Part shown: in pieces, positions 1-64,000 of the stretch
Position numbering within the stretch: the stretch's first letter is position 1
How the letters are laid out: each line of letters starts with the position of its first letter
NCBI RefSeq assembly: GCF_040183065.1
Contig: NC_091131.1
Coordinates: 15,951,800 to 16,015,799, forward strand
Length of the DNA: 64,000 bases
Reading direction: 5' to 3'
Origin: Periplaneta americana
Lineage: Eukaryota > Arthropoda > Insecta > Blattodea > Blattidae
Made by a program: the position numbers and the translations under genes
Notes under the pieces: model-generated
Databases searched by the model: none
What the model was told of the DNA's origin: nothing
What the model saw: only the letters and a program-made list of their open reading frames with translations

Positions 1-43
1 GATTATCACCCAAGGACTAAGCTCAATTAATGTAAATGCTTAC

Positions 44-163
44 CAGAGGCACAGGAAAATCCTGCAGCGTCGACAAACCGATGCCGGTGACTTGGACTTC
101 TCCTGAAGAGGCTAGAACCACCCCCACAAGCACGATGATGGTGGCGGGACCCAGCCATCGCAT
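44..163 (-). CDS. First coding exon of a secreted/membrane protein (signal peptide exon)
   Basis: Reading the minus strand from an ATG at 163, 40 codons run to a splice donor (CTG then GTAAGC, intron starting at 43). The peptide starts MRWLGPATIIVLVGVVLASS: a short basic N-region, a hydrophobic core of about 12 residues and small residues near position 18-20, which is a typical signal peptide. About 20 mature residues follow (containing EVQVTG and STLQDF). The exon ends in phase 0 and the rest of the gene lies to the left of the window. It cannot be an internal exon of the Ig gene to its right because it starts with its own signal peptide. Whether it is a paralogue of that Ig gene is unknown: the Ig exons begin in phase 1, this exon ends in phase 0. 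A longer open frame (27-293) overlaps in another register and lacks these features. Confidence 0.72.
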
Positions 164-187
164 AGTGCCGTCTTGGAGCGAAGCACT

Positions 188-217
188 TCAGAAATATGGA
201 GCAGCACGAGTCGTCAT
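188..217 (-). promoter_or_regulatory. Upstream ORF and possible 5' UTR splice acceptor before the signal-peptide exon
   Basis: An ATG at 217 opens a 9-codon frame that stops at 188, 24 bases before the main ATG at 163. Immediately before this ATG the minus strand reads TTTCTGCAG, which could equally be the acceptor of a 5' UTR intron. Either reading would affect translation or promoter position; RNA data are needed to choose. Confidence 0.35.
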
Positions 218-312
218 CTCTGCAGAAACAATTGACGAATGCTGGAGCGAAGATCCCACAGAATGCCAGCGCGGATGTTACAACATAGGTCAAGTGCGTT
301 TAGATAAAAGCG

Positions 313-1783
313 GTTTGATCAGCGGATCTGAGCGTTGGAATTCATGGCTGTCGTACTTTCCTGCAATTGGACAAATTGACCAAAACACCGAAAATAAAAG
401 TCAACCAAAAAGCATGATTTAAAAGTTTCACAGTTTTATATATTTTTTCAAAAACGTAAGTTTTTCCGAGATCCATTAACAGAGATCACGAGGGAAGTTT
501 GATCAGCGGATCTGAGCGTTGGAATTCATGGCTGTCATACTTTCCTGCAATTGGACAAATTGACCAAAAGACCGAAAATGAAAGTCAAACAAATAAACAT
601 GATTTAAAAGTTTCACAGTTTTATATATTTTTCAGAAACGTAAGTTTTTCCGAGATCCATCATCAGAGATCACGAGGAAAGTTTGATCAGCGGATCTGAG
701 CGTTGGAATTCATGGCTGTCGTACTTTCCTGCAATTAGACAAATTGACCAAAAGACCGAAAATAAAAGTCAAACAAATAAGCATGATTTAAAAGTTTCAC
801 AGTTTTATATATTTTTCAGAAACGTAAGTTTTTCCGAGATCCATCATCAGAGATCACGAGGAAAGTTTGATCAGCGGATCTGAGCGTTGGAATTCATGGC
901 TGTCGTACTTTCCTGCAATTGGACAAATTGACCAAAACACCGAAAATGAAAGTCAAACAAATAAACATGATTTAAAAGTTTCACAGTTTTATATTTTTTC
1001 AGAAACGTAAGTTTTTCCGAGATCCATCATCAGAGATCACGAGGAAAGTTTGATCAGCGGATCTGAGCGTTGGAATTCATGGCTGTCGTACTTTCCTGCA
1101 ATTGGACAAATTGACCAAAACACCGAAAATAAAAGTCAAACAAATAAGCATGATTTAAAAGTTTCACAGTTTTATATATTTTTCAGAAATGTAAGTTTTT
1201 CCGAGATCCGTCATCAGAGATCACGAGGAAAGTTTGATCAGCGGATCTGAGCGTTGGAATTCATGGCTGTCGTACTTTCCTGCAGTTGGACAAATCGACC
1301 AAAACACCGAAAATAAAAGTCAAACAAATAAGCATGATTTAAAAGTTTCACAGTTTTATATATTTTTCAGAAACGTAAGTTTTTCCGAGATCCATCATCA
1401 GAAATCACGAGGAAAGTTTGATCAGCGGATCTGAGCGTTGGAATTCATGGCTGTCGTACTTTCCTGCAATTGGACAAATTGACCAAAACACCGAAAATAA
1501 AAGTCAAACAAATAAGCATGATTTAAAAGTTTCACAGTTTTATATATTTTTCAGAAACGTAAGTTTTTCCGAGATCCATCATCAGAGATCACGAGGAAAG
1601 TTTGATCAGCGGATCTGAGCGTTGGAATTCATGGCTGTCGTACTTTCCTGCAATTGGACAAATTGACCAAAACACCTAAAATAAAAGTCAAACAAATAAG
1701 CATGATTTAAAAGTTCCACAGTCTTACATTTTTTCAGAAACGTAAGTTTTTCCGAGATCCATCATTAGAGATCACGAGGAAAG
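313..1783. repeat. Tandem array of eight 184-bp repeats
   Basis: The motif GTTTGATCAGCGGATC recurs at 313, 497, 681, 865, 1048, 1232, 1416 and 1600, giving a period of 184 (one unit is 183). Units are nearly identical, with scattered substitutions and small indels, and the array stops at about 1783. The unit length is not a multiple of three, so the short open frames in each unit do not join up. Each unit carries, on the plus strand, a pyrimidine-rich TTTTTCAG, four bases, then GTAAGT. The array begins only about 150 bp upstream of the signal-peptide start codon, so it lies in or near that gene's 5' flank. Confidence 0.95.
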
Positions 1784-1858
1784 TGAATCCTATTTTATGG
1801 ATCATGTGTAGTATTTTCTGTAGTTTACAAACTATCATTCAATAATTGTAATGACTTT

Positions 1859-2035
1859 TACATTGAACAGACTGGAAGATCTTTTCACACACGTTACAAA
1901 GAACACATCCCAGCCATAACCAATCACACAACAATAATTCAATCTACGTAGAATACATCACAAACTCCAAACATGACTATAGCAACATAGACAGAACAGA
2001 ACACAGATTTCACTCAATAATAACAATAACTGACT
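1859..2035 (+). pseudogene. Penelope-like element fragment, GIY-YIG endonuclease end
   Basis: Frame translation gives YIEQTGRSFHTRYKEHI, matching the conserved YIGQTGRSF-RYKEH block of Penelope-like element endonucleases, then after a frameshift YVEYITNSKHDYSNID, the next conserved block. Stops and frameshifts show it is dead. The same blocks occur in the better preserved fragments at 48116-49440. No reverse transcriptase portion is present here. Confidence 0.75.
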
Positions 2036-2785
2036 CACGACTGACGACGGACAAATCAATATGCCAACTCTTGTAACCGAATTAAACCTAAATCTAAGCA
2101 TATATTGTCTCCTTAATTATTGCGTAAGGGGAAACTGATTTTTGCGCTATCTTGTATTTTAGCATAAAATATAAACATAGTTATCCATTGATAATGGTAA
2201 AGAAACGACAACTTTAGCTCTTCTCCTAAGCAATTGTATAATAAAAACTCCAATTTTATGAATTTCTTTAATTGCTATTTAAAGCTTCTCAAACTTTACA
2301 AATTAAGACGATTGCATTGTGAAGCAGTTACAAGTAGGCTAACGTGCCTACCGTCTGAGTTCGCCGTGGCTGACAAATAGGCGCTATATTGGATTGGATC
2401 AATTATTTCTTCGAGTCGCTGAAATATTGATTGAAGTCTTGTAGACAAACCTACTTTTCATTGTGTTATTTCGAGAGTAATACAGACGTCAGAACTTATT
2501 ATACTGTTGGTTGTTACTCCATGAGCAAGGAAATGAGTTTATCAATCATAGTTTAATCACCAATCAAGATTATTAAAAAATTAATAAATCTGATCCCAGA
2601 AGGCTACGGGATGCTAATTCAAGATCGTACATTGTGAGAGAGAGAAAATTGTCCTACAGTCAGTCCTCCGGGTTCCATCTGAGTGATTGCTCCATTTGTA
2701 AAATTTGTAAAAAATATAGTAGTTGGTCCCGACTTCCACAAATATATGCCAGAGAAGAAACAACATTGGATACATTTATTTTTGA
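2036..2785. other. No gene recognised
   Basis: AT-rich unique-looking sequence. I see no coding exon, RNA gene or clear repeat in it; the short open frame at 2634-2846 runs into a repeat and looks accidental. Confidence 0.5.
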
Positions 2786-3838
2786 ACTAGCCGTACCCGT
2801 GCGCTCCTCTGCACCTGTTAGAAATAAGTATAAAGTAATTATATAATTAAAATAGGACGTTTGATCTAGGGAACATTCGTGTTTGATAGAAGGATAAATC
2901 GTTTAATATATTACTTACTTTAAATTGCATCTAAATAACTAAAATGCAATCATTTTGGTCCAGACACCACTCATTTGGTGCAATGATAATTTCCTTTAAC
3001 ATGTTTCTTATTTGTTATTACATGCAACCATAGTTTAATGAATGCACAAAATAGCCTCTTAAGTTTTCTATGCATAAACTATTTTAATTCTATCTGTCCT
3101 GGATTCACTCAGAAGTTACTGTAATAACATTATAGCATTATGTCCATCTAGAGAAACTACACTTTCCAATGGTGAAATAATAATTAATTATACAATTCGG
3201 TTAATTTAGTATCCGATATTACTTCATAAAAACACAGAAACATTCTCTGTAGGCTATATTTAATAGCTTTCGATTGTTGTTGTCCAAGGACCCTTATAGA
3301 CGAAGTCATTTGTTCTTATTTCATTGCACCGCCTTAGATGGCGTTATTTTAATTTTAAAACTCATTTATCTCATTAAATATCAGTCCTATCAAAATTTTG
3401 CAGAGAATAAAACTTACCGGAAATAATTTTTAAGAAACTTTTATTATTTAACATTTCTACAAAAATCAATAATAAGCGAGATATTTCGATTTATTTAATT
3501 CAGGCCCCCTTATAACCCCCTTTTCAAATAAAGTATTTTGAATGCCATATAGCCTAAAATCTAAGTTACAACGAACTTAATTTATATTCCAATTTTCATA
3601 TGCATCGGTTCAGTCATTATCGCGTGAAAAGGTAACAAACATCCAGACAGACATATTTTATTTTATTTATTTAAATTTAAATATACAGTATAAAGAATAT
3701 AATTACAAAACAAACAAGAGAAATAGAAATAAAATAATACAAGCAATATAAAAAGAAGATACAGTAGTATTAACAAAATTTGAGACCGAATGAGCAGCGC
3801 TCGTGCTCGGTCGCAGTTCAGATATAATATTAAAATAA

Positions 3839-3874
<36 letters not shown>

Positions 3875-4800
3875 GTAAAATAAAATAGGAACTAAAATAT
3901 AATTACAGCGGCAATGGAATTATATAATATAATATTAACACTAGAGAAGAATAATATCGCACGTGAAAAGTAGGACTAATATATATTTCAAAATTATAGA
4001 ATACAAATATAATATAGGTTGATTAATTCATACACATAGGCTATAAATTTATTTAATAAAATTGAAGATATTAACACGTTTCTAATTTTCTTGTTATATG
4101 TTAATGGGTTACATGTTAGAAGTTCTGGGTGTAATTTAGTTAAAGCATTGTACAACCGAGGGCCAAAATTTATGCTATGCTTTAGACCAGCAGATGTGAG
4201 ACATTTAGGTTCTACTAATGTTGAATTAATGTTTCGTCTTGTGTCATAATTGTGTGTCTGTAATACAAACTTATTACGATTTTTATGATAAAATTTTAAC
4301 AGCGTATACTTATAAATTTGTTCAATATTAAATACATTAAATTCAGAATAAATTAATTTAGTTGAATAATCGAAACGTTTCTTCAAACAAATTTTAATTA
4401 TTCGTTTTTGTAGTAAATTTAACGGACTAAGATTAATTTTTGTACTTCCAACCCAAACAATTATACCATATTGAATGATAGACTGAATAATGGCCAAATA
4501 AACATTTCGTAGAACTCTAATAGGTAAGTAGCATCGAAGATTAACGAATTTATAAATTGTTTTACGAAGCCTCTTAGAAAGATAAGTAATGTGATGAGGC
4601 CATTTTAAATTCTGATCAATAATGATACCCAGATATTTGACATACGTGGCTTCTTTCAAAGGTGGACATAGAAACAAAAATTTCAAAAAAGCGATTTTCG
4701 GTTTCAGGGTGGTTAATTATATATGTTAGGACCAATTATTTTTGGAAAATCGAAAATTACCAGAAAAAAATTCGGCTACAGATTTATTATTAGTATAGAT
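2786..4800 (+). mobile_element. Repeat family A, copy 1, interrupted by a LINE
   Basis: The sequence starts ACTAGCCGTACCCGTGCGCT and ends GATTTATTATTAGTATAGAT. The same start, interior and end are found at 6504-7603 and 42076-44699, so the family is about 1.1 kb when uninterrupted. This copy is broken at about 3648 by a minus-strand LINE and resumes at about 4674 with the conserved tail (ATTTTCGGTTTCAGGGTGG and following). I see no long ORF in any copy, so it is probably a non-autonomous element or the untranslated part of one. Its class is not clear to me. Confidence 0.8.
3650..4686 (-). pseudogene. 5'-truncated non-LTR retrotransposon (Jockey-like), RT C-terminal part
   Basis: The minus strand encodes about 230 residues with the thumb/C-terminal pattern of Jockey-type reverse transcriptases: YVKYLGIIIDQNLKW, then LRNVYLAIIQSIIQYGIIVW, and a C-terminal NFGPRLYNALTKLHP. 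The palm with its catalytic aspartates is missing, so this is the usual 5' truncation. The 3' end at about 3650 is an ATTTA-rich tail and there is a TAA microsatellite at 3838-3870 in the 3' UTR. It is inserted into repeat family A. Confidence 0.85.
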
Positions 4801-5350
4801 TTGAAAATTTGTCTTCAACCAGCAAATACACGGAGATCAGTGAAATCAGACAGATATGGAATCACCACTAGCTTCATGCATATTTTTCAAGGGTCAGGGG
4901 AAAAAACGTCGATGTCCACCTTTTAACATTTTTGAGTTAAGTAATAGTCGTACATTCTGTTGTTCTGCAGAAGTACTACGAGCCTGCCCGGGCACCACGC
5001 GCTAATAAGCATTGTAGTCCTCGTGAAACAGATTTGAAGATACGTACTACGGGGAAAGGACAGTCTATGTCAACGCATTAAAACGTCATTTTCTCGTAAC
5101 AGCTTATTATGGACATAGTTGGTTCTTTCCCCTAACCCTTCATTTAAGCTCTACCATATTCGATATTAAACCATTAAATTTGAGAATCTCGGTTGCAATT
5201 ATTCGGAGATCCGCAATATTACATTTTTCACGACATAGTGAGAACATTTCTACCTAGTGACAACATTGATTATGTCAATAAATGATGTGGTGAATACCAT
5301 CCTGTAAAAATAAAAAAAAACGCAATGGTAATGACAAAGTTGGCAATTGG
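4801..5350. other. No gene recognised
   Basis: Mixed-composition sequence between repeats with no convincing coding frame or RNA gene. Confidence 0.4.
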
Positions 5351-5354
5351 GATA

Positions 5355-6120
5355 ATATAGTAATATACGTTACAAGAGCGGTATGTTGATGTTTTCATGG
5401 TCGAGGAAAAGATTGAAAAAGCGAAAAGTAGTTGAGCTTTTTAAATTTCCGAGAACATGAAAACAAACATACCGCTCGTGTATCGTACATTATTTTGTGC
5501 GAAGATCGTTTATTACATACCCGAAAGACGAATTTCTAATTAGTTGCAATGAAATCTCCATGTTGGTTTCTGTTTAATGACGCCAACTTCGGAACACCAA
5601 AATATCTTTCTTCAACATTGTTGCTGTAAAATGTTTTCTGTGTTTACTATACTCCAGCAGGCCGTGATATACGTCTGTCTTTTTTTGTTATGTAATGATT
5701 TATTTTTCATTTTAATATTTTAACAATATTATTTATATAACATATTGCAGTAATAACATCGGCATCTGGAATCTCGTTGATTTTTTCACGGCTTCCTTAA
5801 TTTTACTTGTATCAGGAATGCAATAAGTTTCGTGGAGTAGTAGACTTTACTTAATTTTTGCAAATATTTAAAAACAATAATTAACATTGCAATTTAGGTG
5901 AAATTGCAGTGGTAAGTTTCCCATTTATAATTATTACTATGTTAAACGTCTCTAAAAAATATGTTAAAAGCAGTAAAATGAATGTCGCGCTTAAGCGGTA
6001 AGAAGAGGGAAATTGTTATGTGTGTTACGTTGGGAATACTGAATTTGGTCTTTCACACTTACCGCGTATTGGTTCTGTGCGGAAAACGAGCAAACACGCA
6101 CGATCTCGCACAAATATTAT
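5355..6120 (+). mobile_element. Repeat family C, copy 1 (fold-back start)
   Basis: Homologous to 24561-25502 and 51617-52440. It opens with ATAGTAATATACG and then an imperfect hairpin whose arms read CAAGAGCGGTATGTT and AACATACCGCTCGTG around a GAAAAAGCG/GAGCTTTTT stem. Copy 1 lacks an internal block of about 130-180 bp that is present in copy 2. A short frame near the end (KKREIV-CVTLGILN) is shared with copy 2 but broken in copy 3. Confidence 0.75.
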
Positions 6121-6232
6121 TTGCTGGCGTGTCACAAAAAATAATCTCCTGTGCCCAAATTAACTGGTAAGAACAATCACTTTATTAAGAAGACTTTTTG
6201 AAACCTCACTAACTCCTGGGAATAGTTATGTA

Positions 6233-8602
6233 GGGTCGTATTCATAGACGAGACTTTGGACCAAAGTTGACTTTGGAAAGTACAAAGTCGCCATTTTCCT
6301 ATTCACAGTCGACACTTTGACGAAAGTAAACTTCAATGGTGACTTTGCTTCGAAGTCGCCGAAAATCTAGACTTTGACTTTGACTTTCGTTAGTGGACAT
6401 AAGGAAAATGGCCGATATTTGGAAAATTGCTGAATTTTCCGAGAATATTAAGGACATTCAGAAGATTATTAAAACTTCTCATGTTCCTTAGCGTATTATT
6501 ATAGACTAACCGTACCCGTGCGCTCCGCTGCACCTGTTAGAAATAGATATAAAGTAATTACATAATTAAAATAGGACGTTTGATCCAGGGAACAACTTTT
6601 ACAACAGCGCAAGATAATCTGCTTCGCTCATTACCCTATTTTTTTCCATTGCATTTATTGCATATATATTTTATGTATTTTAACACGATTCAATTGAGCA
6701 TAGTTAAAATTTGAATTATAAAATAATGGATTGCCAAGCTAACGTACTATTACTGCATACTAAATCAATACACTCTCGTTGTTCGTTAATTCTCTGAGAT
6801 AAAAATGAATATGTTCATAAACATTATTATAAGAAATACAGAAAATGAATATACAGAATAACCTATCAAGTTTTCTGTGCATAAGAAGCTAATTTAATCT
6901 TACCTGTCTTCAATTCACTCACAAGTTACTGTAATAACATTATAGCATTATGTCCATCCAGAGAAACTACACTTTCCAATGATGAAATAATAATTAATTA
7001 TAGAAATCGGTTAATTTAGCTTCCGATATTTTACTTCATACAAACACAGAAACATTGTCTGTAGGCTATGCTTCATAGCTTTCGATTGTTGTGTCCAAGG
7101 ACCCTTATAGACGAAGTCATTTGTTTTTTATTTCAATACACCGCCTTAGATGGCAGTTATTTTAATTTTAAAACTCATTTATCTCATTAAATATCAGTCC
7201 TATCAAAATGTTTTAGAGAATAAAACTTATCAGAAATCATTTTTAAAGAAACTTTTGTTATGTAATATATTTCACAAAAAAACAATAATAAGCGAGATAT
7301 TTCGATTTATTTAATTCACGCCCCCTTATAACCCCCCTTTTAAATAACATATTTTGAATGCCATATAGCCTATAATCTAAGTTACAACAAACTTAATTTA
7401 TATTCCAATTTTCATCGAAATCGGTTCAGCCATTATCGCGTAAAAAGGTTACAAACATACAGAAGACAGACATACAAACAAAAATTTCAAAAAAGCGATT
7501 TTCGGTTTCAGGGTGGTTAATTATATATGTTAGGACCAATTATTTTTGGAAAATCGAAAATTACCAGAAAAATTTCGGCTACAGATTTATTATTAGTATA
7601 GATTATAAATTCAAATCATGGTACAGATTTCATAAACAGACAGTATTAAATATCCTCCAATAATCAAAAAGGATTATAATTATCAGATAACAGATACTTA
7701 TCTGTTCCACCAATAAATAATACTATTTATTTTATCGCGATGTTACGCTGTAGGTAAGGATTGATAGCTTAATAATGATTTTGAGTACGGTATTTAATAA
7801 TTCTGTAAAGGATAGGTTATACAGTTGGATATGCAGTTAATTTATAATCCTGCGGTCGTCATAATACTGTTTTCTGCATATTGATTTCAGATAATTTTTA
7901 AGTAGTTTCTGCAGAAATGCAGGGAGTAACACTGCCAACTGACAGCAGGATATGTCTCTTTCATAGTCTGTCATTGCTTGCATCTCTTACCATCTATATC
8001 TTCAGAATAAAATTATTTTACAGTGAAATAATTTGAGGGATGAATGTGAAACTAATGTAAGTACAACTGATGTTTTATTCACAACAAAATTCTTAACAGG
8101 CATATGAACTCTGCCTTCATGTTTTGTAGTTACCAATTGTGTTATATACAAGACCGTTCGAACTGAGTTACGATTTTTGTGACCAAGTAGAAGAACAAAA
8201 TATTATTATTGACTGGTATAAAGACCTAAAAATGTCAATTTTTGTACTTACGTTAGTTTCACACTGCCCTCCAATAATTACTCTTATGTAAAGCTGCAAG
8301 AACGGTTAACAATCGCTTAACATATACCGATGTTCAATTGTTCATTGATTTGTGACTCAAAAGATGGCTCTGATTGTGACAATGCCTACTCTATTTCAGC
8401 TATCTATTAATTTAATTCGTTTAGAAGGCAGTGATTTTGATTGCCAACATTAGAACAAGATCGTCAAATCTCGACTTACCAAAGTCAAAGTTAAAGTCTC
8501 AGAAGTATTGTCTATGAACAGGACTTTTAACAAAGTTAAACTTTACTACGGAAGTCGACTTTGGGAAGTCTTCATCCAAAGTCTCGTTTATGAATACGGC
8601 CC
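6233..8602. mobile_element. DNA transposon with terminal inverted repeats (Harbinger-like)
   Basis: The left end GGGTCGTATTCATAGACGAG is matched, inverted, by the right end CTCGTTTATGAATACGGCCC, followed inward by several repeats of AAAGT/ACTTT motifs at both ends. Flanking triplets are GTA and TCA, so a 3-bp target duplication, if it existed, has decayed. A copy of repeat family A is nested at 6504-7603. No transposase frame is seen. Confidence 0.75.
6504..7603 (+). mobile_element. Repeat family A, copy 2 (uninterrupted, about 1.1 kb)
   Basis: The most complete copy of family A, from ACTAACCGTACCCGTGCGCT to TTATTATTAGTATAGAT, nested in the TIR transposon at 6233-8602. It is the reference for placing insertions in copies 1 and 3. 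Confidence 0.85.
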
Positions 8603-8940
8603 TCAGACAAAAGTGGAGCTTCAGTAGTGAAACGTAGATTGTGTTTGAATTTGGCCTCTTTTCCCACCCCCTAATTTTCGCCCCATACAACATACTGTAG
8701 ATGACCTTATCACAGGCTCGTAAACTTACTGAATCGTTGCTGTAGGAGTCTCTGACACTTACAGCGTTCAATTTCAATACTTCCGCTCTCCTAACAAGTT
8801 TCTTGTTTATGTTAGTTAATTAGTTAGGATATATTATACTTAATCACTCATTTAAAGTTTGTGTGATTGCAACCTGTGTATATATTTTATGACTTTACTT
8901 TGTTTATAGTTTCTGTTAATGTATTTGTATTTCTGGTGGT
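8603..8940. other. No gene recognised
   Basis: No exon or RNA gene is supported here. Confidence 0.4.
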
Positions 8941-8941
8941 G

Positions 8942-8978
8942 TGGAAGAGAAGGCCTGATGGCTTTAACTACACCAGAA

Positions 8979-9073
<95 letters not shown>

Positions 9074-9076
9074 ACT
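8942..9076 (+). repeat. LINE 3' end with (AAAT)n tail
   Basis: The segment GAAGAGAAGGCCTGATGGCC-like hairpin then AACTACACCAGAATAAATAA is the 3' end shared with minus-strand copies at 40968, 43436 and 55528. It runs into about 24 copies of AAAT. The long open frames across it are repeat artefacts. Confidence 0.85.
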
Positions 9077-9420
9077 CTGCACTTGCATTTCGTTATGCCA
9101 ACAATGTAATAGCTTCCCAATCAATAGTACAGGGTGCAACTTACCTTTCAAAAGTTTTAAAATAACATTTTATTTGGTTATCTAAAAATCCTAGTTACTC
9201 TCCCAGTTTTTTTACCAGAAACCCACATCTGCTTCACACGTAGCTATACCTGAAAGCCAGATTTGCATAATATTATGTACGTTACTGTAGATACGTTAAT
9301 AAAAAACCACAATTCCAAGTCACACAGAGTTTGTGTGCATTCGATGTGGGTTTCTGGCGTCTTGTCAGCCCACTCGAGTTATGTGGACGTAAAGGAAAAA
9401 GATGAGACTGTATCGGGTGA

Positions 9421-9575
9421 AGTTCCTGGGTAGCTCAGTTGGTACAGCGTTGGTGCGTTCAGCCGAAGGTCCCGGGATCGATACCCGGCCCCGGAATAAT
9501 TTTCCCCTTGAAATTATTCAAGTCTGCTTCACAGGAAACTTTACCTGAAAGCTAGATTTGCACCTGCTGTACAAC
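9421..9575 (+). mobile_element. tRNA-derived SINE (SINE1)
   Basis: A pol III A box (TAGCTCAGTTGGTACAGCG) and B box (GGGATCGATACCCGG) are spaced as in a tRNA, followed by a non-tRNA body ending in CTGAAAGCTAGATTTGCA. The body recurs at 46360-46445. Part of the same body appears again at 9230-9262. Confidence 0.75.
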
Positions 9576-9596
9576 TTTTAATAAATGAGATATATA

Positions 9597-11416
9597 CAGG
9601 GACATCATTTTATTTTTACTTCAATTTTTATTGTCCCTGAGTTTCTGAATGTACTTCATCCCTCTCCCTCTACTAGTAAACTTCCAACCGTTCTCCACGC
9701 AGAACCAAGGTTGAGTATGCAGTACTGAGTTAGTGAGTATAGTACGTTCCAGAAATATGTTCGCGTTTTCCAGTGACGAAAGAGCTTTCAATATTGAAAT
9801 ATGTTTTCGCACAGGTACTGTCGTCCGTTTGCCTACGTCGCATCCCGGTTTCCCCCACCTGCTTCTGTTCGCCCCACTGTAAAGTCTAGTAGCTGGGCTG
9901 TCTTAGCTCTTTTCTGAAAATATTAATTTCTATTAGGAATTGGACGTCTACGTAATATTATACAACTGTTTAAAATAACTTAAATAAAAGGGCCTGGTTA
10001 AGTAATTAATTGTCACGTGATCCCTCCCCCCTGCGACAAAACTACTTGAACGGACAATAGATAGCATTTCTGAGTAATGTTATCTTTTCGGATCGGGCAG
10101 AAGTGAAGACGAAATTTACAGTTCGTAAGGTACTATTTTATAGAGTAGGTACAGAATTATTTCAACATGAGTCACTAGTACGAAGGACGAAACTGGTAAT
10201 TGGAATTAGGTACAGTAGTCTATAGTGCGATAAGATGCACAAAAGAACTGAAGCCTGTATCGAAATGAACGGCCATCATTTTTAAAAATGTGTTTAAATA
10301 TACACATTATGATTATTTTTGAATTCAACTTCATTCTCTATATTGTACGGTAATGTGCTGTAGACAGTACAATATGCACTGCATAATGAATACGTCCGAA
10401 TGGATAGCTCAATTCGTGAGTAAAAACACTAATGGCCAGTTTGTCCAAGTAATGTTTAATTCTGCTTAACGAATGTTAAATTAACAGTCTGTTTATTTTT
10501 AACGCTTTGTTAATGTACTTTCCATTTGTTCAACATAATATTGTTTAAGATAACCAACACTTAACCATAACGTCTGTTAGCACTATTTTAACTTCTCAAC
10601 AGCAGTTGGTAATGATTCTACACATGTAAGACAATTTTTGATTGGCTAAAATTAATCTTTAAATTCTATATTATAGAGTGAGTCATGAAACTTGCATAAA
10701 ATGACAACCTGTTATAGTAGGCCACGCTCCATAAACAAACAGTTGACAAATGAAAGTTGTAGGTGACGTGCTGAATAATAATTACAAAGTAAGATTATAT
10801 TTCCTCATTGCTATTATGGATACGAAATACGAAAGAAATAGAATAACACTGATGTATTTAAACAGTCCAAAGTATTTTTTTAATGTTCAGTCATATGCTA
10901 AACATTCCCTACAGAGAGACACAAAATATTAATTTCGCAACTTCTGTTCGAACAGCTGTGGAGACATCGGCCATATTTAACTAACCGTTAAACGAGTTAA
11001 CTGCCCGAAATCCTACATTTAAAATTAACAAACTGTTAACAATCTGTTAAATCAAACTGGTGTTGAAAACATACAATTTTATTAATTAACAAACTGTTTA
11101 GAGTTTAACAGTCGTTAAATTTTCTACAATACTTGAAAAAACCGGCCATAAGTGTTAATACGTGCTGTATTTTGATTAAACAAAAACCTAATGAATATTA
11201 TCAAACTCAAAATTACGATATTTCCTAGTTTACGTAAATGGATGAACTACTTTTCTTCCCTCCATACCTAGTAAAGTAATTTGTATTTTACACCAGTATT
11301 AACGAACTCCAATCTTGGAAGGGGGAGCAAGCGGTCTTTCCGGTTCTAGACCTTTAATCCAAAGATATAGACAGGTTAATATTAAAAATGTTAGTAAAAA
11401 TAAAATGATGTCCCTG
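9597..11416. mobile_element. TA-flanked TIR element, copy 1 (Tc1/mariner-type MITE)
   Basis: Ends CAGGGACATCATTTTATTTT and its inverse, both flanked by TA. Copy 2 is at 35750-36856 (1107 bp). This copy is longer only because a 716-bp element is nested at 10433-11148. No transposase is encoded in either copy. Confidence 0.85.
10433..11148. mobile_element. Harbinger-like MITE nested in the TA-flanked element
   Basis: Ends TGGCCAGTTT and AAACCGGCCA with a TAA target duplication on both sides (10430-10432 and 11149-11151), which is typical for PIF/Harbinger. Subterminal TTAAC/GTTAA motifs repeat inside. It is absent from the homologous position of copy 2 near 36592. Confidence 0.75.
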
Positions 11417-12071
11417 TACTACTACGGATGCCAGCAAACCTAGCAAACTCCGAAAAATAAACTTGGTCAACACCAAATGAAGTTGTCGTTTATCTTCATC
11501 AGCAGACCCGTTGCCCATAATAAATATTTTTTAACTCCATATAATTAAGGTGCTATTAATTTTTATTTTCTGATAGCGTCTGGAGGTTAAGCTGTGTCAC
11601 ATATTTAGTGACTGTTTATTGCTGCTTGGAATGAAGGGAGGTGAATGACGCAACTAGATCTGGCCATGAGCTTCGTGCTCCGTTGTAAGTCTCCATGTCA
11701 TGTGTATATCAGGTTCTATTAAGGGAAAAAAGGTGCCTTGCAGCGGAAGCTGGTTTCTAAAAATTTCACCAACAGGGAGGTGTCCAACTATGTTTATAAA
11801 TTTATTTTTCTTCTGTCTTCGTCTTGTTACATTTCGTTTCTTACAATCCGATGCCGTGTAGGAGAGGGTATATCCTTTTGACCAATACTAGATCGAAATC
11901 GAAAAATCGAAAGAGAATTGGGAGGACAAATTTAAAAAGTACGCAAAACGCGTCCTTGCAAGGGGTTGGGGGCTGTACAAAACTAAATATGTGAGCTCCA
12001 AGCCTGTTGGCCACTAGTCTCACTCCGCGTTACGCTGCTCCACTGAAGGAGCTCTAGAAAATTTTGAAGGG
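11417..12071. other. No gene recognised
   Basis: Moderately GC-rich patches occur (11640-11760, 11850-12050), but I find no frame with splice sites or a recognisable family. Confidence 0.4.
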
Positions 12072-14000
12072 GAACAGTCTAATATATACAGTCGCGCAAC
12101 TCATACGTATAAAATATGCCAACATTTGACAGCTGGCGCGACAGTAGCCCTCTAGCGGCAGGCAAGATAAAAGTGTGCATACGACATATGATAACACATT
12201 AGAAAACGTGTTTTGCGTAATTTATTTTATATTTTTATGCTATACAGTAAGTGTATATGGCTCTTATTAATTTTACTTTAGAATCCTAGAAGAATTTCAC
12301 ACGCAGTTTATCTACAAGTTTCAGAAGCTGGGAATAAACGTACGAGTAATTCTTTCTGCTCCTTACAACTGAATCATGGCCCTGATCACGTATCTTGGTT
12401 TGAAATAATATAATTGTTCGTACGTGGACGGTTAATTCAATTCATTCGTAAATATATTTATGAATCATTGGAACTCTATATTTCCTGTGAGAAGAGTCAA
12501 AATTAGTAGCTTCAAGATTGTAGGGTACATCGCGTGGTGAACTCCTCTCCCTATTTCCTGAGAAATTAACTATTTTCCATACCGCAAATTGGGGTAAACT
12601 CGGCCGCTGAAGTAAACTTGAAAATAAAAAAAAAGGAAGGATTTAAACCTTAATATGACAGACAATGATTTATGAAGTTCATCATTTTTCCATTTCTTAA
12701 GAACCGGTATTTCCTTTATTAATTTGAGTCACAAATAGTGCTGATATTATAGTTTAAATTTTTATGACAAGTTTACAGCATTTTACATTACATTTCCAGT
12801 TTTCACACATAAGCTTAATTTTAACTTATTCTACCTCTATAATACGTAAATTACATGCACTTACTGTTAATATGACGTAGGTGAGAACAAATAAGTGAAC
12901 ACACAATTTTATTGAAAAAATTGTAACTTCAATTAACTCAGAAAATGTAGGCCTAATTTTATTTTCAGAGCAGAAGTGGTGTAAGTCAAAAATGGGTAAT
13001 GATTCTGTAAATTACAGCGCAAAGTAGCAGTTAATATTGAATTTATTTAAAGTATTAGTAGTCAGTGAATAACATGAAGGATACATTAATTGCTACTTTG
13101 CGCTGTATTTTACAGAATTTTTACTTTAAACCTCATTACCTAATTTTGACTTACACCACTTCTGCTCTGAACGGCTCAAATAATCACTGGGAATGTAAAA
13201 TAAACACCAATAAGAATCATGCAGGTTATTACAGAAAAGATTGCTTTTTATATTAAATTAAAAAAGGCCCCTTTATTTCTTGAGAAGTTAATACGTCTGC
13301 CACATGAATCTACACCAACACATCAGAAATTTATCGACACAGTCTGGATTTATTCAAGAACTGAATATTTTGCAAAAGGATTACAATACCCCATGAATTC
13401 TTGAAAAATTAACACCATGATTCCTACTTGAATGCAATATAACATTCAACTTTTGAAAAATATAAAGAAAAAACACGAATACAAAAATTATGGAATTACT
13501 TGCATTAAAAACAAAAACTGTAGATACATTATCCAAAATTGGAATGGTTACATATTTACACATAATGATCTCTGCAAAAAAATAAATACTGTAACAGGTA
13601 TTTACTTTGTTTTTATTTACACTTTCCTTCCTGGCATACAGATAGGTAACTGATAACTAATAAATGTTTTATAGAACACAATACGTAGGCTACCTACAAT
13701 ATGGATTATTGGTTATGACTGAGTTATGATTTTCTCTTGGTCTTTAGGGAATCTGAAGAACGACAAATTCGGAGATTTAAACTTGTTGTTACTGCAATTT
13801 TCGTCATTGCACACATTGCCTTTATTCCGACGCATGATTAAAACGTTATTATAACATCTCGCATCCATTTAAAGCACGTGCTGGCTGAACGAGACTGTAT
13901 CAACCCTATGACCAGTGCCTTGCCTGCCGCTTGGGCGCTAGTGTCGCGAATGTTGGCAAAAAAAGTGTTGAAGTTGCGCGACTGTATATGTTAGACTGTG
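12072..14000. mobile_element. TIR transposon (ACAGTCTA family), non-autonomous
   Basis: The left end ACAGTCTAATATATACAGTC and GCGCAACT are matched, inverted, by AGTTGCGCGACTGTATATG and TTAGACTGT on the right. Subterminal GCCAACATT and GGCAGGCAAG-type motifs are also inverted at the two ends. The short element at 42832-42999 shares the ACAGTCTA terminus and has an 8-bp target duplication, suggesting hAT affinity. No transposase frame is seen. Confidence 0.75.
12965..13172. repeat. Fold-back repeat inside the ACAGTCTA element
   Basis: The arm AGAGCAGAAGTGGTGTAAGT with TACAGCGCAAAGTAGCA is repeated in inverse orientation about 30 bp further on, giving arms of about 80-95 bp. Confidence 0.8.
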
Positions 14001-14720
14001 ATAATTAGTACACATTGCGGGTCTCCTTGGTCATGTGGTAAGCATGATACAGGCTACTGCTGAGACGACACAGGACAGACCATGACAAGTGATAAACAAC
14101 CTGTTCCGTGGACGGGAGATAAACCTCTCCTCATGCCCATGCCGGGATTCGAAGCACTCACCACTTGGATGAGAAGCTGCCCATAAAACCAAAACGGTTT
14201 AAGAAATTAAGATATTAATATTTGCCTTAAATGAGTGAATAATTAGAATTTAATATTCAATTTGTAAGCATTTCGATTAATATAATAAATTTATATTGTG
14301 GCAAATGGAAATGATGAGTTTGAAATTATGTAACTCTGTGGAATTAAAAAAAATAAAGTTGTTGTTTTGTCAACTATCCTAGGACAGTGTACCAATAAGG
14401 CATCACTCGTGAGGTAATGGGATAGGGTCGCCATTTCCTTTCCAAACTTGCTATTTCAAATTATGGAACAATAAATGTCACTTTGTTGAAAGTCTTGTAG
14501 TCCGTTGGAGTCTTGCTTTGAAATTTCATATCAGGTCTTTATTTCTAGGTCTACATGTTCTCTCTATTTGTAATTTACTTTATTCGGGGTCTCTCAAGCC
14601 GAGAGTATGTCAATTTAGATTATATTTAATTTGCAATCGCTCAAATCTCATATTAGAATAACTTATTCCAAAAGTGTATGGTGAAACGAGTCTTAAAAAA
14701 TTCGCATTGCGAACTATTAA
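14001..14720. other. No gene recognised
   Basis: A tRNA-like B-box string (GGGATTCGA) occurs at about 14150 without a matching cloverleaf; otherwise nothing supportable. Confidence 0.35.
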
Positions 14721-14724
14721 TTAA

Positions 14725-15841
14725 TTCATTCATTCTTAGTTTTCTACCCAACTGCAGGCACTTCGCTACAAACCCAGTATTCTACAGTTTTTTTCCTATT
14801 TTACGCTCTCCCTCTTAGTCGTCTCATACGATCTATCCATGTATCGTAATGTCGTTTATCATCTGATATCTTCTTCTGTCTTGAATTTTCCTCCAGTTCA
14901 CCATCCCTTCCAGTGCATCCAGCGAATAGGGATTATAAAGAATGGACACTTCGTGTCGGTACCTTTGATGTAGCCGGACCGATTTCAATGACCTTCAAGC
15001 CAGCTAGAGCGTCAGATTCTGCTTTCTCCCTAGAGTTGTCGCTGACATCACGCCAGCTAGCAGTCGACAGAGCGGAAATATAACACATATAATTAATACA
15101 TCTAGGTACATTATGTACTCAAATAAAATAAATTGGATCCATAAAATAATAAATCCTTCATTAACTGTAATGTCTAGACTCTAGAGTTCCTTTATAATGA
15201 GAGTTGAGACGTTGACCCCAACAACAATTAAAATATGTAATGATTTGATAGCGCTGAAAATGGAAAAACAAAACTCTTACGAGAAGTAAAACCATATACC
15301 TATATTATATTATATACAAATATTAAACGAATTCGGTACCTAATTTTATAATGTATTATATTATTTTATAATATAATTTATGATATCTGAAATATAAAAT
15401 ATTATTATTACAACTAGTTTGTCACTGAGAAATAGGGAAAAGCTGTTAACTTGAATTTATTTGAAGCAAAGCGTTACTGGATTATGCAATAAGGTAGGCG
15501 ATGTTTGGATCCTGTGTCTCAACTCTGTTCTCAATTATCATCTTAGCGTATGCTCGATTACACTAACCTCTAGCGCTTAAAAGTGGAACTAACCGCTGGC
15601 GCACAGAGAAACAAAACACAGGAAAATTCGCTCAGTGTCCATTCTTTATAATCTCTATTCGCTGGTGCATCCTTCTTAGCCAGTGACCCAGCCAATTTCT
15701 TTTTCTCTTCCTGAACAGTTTCAACATCATTCTTTCTTCATCCACTCTTTCCATTTCGTCGTAAAGTCCACGTTTCTGCCCTATACAATGCCACACTCCA
15801 AGTAAAGCATTTCGTAATATACTACTGTAAATTACAATCAT
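14725..15841 (-). pseudogene. LINE fragment, RT C-terminal region, split by a hAT-like MITE
   Basis: On the minus strand 15632-15841 encodes ERMMLKLFRKRKRNWLGHWL, and 14725-14920 continues the same protein (LEGMVN then RRRYQMIN). The RKRNWLGHWLRR and GRRRYQ strings match the plus-strand fragment at 60970-61245, so both belong to one LINE family. The two pieces are separated by a 744-bp element with an 8-bp duplication. Frameshifts show it is dead. Confidence 0.75.
14921..15664. mobile_element. hAT-like MITE inserted in a LINE
   Basis: Ends AGCGAATAGGGATTATAAAG and the inverse of AGCGAATAGAGATTATAAAG, extended by AATGGACACT. Flanks carry GTGCATCC at 14913-14920 and 15665-15672, an 8-bp duplication as made by hAT transposases. 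The LINE reads through if the element is removed, which confirms the boundaries. Confidence 0.85.
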
Positions 15842-15984
15842 TATCTGCTTTATACGAACACGAAATACGAAATACGAAAAGCCTGAAATCCCTTAAGGGC
15901 AACGGCCTCCTGCATGAGTGTAGGGTGAGTTGAAGGTCTACTACACTTGGGGAGCCAATTCAAGAGAGCTTACACTATACACTT

Positions 15985-16094
15985 ACAAACTAAACACATA
16001 AACAAATTATACCAACTAAACACGAAAAACTATACAGACTAAACACATAAATTATGCAAACTAAACATCCACAAAAAAACTATGCAAACTAAAC

Positions 16095-16143
<49 letters not shown>

Positions 16144-17420
16144 GAACTGGTAATAGAAATTACGGGAAAACGGCTGGACGGATTTTAATAAATGACCCCT
16201 CATTTTGAAGCTTGGAACTCAAAGTTTTTCGGAAAAGTAGTAGTTTTCAGTGAAATGTCAATTTTTAAACATAAATTTCGTATTTTCCAAAATCCATCTC
16301 TCGTCAGTTTTGAGAACTAGCTAATAGCATTCACGGCCGACTTGATATACCCTTCGCTTTTTTGTAAAGGAGAAACGAAGCGAGCATCAAGTTGGCCGTG
16401 TTGCATTTCAGAATAAGACAAAACACATGCTACAGTAAACAATGTTACACGAAGGCCATGATCTGCAAGAATGCTCACATATTTAGAGCTCAAATTAAAT
16501 TGGTTATTAAAAACTTAACTTACTAAAAATAATTTACAGGTTCGATTCTGTGGTGTGTAATTTTCTGTGTACAGCTGTGTATTGGATATTAAAAACTACA
16601 AAACTTGAGGTAGTTTGATGACATTATTACCATTAGAAATATTATTGTAGTTAATGCCATGATGTGACTATGTTTCGTTAATTATACATATTAATGCTAT
16701 ATTGATGATATGAAAGTGAAACGTTTTGGGGTTATATAAGTAGATGTAGAGAGCAACTTAAATTAGATTTTGATTTCTATATTTTACTGAGTGGCGGCTA
16801 TATAGTGTATATAGTATATGTTACTGAAAGCTATAAAACTTACGTAAGATAATAATATTATTAAAAATCAAATATTTTTATAATTATTAATCAAGTGGGG
16901 ATGGGTCCTTTTCATATATTTAATGGCGGTGTGGTGTAGATATTTATATGCGTGGTTCTCTTCAGTATTGGCTCGAGAGAGAGTATCTTTCATTGTTATG
17001 GAAGCAAATAACTTTCCGAATGTCTGGTATTCTTCATTGAAAATAAATATGAAAAATGTTTATTTGAACGTCTAATGAACTTAGTTTGCAGCATTTTCTG
17101 CACAAGCCACTAGTAAATTATAATCTGAACACACAACTATCCATAGTAAACACCGATAAAAAAAATACACAAACTGAACACATACACAGTCTTAACTCAC
17201 AAACTAAATAAACAAAAACCTATACAAATTGTACACATAAATTGTACAGCCTAAACACACAAACTACCTAAACTAAACGCACAAAAACGATACAATTGAA
17301 CACTAAAATTATACTAAATAAATATATGAACTATACCAACTATACTCGGAATCAAACTATGCAAACTAACACACACAAAAATAACTATATAAACAATACA
17401 CAACTATACACAGTTTACAT
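15985..17420. repeat. Degenerate AAACTAAACACA-type tandem repeat, interrupted
   Basis: Imperfect units of about 20 bp built on ACTAAACACATAAAC occur at 15985-16110 and again at 17105-17410. The block between (about 16140-17100) starts with an AT run and a sequence with ACGGGAAAACGGCTGGACGG, probably an inserted element of unknown class. Confidence 0.6.
16095..16139. repeat. (AT)n microsatellite
   Basis: About 22 uninterrupted AT dinucleotides. Confidence 0.95.
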
Positions 17421-17708
17421 AGTGTTGGTAATTTCTTCCAGTCTTTTCCATGCCTGCCTGTCCCTCGCTGTTCTCGTCCACTGCACTCCAGTCTCTCTCC
17501 GGAACACGTCCGACCACCTTCTCCTTGGACGTCTTCTACTTCTTTTCCCAATGCGTGGGTCCCACATGGTCGAGGTATAGGTCCACCTGCTGCAGTCCAT
17601 CCTACTCACGTGTCCGCCCCATTTCCATTTGAGACGTAGCGCCAGCCTCACTGCATCATTTGCTTTATACTGTAGTGTACTTGTAAGTAATTTTCGATTT
17701 CTCTCCTC
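17415..17708 (-). pseudogene. LINE fragment, RT C-terminal region
   Basis: The minus strand encodes LKWKWGGHVSRMD and, after a short gap, GKRSRRRPRRRWSDVF and TARDRQAWKRLEE. The HV-RMD and RPRRRW pattern is the usual C-terminus of insect non-LTR reverse transcriptases. It is only about 100 residues long and is not joined to a palm domain. Confidence 0.75.
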
Positions 17709-18032
17709 CAGTTTTCACTTTTCTAACCGACAGAAAAAATAATTAGCCTTAAGAGGTACAGAAGTATCCGGGCTATACGACTACTGAATACAATATACGA
17801 AGGAGCAACGGGAACTTCACTGGATTTTCTAATGCAAAATGTAGTCTACTAGCGATTAATTGGCAACATGTTTTACAGGCAATGTAGGGGAACTTACCTT
17901 GCAGGAACATGCATCAGCTATCAGTTTCACTGTTTTTAAATTCATACCGCTTTTACTTCCAGATTATACACAAAACCTCTGTAATACTCGTACATTATGT
18001 AAAGCATTCAACATCAAATTTATATTATTTAT

Positions 18033-18788
18033 ATCGCTAAAGAACGATAACAGAATATAAATGATAACTTGAATATTGTTTACAGTATATCGGTAAAGAA
18101 CGATAACAATATAAATGTTATCTTGAATATTATTTATATCGCTAAAGAACGATAACAGAATATAAATGATAACTTGAATATTGTTTACAGTATATCGCTA
18201 AAGAACGATAACAATATAAATGTTATCTTGAATATTATTTATATCGCTAAAGAACGATAACAGAATATAAATGATAACTTGAATATTAATTATATCGCTA
18301 AAGAACAATAACAACATAAATGTTATCTTGAATATTATTTATATCGCTAAAGAACGATAACAGAATATAAATGATAACTTGAATATTAATTATATCGCTA
18401 AAGAACAATAACAATATAAATGTTATCTTGAATATTATTTACAGTATATCGCTAAAGAACGATAACAATATAAATGTTATCTTGAATATTATTTATATCG
18501 CTAAAGAACGATAACAGAATATAAATGATAACTTGAATATTAATTATATCGCTAAAGAACGATAACAATATAAATGTTATCTTGAATATTATTTATATCG
18601 CTAAAGAACGATAACAGAATATAAATGATAACTTGAATATTAATTATATCGCTAAAGAACAATAACAACATAAATGTTATCTTGCATATTATTTATATCG
18701 CTAAAGAACGATAACAGAATATAAATGATAACTTGAATATTAATTATATCGCTAAAGAACAATAACAATATAAATGATATCTTGAATG
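18033..18788. repeat. Tandem array of 15 alternating roughly 50-bp monomers
   Basis: The string CGCTAAAGAACGATAACA (with variants CGGTAAAG and GAACAATAAC) occurs 15 times. Monomers alternate between a type with CAGAATATAAATGATAACTT and a type with CAATATAAATGTTATCTT, so the higher-order period is about 103 bp. The second type is a small inverted repeat (GATAACA and TGTTATC). Confidence 0.95.
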
Positions 18789-20164
18789 ACGCCCAAAGTC
18801 GTTCTAGTGTTATCTGCTGAATAGATATACGAGGATCAGTAAAGCGTTGCTGCTTTTCCTCTGATGTTGCTGGAACGTTTCAATAGACAGCGTCCTTGAC
18901 CGATATCCAAAAGGACGTGAGGTCAGGAGATCGTGCAGAGCAACTGACTGATTTTCTTATATTTAACCTTCCCGTGTTCATTTTGAGAAGGTTTACGACC
19001 ACGTGCAAAACGCTACATCAAGAAATAATCTTACTAAAGGGTCAGTCTTAAAAAAAAAAGGTTCATTTTGATGACATAAAGTTAGAAATCAGAAATTATT
19101 TCAAACAAGGTTTATATTAATATGTTTAACCTTAATGCAGTAATTAGGACAATTTCAGACCATTTTCAGCAAATAATAATTGTATTTTCACATTGTACAC
19201 ACTTTTGCAAAAATGTTGTGCACGAAGGGGACACTGAGAACACAGAGGTGACATTAAAGAAATCATACTGGAAAAATAACTTATTTGCTTCACATACTTA
19301 CACATACATATTCAAAGTAATTTAAATATGGTTTATATAATTTAAATAACAAAGTTATTCTTTGAAAACAAATACAAAAGCCATATATTATTGAGTTATA
19401 ATTTATATTTGTTTTGTATTACAAAATCTTTCTCCCTCAATGGAATAAAAATAGTAAATTTAAATGACTATTATAATATAATCTAAAGCATTTCCCCCGA
19501 AAAAAAACATACAAATAATAAACGTATATTCACTGACACATCTTTACATGGCGGATGACATACTGCCTCTTTCTTGGCCGTTTCTTTCAATCTTTTCTTG
19601 TAATTGCTTTAATTTTACACTCATTTCTAATAGCTCGTTTTTCTCTTTCTCTCTTGACCTCATTTATTAACTTTATTTTTTTCCTTTTTCACTATTCGAT
19701 AATACTTCATTCTTTATTTTGCCTTTAAGTGTTCATGTAATGCAGAATTATTTTTAACATCTCTCTTCTTCCTCATTCTTTCTCTATTTTTTCTCTGGGT
19801 TTCCTTTTAACTTCTTCTCGTACGTTCTTCTATCTCCTTGTATCATCTTATTTTTGGTTTTCAACCGTGTTCTCCGAAGCCTTGAAAATACTTTCCTGCA
19901 ACAGAAGTACCAAATTATCAAATGCCTTCATGTTATGTTAATTGTGAGGTTAAGAACATTATAATATGCATTTTATTAATTTTGATAAAACTTCCAGTTC
20001 AATTTATTTAAACATCCACACAGTTGCACTGAGGGGACGTATAGGCCTATTGGTTTCACACGGAGGGGACAAATTTGCAGAATGTCACCTTCAAAACTGT
20101 TGAGTTTTTAGAGTTACAATTTCAAACATAAAATTCACGTAATTTGTTATCGCACAGTTACATA
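18789..20164. other. No gene recognised
   Basis: Unique-looking AT-rich sequence with a pyrimidine-rich stretch at 19560-19880. Short open frames here have no family resemblance. Confidence 0.45.
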
Positions 20165-20339
20165 GGTTGGATAAAAAGTAATGGCAACACTGCTGTCACG
20201 TGACGATGGTGCGTTCGAGAGTTGCCAGCTGTGTGGATATGAACAAGGACTATTAGATGAGTTAGTGCAGCAAGCGGCGACAGTACTCTGTCAATCTACT
20301 GCAGTGTGTAGAACGTTGACTTTCATAGGTATAGTGCGA

Positions 20340-21160
20340 GTGCCTTAAGATCACGTTTACAAAACTAGAGCAACGTTCCTGGATCAAAATTGAAGTGACA
20401 CGAGGTCGTAGTGCATAAGAATGTTTTCAGGAACTGCATGAAGCTTATGCCGATGCAGCGTTGCCATATCGCACAGTGGCACGATGGGTTAAAGCGTTCA
20501 GGACAACCTCCGTACAGGACGATCCCGCGTGGAGGACAACATAGTTCAACTCCTTGCTTCCCTGTTGGATGATGATCGCCGATGGACTGCGCGTGAGTTA
20601 GCAGCGGAAGTCGGAGTATGTCACAAAACTGTGCTACACATTCTGCAAGACATTCTGGGTTACCGAGGTTTAACAATGGCACCGCTATTCAGTCGCACAG
20701 GCCTTGTTGGACCGATACCAAAGAAAAGATGACGACTTTCTTGGACGAATCGTCGCTATGGACGAAACCTGGGCTCGCTCATACGAACCAACCAAACTCG
20801 AAACGTCAATCAAATGAATGGAAGCATCCAGGTTCTTCTAGTCCGAAGAAAATGCGCCCTACACAAAGTGCTGTGAAGGTGATGTTCATTGTGGCGTATG
20901 ACATTGATGGGGTAATACTGCACCACGCTGTACCTCCAAGGCAGACGGAAAACGCGGAATACTGGAACATCCACCGTACTCACCCGATATGATCCATGCG
21001 ATTACGATCTTTTCACCAAAGTGAAAGAACCACTGCGAGGGACCCGGTACAATACCAGAGATGAACTTATCCGTACTTTAGGGCGGTCAATACGGAACAT
21101 GAACAAAGATGGACGCGCTGATGGTGTACGACGCCTTCCAAACATTTGGCAAAAGGTAAT
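20340..21160 (+). pseudogene. mariner transposase pseudogene
   Basis: Fragments in different frames give LASLLDDDRRWTARELAAEV (helix-turn-helix region), CHKTVLHILQDILGY, AMDETWARSYEP with the first catalytic aspartate, QSNEWKHPGS, VMFIVAYDIDGVILHHAVPP and LPNIWQKVINKGG at the C-terminus. Deletions remove the linker after LGY and most of the second catalytic region, and at least two frameshifts are present. Inactive. Confidence 0.85.
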
Positions 21161-21180
21161 AAATAAGGGGGGCTACTATA

Positions 21181-22668
21181 CAGAGTGTTTAAAAAATACG
21201 GGGCATAATTTCAGGTATGTATTTCCCACATGTAGACAATCAAAATAGTTCATTACAACATGTGTCCGGAAATACTTTATTTCCGAGTTATGGCCTTCAC
21301 AACATTGAAATTCACCGGAACGTTTTTCTTTTAGCAGATCGTTGTCATTATAGAAGATGTTCAAAATGTCCACGTCCTGCTTGAATATAGACCTCACATC
21401 GATGTCTCATTCACCTGCGAACACGATCCCAAACTCCAGGAGTATTGCGTATGTCCTCAGAACATGCCACAATTCGATTCCGAAGGGATTCCAAATCAGG
21501 CACCGGAGACGAATAAACCAATGATTTTAAATGGCCCCACAAGTAGAAATCGAGAGGGTTGAGATCAGGTGAGCGTGGAGGCCAAGCAATTGGGCCACCT
21601 CTACCTATCCATCGATCAGGAAACCTTCGATCCAAGTACCGGCGAGCCGTACGACTGAAGTGTGCAGGAGCGCCATCATGCAAGGAGTGAATGTGTTGAC
21701 GATTGATCAGTGGAGTGTCTTCTAAAACATGAGGTATGGTGTTTTCCAGGAAGTTTGTGTACGCCTGCCCCGTATGTCTGTTTACAAGTACATGGGGTCC
21801 AACTAATCGATCACCAATGATACCGGCCCACATGTTGAGGGAGAACCGCACCTGGTGATGAGATGGAACAGTTGCACGTGGGTTTTCATGCGCCCATACA
21901 TGCTAATTGTGGAAATTTGTTATACCATCTCGTGTGAACTGTGCTTCATCTGTAAATAATACTAAGGCAGGAAAGTTCGGATTTACACCACACTGCTGCA
22001 AGAACCACTGACAGAACCTAACTCGTGCAGGGTAATCTGCTGGTGACAGGGCCTGTACACGTTGCAAATGTTAAGGATACAATTGATACTCTTTCAACAG
22101 TCTTCAGACAGTCGTATGAGGAACATTGACTTGCAACGCCACCCTTCGTGTGCTGATGGAAGGAGTCATGTTCACAGCCTCCAGAATCTCCTCCTGTACT
22201 TCTGGAGTTGTAGATCTTAGTCGTCCCCTTCCCAAACCAGGAGAGTTAAATTTTCCATACTCGCACAGACGGTAATGGAGACGTACAAATGTCTTCCGAT
22301 CTGGAGATTGTCGCTGTGGGTACCTCTCCTGGTACAAACGACGAGCCAGCGCAGCATTGCAGACCGCCTTACCGTACATGAAGTGTATCTCTGCCAGCTC
22401 TTGATTTGAATACATGTCGCACAGTCTAACGCCTAAACAACACTGAATGTAACCTTCGCCTCGGAATGAACTGTCAGAGTGCCTCTTAATGTCTCCTTTG
22501 ACGGCAACGACCTGCGGAAAGAAAAACGTTCCGGTGAATTTCAATGTTGTGAAGGCCATAACTCGGAAATAAAGCACTTCCGGACACATGTTGTAATGAA
22601 CTATTTTGATTGTCTACATGTGGGAAATACATACCTGAAATTATACCCCGTATTTTTGAAACACACTG
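21181..22668 (-). mobile_element. TA-flanked DD41D-spaced transposon, 1488 bp, long TIRs
   Basis: Terminal inverted repeats start CAGAGTGTTT / CAGTGTGTTT, continue through AATACGGGG, and extend about 150 bp. TA (or TATA) flanks both sides. Complete apart from point mutations. It lies in the 3' part of the mariner element, so it is the younger insertion. Confidence 0.9.
21348..22415 (-). pseudogene. Transposase of the DD41D-type element, disabled by nonsense mutations
   Basis: The frame starts at an ATG (MYSNQELAEIHFMYGKAV) at 22415 and can be followed for about 356 codons to a stop at 21348 with no frameshift seen. A helix-turn-helix region lies at about residues 1-100. The catalytic aspartates are in LFTDEAQF, HDGAPAHF and PDLNPLDFYLWG. 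I count 41 residues between the second and third, the spacing of the rosa/Visitor group of the Tc1/mariner superfamily. Four in-frame stops (after PHTTV, after YQLYP, in FHN*HVW, and after DRVRR) make it a pseudogene, although it is full length. Confidence 0.88.
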
Positions 22669-22752
22669 TATAGAAGGTACGTAAATGTTGTACTCCTGTG
22701 AATAAAGCCATGTCAGAAATATAGAACTGTTGCCATTACTTTTTATCCAACC

Positions 22753-23572
22753 TTAGTACGAGTATATGTACATAAAAGAAATTAATTTATCTTTAGAAAT
22801 TATTTAACGTGAATTCACACGGATGATACGTACTTTAGAGCACCAATGACAAACAACAGAGTTTCTTCTCTAACACAGCTTGATGTTGAACAATGTTACT
22901 CCCTCTATGGAGTAAGGCACACAGGAAGAGTTATGAAGAGGAGAAACAAAACACTATAAATGTTCTCACAAAACAAATGAAATTCAGGTACATAGGTCTG
23001 TGATACTTTACAAGGACGAAATCAAATAAAATATCGGTAGAAACTCATAAACAAACAAAGCTAGAGAGTTTTGTATTATACATTAGTATCAATATTTACG
23101 ATATATTGAATTATTGAATATAAAATAAAATTCATTACAAGATACTGATGATTACATTGCATGATGGGGACATTTCAACATCAAAATCAATTAATTTTTA
23201 AATATGTAAATTATTTTGCATTTTGCTTTTTCGGGTATGACCCAGTTACATTGTATTTATACAATAATTTGTAATATGTATTTGACTATGAGAAGAATAT
23301 TTTGAAGAATATTCATATACGAGTATTGCACTAGTATTGTAAAATTTTTGTTATTGTTTACGTAATTTTTGCTTGCAATAAAAATCTTTGTTGTTGTTAT
23401 TGTTGTTAAAAAATTAGTATCTATTCATGTATTCTAAAATCTTGCAAGTTATGAACTACGTGTTTTCACTAAAAGAATGGATTTTTTTTTTAATTATCAG
23501 TGGAAAAAGGACTTGTTACTGAATATATACGGTTTTTTTAGAATAATCCTAAAACAGAAAATGATAGTCTGC
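22753..23572. other. No gene recognised
   Basis: Low-complexity AT-rich sequence with a TTGTTGTTATT run near 23390; nothing else seen. Confidence 0.45.
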
Positions 23573-23614
23573 AAGAAAGACTTTGTGTGTGTGTATATAC
23601 ACACACAAAGTCTT
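23573..23614. repeat. Perfect 42-bp palindrome
   Basis: GAAAGACTTTGTGTGTGTGT reads into TATA-centred symmetry and out as its exact complement. It would form a hairpin with a TG/CA stem and essentially no loop. Confidence 0.9.
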
Positions 23615-23692
23615 TCGTGTATATAGACGGAACAACAACAATAATTTGCTTAGACTTTTCCATGGCAACATGAAATAAAAATAATAGTTATT

Positions 23693-23810
23693 TATGGTAC
23701 TTGTGAGGTAAGTGCATCTTTATTGCACGAGTGGAAAGATTTAAGCACTCGGCTGACGCCTCGTGCTTAAATTACACGAGTGCAATAAGATCACGCTCAC
23801 AAGTACCATA
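23693..23810. repeat. Fold-back repeat
   Basis: Arms TATGGTACTTGTGAG and CTCACAAGTACCATA, with a second inner pair ATTGCACGAGT and ACACGAGTGCAAT around an 8-10-bp loop. It lies directly left of the TIR at 23816 and may be part of the same element. Confidence 0.85.
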
Positions 23811-24170
23811 CGTAATTTTATCCATGACCATAACGAAAAATCATGTTTTATAAAAGAAAATATGTTGAAAATAAGTCCTCAAGTAATCACATACCATGGC
23901 ATGGATTTTAGAATCAATACGTGTACTAGGTAGGTCATGATGTAGGAGGCCATGATTAGTAAAGAATGGTATCGAAGGCGTTGGATAAATAACAAATTAT
24001 AATTAATTATATAATTTTAATATATATTTTTTCACTTTAAACGTGTATTTTCGTCTTTTTGAAGTTTTAGGGATTATTTAGAAGTGTTCACGGGACTAAT
24101 GTGATTAAAATAATTTCGCATTTTACTTCTGTAAACTTAAGAGGAATATTAAAACTTAATTAATCATTAT

Positions 24171-24253
24171 GTCTGTTTAGCTCAGTTGGCTAACGCATGT
24201 TGTTTTAAAATCCTATAAACCCAACTTCGCAGGTTCAAGTCTCCTCGCATCCC
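24171..24253 (+). pseudogene. tRNA-like sequence (tRNA pseudogene or SINE head)
   Basis: Contains an A box (TAGCTCAGTTGGCTAACGC) and B box (GGTTCAAGTCT) at tRNA spacing. The acceptor and T stems do not pair properly, so it is not a functional tRNA. It lies inside element E. Confidence 0.6.
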
Positions 24254-24560
24254 AAAAGGTAAATTATTACAAAATTTTAAAATGATGCATATTAGATATG
24301 GATGTAATGTACAAATTACGACGTAGCAGATAGAGAAAAGAGAAGGAGATTGAGTGTATGTATATTTAAGAAACGGTAATAAAAAAGTAGAGGTAGTGAC
24401 ATCTAGTAACTAATATATTAACTTCTTGGAAAAGTATACGTGTGTACCCGAGTACTAGGAAAATACTAATGAACTGTGAGATAAAGTTCAAACTGTGAGG
24501 TAAAGTCTTTATCTCACTAGTGAAATAAAGTAATGTTGAATAAAAGCCTACTTTACAAAC

Positions 24561-25502
24561 GCAATAGTAATATACGTTACAAGAGCGGTATGTTGACGTT
24601 TTCATGGTCGAGGAAAAGATTGAAAAAGCGAAACGTAGTTGAGCTTTTTTAATTTCCGAGAACATGAAAACAAACATACCGCTCGTGTATCGTACATTAT
24701 TTTGTGCGAAGATCGTTTATTACATACCTGAAAGACGAATTTCTAATTAGTTGCAATGAAATCTCCATGTTGGTTTCTGTATAATGACGGCAACTTCGGA
24801 ACACCAAAATATCTTTCTTCTACATTGTTGCTATAAAATGTTTTCTGTGTTTCCTATCTTAATGTTTTTTCTTTTGCTTTCCAAATGTCACAAAATTGTT
24901 TTGTTTACTTATTATTCTTTATGAATTGATTAGTAGGCCGATCTATCGGACCCTTATCGAGGGCGGCTTTTGTTTAAACAAATTTACCAGCAGGCCGTGA
25001 TATACGTCTGTCTTTTTTTTCCCCCAGTCTATAAATGCGAGCTTAAAACAAACGGTAAGGTTATGTAATGATTTATTTTTCATTTTAATATTTTAACAAT
25101 ATTATTTATATAAAATATTGCAGTAATAACATCGGCATCTGGAATCTTGTTGATTTTTTCACGGCTTCCTTAATGTTACTTGTATCAGGAATGCAATAAT
25201 TTTCGTGGAGTTGTAGACTTTACTTAATTTTTGCAAATATTTAAAAACAATAATTAACATTGCAATTTAGGTGAAATTGCAGTGGTGAGTTTCTAATTTA
25301 TAATTATTACTATGTTAAACGTCTCTAAAAATAATATGTTAAAAGCCTATAGCAGTAAAATGAATGTCGCGCTTAAGCGTAAGAAGAGGGAAATTGTTAT
25401 TTATGTTACGTTGGGAATACTGAATGTGGTATTTCACACTTACCGCGTATTGGTTCTGTGCGGAAAACAAGCAAATACGCACGATCTCGCACAAAAGTAT
25501 TT
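24561..25502 (+). mobile_element. Repeat family C, copy 2 (fullest copy)
   Basis: Begins AATAGTAATATACG, then the CAAGAGCGGTATGTT...AACATACCGCTCGTG fold-back, then a shared interior, ending GATCTCGCACAAAAGTATTT. The frame at 25312-25536 (LKRKKREIVIYVTLGILNVV) is partly conserved with copy 1 but frameshifted in copy 3. Confidence 0.8.
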
Positions 25503-25539
25503 AGTAAAGCATGTTTTTCGTTATGGTCATGGATAAAAT

Positions 25540-25887
25540 ATTTGATATAGCCTACAAAGGCCTGTTGTCACTTATAAATGTATCCGTGATTTTTACTTCA
25601 ATATTTTTTGTCATATTCTTGAAGTTAAAAGTCCTGCAGTTGAATGCTTTCAGTGATATTGGTTTCTAATTTGTATATTTTGTATACTTAAATGTTCAAT
25701 GTTACCAATTTTGTGTCATTCATACTCTGAATTTATAAGAAATATTTCAGTGTAATCATAATCACACCTTCTCTGATTCTTTATAAAATGAGTCCCAAAT
25801 TTGGTGACAATATAGGCTATGCAAAATTTGAAATGAGCTACGAACATATTTATGGAAGCTGAGAATTACTGCTTAAATGGTACTTAC
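25540..25887. other. Intron/flank downstream of exon G
   Basis: Minus-strand sequence following the exon G donor. I looked for a transmembrane or terminal exon here and saw none. Confidence 0.4.
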
Positions 25888-26053
25888 TATGAGTCTATAT
25901 TCATCGAAAGATTCGCGTGTGGGATCATTCTGCAACATTGCCACACATGTCCATTTTCCAATATCCTTCTCTCCCACAGATTGAATGAGAATGCCACAGT
26001 CTCCCGCCAATAATCCGGTGCCGTTGTAGGAGTAATTATCCAACAAAACATTG
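25888..26053 (-). CDS. Ig-gene exon G: second half of the sixth Ig domain
   Basis: Acceptor ATATTACAG, then 166 bases in phase 2, ending CTCATA before donor GTAAGT (phase 0). It joins exon F through a serine codon (AG|C). The peptide contains YNGTGLLAGDCGILI and KDIGKWTCVAML: the D-x-G-x-W-x-C motif of Ig strand F plus the cysteine three residues before ILI that forms this family's second pair. Two N-glycosylation sites (NYS, NGT) are present. It ends after strand G (FDEYRLI). The next exon should start in phase 0 and carry a linker, membrane segment or stop; I could not identify it. Confidence 0.85.
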
Positions 26054-26841
26054 CTGTAATATGAGTAACATCATTAATTTTTCATTTCTTGACCTCAAGA
26101 AATATGAATAGTAAAATGTGCATTACTAGGCCTACTTTATAACCATCGCAGCAACGGAGTTGGAGCAGGGGCGGTTATTCAGGTGAAGTAGGTGAAGTAC
26201 TACTGTTACGAGCGCCGAGCGGTGTCTATTAGAACTTACAATACTGTAGAGGTGAAATTATTTGGGTTCCCATTCTCATACAGCACTTGGTTTCCATGGT
26301 AACGTGACGTCACGCACTAAAGAAAGATTGTATGAGTGAAGTGTGTTTCTGAGTCTTTCAGTTACGAAGAATTGTCAGACTTGTAGGTGGAGTAGGTGGA
26401 GTGACCAGTTTGCAGATCTAACGGTACTAATAATAGAGAAGGGTTGCAGCTGGTCTCCATGGCCAGGGGCTATTGTTAAAAGGCTGTGAAATTTTACAGT
26501 ATGTACTACCCAGGGCTTCTATAGCCCTGATGTACTATCTGACTCGAGAATAGTATTCTCATTCCCTGTGTCTTAGCAGCCACCCCTGCGGTAATAAATT
26601 AGCTGGCTCTATGCAATTTTACCAGCAAAGTTTAAAAGTTGTTTTCCGCGGCGTGTATTATTTCTTCTCATGAGCTCGCCAGTTTTGTTTGAGCTCTTGT
26701 ACTTGAAAGTTTAACGCGCGCGTAAATGTACAGTACACGTCATGTAGCTTAATACTGTGTACGTATATATTAACTTATTTAATGTATTTATTGATAAGTG
26801 TATATTGTGTATTAATCCTACATCTAAGTGTATATTATATG
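26054..26841. mobile_element. Intron; possible hAT-like MITE at about 26170-26590
   Basis: CAGGGGCGGTTATTCAGG at 26168 and GCAGCCACCCCTG ending at 26589 look like degenerate hAT termini, but no 8-bp duplication matches. Tandem AGTAGGTG motifs occur near both ends. The remainder shows nothing supportable. Confidence 0.35.
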
Positions 26842-27485
26842 TTTATGCTCGACCATGCCGAAATGTAGTAATTATACACCTGGTAGCAGACCTTTAATGC
26901 ATGTCATTAAAGTACATCTACTCATTAAAGGTCAGGTCTTTCAGCCAATGACGACTCAGGTTACAACTGTTCAGCCAATGACAGGTCAGCTTTCTACCGT
27001 TATAAAACCCCAAGTATCGATTATTCTCGGATATGCAATCGAAAGAGAATTAGCGAAAAGTCACGGAGGCTGGAAATCCAATACTGTCGCAGAAGGTTAT
27101 GTTCTGTTACTATAATAATTAGCGTTAATTGTAAATAATATTGAAATAAATTCAATTTGTCATCTCGTTTTTCAATGTCTAATTTAATGTCAATGTTATC
27201 TCTGTAGGTTCTTATGGCCTAGCAAGGTCAATGTGGACATCTGTTCCTCGGAAAAAATCAATACTTTCGCGTCTGCGCACATCTCACAACATACGGGACA
27301 TTGCTAAAAAATTAATAATATCAAGTTAGAAATATGGTCGAGCATAAAAAGTCGTATGAAACTCGCCTATAATGGTAATTAAGAAGCTCGTATCAAAATT
27401 ATGAAACTCGCTTGCGCTCGTTTCATAAATATCCATACTCACTTCTTAATTACCTTCATTATAGGCTCGTTGCATAATGTACTAT
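26842..27485 (+). mobile_element. Repeat family D, copy 1
   Basis: About 640 bp, also at 32952-33592 and 43826-44463. It begins TTTATGCTCGACCAT, has the inverse of that string at 27334-27348, then a fold-back tail (CTATAATGGTAATTAAGAAG and its inverse). A 95-codon frame starting MPKCSNYTPGSRPLMHVIKV is intact here but frameshifted in the other two copies. Confidence 0.85.
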
Positions 27486-28400
27486 TAATCGCTATAGTGT
27501 TATTATACAAATACAAGTACTTAGGTACCAGTACATAGAAAATGTTGATAAATTAGTGCGAAATATATATCCCGAAAATGACACGGTTTGTAATTTATTA
27601 GAAATGTCGCTTTGTAGACTTAAGTATGAGGATAAAAATATGTTTTAAATTCTTGACGACCTATAGTTCCATTTGTTCTTTGTTTTAAAAGTGCTAAGGA
27701 AATAGAGAAGTTGTATAAAATAACTTAAAAAATTCTTCCGATGAAAGAAGCATTTTTGTTTGAAAATATTGAAACTTTCACTCGGAATGATACATCACAG
27801 GAGGGACTTTCATCATTAGTCCCATAGCTTTACATAGAAATATACTGTCAACCCTTAGTTAAACTCAAATATTTTATGAATACGTCATCGACTGTTTGCT
27901 GCTTTAAAAGATAGGAGGATTGACTTGGTATGCAAGAAAATGGGTGAGTCCTGAAATAAATTAGTTTTCCTGTTTGCATGTGTTCTAGAACCATTAAAAT
28001 TGCACGTAGTTTACGAATAGTAGGCCTACTCGTTATATTGGTAAAACTGTTCATGCATTTGTTTATGTGAACAGCACTTCACCTTTTTATTGACGGCGAG
28101 CCGCTACTGAGTCGGAGTTGAAAGAACATTTCAGTAGTGGAGTCATATCCGATTTCGACCATGATAAAATCTTAAGAAAATATTACTTTAGCACTTATGC
28201 TAACATGCGAGTCTCTGGGTGATGAATAGCTCATCGTGTCACTTGCTGTGATGGCTAAACGTCGAATATTATATTTATAACTTTATATCGCAACGTTATA
28301 CCTCCTATAGACATATTATTGAGATGTTTAGATGAATCTCTGGAATTAAAATCTCCACCTATTCTTAGGTAGTTTTTAGTCGGTTATTTAACTGGATTAT
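27486..28400. other. Intron; no gene recognised
   Basis: AT-rich intronic sequence of the Ig gene with no coding signal. Confidence 0.45.
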
Positions 28401-28409
28401 TTAGCGTCG

Positions 28410-29915
28410 ATGGAAATTTTGCTGGCGAGATGTTATTTCGAGTACGTGACTCCAGATATCGATCAAATTCCAGCAGAATTAACCAGAATTAATACAAGGG
28501 GTGGAAGCGCATTATCTAGCGAAATTCATAAGCTTGTACTTGCTATTTGGGAAAAGAAAATTATAACAGAAAAATGGAAGGAGTCCATAATTGTGTCTAT
28601 CTTTAAGATGTGGGAAAATACTAACTTTAGCAACTTTCGAGGAATATCACTTTTGTTGACGTCGTACAAAATTTTGTCCAATATTCTTATGAGAAAATTA
28701 ACTCCATATGTAGATGAAATTGTTGGGGATCATCGATGTTGTTTTTGGCGTAATAGATAGATTATTGATAAGATTTTTTTGTATTCATCAGGTATTGGAA
28801 AACAAATGGAAGTATGAGGCCACAGTAAATTCAAAGATTTCAAAAAGGCATATGACTAGGTTATGAGGGAATTTATATATAATAATTTTATTGAATTTGG
28901 TATTCCCAAGAAGCTAGTTCGATTAATCAAAATGTGTCTTAGTGAAACATACAGCGGAGGTCATATAGGCCAGTTTCTGCCTGGCATTTTTCCAATTCAC
29001 TGCGGGTTAAAGCAAGGAGATGCACTATCACCTTTATTTTTTAACTTTACTCTAGAATATGCCATTAGGAAAGTCCAGGAAAAAAGAAAGGGTTTGGAAA
29101 TGAACGGGTTACATCAGTTTATTGTTTAAGCGGATGACGTCAATATGTTAGGAGAAAATCCACAAACCTATTAGGGATAGGTTTGAAAGTAAATCCCGAA
29201 AAGACAAAGTATATGATTATGTCTCGTGTCCAGTACATAGTACGAAATAAAAGTGTAAAAATTGGAAATTTATCCTTTGAAAATGTGGAAAAATTCAAAT
29301 ACCTTGGAGAACAGTAACAAATATAAATGACAGTCGAGAGGAAATTAAATGCCGAACAAATACGGGAGATGCCTGCTATTATTCGGTTGAGAAGCTTTTG
29401 TCGTCTAGTCTGCTAAAAAAACTGATAATTAGAATTGATAAAACAGTTATATTACTGGTTGTTCTGTATGGTTGTGAAACTTGGACTCTCACTTTGAGAG
29501 AGGAATAGAGGTTAAAGGTGTTTGAGAATAAGGTAGGCTACTTAGAAAAATATTTGGGGCTAAGAGGGATGAAGTTACAGGAAGTGGAGAAAGTTACACA
29601 ACACAAAACTGCACGCATTGTATTCTTCACCTGACATAATTAGGAACATTAAAACCAGACGTTTGAGATGGGCAGAGCATATAGCACGTATGATGGAATC
29701 CAGAAATGCGTATAAAGTATTAGTTCGAAGACTTGAGGGAGAAAGACCTTTGGGGAGGCCGAGACGTAGATGGGAAAATAATATTAAAATGTATGGGAGG
29801 TGGGATATGATGGTAGGGAGTGGATTAATGTTGCTCAGATAGGGACCGATGGTGGGCTTACTTGAGGACGGCATTGAACCTCCGGGTTCTCTAAAAGCCA
29901 TTTGTAAGTAGGCTA
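28410..29915 (+). pseudogene. LINE copy a (family L), RT pseudogene
   Basis: The plus strand encodes successive RT blocks: WKESIIVSIFK, FRGISLLLTSYKILSNIL, KDFKKAYD, CGLKQGDALSPLFFNF, then a stop replacing the tyrosine of YADD (*ADDVNM), NPEKTKYMIMSR, and the C-terminal RLRWAEHIARM and GRPRRRWENNIKM. The 3' end reads AAAAGCCATTTGTAAGTA. Many stops and frameshifts. It faces copy b (29998-31175) tail to tail, with about 80 bp between them. Confidence 0.88.
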
Positions 29916-29997
29916 AGTATTGGTGCGCCATTCTTAATCATTGAAAGAATGGAATTGAAATGCCAACGTACGTACTCGAATACGTGTAAGAAATGTC

Positions 29998-31175
29998 TTA
30001 CTTACTTACTGGCTTTTAAAGAACCCGGAGGTTCATTGCCGCCCTCACATAAGCCCGCTATCGGTCCCTATCCTGAGCAAGATTAAGCCAGTCTCTACCA
30101 TCACATCCCACCTCCCTCAAATCCATTTTAATATTATCTTCCCATCTACGTCTCGCCCTCCCCAAAGGTCTTTTTCTCTCCGGCCTCCCAACTGACACTC
30201 TATATGCATTTCTGGATTAGCCCATACGTGCTACATGTCCTGCCCATCTCAAACGTCTGGATTTTATGTTCCTAATTATGTCAAGTGAAGTATACAATGC
30301 GTGCAGCTCTGCGTTGTGTAACTTTCTCCATTATCCTGTAACTTCATCCCTCTTAGCCCCAAATATTTTTCTAAGAACCTTATTCTCAAACACTCTTAAT
30401 CTCTGTTCCTCTCTCAAAGTGAGAGTCCAAGTTTCACAACCATACAGTACAAACGGTAATATAACTGTTTTATAAATTCTAACTTTCAGATTTTTTGACA
30501 ACAGACTAGATGACAAAAGCTTGTCAACCTAATAATAATACGCATTTCCCATATTTATTCTGCGTTTAATTTCCTCCCGAGTGTCATTTATATTTGTTAC
30601 TGTTGCTGCAAGATATTGGAATTGTTCCACCTCTTCAAAGGATAAATCTCCAATTTTTACAGTTCCATTTCGTACAATATTCTGGTCACGAGACATAATC
30701 ATATACTTAGTCTTTTCGGGATTTACTTCCAACGCTATCGTTTTACTTCCTTCAAATAGAATTTCCGCTTTTTCCCTAAACGTTTGTGGATTTTCTCCTA
30801 ACATATTCACGTCATCCGCATAGACAAGAAGCTAATGTAACCCGTTCAATTCCAAACCCTCTGTGTTATCCTGAACTTTCCTAATGGCATATTCTAGAGC
30901 GAAGTTAAAAAGTAAAGGTGATAGTTCATCTCCCTGCTTTAGCCCGCAGTGAATTGGAAAAGCATCAGATAGAAACTGACCTATACGGACTCTGTTGTAT
31001 GTTTCACTGAGACACATTTTAATTAATCGAACTAGTTTCTCGGGAATACCAAATTCAATAAGAATATTATATAAACCTTCTCTCTTAACCGAGTCATACG
31101 CCTTTTTGAAATCTATGAATAACTGTTGTACTGTACCCTTATACTCCCATTTTTTCTCCAATATCTCTCGAATAC
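29998..31175 (-). pseudogene. LINE copy b (family L), inverted relative to copy a
   Basis: Starting at a GTAAGTAAG tail near 29998, the minus strand encodes the same protein: [29 protein letters not shown] (catalytic motif intact), NPEKTKYMIMSRDQNIV, LYGCETWTLTLREEQRLRVF and RLRWAGHVARM. At least four in-frame stops. The 5' end is truncated next to an ACT microsatellite at 31180. Confidence 0.88.
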
Positions 31176-31179
31176 AAAG

Positions 31180-31265
31180 AGCTACTATTACTAGTACTAC
31201 TACCAATGCTACTACTACTACTACTACTACTAGCACTCTACTAGTGCTACTACTGCTAGTTTACT
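31180..31265. repeat. (ACT)n-rich microsatellite
   Basis: Imperfect run of ACT/GCT triplets. It creates long valine- or threonine-rich open frames that are artefacts. Confidence 0.9.
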
Positions 31266-31305
31266 ACTGATACTACCACCATAAAATGATGATACGTGAG
31301 CTAAC

Positions 31306-31465
31306 CTGTTTTCTGGTATCAGGCTAATACCTTGGCCATCCGGCCGTACAAATCTGCAGTATTCGATCGGTTGTCCTTTAGGTACGGAGTGGCAGTTCAC
31401 AGTTGTTGTTTCTCCTACATTAACATATTGCGAGCCACTCAGGTCCTCTATCGTCATGTACGTCT
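31306..31465 (-). CDS. Ig-gene exon F: first half of the sixth Ig domain
   Basis: Acceptor TTATTGCAG, 160 bases, donor GTTAGC (a weak but acceptable GT donor). Phase 1 in, phase 2 out, fitting exon E before it and exon G after it. The peptide includes VNVGETTTVNCHSVPKG (strand B cysteine) and IEYCRFVRPDG (second-pair cysteine in strand C followed by the family's P-D-G turn). It is split from exon G inside the domain, whereas domains 1 and 3-5 are each encoded by one exon; only domain 2 is also split. Confidence 0.85.
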
Positions 31466-32052
31466 CTGCAATAAGATAACATACTTTAGAATCATGAGCA
31501 GTGGCGCAGAATCAATAAAATTATTGAGACAAATGTAACTGGGTCATTTGCAAAATTTGTATAACAAATGGACGATTGAGAACGTCAAAATTAAAGTACT
31601 ATTTAGTGCATATTCTGCATGTATTAATGTAGTGCAATGTCTCTGCCATAGTAATCAGCCACTGTACACTCACCTTGCTTTACAGCATTGTTTTGAATGA
31701 TGTAACAGACATGACGGAGTAACAGATCTGACAGGTAACATTATAGATGTTTAAATGAGACAAAAAGACAAAACAGAACAGTACCGGTATCTTTATCAAA
31801 ATGTTCTGGTTCTATTATATGATATTACCTATGGTTATATCTATAAATAGAAAGAAAACAATTCCCAAAAAAATTTACAATCTCTAATAAACATAAAATA
31901 TAACGTTAATATCTTTTTACTTGAGATTGCACACTTGATCTTATACATATGACAAGAAAATTGCTAGCCTTTTAATAAGGGCCTAGTAATTAAATAAAGA
32001 CTGGAAACGGATTATTGTCCACTGAAAGGTAGAGATGATGTTTCAAATAGGT
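31466..32052. other. Intron; no gene recognised
   Basis: No coding or RNA signal seen. Confidence 0.45.
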
Positions 32053-32925
32053 TACTTCAGCGTTTCTCAAACTATGGTCCGCGGACCACCTGTGATCCTC
32101 GAGGTCTGCCCTTATGGTCCTTCAAAAAAGACAGAAGAAAAAATAAAATTCAAACGAATAGCGTATCACTCTATAGCTTACAATCTCAGAATTTGGAATG
32201 GACACATGGCAATCGCCTTCAGTACTCACATTTTATGAAATTTATTACCCTATTCATCTACTGACTTTCCACTCTACTCTCAACAACATAAGAGGGATTT
32301 AAAGCACTATGAACGTGGTGTTTCTCACCATCTTTTCCCTGCACATCTGGCGCCGCCTCTGTAACCCAGCCAGGAACCATCTAAATTCATAACAGAGGAC
32401 CGAACCTTTTCATGTATTTATGACTTTCTTAATAGTTTTGCCGACACACAGTCTGAATATTGCAATGGACACGTACTGTATGTCGTACACCAATAATACA
32501 ACTCAGAGGTCACAATTTGAAACTTATTTTCCAAATAAATATGACGAATTTTCATGGGTTCGTGATCACTTTCATTGCGATATTGAAACTAACAAAATTT
32601 CATTGAGTGAAAGAGAACAGTTAATTGAACTCTCGAATGACACTGGACTTAAAATGAAATTCCAAGCGGAAGATATGGTTAAGTTCTGGACCGCATCACA
32701 AGTGAAAAGAGAATATAGTGAACTGTACAATGTTGCTTTAGAGATTATAATTCACTTTCTTTCTACGTATCTGTGTGAGAAAGGGTTTTCATCAGTAACT
32801 CCAATAAAAACAAAGTAGGCTACCGAAATCGACTCGATGTATGTGATGAATTCTGTCTTAAGCTTACCAGCATACGTCCAAATATAGAACTGTGCAAGAA
32901 TCGGCAGGCTCATCCATCTCAGTAA
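32053..32925 (+). pseudogene. hAT transposase pseudogene (ZBED5-like) with left terminus
   Basis: Left end CAGCGTTTCTCAAACTATGG resembles hAT termini. Downstream, 32535-32815 encodes FPNKYDEFSWVRDHFHCDIE, TNKISLSEREQLIELSNDT and HFLSTYLCEKGFSSVTPIKT, the C-terminal dimerisation region of ZBED5-like hAT transposases. After a 5-bp insertion (32816-32820) the frame resumes as YRNRLDVCDEFCLKLTSI and ends NRQAHPSQ. Upstream codons are scrambled. The right terminus was not found. Confidence 0.8.
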
Positions 32926-32951
32926 TGTGTATACCAACATTTATTTATTTA

Positions 32952-33592
32952 TTTATGCTCGACCATGCCGAAATGTAGTAATTATACACCTGGTAGCAGA
33001 TCTTTAATGCATGTCATTAAATTACACCTACTCATTAAAGGTCAGGTCTTTCAGCCAATGACGACTCAGGTTACAACTGTTCAGCCAATGACAGGTCAGC
33101 TTTCTACCGTTATAAACCGCAAGTATCGATTATTCTCGGATATGCAATAGAAAGAGAATTAGCGAAAAGTCACGGAGGCTGGAAATCCAATACTGTCGCA
33201 GAAGGTTATATTTTGTTACTTTAATAATTAGCGTTAATTGTAAATAATATTGAAGTAAATTCAATTTGTCATCTCGTTTTTCAATGTCTAATTTAATGTC
33301 AATGTTATCTCTGTAGGTTCTTATGGCCTAGCAAGGTCAATGTGGACATCTGTTCCTCGGAAAAAATCAATACTTTCGCGTCTGCGCACATCTCACAACA
33401 TACGGGACATTGCTAAAAAATTAATAATATCAAGTTAGAAATATGGTCGAGCATAAAAAGTCGTATGATACTCGCCCATAATGGTAATTAAGAAGCTCGT
33501 ATCAAAATTATGAAACGAGCGCACGCTCGTTTCATAAATATCCATACTCACTTCTTAATTACCTTCATTATAGGCTCGTTGCATAATGTACT
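32952..33592 (+). mobile_element. Repeat family D, copy 2
   Basis: Nearly identical to copy 1 with TIR-like strings at 32952-32966 and 33443-33457 and the same fold-back tail. It sits in a TTTA microsatellite (32938-32955 and 33592-33625), so the target was probably the simple repeat. Confidence 0.85.
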
Positions 33593-33626
<34 letters not shown>

Positions 33627-33702
33627 GTTATTAAGTTAAAGATTATCCAAACTCTAATAGCCTTGAATTATTAAACACACAAAAATGAATTTTCTTCTAT
33701 TT

Positions 33703-33770
33703 ACATTAGCTCAATTAGCTCGACTAAACCCGAAGGACGAAGATCTCTGGTTCTAATCCTCCTGAATGTC
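33703..33770 (+). pseudogene. tRNA-like sequence next to exon E donor
   Basis: A-box-like TAGCTCAATTAGCTCGAC and B-box-like GGTTCTAATCCTC at tRNA spacing. The ends ACATT and AATGT can pair as part of an acceptor stem. D and anticodon stems are poor, so it is a relic. It ends about 11 bp from the exon E splice donor. Confidence 0.45.
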
Positions 33771-33781
33771 GCTGTGCTTAC

Positions 33782-34102
33782 CTGAGATGATAACTGAGAC
33801 GCTAAGCTCATAGTCCAACTTTCCTTCCACGCCCAGCCAGCACGACATAAGGTTATCACGGTTTTCGAAGTCGACGTTGTAGATAATGAGCTTGCACGTG
33901 CCGTTCTGCAGGACTGCCGGGTCGTACACGTACTTGCTGGGCCCGTAATCCTGCTCGACAGTGCTGAAGGGGAGCATGCCGTTTGGACCGCTGAACCAGC
34001 AGTATTGAAGAAGCACGTTCATCCCGCACGTCAGCTCCACGGTGTCGCCTCTCTTCACATAGTACGGGTCCTCGCCAACCCACGACGTCATCGTGTTATA
34101 AT
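33782..34102 (-). CDS. Ig-gene exon E: fifth Ig domain
   Basis: Acceptor TTCTGTTCTTCCAG, 321 bases (107 codons), donor GTAAGC; phase 1 to phase 1. The peptide has SWVGEDPYYVKRGDTVELTC (strand B cysteine), LQYCWFSGPNGM (second-pair cysteine, strand C), LQNGTCKLIIYNVDF (second-pair partner, strand E, within an N-glycosylation site) and DNLMSCWLGVEG (strand F cysteine). All four cysteines that define the full version of this domain are present. The coding part is clearly GC-richer than the surrounding intron. A 75-codon frame inside it in another register is a shadow. Confidence 0.9.
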
Positions 34103-34863
34103 CTGGAAGAACAGAAGTTGATAGAGCGGGTAAAGCAGGGGTCTTAGCACAGAACACGCTGGGGCTAGCCTCTCTTACCCTCGGAAAACGCAGAGCACTA
34201 CTGGGTGTTCATTTCAAAGTATGTCATGACGTCACTGTTGATGAGTCGGCGATTTGAAGCGAGTTTCAGCTTTTATGTCAGAGGAGTTGCCTATTAATCA
34301 AGGCGTTCAATCTGAACTTGAGAACGTGTACGGTATAACTTGAACGTCGTAGCAACAGATGGCGGTCTGTACGGTCTCTGTGCTACCATAACCTCTTTCG
34401 AACTGTTTTGCGAGGCCAAGTCGTACGCAGGGTATTTGTTATTATTAGACTTCGTGGAATTGCCACGAGAATCGTAAGGTTTACTACGCACGCAGTATAG
34501 ACTGTATGAGAAGGGGACGTGCAACGGATGGAGTATGCCTCTGATGTAAACACTGAACAGTATACTGTGGTTACAATAAAACCTGTATCCTGCATTCAAG
34601 AAATATAATGAACGATCATTGAAATACACAATTATTTTGTAGTGAGATATATTAACTCTTCAAATTTAATGTAATATATTCACATCATCCTTGAATATGT
34701 GCATTGCAGATATGAGTTACGTACATTTTGAGCGACTGCAAAGTAACCTCCTCCGATGGTCATTCAAACAGTTTTTATATTGGGAAATGTACTTTCAACA
34801 TCAAACGATGTGATAGGTGCATATTTGAAGAACGGAAAGTCACTACGTTTTAGTACACCAACT
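34103..34863. other. Intron; no gene recognised
   Basis: Contains two overlapping minus-strand open frames (34294-34629) without family resemblance or splice context. Confidence 0.45.
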
Positions 34864-35640
34864 TCAGACGTCTTGTCTTGACCTGATGGTATTTATAATA
34901 CGAAGTTGTGAATAGGCAGAATTTTTAGCAATAATGTTTCTCAACTTACATTTCACTTTTTCTGAAATTAGTGAATTGTTATTTTGGATAACGGTTTGTG
35001 ATACTTTATCCACTATATCAAGGGCTTCTGAGAGTTGTAGTTTAGACGATTCTAAGAGGGTGATGCTTTTGTACACGATTTTAAAATTAGAATCAATGAA
35101 CAGAATATCTTCCAGTCCACATGTGTGGAGTAACGGTCAGCGCGTCTGGCCGCGAAACCAGGTGGTCCGGGTTCGAATCCCGGTCGGGGCAAGTTACCTG
35201 GTTGAGGTTTTTTTCCGGGGTTTTTCCTCAACATAATACGAGCAAACGCTGGGTAACTTTTGGTGTTGGACCCCGGACTCATTTCACCGGTATTATCACC
35301 TTCATATCATTCAGACGCTAAATAACCTAGATGTTGATAGAGCGTCGTAAAATAACCCAATAAAATAAACTAAATAAATATCTTCTAATAGCTGTTCAGA
35401 AGCAATGATTTTACAGCTGCAACAGCGGAACTGTCTGTGCTATCCAATGCATCAATTACCTCCATTATTTTGCCGTAATATTCTGCATAATAATTAACAG
35501 CATCCAACCACGTTCCCCAACGGGTCAAGACTGGCTGCGGGGGTAAGGGTATTCCAGGGGCAATTTTTTGGAACAGCAACACACTCATTATAGTATGTTT
35601 AATTGAATTCTTGTCTGCACTGAACAAATGTTAAGCTTTG
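34864..35640 (-). pseudogene. hAT transposase pseudogene (DUF659 type), cut by a SINE
   Basis: 35385-35627 encodes PLPPQPVLTRWGTWLDAVNY and YYGKIMEVIDALDSTDSSA; after the SINE (35113-35376) the protein continues as EALDIVDKVSQTVIQNNNSL and ISEKVKCKLRNII. The LPP-PVLTRWGTW block is characteristic of DUF659-containing hAT transposases. Only the middle of the protein is present. Confidence 0.75.
35113..35376 (+). mobile_element. tRNA-derived SINE (SINE2), copy 1, with target duplication
   Basis: A box region GAGTAACGGTCAGCGCG and B box GGTTCGAATCCC, followed by a body with TTTTTCCGGGGTTTTTCCTC and a tail TAAAATAACCCAATAAAATA. The 9-bp AATATCTTC is duplicated at 35104-35112 and 35377-35385. The body is of a kind common in cockroaches, termites and other insects. 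Confidence 0.9.
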
Positions 35641-35749
35641 ACTATTCTAACCACAGTAATGCAAAAACAAGTGCTTACATAGGTATACATTAGCTGTAGC
35701 TGCTGTATCTATTTGGACCGGTCACAACTCTTAACATGAACTGCTTATA

Positions 35750-36856
35750 CAGGGATATCATTTGATTTTTACTTCAATTTTTATTGTACCTGAGTTTTTG
35801 GATGTACTTCACTCCCACCCCTTCTACTAATGAAGTTTCAACTGTTCTCCAGACAGAATCAAGGCTGCTTATAGTAAACAGCACCGAGTTATTGAGTATA
35901 GTACGTTCCAGAAATATGTTCGCGTTTTCCAGTGACGAAAGAACTTTTAATATTGAATCATATTTTCGCACAGGTACTGTCCGTTTGCCTACGTCGCATC
36001 CCGATTTCCCCCACCTGCTTCTGCACGCCCCTCTGTAAAAGCAGGGCTGTCTCAGCTCTTTTCTGAAAACATTAATTTCTGTTAGGAATTGGATGTCTAC
36101 GTAATATTATACAACTGTTTAAAATAACTTAAATAAAAGGGCCTCGTTAAGTAATTAACTGTCACATGATTTCCTCCCTTTCTACAATCCTGCGGCATAA
36201 CCACTTGGACGGACAGTAGATAGCATGTCTGAGTAATTTTATCTTTTCGGGTCGGGCAGAAGTGAAGATTGAATTTACAGTACGTAAGGTACTCTTTTAT
36301 AGAGTAGGTACAGAATTATTTCAACATGAGTTACTAGTACGAAGGACGAAACTGGTAATTGGAATTAGATGCAATAGTCTATAGTGCGATAATATGCACA
36401 AAAGAACTGAAGCCTGTAGGCTATCGAAATGAACGGCTACCATTTTCAAAAATGTGTTTACATATCCATATTATGATTATTTTTCAATTTAACTTCATTC
36501 TATATATTGTACGCTAATGTGCTGTAGACAGTATAATATACACTGCATAATGAATACGTTCGCATGGATAGCTCAGTTCGTGAGTAAAAACACTCATTCT
36601 TAATACAGTACTGCAGTTTGATTAAATAAAAACCTAATGAAAATTATCGAACTCAAAATCGCGATATTTCCTAGTTTACGTAAATGGATGAAGTACTTTT
36701 CTTCCCTCCTATACCTATTAAAGTGATTTGTTTGTGTTTTACGCCAGTATCATCGAACTCCAGTCGTGGAAGGGGTAGCGAACGGTGTTTCCGGTTCTCT
36801 AAAGGTATAGCCAGGTTAATATTAAAAATGTTAGAAAAAATAAAATGATGTCCCTG
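35750..36856. mobile_element. TA-flanked TIR element, copy 2 (1107 bp)
   Basis: Homologous along its length to 9597-11416 without the nested Harbinger-like insert. Left end CAGGGATATCATTTGATTTT has diverged slightly; right end is canonical; TA on both sides. Confidence 0.88.
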
Positions 36857-37491
36857 TACTACGAGACCGGGCGGTCGCTCACCTCCTCTATACTACCGTA
36901 CATCGCTAACCTGATTGCATGCTGCGTGTGGCAATTCAACGAAGTCTAGTTATCGTTTGCGTACGGCAATATTCCACAACACAAATCAAATGCTCCGTGT
37001 CCATGTTGACCGTCGAAATTAATGTCAACAAATACGTAAGTAATCGTCTTAACCCTCTCCCCATATCTCGACAGTAAGAAAAAAACTCATCTCAGTAGGC
37101 CTACATGTTTCGAAACAGTTCACACTCCTGCCACTACCGGCGTCACCGTACGTATCGGTAAGTACTCTTCAGAATGAACGCCGTACTTGCTAGGCAACTT
37201 CTCTGACAGATAGGTGCTACACTTCTGCGGAAGTGTAGGAAGATTGAATTCTCTAGGCTCATCGACTAGCCAAATGACGGCATACAGCGAGCCATGGCAC
37301 ACTTTGAACTGAACACCCAGTATAATCCTCTCGTAGCTGCTAGCGGGTATGCTCTCTATCTCTCCCTGTTGCACGACAGTGCACACGGGACGGCACAGCG
37401 TACCCATTGCACATTTCAGCGAGTACTGACGACCACTGGGGTAAAGAATGAAAAGTCCTACCACCCGACGACAAATACCTCAATTGCCATG
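36857..37491. other. Intron; GC-richer block without assigned function
   Basis: 37120-37464 holds a 114-codon minus-strand frame starting within MVGLFILYPSGRQYSLKCAM. It has no flanking acceptor/donor pair in the right phase and no Ig signature, so I do not call it an exon. Confidence 0.3.
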
Positions 37492-37740
37492 GTGATTACG
37501 TAGGGCTAGGATTTTGATAAAATTGCATCTTTTTTGTAGTAAGCCAGAAACAAAGCTGCTTTAGTATTTATATGTTATGTCAGTGATGTCAAAGAGAGCG
37601 CAAGCGTGCCTCATCGCCAGTATGCGCTGTTCAGAGCATGTACGGCACGCAGGTACAAATCACTGTTGAACTAAAGGGTTGTACATTACACATTGAGGAA
37701 GAAGTCGTTCAGTAAGTTTTAGGCTGACGGGACTCCTGAC

Positions 37741-38525
37741 GGAAAACACGGAAATTTTACTTGAAGCAAGTAAAGCGATTGGTTTGGAAGTAAATCCCGA
37801 AAAGACAAAGTATATGATTATGTCTCGTGACCAGAATATTGTACGAAATGGAAATATAAAATTTGGAGATTTATCCTTCGAAGAGGTGGAAAAATTCAAA
37901 TATCTTGGAGCAACAGCAACAAATATAAATGACACTCGGGAGGAAATTAAACACAGAATAAATATGGGAAATGCGTGTTATTATTCGGTTGAGAAGCTCT
38001 TATCATCCAGTCTGCTGTCCAAAAATCTGAAAGTTAGAATTTATAAAACAGTTATATTATCGGTTCTTCTGTATGGCTGTGAAACTTGGACTCTCACTCT
38101 GAGAGAGGAACATAGGTTAAGGGTGTTTGAGAATAAGGTGCTTAGGAAAATATTTGGGGCTAAGCGGGATGAAGTTACAGGAGAATGGAGAAAGTTACAC
38201 AACACAGAACTGTACGCATTGTATTGTTCACCTGACATAATTAGGAACATTAAATCCAGACGTTTGAGATGGGCAGGGCATGTAGCACGTATGGGCGAAT
38301 CCAGAAATGCATATGGAGTGTTAGTTGGGAGACCGGAGGGAAAAAGACCTTTAGGGAGGCCGAGACGTAGATGGGAGGATAATATTAAAATGGATTTGAG
38401 GGAGGTGGGGTATGATGATAGAGACTGGATTAATCTTGCACAGGATAGGGACCGCTGGCGGGCTTATGTGAGGGCGGAAATGAACCTTCGGGTTCCTTAA
38501 AAGCCATTTGTAAGTAAGTACGTAA
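37741..38525 (+). pseudogene. LINE copy c (family L), 5'-truncated, with intact C-terminal frame
   Basis: 238 uninterrupted codons (37784-38500): NPEKTKYMIMSRDQNIVRNG, YLGATATNINDTREEI, LLYGCETWTLTLREEHRLRV, RLRWAGHVARMGESRN, GRPRRRWEDNIKMDLREVG and a C-terminal NLRVP. The RT palm is missing. The 3' tail is GTAAGTAAGTACGTAA. GACTCCTGAC is duplicated at 37731-37740 and 38526-38535. The clean frame and duplication suggest a recent insertion. Confidence 0.9.
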
Positions 38526-38799
38526 GACTCCTGACTTCTTATGAGTGAAAGAGGAGAAAATGTTCTTTTTCTGATATATGGAAAGCATTTAGTTACGAAG
38601 AGGAGCAATGTGAAACGCCTGAAATAATGAATTGATATACATAATGATTTTGTTGTTTTGCTCGCGGCATTGCATTTAAGTTTACAGAATAAAGTACAAA
38701 AAGAGTATGATACTAATAGCGTAAACTCGTTATGAATTCTGTCTAAAAATTGTGAAGATATGTCGTCCATATATTTTCAGTTTGACAACGGTTAAGTTG

Positions 38800-39066
38800 G
38801 AAGTACGTTTTGCCTGGAAATATATCCAGGGTACGAATATTTGCGGCGTAAATTATTTCTATATTTGGCAGTAAGCACGTATGTGAGCAATTTTCCTCAC
38901 TTGTGAACCTCGCAAAACTAAGACTAATACCAAGATTATCAGAAGATAATAAGCGTGCTATGCTACGTCATGCTGCAGGAAACATAATTTCGCCGGGCAT
39001 AAGAAGGTTGGTGTCGGCAAAAACAAGAAAAAAACATTCTGTATTAGACGAGAAGTCAGGAATTTA
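38800..39066 (+). pseudogene. hAT transposase C-terminal fragment
   Basis: After frameshifts the plus strand reads IFGSKHVCEQFSSLVNLAKL and LRLIPRLSEDNKRAMLRHAA, the C-terminal dimerisation motif (FGS-YVCEQ-FS) of hAT transposases. It belongs to the element at 37500-40938. Confidence 0.75.
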
Positions 39067-40220
39067 AATTTGTTTCTAGAAATGTGCTGTTCCTATAATA
39101 AATACATTATTAAGTATGCAATAGTTACGTAACAATTAATTAGGTAGGCCTCATTATCTAAAACCTTTAAGATAAAAATATACTGTTTATTATGTCTTGT
39201 AGGCCTATTATTCATTTTTCCTTATGCACAATGTCCTGTAATATTTTTCACTTTTGTATTGGTAAGTTTAAAACAGGAAAACAGTGTTTTTATACTAGAT
39301 GGATTATTAGATAATTACATAAAAATTAATTATATTCTAGTTATTATCTGCAAAATATCTCAGTTAAGGAGAAGCTATGTTTATTATTTATTGTAGTCTA
39401 CTATTTTATAATTCATTGCATTTATTAGATAGGTACACTCTACAAAACATGTTCTCATTTCTTGTTGTTTTGCATGAATGTAACATGTTATCTATTATTT
39501 AAAAACAGTTTAATTCATCTCGCAATGACAGGCCAATAGAGCTCACTTTGCTCACCCCTTCTTATTCTCTGCTGCTACCTGCAGAATAGATTCATTGCAA
39601 GCAGTGAGCACTTGATCGCACGCAGTACCGTCTACGTGCTCTTGACCTTGACATCGCTGTGTTATGTGATAAACTGAGTGTTTTAAGACATACTTGTTAG
39701 GGCATTTTTTGCATTTTTGCCTGTTTCAACTCATAAGAGCATATTTTGTTTTATTCGGCCATTTTTTAGGCATTTTCATTTAATTTTGGCCATAAATCCC
39801 CATTATTAATGTAAAATAATGTTTATTTCCTTTGATATTTTCTTTACATATTTTGTCCATTAATACCCATTATTTTGTATATTATTTTAATAGTTTTCTA
39901 CACAAATATTGCCATTTTAACGTAGTACATCCCATGAAATGGATCAGTCCAACCACCCCTTCAATATAGACTCCTCTATACCTGCTAATTCCGGATAAGA
40001 GTGACCTTGTGGTAGATTACATGAAAACTAAAAGTAAAGTAAATTCATGGCGCTACAGCCCATGAAGGGCCAAGACCGACCACCTGACTGCTGACCTCAC
40101 GTCCACATGTCGAAGCAGAGGTAAACGATCATACATGGAAACTACATCACGTAAAATAATTAATTACAGTATACTACTTAGAAAAAATGATGTAAAATTA
40201 ATTTAATTACTGGTCTAAAT
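39067..40220. other. Interior of the hAT element, no gene recognised
   Basis: AT-rich, with GGCATTTTT-type motifs that recur inverted near the right end (40830-40920). Confidence 0.4.
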
Positions 40221-40755
40221 TGAGAAGCTCTTATCATCCAGTCTGCTGTCCAAAAATCTGAAAGTTAGAATTTATAAAACAGTTATATTACCGGTTCTTC
40301 TGTATGATTGTGAAACTTGGACTCTCACTCTGAGAGAGGAACATAGGTTAAGGGTGTTTGAGAATAAGGTGCTCAGGAAAATATTTGGGGCTAAGCAGGA
40401 TGAAGTTACAGGAGAATGGAGAAAGTTATACAACGCAGAACTGCACGCATTGTATTCTTCACCTGACATAATTAGGAACATTAAATCCAGACGTTTGAGA
40501 TGGGCAGGGCATGTAGCACGTATGGGCGAATCCAGAAATGCATATGGAGTGTTAGTTGGGAGACCGGAGGGAAAAAGACCTTTAGGGAGGCCGAGACGTA
40601 GGTGGAAGTATAATATTAAAATGGATTTGAGGGAGGTGGGATATGATGATAGAGACTGGATTAATCTTGCTCAGGATAGGGACCGCTGGCGGGCTTATGT
40701 GAGGGCGGCAATGAACCTTCGGGTTCCTTAAAAGCCATTTTTAAGTAAGTAAGTA
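40221..40755 (+). pseudogene. LINE copy d (family L), shortest copy with target duplication
   Basis: Encodes only the last 150 or so residues (LLSSSLLSKNLKVRIYKTVI through NLRVP), then AAAAGCCATTT and a GTAA tail. ACTGGTCTAAAT is duplicated at 40209-40220 and 40756-40767. Very similar to copy c. Confidence 0.92.
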
Positions 40756-40967
40756 ACTGGTCTAAATATCAAGTAGTACAAAACTTCTTTTCCTATTTTT
40801 TTTATACTAAGCCAATTAGCTATGTAAGATCAATTTTAGGGCATTTTTAAGGGAATTTTTGAAAGATTTTAGGTCATAAATGCATTGTTTTTAGGACATT
40901 TTTTTCATGATTTATAGGTAATCAAAATCCTAGCCCTAGTGATTAGTTGACTTCGGATTTTATTTAT

Positions 40968-40975
40968 TTATTTGT

Positions 40976-41018
<43 letters not shown>

Positions 41019-41070
41019 TTCTGGTGTAGTTAAGGCCATCAGGCCTTCTCTTCCACAACACCAGTGTCCC
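40968..41070 (-). mobile_element. LINE 3' end fragment with (TTTA)n
   Basis: The TTTA run at 40968-41021 is followed by TCTGGTGTAGTTAAGGCCAT and a GGCC hairpin, the same 3' end as at 8942, 43436 and 55528. Only about 50 bp of the element remain. Confidence 0.8.
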
Positions 41071-41227
41071 TTCAGACGAGGCTACTTTTAGTGGCGCGTT
41101 AGTGGCGCTGCGAACGCGCGTCAATAGCGCTGCAAATAGACGACTGTTGGACTACCAATCCCTTACACCGTCACGACAGTGTACAGGCTTAATTAGAAAA
41201 ATGTCACGACGGAATAATATAGAATGA

Positions 41228-41229
41228 CG

Positions 41230-41301
<72 letters not shown>
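41228..41301. repeat. (TAA)n microsatellite
   Basis: About 24 uninterrupted triplets. Confidence 0.95.
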
Positions 41302-41302
<1 letters not shown>

Positions 41303-41303
<1 letters not shown>

Positions 41304-42029
41304 GGGCGGACCAGGGCAATTGTAAACACTTTTCACTGATTTCAAATATATTTCAACATTACACAACCCTCAGTAACGGTACGCATGACGAAGAAACATT
41401 GTGTTATTTTTAGATCTTTCTTTTCCCTGAAAATGAATTTAAAATAACAAGGTTGACTTTTTTCATCTTTTAATTTAAGACCCTTTAACCTATGATATAT
41501 ACCTCTCCTGAGCTTCACGATAACTGTAGTTACTATTTTTCACATCTGTGACAACCCTCTCTAAATCCTCTACAGTGTAGTTGGGTGGGGGTCTCTTTGA
41601 TTACTGAAAAGTATGAAATGTGACCATAGTAAAACATGTTTACAATTACCCCCAAGCAATTAAAACTATGGGGCAAATGTAAACACGTCATAATTTAAAG
41701 AACTGAGGTTATGGGAGATCTCAAAACCATTGTAATAAATGGTAATTACTGTATTACTCATAAAAAGAACGTATTCTTAAAAAATAGCACTGTACGTTTA
41801 CTTACAATGCCAAAAATGAAGGTGAAGCAAAATTCTTTCTCAACTCTTTTTGTAGACTCTTACAAAACACTCATTCACAACTAAGCAGTTACTCCTATTT
41901 GGCGCCAAACTGCTTTGTAGGTTAGCCAACATGTTAATTGAAATATTCCTCCGAATTAAAATTTTTATATTGACTGTTTTGTATTTCTCACAGCATTTCT
42001 TTACAATTACCCTCATCTACCCTAACCAT
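41303..42029. mobile_element. Possible MITE with imperfect TIRs
   Basis: AGGGCGGACCAGGGCAATTG at the left resembles the inverse of the right end (AGGGTAGATGAGGGTAATTG). Both continue TAAA. No clear target duplication and no coding frame. Confidence 0.5.
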
Positions 42030-42831
42030 AGACTACTAAATTTCTGGACTAGTGCGAATTACGGATATATTATTTACTAGCTGTACCCGTGCGCGCCGCT
42101 GCACCTGTTAGAAATAAATATGAAGTAATTACATAATTAATATAGGACGTTTGATCCAAGGAACATTCATGCTTGATAGAAGGATAAATCGTTTAATATG
42201 TTACTTAATTTAAATTGTATTTAAATAATTTCAATGCGGTCATTTTGGTCCAGAGACACTCATTTGGTGCAATGACAATTCCTTTAACATGTTTCTTAAT
42301 TGTTATTACATGCAACCATAGTTTAACGAAGATTGACATATCATTTAGTTTTAATGTGTATATTTCATATTACTTGCTATATGTTTCCATTGAATTATGG
42401 TAATAACTTAATTTTAACCCTTGTTTTCTACGTCTTCAGTAAATGGCGCTTGGCCCACCATGGTTCTGAACCCTTCAGATAACTTAAATAGTGATACAGC
42501 ATAAACAGTGATATGTAATTATATTTATTTCTTTCGAAAATGTAAGAGTTCACGATCTCCTATGTACCATTGCCATGGAATGAATAAATGTATTTTTTCT
42601 TCCTACTCAAAAATTTTATATTTTGCACATAGGAGTTACTGCAGGAACAACAACGCTATAATCTGAGACGGCGGTGAAAATGTATTGTATTGTTATTTTA
42701 AAAGTCTTGTATATCCTTAAATTTCACTCAGAAGTTACTGTAATAACATTATAGCATTATGTCCATCTAGAGAAACTACACTTTCCAATGGTGAATTAAT
42801 AATTACACAATTAATTAGCTTTCGATATTAC

Positions 42832-42999
42832 CACAGTCTAGTATATACATTCTTAAATAGGCAAACATTAGGTGGTTGCTCACCACTAGGGTAGCTAATA
42901 TCGCCTTATTACAGGCAATGCAAAATAGTACCGTCACAGTCTATTGTTTCTAGCACCCTCAAACCTCAAGCTTCGTGACTGTATAACATAGTAGACTGT
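42832..42999. mobile_element. 168-bp MITE with 8-bp target duplication
   Basis: CACAGTCTAGTATATAC on the left and TAGACTGT on the right, flanked by GATATTAC on both sides (42824-42831 and 43000-43007). Family A copy 1 has the empty site near 3210 (CCGATATTACTTC), which confirms the ends. Confidence 0.9.
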
Positions 43000-43435
43000 G
43001 ATATTACTTCATACAAACACAGAAATATTCTCTGTAGGCTATGATTAATAGATTTCGATTGTTGTTGTCCAAGGCCCCTTATAGACGTCATTTGTTTTTA
43101 TTTCAATACAGCGCCTTAGATGGCGTTGTTATTGTAATTTTAAAACTCAATTATCTCATTAAATAGCAGCCCCATCAAAATTTTGTATAGAATAAAACTT
43201 ATCGGAAATCATTTTTAAAGAAACTTTTGTTATGTAACATTTTTCAGGAAAATTAATAGTAAGGGAGATATTTCTATTTATCTAATTCAGTTCCCGTTAT
43301 AATCCCCCTTTTAAATGAAGTATTTTGAATGCCGTATAGCCTAAAATCTAAGTTACAACGAACTTAATTTATATTCCAATTTTCATGTAAATCGTTTCAG
43401 CCATTATCGCGTGAAAAGGTAACAAACATCCAGAC

Positions 43436-43483
<48 letters not shown>

Positions 43484-44546
43484 TTTTATTTTCTCTGGCA
43501 GAGTTAAGGCCATAAGGCCTTCTCTTCCACTCAACCAGCCTTAATCAATACAATACATATTTAAATTACAAATATTTACACTACACTTAAAAGGATCTCC
43601 AGCAATATTCTTCAGTTTTAACGACTAGTAGACTACATATTTATTTAAATTTAGATAAACCTATAAGGTAAAGTAGTACGTAACTTAATTTATGAGCTAA
43701 TTTAATTCAATCAATTATAATTAATTTAATATTTGAGATAGCTAGTAAAATGATGAAAATTAATTTGATATAAGCTTACTAGGACTATGTTACAGGGAGA
43801 AAAAAAAATATAAATCTAAAATATATTTATGCTCGACCATGCCGAAATGTAGTAATTATACACCTGGTAGCAGTCCTTTAATGCATGTCATTAAAGTACA
43901 TCTACTCATTAAAGGTCAGGTCTTTCAGCCAATGACGACTCAGGTTACAACTGTTCAGCCAATGACAGGTCAGCTTTCTAGCGTTATAAAACCGCAAGTA
44001 TCGATTATTCTCGGATATGCAATCGAAAGAGATTAGCGAAAAGTCACGGAGGCTGGAAATCCAATACTGTCGCAGAAGGTTATGTTCTGTTACTATAATA
44101 ATTAGCGTTAATTGTAAATAATATTGAAATAAATTCAATTTGTCATCTCGTTTTTCAATGTCTAATTTAATGTCAATGTTATCTCTGTAGGTTCTTATGG
44201 CCTAGCAAGGTCAATGTGGACATCTGTTCCTCGGAAAAAATCAATACTTTCGCGTCTGCGCACATCTCACAACATACGGGACATTGCTAAAAAATTAATA
44301 ATATCAAGTTAGAAATATTGTCGAGCATAAAAAGTCGTATGAAACTCGCCTATAATGGTAATTAAGAAGCTCGTATGAAAATTATGAAACTCGCTTGCGC
44401 TCGTTTCATAAATATCCATACTCACTTCTTAATTACCTTCATTATAGGCTCGTTGCAAAATGTACTATTCTATAATGAGAATATTAATGTAATTGCCATT
44501 AGAGGTTTTGTAAATCTATTTAGAGAAATTAATGAGAATAATAAGA
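43436..44546 (-). mobile_element. LINE 3' fragment with (TAA)n tail, nested family D
   Basis: Minus-strand 3' end AGGCCTTATGGCCTTAACTC with a TAA tail (43436-43482). GACAT flanks both ends (43434-43438 and 44547-44551 approximately). Family D copy 3 interrupts it. Too short and decayed for a protein call. Confidence 0.6.
43826..44463 (+). mobile_element. Repeat family D, copy 3
   Basis: Same structure as copies 1 and 2: TTTATGCTCGACCAT at 43826, its inverse (one mismatch) at 44317-44331 and the fold-back tail to about 44463. A 1-bp deletion in GAGATTAGCG breaks the frame that is open in copy 1. Confidence 0.85.
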
Positions 44547-44771
44547 ATGGACATACAGACAGACAGACAGACAAACAAACATTTCAAAAAATCGATTTTC
44601 GGTTTCAGGATGGTTAATTATACATGTTAACACCAATTATTTTTGGAAAATCGAAAATTACCAGAAAAATTTTGGTACAGATTTATTATTAGTATAGATG
44701 TAGTAAAGTCCCCTTTATTTCACGTTACAATAAAATAATGCATATGAAAACAATATAGTGAACGAACTCAC

Positions 44772-45056
44772 CTGTACCATTGCTCACTAGAAGGAATGTT
44801 GTGTTCCTTTCGTCGCTGCACTTCCACACGCCGAAATCACGTTGTGCGGGTTCCACTATTGTAATGGCGCACGTGTCAAGGTATGTGTACTCTTGGGTCC
44901 CCACGCCGGGCTCAACTTGCAGCTCGATGCCGTCAGGCCGTGTGAACTTGCAGTAACTGTATAAGCCGCCTTTAGTCCGTTCACAGCAGATGTCTATGCC
45001 CCTTTCAAACCTCTCGGACTGAGTCACTGATCCCACTAGTAACTGAGGCCATTCAG
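44772..45056 (-). CDS. Ig-gene exon D: fourth Ig domain
   Basis: Acceptor ATATTTGTTTAG, 285 bases (95 codons), donor GTGAGT; phase 1 to phase 1. The peptide has GIDICCERTKGG (strand B), YSYCKFTRPDGIEL (second-pair cysteine and P-D-G turn), YLDTCAITIVEPAQRD (partner cysteine) and RDFGVWKCSDE (D-x-G-x-W-x-C, strand F). Two N-glycosylation sites near the end (NTT, NGT). This is the first domain in the chain with the complete canonical Ig cysteine pair. A Harbinger-like MITE lies 60 bp upstream of the acceptor. Confidence 0.9.
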
Positions 45057-45115
45057 CTAAACAAATATGACATCGTACACATAATTGAAGTCACTGACTA
45101 GCAATAACTTATTTA

Positions 45116-46097
45116 GGCCCGATTGTATAAACCATTTAATCTTAGATCAGAGGTTAAATTGATCCTTGTTTCAGCTGAACTTGGAATTTTGTGTTGTATG
45201 AAGTCTAATCTGAGATTAATTTGTCTCAAACTAAAGTCAACTTTGACTGAAGAAATTTCTCCGATTAAGTTAGATGATCCAAGTTCAGTTATTTCTTTTC
45301 TGTTTGAACTATACGAGTGATAGATTGTGCAAATAAAATATCCATTATTATTAATATTAATAGATATGTTAGGTACATTTATATATATTTCTTTCAATTT
45401 CTTGCCTTAATACACAAACATTCTTATATTTTATAAGGCTCTATCGTGTTCAGCAATATCAAATAACATAACCTATAATTATGTTTATAACAACCATTAA
45501 TTATTAATGGATATGATAGGTACATTCATAAATGTTCAATTAACTGTATTACTAAACGAAAATTGTCGTTTTATAAAGCTTTATTATGTTTAGCAGTATC
45601 AAACACCATAACATGATAACAACTTGGAGAACAGTCAACCTTCTTCTTATTGTCCGCCATTATTTATATTGCAAAAAAAAAAACAGTGTCTCCAACAGAG
45701 TGTAATATGGAAAGTCGTGAAAAAGTAGTTGTAAAGTCGCTAGATTTCTCATTATCAACAAAGAAAGATTAAATTTTGTCACTATGGGGTACTAAAAAGG
45801 TCACTAAATCCCTATTTAAGCAATATAAAAGTTAAAAGAAATTGTTGTTGAAAAAGAGTTAAAATCGCTAGATTGGCAACACTGAACAAACCTGTATAAC
45901 ATGGTCCGCGCATCACGTATTTCACCTGTTTATGCGATGTTGCCAAATCCTTTTCACGTGAACTTAGATTGCATTTGAACCAAGGTACTTTGATCGCAGA
46001 AAAGTTTTATACAATAGAAGAAGTGTCTGAACTCGGTTTACTTTTCGATCTTCGATCAAAGTTGATCTTTAGTCAGGGAGTTTTATACAATTTGGCC
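45116..46097. mobile_element. Harbinger-like MITE with TTA duplication
   Basis: Ends GGCCCGATTGTATAAAC and GTTTTATACAATTTGGCC with TTA on both sides (45113-45115, 46098-46100). Subterminal GATCAAAG/CTTTGATC motifs. About 980 bp, no transposase. Confidence 0.85.
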
Positions 46098-46238
46098 TTA
46101 CTGTGTTAATATTATAAAAATACCTGGCTGACTTGTTTCGAGGTGATGTCCCTCATTGTCCGAAGTCTATGTAGTGGGGTCTAGCGTCTCCACCTCGAAA
46201 CGAGTCAGCCAGGTATTTTTATAATATTAACACAGTAA
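46098..46238. repeat. Near-perfect inverted repeat made of two Penelope-like ends
   Basis: Arms of about 48 bp (TTACTGTGTTAATATTATAA and inward to TTTCGAGGTG) are almost exact complements around a 45-bp loop. Each arm read outward gives CGAAAC, then a CCAGGTA string and TAATATT, resembling the end seen at 49395-49430. This looks like two Penelope-like termini joined head to head. Confidence 0.75.
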
Positions 46239-46321
46239 ATAAGTTACTGATAATCAGTGATTATAATAGGTCTAAGTGTTAAAAGAGTGTACAAAACAAT
46301 GAAGAAATAGTTTAAGTTAAT

Positions 46322-46445
46322 AATTTCAAGGGAAAAATTGTTCCGGGGGGGATCGATACCCGGTCCCGGAACAATTTTTCTCTTGAAATTACCTATTGAA
46401 GTCTGCATCACAGGGTGCTTTGCCTGAAAGCTAGATTTGCAAGTA
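46322..46445 (+). mobile_element. SINE1 copy 2, with an inverted duplication at its 5' side
   Basis: The SINE1 B box GGATCGATACCCGG and body (to GAAAGCTAGATTTGCA) are present but the A box is replaced by an inverted copy of the following sequence (AAGGGAAAAATTGTTCCGGG facing CCCGGAACAATTTTTCTCTT). Confidence 0.7.
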
Positions 46446-46574
46446 GTTGAAGTGTTTCCATAGCCTAGGGACACAGTTGACTTAGCCCATATAATTGAGA
46501 TTTCCTTTATTGCTAATAGTAATTGAAAAGTATACGGAAAAAACAATCAAGGTTCCAATTCTTATAATGTTGAT

Positions 46575-46834
46575 TTTTATTTTTATTTTATTGGGTTATT
46601 TTATGACGCTGTATCAACATCTAGGTTATTTAGCGTCTGAATGATATGAAGGTGATAATACCGGTGAAATGAGTCCGGGGTCCAGCACCGAAAGTTACCC
46701 AGCATTTGCTCGTATTGGGTTGAGGGAAAACCCCGGAAAAACCTCAACCAGGTAACTTGCCCCGACCGGGATTCGAACCCGGGCCACCTGGTTTCGCGGC
46801 CAGACGCGCTGATCGTTACTCCACAGGTGTGAAC
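46575..46834 (-). mobile_element. SINE2 copy 2, nearly full length, with 12-bp target duplication
   Basis: Same B box (GGTTCGAATCCC on the minus strand) and body as 35113-35376. TATAATGTTGAT is duplicated at 46563-46574 and 46835-46846, at the edge of the adjacent Penelope-like end. Confidence 0.93.
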
Positions 46835-46843
46835 TATAATGTT

Positions 46844-47420
46844 GATGTCATCATCTAATTCAGTATATTATTTCAAAATATATTGCTGTTCGTAATGAAA
46901 AAATAGGAGATGATGACTGTATCCCTGGTGAAAATTCTCTCTTACCAGTTTTGATAAGAAAAACACATATTTTTTTTCAGTAATATACTGAATTAGATTA
47001 TGACATCACTCTCAAGAGAATTGTGACTGATTGTTTTTCACATTTAGGTTACTTTTCAAGTTCTTTATAAATAATTGATTAAATGGCGATCTTACTCGTG
47101 TTAATTATGTAAGCATGTGTGGCTTACAGCTGTTTCGGTGTTACTTGACACCATCCTCAGAGCCTACTAGATCTTGGCGCTATCTCAACTTCGCTGCCTG
47201 TTGTGTGGGTGCGTTCGTGTGATGAAGATTAGTGTGTGTGCTCTGAAATTGATCTGTATGTTGAGAATTTGATCAGGGTGTGTTTTAGTGTCTGTACATT
47301 TCATATTGTTCTAGTGTGTGAGTTTTTGGTTTTTGGGTTGTATGTGTAGGATTTCAATGTCTGTATTTATGTTATTATTTATATTCCAGTGTTAAAAGTA
47401 GTGTACGAAAGATTCAACAT
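46844..47420 (-). mobile_element. Penelope-like element end, copy 1
   Basis: Colinear with 48116-48660: both start with GATGTCATC and CTAATTCA strings whose inverse lies about 150 bp later (47001-47007 and 48261-48276), then the hammerhead-like block, then decayed C-terminal coding sequence read on the minus strand. No endonuclease core remains in this copy. Confidence 0.7.
47121..47164 (-). ncRNA. Hammerhead-ribozyme-like motif 1 (Penelope type)
   Basis: On the minus strand: GGCU, then CUGAGGA, one base, a stem GGUGU/ACACC with 6-base loop, GAAA, the palindrome CAGCUG, UA, then AGCC that pairs with the first GGCU. This has every conserved core element (CUGANGA, GAAA, UH) with a minimal, palindromic stem III. 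Published work on Penelope-like elements describes such minimal hammerheads, thought to act as dimers. Activity is not shown by sequence alone. Confidence 0.7.
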
Positions 47421-47429
47421 GGATTCTTT

Positions 47430-48110
47430 ATAAAGTTTATAAGAACGATTACTCTATACATGTTAAAATTTTAAAGGTCTTTTAGAATAACTATTCCTCG
47501 TTTTCAGATGTGCTGGGGGGCATGTAATTTAATCAATTAAAATGGAGAATCTTTCATAGGTTTTAAAACTTTTTTTAAAGTTTACTGAGTACACCTGGAA
47601 ATATTCGGTTTTGAAGGAATTCCTTGCGATATTAAAACCTTCATTGTTATATCCCCCCATTAATTTCTCCTTTTTCTTTTTCTATTATCTATTTTTCTAT
47701 CTTTTTCTAAATTGTAGCAAATTAAATGCCAATTTTATCCCGTAGACGTAACTTTGGCACGCCCATTTTTTATTTTATTTTATCAATCACGTACTAGTAT
47801 GGCAAACTTTGTCATGTAAATGCGTTATTACAATATAGTATGATTTTGTAACTATTTTATAATGCTAAATCTATACTTCATTGCATGAGTCAACGTTTAG
47901 GAAACGAGCGAAAATTACGTATGAAATTCATTTATAAAGTTATACAGTTATTGGATTCGTCAAAATTAGGAAAATCATGCCAAGCAAACAAAATCTAAAC
48001 AGGGCACACATTTTGGGCCCGTCTGATTTTGACTTTACTTTATATGTTATTTATATTTTTTTTATAATTTCCTTTTCATCAGTTTTTTTCCCTGCTCTAA
48101 ACTTACTCTT
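47430..48110. other. Intron; no gene recognised
   Basis: Unique-looking sequence between two Penelope-like ends. Confidence 0.4.
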
Positions 48111-48115
48111 AAGGG

Positions 48116-49066
48116 TGATGTCATCTTCTAATTCAATATTACTGCAAAATTTATTGCTGTTTCTAATAATAAAGTGGAAAAGGATGAGTGTATCAATGGC
48201 GATATTTCTTCTTTACCAGTTTTAATAAGAAAAAACATTAATGGTTGAAGTAATATACTGAATTAGATGATATCACTCTTATTGGAAGTGTGGCTTTGAT
48301 TATTTTCCCTTGTACTCTTCAATTAACAAAAAAAAAAAAAAAAAATGACTTCCGAAAATGTATTATATGTCTTTCTCGTGTTAAATATTACTGTACCTGG
48401 TTAACATGTTTCGGTCTGTTATTGACCTTCTTCAGAACTGGTTGTTGCTGGTCTGCTGTTTCCTGTGGGGGTGTGTTTGTGTAGTGTAATGTAGAGTCAA
48501 AGAGTGTGTTTGTTCTCAAATTGAGTTGTGTGTTGAGAATTTCATTTGGATGTGTTTTTGTGTGTATATTTCGTATTGTTCTAGTGTGTTTAGGTTCTGG
48601 CTTTTTGGTTGGATGTTGTATTTCCATGTCTGTTGTTGATGATGTCTGTGTAGGTATGGTTAGCATTTGTGATGTTTTCTGAATATGTGGGGGTGTTTTG
48701 TAATTTTGTTACGCTGTTGTGTGTTCTTTGTAACGTGTTTGAAATGATCTGCCTGTCTGTCCTATGTAGAAGTTGTTGCAGGTGTTACATTTGAATTTGT
48801 ATACACCTGTGTGGTTGTATTTGTTTGTTTGTGTGTTGAGATGTTTTTGTAGAGAATTATTTGTTCTGTATGCGATGTTGTAATTTAATTTCTTGATTGA
48901 GGTTGCAATTTTGTGTGTGTTTTTGTTTTCGTATGTTAGTGTGATGTATTTTTCGTGTTCTTGTGTTTGTGTTGTATTCTTGTGTTTTTTGTGATTATGT
49001 TTTGTCTTTTGTATTATGTTATCTATTATGTTAGGGTTGTATCCCTTTTCTTGTGCTATGTATTTT
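48116..49066 (-). mobile_element. Penelope-like element 3' part, copy 2
   Basis: Minus-strand translation gives IATSIKKLNYNIAYRTNNSL, GVYKFKCNTCNNFYIGQTGR and SFQTRYKEH: the zinc-binding CNTC and the GIY-YIG endonuclease core. It then shifts frame and ends THPNEILNTQLN. The end includes the hammerhead-like motif 2 and the inverted GATGTCATC/GATATCAC strings. No reverse transcriptase palm is present. Confidence 0.85.
48399..48439 (-). ncRNA. Hammerhead-ribozyme-like motif 2
   Basis: Minus strand: GUU, CUGAAGA, one base, stem GGUC/GACC with 7-base loop, GAAA, palindrome CAUG, UU, then AAC pairing with the first GUU. Same layout as motif 1, with a shorter stem I. Confidence 0.65.
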
Positions 49067-49440
49067 ACATCACAGCCATAACAAAATTACAAAACACTTC
49101 CACATATGCAGAACATATCACAAATGCCAACCACACCTACAGAGACATCAACACAGACATGGAAATACTGCACATCCAACCAAAAAGCCAGAAACTAAAC
49201 ACACTAGAACAATACGAAATATACAGACACACAAAAACACATCCAAATGAAATTCTCAAAACACAACTCAATTTCAGAACACACACACTCTTTGACTCTA
49301 CATTACACTACGCAAACACACTCTCACAGGAAACAAAACGAAAGGCGCCAAGACCAGCAACAACCGGTTCTGAAGAAAGTGGCAATAACAGACCGAAACA
49401 TGTTAACCAGGTACAGTAATATTTAGCTAACACGAGAAAG
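49067..49440 (+). mobile_element. Penelope-like element C-terminus, copy 3, inverted against copy 2
   Basis: Plus-strand frame HITAITKLQNTSTYAEHI, NANHTYRDINTDMEILHI, KLNTLEQYEIYRHTKTHPNE is the sequence that should follow the endonuclease core. It starts at about 49067, exactly where minus-oriented copy 2 stops, so two 5'-truncated pieces are joined head to head. It ends with hammerhead-like motif 3. Confidence 0.85.
49366..49408 (+). ncRNA. Hammerhead-ribozyme-like motif 3
   Basis: GGUU, CUGAAGA, a decayed stem II region (GUGGC facing GACC), GAAA, CAUG, UU, then AACC pairing perfectly with GGUU. Core and stem I are intact; stem II has drifted, so this copy is probably inactive. Confidence 0.6.
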
Positions 49441-49755
49441 ACATATAGTACATATTTCGAAGTGGTATCGTGTTAAAAGTTGTGTAATCAAGATGTATAA
49501 AGAAATTACATAAAATTATTTAACAATGGATAGTTTGATATCATGGTCTATGAACAAAAGGGATTGCTGTGCTATGACAATAATATTATTTCACGGCGTA
49601 TCGTTTCATAATAATTAAAAATGTTTGCAGGAAATTACGGGCAGCCAACTTGGTATTAATATCTCTTTCAATAAGTGATGCCATACGGCATCGTAGGATA
49701 ATAAGGGTTAGATGACGATTGAAAAAAAGTCTGTAGTTGCTTTTAATCGACTTAC

Positions 49756-50016
49756 ACGTCTCGACTACGCGGACCAGCCGAGTGGTGACTCTGGACATCA
49801 TCTCTCCCTGCACCCAATACTCGAAGGTCCAATTTCCGGCATAGGCGTCTGTGACGACATCGGCCCTGTAAGTACAACCCTGGGCAGATGTGGCGGTTCT
49901 CTTCGTAGGAGTGGTTATCTTGCAGGTTCGGATGAATTCGTTATACTCTCCAATAGAAACGTTGCTACCGCGCTCCAACACCAGCGGCTCCTCTGGTACG
50001 AAAATTTCCGTGCTAG
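49756..50016 (-). CDS. Ig-gene exon C: third Ig-like domain (reduced cysteine set)
   Basis: Acceptor TTACATTTTGCAG, 261 bases (87 codons), donor GTAAGT; phase 1 to phase 1. The peptide runs STEIFVPEEPLVLERGSNVS, then FIRTCKITTPTKRT, AQGCTYRADVV, AGNWTFEYWVQGEM and ends VTTRLVRVVET. The two cysteines align with the second-pair positions of exons D and E; the canonical strand B and strand F cysteines are absent, although G-N-W marks strand F. One N-glycosylation site precedes the first cysteine and another is NWT. Confidence 0.87.
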
Positions 50017-50167
50017 CTGCAAAATGTAATCAATCGGGCTCTGTAGTGTAAAATTACAACATTTGGTTCACCTTCCGTTTGTAACTTTTCACATGTACAG
50101 AATGTCCAATAACTCCTCCGGATGGTAAATCTTATTTTTTTGAGTTAGGATATAAGTAGATATATTA

Positions 50168-50971
50168 AGATCCCTGGCTCTTGAAACAATTAACCTCAAT
50201 TATCCAGAAACTGATTGGCTTCATGTTTATACAGACGGATCCAAAACGGAGGATGATATTAATGTTAGTGCCGGTGTATACAGTGATATCTTTGCTTTCT
50301 ATACAGCGGTAGGCACCCATAGGTCAGCTTATGACGGTGAAATTGAAGGTATCAGGCTAGCCTTAACTCAACTGATATGTCATCAAACTAAATTCAAGAA
50401 TGTTGTCATCCTGTGCGACTCCAAAGCAGCCATAGAATCTGTAGGTTCCTCAGACCCTGAGTCTTCATCAATCCAAGACTGTCAAAATGCCTTAAAACTA
50501 TTACAAGCAAAACACAAAATAGTGGTACTACAGTGGGTCCCCGGACAATGCAACTTATTTGGCAATGAGCAGGCCGATGCCTTGGCAAAAAAAGGTGCTA
50601 AAAGTTTACAAACATCTCCTAAACCAACACCCTTCCAACCAATAAAATTATAAATCAAAGAAGTTGCCTACAATATTCACTCCCATGAGATCGCAGAAAA
50701 AACATATGGCAAACACTGGAGAAGGGACCTTCTATCAATACCTAGACCAAGAAGATTGGCAGTCACCCATTTCCGCCTTGCAACTGGTCATGACTGCTTG
50801 GCGCAGCATCTCCACCGTTTCGGTATTTATCAACATCCAACCTGTACCCTTTGTGACCTTCAAGAAGCGATGAATAGGGAGCATCTCCAACGCTGCCCAG
50901 CTCTAAAATCACTGACTGAATGTGCCAGATACTGGGAAGCGAGAAGCCTCATGCCTCTGTTTAGTTCTTAG
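50168..50971 (+). pseudogene. LINE C-terminus: RNase H domain plus CCHC knuckle
   Basis: One frame with a single stop (about 50651). RNase H motifs: HVYTDGSKTEDD (first aspartate), YDGEIEGIRLAL (glutamate), VVILCDSKAAIES (aspartate) and WVPGQCNLFGNEQADALA, where the usual histidine of WVPGH is glutamine. After the stop the frame continues HWRRDLLSIPRPRRLAVTHF and a zinc knuckle TCTLCDLQEAMNREHLQRC. This matches the I/R1/LOA-type LINEs that carry RNase H. RT is missing. The 3' end runs into the AAAT/AAGT microsatellite. Confidence 0.88.
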
Positions 50972-51098
50972 TTTTTAGTTCGTTAAGGTTTTTGTTTAGT
51001 TCCTTTATTAGATTTAATTTTAAGTTGTATGAAGTTAATTGTTTTAATCTTGAGGTTGTGTTTAGGTCAAAGATAAGTTATCTATGTACCTATCATTC

Positions 51099-51616
<518 letters not shown>

Positions 51617-52440
51617 TATAGTAATATGCATTACAAGAGCGGTATGTTGAAGTTTTCATGTTCGAGGAAAAGTTTGAAAAAGCGAAACGTAGTTGAGCTT
51701 TTTTAATTTCCGAGAATTGAAAGAAAACATACCGCTCGTGTATCGTACATTATTTTGTGCGAAGATCGTTTATTACATACCTGAAAGAGGAATTTCTAAT
51801 TAGTTGCAATGAAATCTCCATCTTGGTTTCTGTTCAATGACGGCAAATTTGCAAAACAAAAATATCTATCTTCAACTTTGTTGCTTTAAAATGTTTCCTG
51901 TGTTTACTGTACTGCAGCAGGCCGTGATATACTGTACGTCTGTCTTTTTTTTTTTTTTTTTCCCCAGTCTATAAATGCGAACTTAAAACAAACGGTAAGG
52001 TTATGTAATTATTTATTTTTCATTTTAATATTTTAACAATATTATTTATATAACATATTGCAGTAATAACATCGGCAAGTTTGTTGGTTTTTTCACGGCT
52101 TCCTTAATGTTACTTGCATCACGAATGCAGTAACTTTAGTGGAGTTGTAGAGTTTACTTAATTTTTGCAAATATTTAAAAACAATAATCAACAGTGGAAT
52201 TTAGGTGAAATTGCAGTGGTAAGTTTCCAATTTATAATTATTACTATATTGAACGTCTCTAAAAATAATATGTTAAAAGCCTAAAGCGGTAAAATCAATA
52301 TGTCACTTAAGCGGTAAGAAGAGGGAAATTGTTATGTGTGTTAGGTTGGGAATACTGAATGTGGAATTTTACACTTTTACCCGCGGATTGGTTTTGTGAG
52401 GAAACCAAGCAAATACGCACGATCTCGCACAAAAGTATTT
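51617..52440 (+). mobile_element. Repeat family C, copy 3
   Basis: Starts ATAGTAATATGCATTACAAG, contains the GCGGTATGTT/AACATACCGC fold-back and ends GATCTCGCACAAAAGTATTT. More diverged than copies 1 and 2. Confidence 0.78.
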
Positions 52441-52589
52441 TTTAATTGTTTTTCCCATTGTCAATGAGGCTTAAGTCATTTCATTTTTTATAATTTTTAA
52501 TTTACGAAAAGCTATTAAAATGAAAAATTTAAGTTTTTATTTCGTATTAAGGACTTGTGTCTGAATGGAATACAAGTCATAATATACTA

Positions 52590-53294
52590 AAATTACCTTA
52601 CTCTATGCCGATGATAAAGTCATAATTTGCAATTCAGAGGATAATTTACAAAGAGAATTATCTACATTAAATAAAATATAAAAAGATTTTGGGATGGAAA
52701 TTTCAGCACAAAAATCAAAAGTAATGGCATTTTTAGGACAAGACCCAGTCAGAAGTAAGATAATGCACAATAACCAATGCCTCGAACAAGTACAAAATTT
52801 CAATTATCTGGGTTGTGAAATATCTTGTCAAAATGAAAAAGATGTGAACAAGAAAATTACCAAATTTACACAAATTCTAGGAATATTAAACAATACATTA
52901 AAAGCTAAATTAGTACAAAATCTACAAGAATAAAAATATATAATACACTAGCATTACCCTTCCTTTTATACGGAAGCGAGATTTGGACATTAAAGAAAAA
53001 AGACATGAACAGAATCAAAGCAACGGAAATGAAATTTTTCAGGAGGACAGCAGGATATACTCTTTTAGACGGAAAAAGGAATGAAGAAATTTTAGAACAA
53101 TTAGAAGTAGAGTCAGTAGAAGAAAAATCAGCAGATACAAATTAAATTGGGTAGATCATGTAAGAAGAATGGAAAATTCAAGAGTCCCAAAAATTATGAT
53201 GCAGTTTAAACCTAGAGGACATCGTCGACCAGGAAGACCTTTAAGAAGACTGCTAGATGGGGCAGAAACAGGTCTACAGAGGCCTAATTCGTGA

Positions 53295-53326
<32 letters not shown>

Positions 53327-53330
53327 CGAT
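52590..53330 (+). pseudogene. LINE RT fragment with (GAT)n tail
   Basis: Encodes LYADDKVIICNSEDNL with an intact YADD motif, then a stop, FGMEISAQKSKVMAFL, QNFNYLGCEISCQNE, and after frameshifts FLLYGSEIWTL-like and HRRPGRPLRRLL. It ends in GATGATGAT repeats (53297-53324). 5'-truncated and dead. Confidence 0.82.
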
Positions 53331-53904
53331 TTGTCTTAAGTCATATTTTCTAACATTTTACCGGTATTAGCGGTTTATGTCGACGTATGCCCTTAGTAGG
53401 TCTATAGTCATATAATTTTAATGAGCATTATTCGAAAATATATTGGCTATTCCATTTAAAATAAGACAGTTGGAGTTACTTCTGGTTAAACCAGATGTAT
53501 AAAAAAACTCTAATACCATTATTGAGTTCTTAGTATACGGCTATCCTAACACACCGAGTTTCATGTCACTGAACCATATGCTTCAAAAGTTATTTAGGTG
53601 GTGAGGGACTTTTAACTAACTCTGTAAATTTCAGAACATTATGATGTGATGTTACATGTTTACTGGAATTGATCTGAAAGAAAGCCGGCTTTAGAACGGG
53701 AGGGAAGAGAGCTGTTTATATTTCTAAATAAAATGTGACTGGGAGGGAATTGGATTGTCATTATCTTCGGATCTTATTCGACAGGGTATAGCCAGTCTCG
53801 TGCCAGAATCGACCGACTCGTTCCGACATAATTTTCGGTGCGTTAATGCAGTAGTCCAACTCGTCCCCACCTAATTCTCGACGCGTTAATCCAAAACTAT
53901 AATA
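53331..53904. other. Intron; no gene recognised
   Basis: No coding or RNA signal seen. Confidence 0.4.
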
Positions 53905-55525
53905 ATAATAATAATAATTTATTTATTTATTTTATTTATTTTATTTATTTTATTTATTTTATTTTATTTATTTATTTAATGTGCCAATTACAGTTCAGCA
54001 CAAATATAACAAAAAACATAAAACAAAAATAATTATTACACATAAATATAATTACAATTAATTACAATAATGACGATGAATGGATAACTAAGAATACTAT
54101 GAGACAATGTTAATTGAGTATAATGCCTAAAAGAATACATAAATGATAAATCGTTGCCAAGAGCAAACAAAGTCTATACATTGAAGGGATCGAATTCGCA
54201 GCTATGCATGTTGGCATTTTTAATGCATCTGGAGACTGGTGAAAGAAATTTCGAATTTCTAATATAGAAAAGTTTGTGGGCTCTCATATATTTTTTTGGA
54301 ATACGTAAGGTAATATTGTTTAAGAAAGAGTCACAGGATATATCACCTTTGAGGACTTTACAAAACAACAGATAATCTAGCTCATGGCGTCTAGCATATA
54401 GATTTTGACAATTAAAATATTCACATTTTCTCTCATAACTATACCCGGAATTAATGGGCAGAAATCTGAATGAACATAAGGATATAAATTTTCTTTGTAT
54501 ATTTTCTAATTTAGCCGAGTCCGTAGTTGTAATCGAGTTCCAAACTACAGATGCATATTCGAGTTTCGATCGCACCAATGTATAGTATAGCATTAAAAGA
54601 GAATCGGGCGTGGAAAAAGAATAAGTTATTGACCGTATTATTCCTAGCATTCTGATTGCGTGATTGTAAATGTAATCAACGTGACTATGAAAATACAATT
54701 TACTGTCAAAGAATATTCCCAAATCTTTTACGCAATCCGTTCTGTTAATTAGTACATTATTTAGATAATAATTAAATTTCAGTGAAGAAGTTTTTCTACA
54801 AAAGGTTATTACATTAGTTTTGGATACGTTAATTTTCATACCATTGTCTTCCGACCATTTAGCGACTGAATTAATGTCACATTGAAGTGATTGACAGTCA
54901 GTACTACTTTTGATTGTACGAAAAATTTTTAAATCGTCTGCAAATAATAAACAGTCAGAAGTTATTCTTTTACATATATCATCTATGAATATAATAAATA
55001 GGAGAGGTCCTAAAGTAGATCCCTGCGGGACTCCGCAATTTATATTATAAGAATAAGAGTGCATATTAAACAGTCTTACACATGGAACTCTATTACTTAA
55101 ATAATTTTCGAACCACTTTACGTAGCTTACAGAAAGGCCAATATTTCCTAACTTATGAAGAAGGATATAGTGCGGAACTACATCAAAAGCTTTGCTGAAA
55201 TCAAAATATATTGAATCAGTTTGTCCCTGCGTTTCAATTATTGGTACAATTTGATTTAGATATGTGACCAGGTTAGTGACAGTGGATTTAGTTTTAGTAA
55301 ATCCATGTTGTGAAGAATTGAGCTTGTTTTTCACATAAAACGATATATGTCTGTGAATAATGGTTTCAAAAATTTTTGAAAAGTTATTTAGGATCGAGAT
55401 AGGTCTGTAGTTTCTGACATCATTTCTTTTTCCGTTTTTAAATATAGGAATAATTGCAGCTTGTTTCCATAGTGAGGGAAATTCACCATTTTTCAAACTA
55501 ATATTAAATATGTGGGCTAAAAGAG

Positions 55526-55527
<2 letters not shown>
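53905..55527 (-). mobile_element. Jockey-like LINE with a long uninterrupted RT frame
   Basis: The minus strand is open from about 55527 to 54174 (over 440 codons) and covers most of a Jockey-type reverse transcriptase: FPSLWKQAAIIPIFKNGKR, NYRPISILNNFSKIFE, SQHGFTKTKSTVTNLV, YFDFSKAFDVVPHYILLHKL, CGVPQGSTLGPLLFIIFID, LLFADDLKIF (catalytic FADD), CVKDLGIFFDSKL and the thumb LRSKLEYASVVW-type block. Endonuclease and ORF1 are missing: the element is cut at 55527 by the tail of another LINE. The 3' UTR (53905-54173) ends in TTTAT/TTTA repeats. No stop or frameshift was noticed, so this is one of the youngest LINE copies here. Confidence 0.9.
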
Positions 55528-55570
<43 letters not shown>

Positions 55571-56385
55571 TTTATTTTAGCTGGCAGAGTTAAGGCCGTA
55601 AGGCCTTCTCTTCCACTCAACCAGCAAAAAGTGTATATACATATGCATGAACTTACAAAGAATTCAACAATTTGATTGAGAGTTACATGTATACAAGAGT
55701 TGTTTACGAATTAAACAACAAAATACTATGAACTATTAATTAGACACTGAAATAAACTGTGTAGCAGAATTAAGCTAAAATACATAGAATGTTACTATAG
55801 GTATTTCAAATAATATTAGATAATAGAAAGAGATTATTATGAGACAATTTTGAAAATACAGCAGTATCAGGATGATGTCTAAAGAATAAAGTAACAATGT
55901 AGTCAGTGATAGTTTAAATCAGTAAGATTGGAGTGAAATGCTAATAAGGTTATCTTTTAAGCTGTTCTTAAAGGTGTTTATTGTCTTGCAGCCCCTAATA
56001 CTTTGTGGCAAGGAATTCCATTGACGCGAGGTGGATACTGTAAAAGATGATTAATAACAAGATGTTCTATGAAGAGGTATACTTAGCGTGCCACAGATAA
56101 GTGATCTGGTAATTACGTCGTGGTTAGAGTATAGATAGGAGAAACGAGACGAAAGGTAATTTGGTGTTGAGGTGTGCAGAATTCGATAGAGTAAAGACAA
56201 AGAGTGTAAAGTTCTGCGTTCTTTAAGTCGGAGCCACGAAAGACTTGCGAAGGACGGTGATATGTGATAATATCGTCGGATGTTGCACACGTATCTGACG
56301 CACATATTCTGAGCTCGCTGTAACTTGACTGACAGTTCAGAACTTAGGTCACTTAACAAAACGCCACAATAATCGTACTATAGAG
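55528..56385 (-). pseudogene. LINE fragment (family with GGCC-hairpin 3' end)
   Basis: Minus-strand coding gives YDYCGVLLSDLSSELSVKLQ, MCVRYVCNIRRYYHISPSFA and LLYRILHTSTPNYLSSRFSY, then a stop and QWNSLPQSIRGCKTINTFKN. This is an RT C-terminus. The 3' end has AAGGCCTTACGGCCTT, a perfect hairpin, and a TAA tail (55528-55568). The 5' side is cut by a hAT element. Confidence 0.85.
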
Positions 56386-57376
56386 CAGCGGTGGCGAAAA
56401 TGTAATCGTGCGCCGAGCCACTGTGTAACCTGCAACGTGCATAGCACCTATGGAGGGAGGCGGACACCCGAAGGGGAAGTGAAGCAACTGTCTGACTCAT
56501 TAACGGATTTTCATTTTCCTTACGTCAAGCACTTAAATATAATTTTATACAGTACAAGGCTACAAACTAATGTTTAGTACGTGTAACGAAGAAAGAAATG
56601 AACAATAAATGAACACTATCACAACCTAAAATTAACTGTCTTCAGAATGTCTCTGCGACAAAGTTTCAAAATCAGGAATTATGTCACTTACTGCCAGTCG
56701 TAGTTGATCACGAAGGTATTTGTCTGTCAGTCGTGATCTAAATTTGGTTTTTACTAATTTAATTGTTGAAAATAATTTTTCACAAACGTAAGTTGTAGCG
56801 AACATGGCTTCAACAAAGCAAGCGAAAGAACGAAGCTTCGGATATTCATTTTTTGGGAAAGATTTGAAAAGTTCAACATTTGTCAAGTCCTTACATCTAG
56901 CTTTCATTTGACATCACATAGTAAATCAGTGAGTTCAAATGGAAGAGCTAACTGCATTATTAGTACATCTGCTGAAAAATGGTCGACGTACAGATATGAT
57001 GATGATGATGATGATGATTATGTTGATGATGATAACAATAACACTTAACCTTTTAATTTTTCATCAATAACATGTAGTATAATGCCGTTTTATGTTATAC
57101 AACCGTTTTTCTCGTAATACTTGTGAACAAATCATACATTTAATATTCTAATCATATTGACAGCAAAAAAATGCGTCCTCCCATCCTACTTGCAACTTTC
57201 GTACATGGTTTCGAGAGAGACATATGCCACTCGCAGGTCAGAGACAAATGCAAATGGAACGGAGTTTGACTCCAGTGAGTGAGAGGGTGGGGGTTGAAGG
57301 AGGTTAGAAGCAAGCGAAATGCACAGCTATCACTGCGAGCCACAACATCTCGGGAGTCACGTTCTCGCCACGGCTG
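56386..57376 (-). mobile_element. hAT element, 991 bp, with exact 8-bp duplication
   Basis: CAGCGGTGGCGAAAATG at the left and the inverse of CAGCCGTGGCGAGAACG at the right. CTATAGAG is duplicated at 56378-56385 and 57377-57384. Contains the C-terminus of a transposase on the minus strand and a GAT microsatellite (56997-57017). Confidence 0.93.
56632..56907 (-). pseudogene. hAT transposase C-terminal dimerisation region
   Basis: 91 codons starting MKARCKDLTNVELFKSFPKN, with the motif MFATTYVCEKLFSTIKLVKT and KFRSRLTDKYLRDQLRLAVS, which is the hAT C-terminal dimerisation fold (TYVCE-LFS-K-RSRLTD--L) of GTF2IRD2-like transposases. The catalytic core is deleted. Confidence 0.88.
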
Positions 57377-57384
57377 CTATAGAG

Positions 57385-58197
57385 TATAGCCCAACTCGTT
57401 TCGGGCGTGTAAGAAGAGATGAAACCAGGTGAAGACGAAATATTCCCTCGCACTTTGTGCAGACTTGGACTGCGCAACCAATTTTCAGGTTGATGTGGTT
57501 AAAAATTTGTCTTTCATGAGTAAAATAGTGTCCATTTTATAAAAAAAAAGCCATCAAATAATGAAATTACTTAAAAATAAATAAAAGTCCCATGCTTAAA
57601 AGTAAACAAGGTCTCATTTTAACTGCAGTTATGCGACATTATCCGTACAAATTGGAGGCGTGAGTATTACCCATTCTTATATTTGACCAGGTACTTTTAT
57701 GATAAATTCAACTTTTTGCGGTTATGAAGCAGATGTTTGAAAGAATAATTTATACTGTTACACTTATTTGTCTCCCCTAAAGCCAATAGTCTGTGCATAT
57801 TAAATTTATAATTATTTACCACGAGAATAATTTCACCCCTCTGACTCAAGATTTCACTCAGTTGCGACATTTTGTGATGATACAGGAAATACAGAAACGC
57901 GGATATCGGTGTGTATTGTGTGGTTGACGAGTAGGTAGAGATACTGTATAGGCAGAAACGTAGAACTGTCGTAACACTAACAACCACACATCAACATCTT
58001 TCGCAGGGTTGCCAATAGTCTGTGCACGAGAATTGGTTTACCACGTGAACATTTCACTTAGTCGTGTACATATGAGTAGTCGGTGAATTTGCAGACCGGG
58101 GACGAGATGCTCTTCGCCGCGCCTTTCGACTAGAAGGGAATGAGACTGTGCAAAGTGACCGCGGGGGGTAACTGATCCACTGCTAATATGAATAATT
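57385..58197. other. Intron; no gene recognised
   Basis: A partial duplication is visible: GCCAATAGTCTGTGCA at 57782 and 58011, each followed by a CCACG string. No coding exon seen. Confidence 0.45.
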
Positions 58198-58202
58198 AAT
58201 TA

Positions 58203-58430
<228 letters not shown>

Positions 58431-59140
58431 TTGAGTAATATTATACATACAGATTTTATATTATCATAATTCTCTCTAAAATCCAATGCACGGGTCTTTT
58501 GACCGTACGTGCTTTGTACCCAAAACAAGTCCTCCTTTGTAGGTCCCCCCCACCTGTGATTACATCCAACTACTCTTTAAAAGAACACACATATTAAAAT
58601 GGAAATAGCACAATAAAACACATTATATAATATATCCTAACCTAAAAGATATAAAAGTGTACAGTTGGGTGGATACTATTATCCCTCCCTCAATTCGCGT
58701 CACAAACTTCAACAGCTGAAGTTCTAATCTTTCTCGCCTTCAAGAGGAACAATCCAGTCTTTTGTTCCCATTCTCTATTCCCCATGAGGTCAAGACATGC
58801 AAACGAACTCCTATTCTGACTTAGCATCGAGGGTGGTAGATATTTTCTCCGAACATGTTCCAATTCGACACACTGTAATAAAATATGTTTATAGGAGTCA
58901 TTTTCTTTGCAAAGCGGACAAAGACGCTCCCCTTCTTCTTTGACAATTTTATTACCCTTCCATGCCCCCAATCTTAGCCACGCTAAACCTGCTCTGCTGT
59001 CTTTGTTACAAGAGTTTATGTAGTCACACCTCCCCCAGTTAAGCATGAGATCTGATTGTAAATGTAGTGAGGACTTTTCCGAACATTGGAGCTCAATCTC
59101 TTTAATTATTAGTAAAGCTTGGCTCCAATCGTCAATACTT
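58431..59140 (-). pseudogene. LINE C-terminal fragment abutting exon B2
   Basis: Minus-strand frame: FVSIDDWSQALLIIKEIELQ, RAGLAWLRLGAWKGNK, then a zinc knuckle RLCPLCKENDSYKHILLQC and a tail ending VEVCDAN. Like the LINE at 50168-50971, it is the end of an RNase H/knuckle-type LINE. Its 5' truncation point coincides, within a few bases, with the splice donor of exon B2 at 59142. Confidence 0.8.
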
Positions 59141-59142
59141 AC

Positions 59143-59253
59143 GAATGACATCTGTTTTAAACTCGGAGTAATACGTGTGGGTTTTATTGGCAGTCCACAG
59201 CATGAATGATGCTCCGAAATCATCCGGAACTGCTATATCCACACCGCATTCAC
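59143..59253 (-). CDS. Ig-gene exon B2: second half of the second Ig-like domain
   Basis: Acceptor TTTCTGATTTCAG, 111 bases (37 codons), donor GTAAGT; phase 1 to phase 1. The peptide reads GECGVDIAVPDDFGASFMLW and TANKTHTYYSEFKTDVI. The cysteine corresponds to the strand E second-pair cysteine of later domains; the strand F cysteine is replaced (SFMLW). Its length to the exon end matches that of exon A, which argues that the donor is native even though LINE sequence starts at it. Confidence 0.8.
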
Positions 59254-59409
59254 CTGAAATCAGAAATAATCACTTCCATGAAGTTAATTTTATCTTTTCT
59301 TCTCTTATTCTATTTATTTTGTGTCTTCTGTTGGCCAGTATTTTGAACGATTTTTTACAGAACAAATCTTAAGCATTTAATGAGAAAGGGGTTTAACAGA
59401 AATTATTAC

Positions 59410-59583
59410 CTGCTTTTCCCCAATAGACTAAATTGCTAGAAAAATTTCTTTCCAAGAGCGGAAATTCGATGTTGTACTGAAACAAGCTGCACTCGGTCAT
59501 GTCCACGACGTTGGTCGACAGACGCACAAACAAGTGGGAAGTGCCCACCACATAGATTGTATTGCGATGTGGAACGCCCTCAA
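59410..59583 (-). CDS. Ig-gene exon B1: first half of the second Ig-like domain
   Basis: Acceptor TTTTTGTCCACAG, 174 bases (58 codons), donor GTAATA; phase 1 to phase 1. The peptide contains VPHRNTIYVVGTSHLFVRLS, MTECSLFQYNIEFP and NFSSNLVYWGKAG. TEC aligns with the strand C second-pair cysteine; there is no strand B cysteine. One N-glycosylation site (NFS). Together with B2 it makes a 95-residue domain, the same size as the single-exon domain D. Confidence 0.82.
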
Positions 59584-59846
59584 CTGTGGACAAAAAAAAT
59601 CTTAACTCCACTAATGACAAATGTGCACTATAAATGTGAAACAGTACTCGGCGTTACAGATGACAAAATATAGTCATTCAAAAGTCACTTTAAAATTTGA
59701 GGAGTGATAAATCTTAAAAATTTTGAGGTAGAAAAGAAACTAAAATATCACTGCGTTGGGAAAACAGTGGGGTTTTGTCTTTACAAACAATTTCATCATG
59801 TCTTCAGTTCTGCTATTTAACAATAGTATATTACAATACGAGGTCG

Positions 59847-59931
59847 GGAAGTGCTTTTTACAAAATCGAGGAAAAGTTTGAAAAACGAGCAGGGCGAGTT
59901 TTTCAATTTCCGAAATTTTGTAATGCACTTC
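59847..59931. repeat. Fold-back related to family C
   Basis: Arms GAAGTGCTTTTTACAAAAT and ATTTTGTAATGCACTTC around a TCGAGGAAAAGTTTGAAAAA/GTTTTTCAATTTCCGA stem. The inner part resembles the family C hairpin (CGAGGAAAAGATTGAAAAAG) while the outer arms differ. Confidence 0.7.
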
Positions 59932-60293
59932 ACAAACGTTTATTGTACAGTATTTTTTGCACGATAGCATATTTTGACTGTGACTGATGTTTGCAGTGTG
60001 GCGAACGTACAAACTTCACCATCAACTTCAAATGTGAAGGAGTAAAAATGATTCAATTACTTGTAATATTTCGTGTTCAGTTGGAATAATTTTTATTTCT
60101 TTTTGTTAAGTGAAATTTGAATTGCTTAAATAAACTTCATTACATTTCAAATGCAGTGATTTGTTTCGTGTAACTAGCACTGTGTTCTGCATATGAATTT
60201 TACATGCGTTGTAGAATTGTAGCATATAGAAAGCAGTGGTTTTCATTACAACCCTAGACCACTTATTTGTAATATTTCAACACACTTATCTAG

Positions 60294-60780
60294 ATGAAAG
60301 AGGAGTGGAACTGAAAAAAATTCTCTCCGGCATTGGGATTTGAACCCGGGTTTTCAGCTTTACGTGCTGACGCTCTATCCACTAAGCCACACCGGATTCC
60401 CATCCCAATGCCGGATTGAACCCTCTCGGTTTAAGTTCACCTTTTGGGTTCCCTCTAGTGACCTACCCTCATGCACTGCGTCATAGATGTATGAGCAGTG
60501 GCACAATGTCCACACATGTGCAGAGGTGCACTCGTTATGAGTGACTAAGTGGCCGGGATCCGACGGAGTAAGCGCCGTCTTAAATCACTAAGTGATTATT
60601 TTTCGCATATCATATATTATTACGATGTACCGAAGTACATATGATATGTCCGTGCAGAAATTCTGCGTCATCATATGGTGAAAGAGAATTTTTCTCAGTT
60701 CCACTCCTCTTTCATCATATGATGACGCAGAATTTCTGCACAGAAATGTCATATGTACTTCGGTACATCGTAATAATATA
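60294..60780 (-). mobile_element. tRNA-headed SINE (SINE3) with large fold-back
   Basis: Read on the minus strand: a tRNA-like head (60326-60396) followed by AATTTTTTTCAGTTCCACTC. That tail recurs inverted at 60682-60714, inside the loop of a second palindrome with arms ATTACGATGTACCGAAGTAC (60620) and its inverse (60750-60775). Confidence 0.8.
60326..60396 (-). pseudogene. tRNA-like head of SINE3 (tRNA-Tyr-like, anticodon GTA)
   Basis: A 7-bp acceptor stem pairs UCCGGUG with UGCCGGA (two G-U pairs). A box TGGCTTAGTGGATAGAGC, a 4-bp anticodon stem CAGC/GCTG with loop ACGTAAA (anticodon GTA) and B box GGGTTCAAATCC are all present. The T stem is only three pairs and there is no intron as in nuclear tRNA-Tyr genes, so it is treated as a SINE head rather than a working tRNA. 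Confidence 0.65.
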
Positions 60781-60784
60781 CGTA

Positions 60785-61718
60785 CAGTAGAACCTCTATT
60801 ATCCGTGGTAATGAAGGGTGTGAGCTGAACGGTTAATCGAAAAAAATCGGATAATCCGTACCATAGAAGAATTAAGTGTTTCATAATGCAGTATCGAAAT
60901 TTTTCTCCGTGGCCATGTGTTTTAACACATTAGGTAGTGGATCAGAAGTTTTAAGTATAATAGCTCTGTTGGAAAGAGTGAGTGAAAAAAGAATAATGCT
61001 TAAACTGATCAGGAAGAGAAAAAGGAATTGGCTGGGTCACTGACTGAGAAGAAACTTCCTACTAAAGGATTTACTCGAAGGAATGGTGAACGGGAGAAGA
61101 TTTCGGGGCAGAAGAAAATATCAAATAATAGACGGCATTAAGATATATGGATATTTGCGAAGACTAAGAGGAAGGCAGAAAATAGGAAAGACTGGAGAAT
61201 GCTGGGTTTGCAGTGACAGAACACTATGAATGAATGAATGAATATCAATGACGGTTTTCTAAGGGTCAAGAAAACTTCCTATGATAGATTTCCGTGGAAA
61301 GATAGGAAAACTATAGGTCTCACGTTATAATTTATACACTTTATCCTTGTTTTTTTATTAAATACCTCACAGTTGTAACTCCAATCCCGTATTCCGATGT
61401 GAGATGAACCATAGTTCCTCTTTTCCAAAACCACTCAATTACATGCACTTATCTTCGATACTTACTTAGCACAACATATTGTATTCTTTTGGCACTTCTA
61501 GAAGACGTTTTGCAGAGAAATTAAACAGGTCACTCGAACAGTAGGTCATAATGCGTAAGGACAAAGGCTTGTATTATAATATCACTCTCTATAAAAAAAA
61601 ATACGTACTAATGTATTGTGCAATACTCAATATTTTTTCTGCAACAAAAAAGGAGAGAATGACAGACGGATAATCTAACAATCTGTTAATAGGGTGACGG
61701 ATAATTGGGGTTCTACTG
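60785..61718. mobile_element. pogo/Tigger-like MITE
   Basis: CAGTAGAACCTCTATTATCC at the left and the inverse of CAGTAGAACCCCAATTATCC at the right, TA on both sides (60783-60784, 61719-61720). These termini are characteristic of pogo/Tigger elements. A LINE fragment is nested at 60970-61245; no transposase is seen. Confidence 0.88.
60970..61245 (+). pseudogene. LINE fragment nested in the pogo-like MITE
   Basis: Encodes RIMLKLIRKRKRNWLGH, then LKDLLEGMVNGRRFRGRRKY and QIIDGIKIYG, the same family as 14725-15841. It ends in four ATGA units (61228-61243). Dead by frameshift and one stop (H*LRR). Confidence 0.82.
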
Positions 61719-62839
61719 TATCTAGGTTGGTAACTCTGAATTCAGTAAACTCAACTTTCAATCGTGGCGGCCGTTTGCTGTAATGACGGAAAGACACACT
61801 ATCGTCCAAAAACATGCTCTTGCGTTACCGTGCACTCGTTCTGTAGTGCATCTCTGCAACTCACTGCAGCAGTTCAGCCCTGCTGGTGTTACAAGTGATT
61901 GTAACCAACGAGTTAGAAAGAGAAAGATATAGAGTGGTCATTGCGCCGCCATGTTTGAAGAAAATTGAACGACCGTCCGCCATGAACTTATGCGCCCAAA
62001 ACAAAGTGGGCGTGGCATTAGAATCGTCAGCTGTCAAAATTTCGTTTGAAGCGAGGACATTTTCTTTATGTCAGGTGTAAAGATTTACTAACGTAAGTAT
62101 ATTAAGATAATATAGTAACGTGAGATGGAAAATTCGCCATTATGCATTATTTTTCCTCCTTACAAATAGTTGCTTTCTTCCTTCCCTTACAACCTCAAGA
62201 CCCTCACATGTATTCTTCACTCAATAATCTCATCACTTATCAGCTTATCAAATAAAAGTTCTAATTCGTCTAACCATTCATGGCTGTGTTAGTACAGACT
62301 CCAAAACAACATCATTGTCATGTTTGTCTTGCCGTGAGAGTACTAATTAAGAAATAAAAGCTGGTGAATATCGTATTTTGAGAACTTTACTAATCTGATT
62401 TAAATTCTCACACCACTATTAGGTCCACATGATATGATGAAAGCCTTTCATTTTAAAATAATTACTGTTGGCTGAGGAAAACATCATAACAGTTATGTTA
62501 TATGATTCGTGATTTCTCTTCTTCGTTATATCTGTGGACTCCTCACTTTATTTTTCATAACGCATTCACAATCACAGCTCAATGAGCACACCCGTACTGA
62601 TCTGTGTTACTGAAACCAAAGCTGATCTGCTACTGCAGGTAATGTACAGCCCTGTCGAGTTCCCCTCCAAGCCGATTCACTCCCTCCAGATAGGGGAATA
62701 GGAACAGCACATTGCACAGAGACAAGTGCACAATGTGCAGGGTTTTGACATGCCTGAATTATAGTATTACTCTTTGGTATTAGTGAACTCCATACGTCTA
62801 TTTCACCTGCAGTAGTCTAACAAGTAAGATTTGACTCAC
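61719..62839. other. Intron; no gene recognised
   Basis: A GC-richer patch at 61760-62050 contains a 64-codon plus-strand frame without family resemblance. No Ig exon seen. Confidence 0.4.
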
Positions 62840-63148
62840 CTTTTTCTGGCAGGTAGAAATACTCCGTGAAGCTAGCTTGGTCTCCGTATTCAGCTGTTAT
62901 GATGTACGGTTGTAAATACTTATACACGTTGGACAGGTGTATCTTGCACAAGTTTGGCTTTCCGCTGTAGGACATATCCTTACAAATGGGCGCTGTCCCC
63001 ACGGGACCTGACCCGGCCTCGAACACACATTCCTCGCCGTCTGGCATTCTCACGGTGCAGGTCACCGGGGTGTCATCGGAAATACTGAATGATGACATGT
63101 CGAAGTCATACCAGGAATAGTAGGGAATATCTACTATCTTCCCACGGG
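62840..63148 (-). CDS. Ig-gene exon A: first visible Ig-like domain
   Basis: Acceptor GATCCGAATTTTTCAG, 309 bases (103 codons), donor GTGAGT; phase 1 to phase 1. The peptide contains RGKIVDIPYYSWYDFDMSSF, DDTPVTCTVRMPDGEECVFE, GTAPICKDMSYSGK, NLCKIHLSNVYKYLQP and ITAEYGDQASFTEYFYLPEK. VTC with its P-D-G turn and NLC align with the second-pair cysteines of later domains; ECV and PIC are an extra pair unique to this domain. The canonical strand B and F cysteines are missing. Because it starts in phase 1, at least one more exon (the signal peptide) must lie beyond 64000. Confidence 0.87.
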
Positions 63149-64000
63149 CTGAAAAATTCGGATCAAAAAGTAGTTTTAGAGATCTAACAAGTTTCACAAT
63201 TTTAGCTAAAATCAGCAGAGAACATTAAATGACCACAACGTTGAATTACGGATATGTAGACAGCAGTGGCTGCTCCCGCATATTTCTTAAGAGGAGGAAA
63301 GAAGTTAACAGCACGAAATGACACCTTCTTGAATGAAACATGCTACAAACTAGCCTACATGCATACATGTACGACCAGATAGTGTTCGGGTTGGCTTCCC
63401 TTTTGTATAGCAATAATCTGTTCTTGTAAAATGAGTTTCCTAAATAGTTTTCACTTCTATTTATTGTTGAATAATTGCACAAATTACCGTTACAAGGAAA
63501 TTCACAACCTCGCAGCATTTTTGCATACACTACAGCATCACACGCGTTGGAAGAGACCAGCTACTAACACGTAACCAGAACCGTTTTACGGAAATGGAAA
63601 TGAAAAATAATCTGTTAGGAAAGCGAGAACACTGCACCCACCCACGTGGTCTGTGTTACCACATGTACATTTTACATGTTCAGTATCACATGCTTTTGAA
63701 GAATGTCAGTTCTTGTAAAGTCATACTACCATTATTTTTCAAAGCTGCCCTTGGCCGATTAATTTTTTATGTTAAAAATAATGCAGTTTGGAGTACTTTC
63801 AATTTAAAAAAATATTGGTACAAAACTAAAAACTTGGCTGTTGTCCTGTCTATTAGACAATGAATGGAAGTGAATTTCAGTGGCCAAAATGATCTACTAT
63901 ACTAACGTAGAACTACTTCCTCTTTGTTTTATACAACCCCGACTTTAACTTTCAAATATCCTCGAAAGTTTCAAATCATGAATAGTACCCTATACATATA
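63149..64000. other. Upstream intron of the Ig gene; no exon found
   Basis: AT-rich with short open frames on both strands; none has a signal peptide or an Ig signature. Confidence 0.45.

What the first reader, a model, noticed from the sequence alone, without database searches (positions are those of the whole stretch)
25888..63148. Eight-exon gene for a six-Ig-domain protein with a four-cysteine domain signature
Eight minus-strand exons with good splice sites and perfectly joining phases were reconstructed by eye. The later domains share an unusual signature: besides the canonical Ig cysteines (strand B and strand F) there is a second pair, one in [YQ]YC-x-F before a P-[DN]-G turn and one in G-x-C-x-[IL]-x-I. 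I do not recognise this combination from a named insect protein. It could be a surface receptor or secreted recognition protein, possibly immune, and deserves family-level study.
Basis: partly seen in the sequence, partly recalled or inferred. Interest (0 to 1): 0.75.

Follow-up and report, generated by a model that had tools for sequence, protein, structure and literature searches.

The report
Insect gene of Fasciclin-3-like Ig domains
This is part of an ordinary-looking insect cell-adhesion-type gene whose immunoglobulin domains resemble the first domain of the fruit-fly protein Fasciclin 3, with the twist that some of its domains seem to have dropped the usual disulfide bond and kept only an unusual second one.

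Summary
Eight minus-strand exons (63148..25888) with AG/GT borders and matching phases join into one open frame of 595 residues encoding six Ig-like domains. A blind scan of both strands for long phase-1/phase-1 open exons finds four places only: exons A, C, D and E.

The signature is not new. Domain 1 of Drosophila Fasciclin 3 (sequence recalled from memory) scores 38.9 bits with a profile of window domains D, E and F+G; Fasciclin 3 domains 2 and 3 score about 0, and the best solved-structure chains 32.0 (a six-hundred-residue chain) and 22.6. Among 2851 window frames it picks exons E, G and F first.

Counting along the fold puts the extra cysteines at core positions 39 (strand C) and 87 (strand E). 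Titin I1 has a C-E bond; Cys39-Cys87 has been engineered in antibodies.

Both gene ends lie outside the window. Best reading: an adhesion/recognition protein built from tandem Fasciclin-3-type V domains. Nothing supports an immune role. Both structure models failed (mean pLDDT 40).

The parts
62840..63148 (-). Exon A: Ig-like domain 1 (102 aa), phase 1-1. Carries C-x-V-x-x-P-D-G and L-C-K-I-H-L plus a further cysteine pair; no F-strand cysteine. Assignment of its cysteines is ambiguous.
   Evidence: Splice sites and frame; blind exon scan; cysteine positions 30, 40, 55, 67. Profile relatedness to the other domains not significant.
59410..59583 (-). Exon B1: first half of Ig-like domain 2, phase 1-1
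   Evidence: Best of 4 candidates in a targeted scan of 59253-62838 for cysteine-holding phase 1-1 exons, three of which share this donor; frame. An earlier scan for a phase-2 exit gave one candidate, not used.
59143..59253 (-). Exon B2: second half of Ig-like domain 2 (GECGVDI...), phase 1-1
   Evidence: Seen by eye in the frame listing; frame. Joined domain B: leave-one-out profile 7.6 bits, 0 of 500 shuffles; 4.3 bits, 5 of 1000 with another profile; 1.9 bits with the D, E, F+G profile
49756..50016 (-). Exon C: Ig-like domain 3, phase 1-1; only two cysteines (strand C and strand E type)
   Evidence: 9.3 bits, 1 of 1000 shuffles against the D, E, F+G, Fas3 profile, but 78 of 500 in the window-only test and 1.9 bits
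44772..45056 (-). Exon D: Ig-like domain 4, phase 1-1; canonical pair, extra pair and a fifth cysteine (CC in strand B)
   Evidence: leave-one-out 22.5 bits, 0 of 500 shuffles. Not found by single-sequence search with recalled Fas3 domain 1.
33782..34102 (-). Exon E: Ig-like domain 5, phase 1-1; four cysteines
   Evidence: best of 2851 frames for recalled Fas3 domain 1, 18.1 bits; 24.3 bits, 0 of 1000 shuffles against D, F+G, Fas3 domain 1, but only 2.7 bits, 21 of 500 in the window-only test
31306..31465 (-). Exon F: first half of Ig-like domain 6, phase 1 in, 2 out
   Evidence: third of 2851 frames for recalled Fas3 domain 1, 10.2 bits, E 0.091
25888..26053 (-). Exon G: second half of Ig-like domain 6, phase 2 in, 0 out (GTAAGT donor). 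If unspliced, the frame runs four more codons (VSTI) to a stop.
   Evidence: second of 2851 frames for recalled Fas3 domain 1, 17.3 bits; joined F+G 25.8 bits, 0 of 500 shuffles; Pfam ig PF00047 on the joined 595-aa protein 24.5 bits, cutoff 21.8, over F+G
44..163 (-). Signal-peptide-like first exon (MRWLGPATIIVLVGVVLASSGEVQVTG...), exit phase 0: start of a downstream gene, or an internal alternative start of the same gene. Membership uncertain.
   Evidence: highest hydrophobic score (3.48) of the 7 ATG-plus-donor candidates that passed the scan of the whole minus strand; its exit phase equals that of exon G

Best explanation
The region holds the middle part of an insect gene for a surface or secreted immunoglobulin-superfamily protein. 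Its ectodomain is a string of V-type Ig domains, at least three and probably six here, of the kind found at the N-terminus of Fasciclin 3. In these domains a second disulfide joins strand C (position 39, two before the usual tryptophan position) to strand E (position 87, seventeen before the F-strand cysteine), across the two sheets beside the canonical B-F bond. In domains B and C, and probably A, the canonical pair is gone and the C-E bond would be the one holding the sheets together. The protein most likely works as a cell adhesion or recognition molecule, as Fasciclin 3 does. Six of the eight exons are phase 1-1 cassettes, so whole domains could be skipped without shifting the frame. Shown: exons, frame, phases, cysteine pattern, and similarity to Fasciclin 3 domain 1 given the recalled sequence. 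Inferred: the disulfide pairing, location at the cell surface, adhesion function and exon skipping.
For: Exons and open frame. Window-only profile of D, E, F+G scores recalled Fas3 domain 1 at 38.9 bits (E 6.8e-9 scaled to 177,635 sequences), Fas3 D2 0.9 and D3 -1.1. Of 177,635 distinct PDB sequences the best reaches 32.0 bits as a whole chain (642-aa carcinoembryonic antigen model, no single stretch passing), the next 22.6. Other window profiles: 30.2 and 39.5 bits, 0 of 1000 shuffles, best shuffle 11.2. Shuffles keeping the cysteines in place reach at most 10.8. Recalled Fas3 domain 1 alone against 2851 window frames: exons E (E 3.3e-4), G (5.6e-4) and F (0.091) rank first; D2 and D3 find nothing below E 3. 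BLASTP of F+G with recalled Fas3: 27/77 identical, E 2e-9, best match in domain 1. Pfam gives 0 families for recalled Fas3 domain 1 alone, as for exons A, C, D, E and joined B. Spacing from the E-type to the F-strand cysteine is 17 in D, F+G and Fas3 D1, and 18 in E. APEG-1 has core residues V51 (strand C) facing C76 (strand E), with W53 and F-strand C93, i.e. W minus 2 and C minus 17; titin I1 has a disulfide between strands C and E (passages of PMC1352370). An engineered Cys39-Cys87 bond joins strands C and E in antibody V domains (passages of PMC10641266).
Against: Replacing its cysteines by serine drops the score from 38.9 to 16.2 bits, so the cysteines carry much of the match. It depends on which domains are in the profile: in the six leave-one-out profiles recalled Fas3 domain 1 scores 44.9, 42.1, 34.0, 19.6, 19.4 and, without E, 10.5 bits. 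On the D, E, F+G profile A, B and C score only about 2 bits, and A is not significant in any test made. A weak PDB profile alignment puts the strand-C cysteine on the tryptophan column of PD-L1, not two before it. Both AlphaFold models have mean pLDDT about 40, so no structure supports the bond. No signal peptide upstream of exon A and no convincing transmembrane exon were found in the window.
Confidence: 0.68

Rival explanations
1. This is the insect's Fasciclin 3 gene itself (the orthologue) with an extended ectodomain. The Fas3 D2, D3, transmembrane and cytoplasmic exons lie beyond the left edge, and the signal-peptide exon at 163..44 starts a short, fly-like isoform.
For: Fas3 domain 1 match. 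The signal-peptide exon is on the same strand downstream and leaves in phase 0, like exon G, so both could splice to one acceptor.
Against: Recalled Fas3 D2 and D3 find nothing below E 3 among 2851 window frames, and no convincing transmembrane exon was found. The fly isoforms are described as sharing the extracellular domains, with no long form mentioned in the passages seen. Orthology cannot be tested without insect proteomes.
Confidence: 0.2
2. Immune recognition protein (hemolin-like or a diversified receptor): the domains bind microbes or opsonise.
For: Tandem Ig domains and cassette exons would suit it.
Against: No evidence for expression or diversity; the domains are single and very divergent (16-29% identity to F+G). 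No chain named hemolin is among the 60 best PDB chains shown for the profiles; that hemolin has a solved structure is recalled.
Confidence: 0.06
3. A Dscam-like arrangement in which the domain exons are alternatives rather than a chain of six domains.
For: Exons A, C, D, E are each a whole domain in phase 1-1 and so interchangeable.
Against: The domains are only 16-29% identical to F+G, more divergent than alternative-exon arrays as I recall them; two domains are split by introns, and F and G are not symmetric.
Confidence: 0.05
4. The extra cysteines stay unpaired, or pair between domains or molecules, rather than forming a C-E bond.
For: No confident model; domain A has two more cysteines and D a fifth.
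Against: A C-type and an E-type cysteine are present in 6 of 6 domains and in recalled Fas3 D1, while B and C have no other cysteines; positions 39 and 87 face each other in known structures.
Confidence: 0.12

Closest known systems
Fasciclin 3 (Fas3), Drosophila, Ig domain 1
   Same: Four cysteines at matching spacing, Y-C-x-[FI] in strand C, [YF]-x-Y before x-C-x-[ILV]-x-I in strand E, and L-G-V-E-G after the F-strand cysteine as in exon E; 27/77 identity to F+G. Fas3 recalled.
   Different: Fas3 (recalled) has one such domain followed by two ordinary Ig domains that do not match the window profiles. The window gene has three clear and up to six such domains in a row and shows no D2/D3-type domain.
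Titin I1 Ig domain (strand C-strand E disulfide)
   Same: A cross-sheet disulfide between strands C and E (passage).
   Different: Intracellular muscle I-set domain; no family relation shown.
Antibody V domain with engineered Cys39-Cys87
   Same: Same two positions by count (passages).
   Different: Man-made; the paper says this linkage does not occur naturally in antibodies, whose normal bond is Cys23-Cys104.
V-set/I-set Ig proteins in the PDB (PD-L1, CRTAM, IgLON, JAM-A, DIP-alpha)
   Same: Weak profile similarity, for several over the whole domain, which supports an Ig V/I fold.
   Different: Scores of about 14-25 bits per chain, below recalled Fas3 domain 1 (38.9 bits).

Membership tests
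Immunoglobulin superfamily (V/I type) | Sequence match to an Ig model | tested here: met
   Joined protein hits PF00047 at 24.5 bits, cutoff 21.8, over F+G only. F+G alone 21.6 bits, just under the cutoff; E, D, C and A alone 0 families; joined B 0 families.
Immunoglobulin superfamily (V/I type) | Canonical B-F cysteine pair | tested here: inconclusive
   Present in D, E, F+G; absent in B and C; F-strand cysteine absent in A
Fasciclin 3-type V domain | Four-cysteine pattern with extra C-strand and E-strand cysteines and overall similarity to Fas3 D1 (domains D, E, F+G) | tested here: met
   38.9 bits with a window-only profile of D, E, F+G; D2 and D3 of Fas3 about 0; single-sequence search ranks E, G, F first of 2851 frames but does not list D. 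Reference sequence recalled, not fetched.
Fasciclin 3-type V domain | The same for domains A, B, C | tested here: inconclusive
   B 0 of 500 and 5 of 1000 shuffles, C 78 of 500 and 1 of 1000, A 28 of 500 and 97 of 1000; about 2 bits on the D, E, F+G profile
Fasciclin 3 (orthologue) | One D1-type domain followed by D2, D3 and a transmembrane segment | tested here: inconclusive
   Several D1-type domains in a row; no D2/D3 match and no convincing transmembrane exon in the window, but the 3' part of the gene lies outside it
Fasciclin 3 (orthologue) | Homophilic cell adhesion | not testable with these tools
   Needs cell aggregation assays
Hemolin / immune Ig protein | Sequence relation to hemolin; induction on infection | tested here: inconclusive
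   No chain named hemolin among the 60 shown of 132 or the 60 shown of 250; the rest of those lists was not shown; expression not testable
C-E disulfide (positions 39/87) | Cysteines at W minus 2 and F-Cys minus 17 | tested here: met
   E-type to F-strand spacing 17, 18, 17 in D, E, F+G, matching APEG-1 V51/C76; the strand-C placement rests on spacing and is contradicted by one weak alignment; the bond itself not shown

The most novel reading that the evidence does not exclude
This gene shows an Ig lineage that has exchanged its core disulfide: within one protein, domains D, E and F+G carry both the canonical 23-104 bond and the cross-sheet 39-87 bond, while domains B and C (and perhaps A) have lost 23-104 and fold on 39-87 alone. 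That would be a natural counterpart of an antibody bond known only from engineering.
Probability: 0.45. Interest if true: 0.6.

Novelty: new variant of a known kind. Interest (0 to 1): 0.4.

Why it matters
Fasciclin 3 is a classical insect adhesion protein whose first Ig domain gets no Pfam match (recalled sequence). This gene gives a set of divergent relatives of that domain from which a family model can be built. It also offers a natural test of whether an Ig domain can rely on a strand C-E bond instead of the canonical one, which bears on Ig stability and antibody engineering.

Tried and rejected
Rejected: 'unknown signature' (Fas3 domain 1 matches). Rejected as unsupported: an immune role. 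Left open: orthologue of Fas3; exon G as last exon (the frame would end VSTI-stop; the only poly-A-like signals in 25000-25890 are about 800 nt further, at 25089 and 25077).

Led nowhere: Pfam on single exons; PDB search with F+G alone (best E 0.014); related loci in viral contigs (13 pattern matches, none a relative) and in bacterial/archaeal genomes (65 pattern matches, none a relative); two AlphaFold jobs (mean pLDDT 40.6 and 40.2), so no fold search was made. One scan for phase-0 exons 3' of G listed 10 frames, which I judged by eye to be transposon-like, repetitive or non-coding; it asked for at least 70% pyrimidine at the acceptor, so weaker sites would be missed. No signal-peptide exon between exon A and the right edge.

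Literature, ten searches, all used: (0 papers; 1; 'fasciclin-3-like', 0; 0; 177, 12 listed, none of those with the term fasciclin III; 0; 38, 12 listed; 'fasciclin 3' with Periplaneta, 0; 40, 8 listed), 89 (2). Of five papers I saw passages only: PMC12173457, PMC12051499, PMC10641266, PMC5766482 (titin B-F-G cysteine triad, a different set of strands) and PMC1352370. The library lacks most subscription journals, so this does not show that the gene type is unpublished.


Full report
What is there. The minus strand from 63148 to 25888 carries eight exons: A 62840-63148, B1 59410-59583, B2 59143-59253, C 49756-50016, D 44772-45056, E 33782-34102, F 31306-31465, G 25888-26053. All eight have AG/GT borders; A, B1, B2, C, D and E are phase 1 in and out, F goes 1 to 2, G 2 to 0. 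Joined, they read 595 residues with no stop.

Is it chance? A blind scan of both strands asked for open intervals of at least 240 nt, phase 1 at both ends, with a [CT]AG acceptor at least 55% pyrimidine upstream and a donor matching at least 6 of 8 consensus bases. It found 0 on plus and 5 on minus: A, C, D, E and a second acceptor for A. Exons are richer in GC (0.43-0.54) than their flanks (0.28-0.40). B1 was the best of 4 candidates between A and B2 in a targeted scan, three of which share its donor. B2 was recognised by eye in a listing of frames.

The domains. Cysteine positions: D has five, E and F+G four, A four, B and C two each. The extra pair, one in strand C and one in strand E, is the only cysteine pair in all six. 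In B and C it is the only pair: no cysteine precedes the strand-C one and none follows the strand-E one. In A the assignment is ambiguous. The first of its four cysteines sits in C-x-V-x-x-P-D-G like the C-strand cysteine of the others, but the second (C-V-F) could play that part. In either reading A has no F-strand cysteine.

Relatedness among the six was tested by leaving each domain out of the profile (window sequences only): D 22.5 bits and F+G 25.8 (0 of 500 shuffles reach them), B 7.6 (0 of 500), E 2.7 (21 of 500), A 1.5 (28 of 500), C 1.3 (78 of 500). With a profile of D, E, F+G and recalled Fas3 domain 1 (the tested domain left out): F+G 44.9, E 24.3, D 20.6 (0 of 1000), C 9.3 (1 of 1000), B 4.3 (5 of 1000), A 1.1 (97 of 1000). 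With the D, E, F+G profile A, B and C score 2.3, 1.9 and 1.9 bits. So D, E and F+G form a group (E mainly through Fas3 domain 1), B and C are likely members on mixed evidence, and A rests on its exon form and motif alone.

What family? Pfam finds only a weak 'ig' match (F+G 21.6 bits, cutoff 21.8; joined protein 24.5 bits). I recalled the first Ig domain of Drosophila Fasciclin 3 as having the same four cysteines and tested it. The window-only profile of D, E and F+G (A6) gives it 38.9 bits, against 0.9 and -1.1 for Fas3 domains 2 and 3. The same profile against 177,635 distinct PDB sequences gives at best 32.0 bits, as a whole-chain score of the multi-domain carcinoembryonic antigen model, then 22.6. 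Two other window profiles gave 30.2 and 39.5 bits with 0 of 1000 shuffles reaching them. The score depends on the members: over the six leave-one-out profiles it ranges from 44.9 bits (without A) to 10.5 (without E). Shuffles with cysteines held in place reach 10.8; changing the cysteines to serine leaves 16.2 bits, so the cysteines carry much but not all of the match. Searched alone against 2851 window frames of at least 15 residues, recalled Fas3 domain 1 ranks exons E (18.1 bits, E 3.3e-4), G (17.3, 5.6e-4) and F (10.2, 0.091) first; D is not listed; Fas3 D2 and D3 find nothing below E 3. BLASTP of F+G against the recalled ectodomain finds domain 1 with 27/77 identities. Exon E also shares L-G-V-E-G after the F-strand cysteine. 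Pfam gives no family for domain 1 of the recalled Fas3, although it gives Ig families for the rest of the ectodomain.

The second disulfide. From the E-type to the F-strand cysteine the step is 17 residues in D and F+G, 17 in recalled Fas3 domain 1 and 18 in E. Counting back from position 104 in antibody (IMGT) numbering, whose conserved positions I recalled, this gives position 87. The step from the B-strand cysteine to the C-type one is 9 in E and in Fas3 domain 1, 12 in F+G, and 11 or 12 in D, which fits position 39, two before the conserved tryptophan position (here F or I), better than position 41 itself. In the APEG-1 crystal structure V51 of strand C faces C76 of strand E, with W53 and F-strand C93 (passages of PMC1352370): the same W minus 2 and C minus 17. 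The same paper reports a disulfide joining strands C and E in titin I1. In antibody V domains a Cys39-Cys87 bond between strands C and E was engineered, and the authors state that it does not occur naturally (passages of PMC10641266). A weak profile alignment with PD-L1 put the cysteine on the tryptophan column instead; I give the spacing more weight because that alignment needs an eight-residue insertion a few residues before. My own structure models failed (mean pLDDT 40.6 and 40.2), so the bond is inferred, not shown.

Function. [quoted passage not shown] By relation, adhesion or recognition at the cell surface is the most likely role. Nine N-glycosylation motifs in the 595 residues suit an extracellular protein. 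Nothing found bears on immunity.

Limits of the gene. No first exon was found between A and the right edge, and no convincing exon between G and the left edge except a signal-peptide-like first exon at 163..44. That exon leaves in phase 0, as G does. It may start a tandem neighbour, or be an internal start of the same gene giving a short isoform; the window cannot decide. Close relatives would be in insect proteomes; by their descriptions none of the sequence collections here holds insect genomes, and the search of the window's own genome did not complete. That the source is a cockroach-like insect is only my recollection of similar transposon remnants and was not tested.

Verdict. A real gene of a known kind, with an unusual variation: a string of Fasciclin-3-type V domains in which the second bond looks more constant than the canonical one.

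Noticed in passing
window 44-163, minus strand: Signal-peptide-like first exon with exit phase 0, same strand as and downstream of the gene; possible tandem neighbour or alternative start.
   Followed up: partly
window 313-1784: Tandem repeat of 184 bp, 8.0 copies, 96% matches, just 5' of that first exon on the minus strand.
   Followed up: no
window 18022-18787: Tandem repeat reported with periods 100, 254 and 354 bp, AT-rich.
   Followed up: no
window 21414-22511, minus strand: Open frames that look like a Tc1/mariner-type transposase (recognised by eye).
   Followed up: no
window 37697-38500 plus, 40219-40731 plus, 30529-31260 minus, 54174-55571 minus: Reverse-transcriptase-like LINE fragments between the exons (recognised by eye), which fits a large, repeat-rich genome.
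   Followed up: no
window 62840-63148, exon A: Two further cysteines besides the extra pair, possibly a third kind of bond; unexplained.
   Followed up: no
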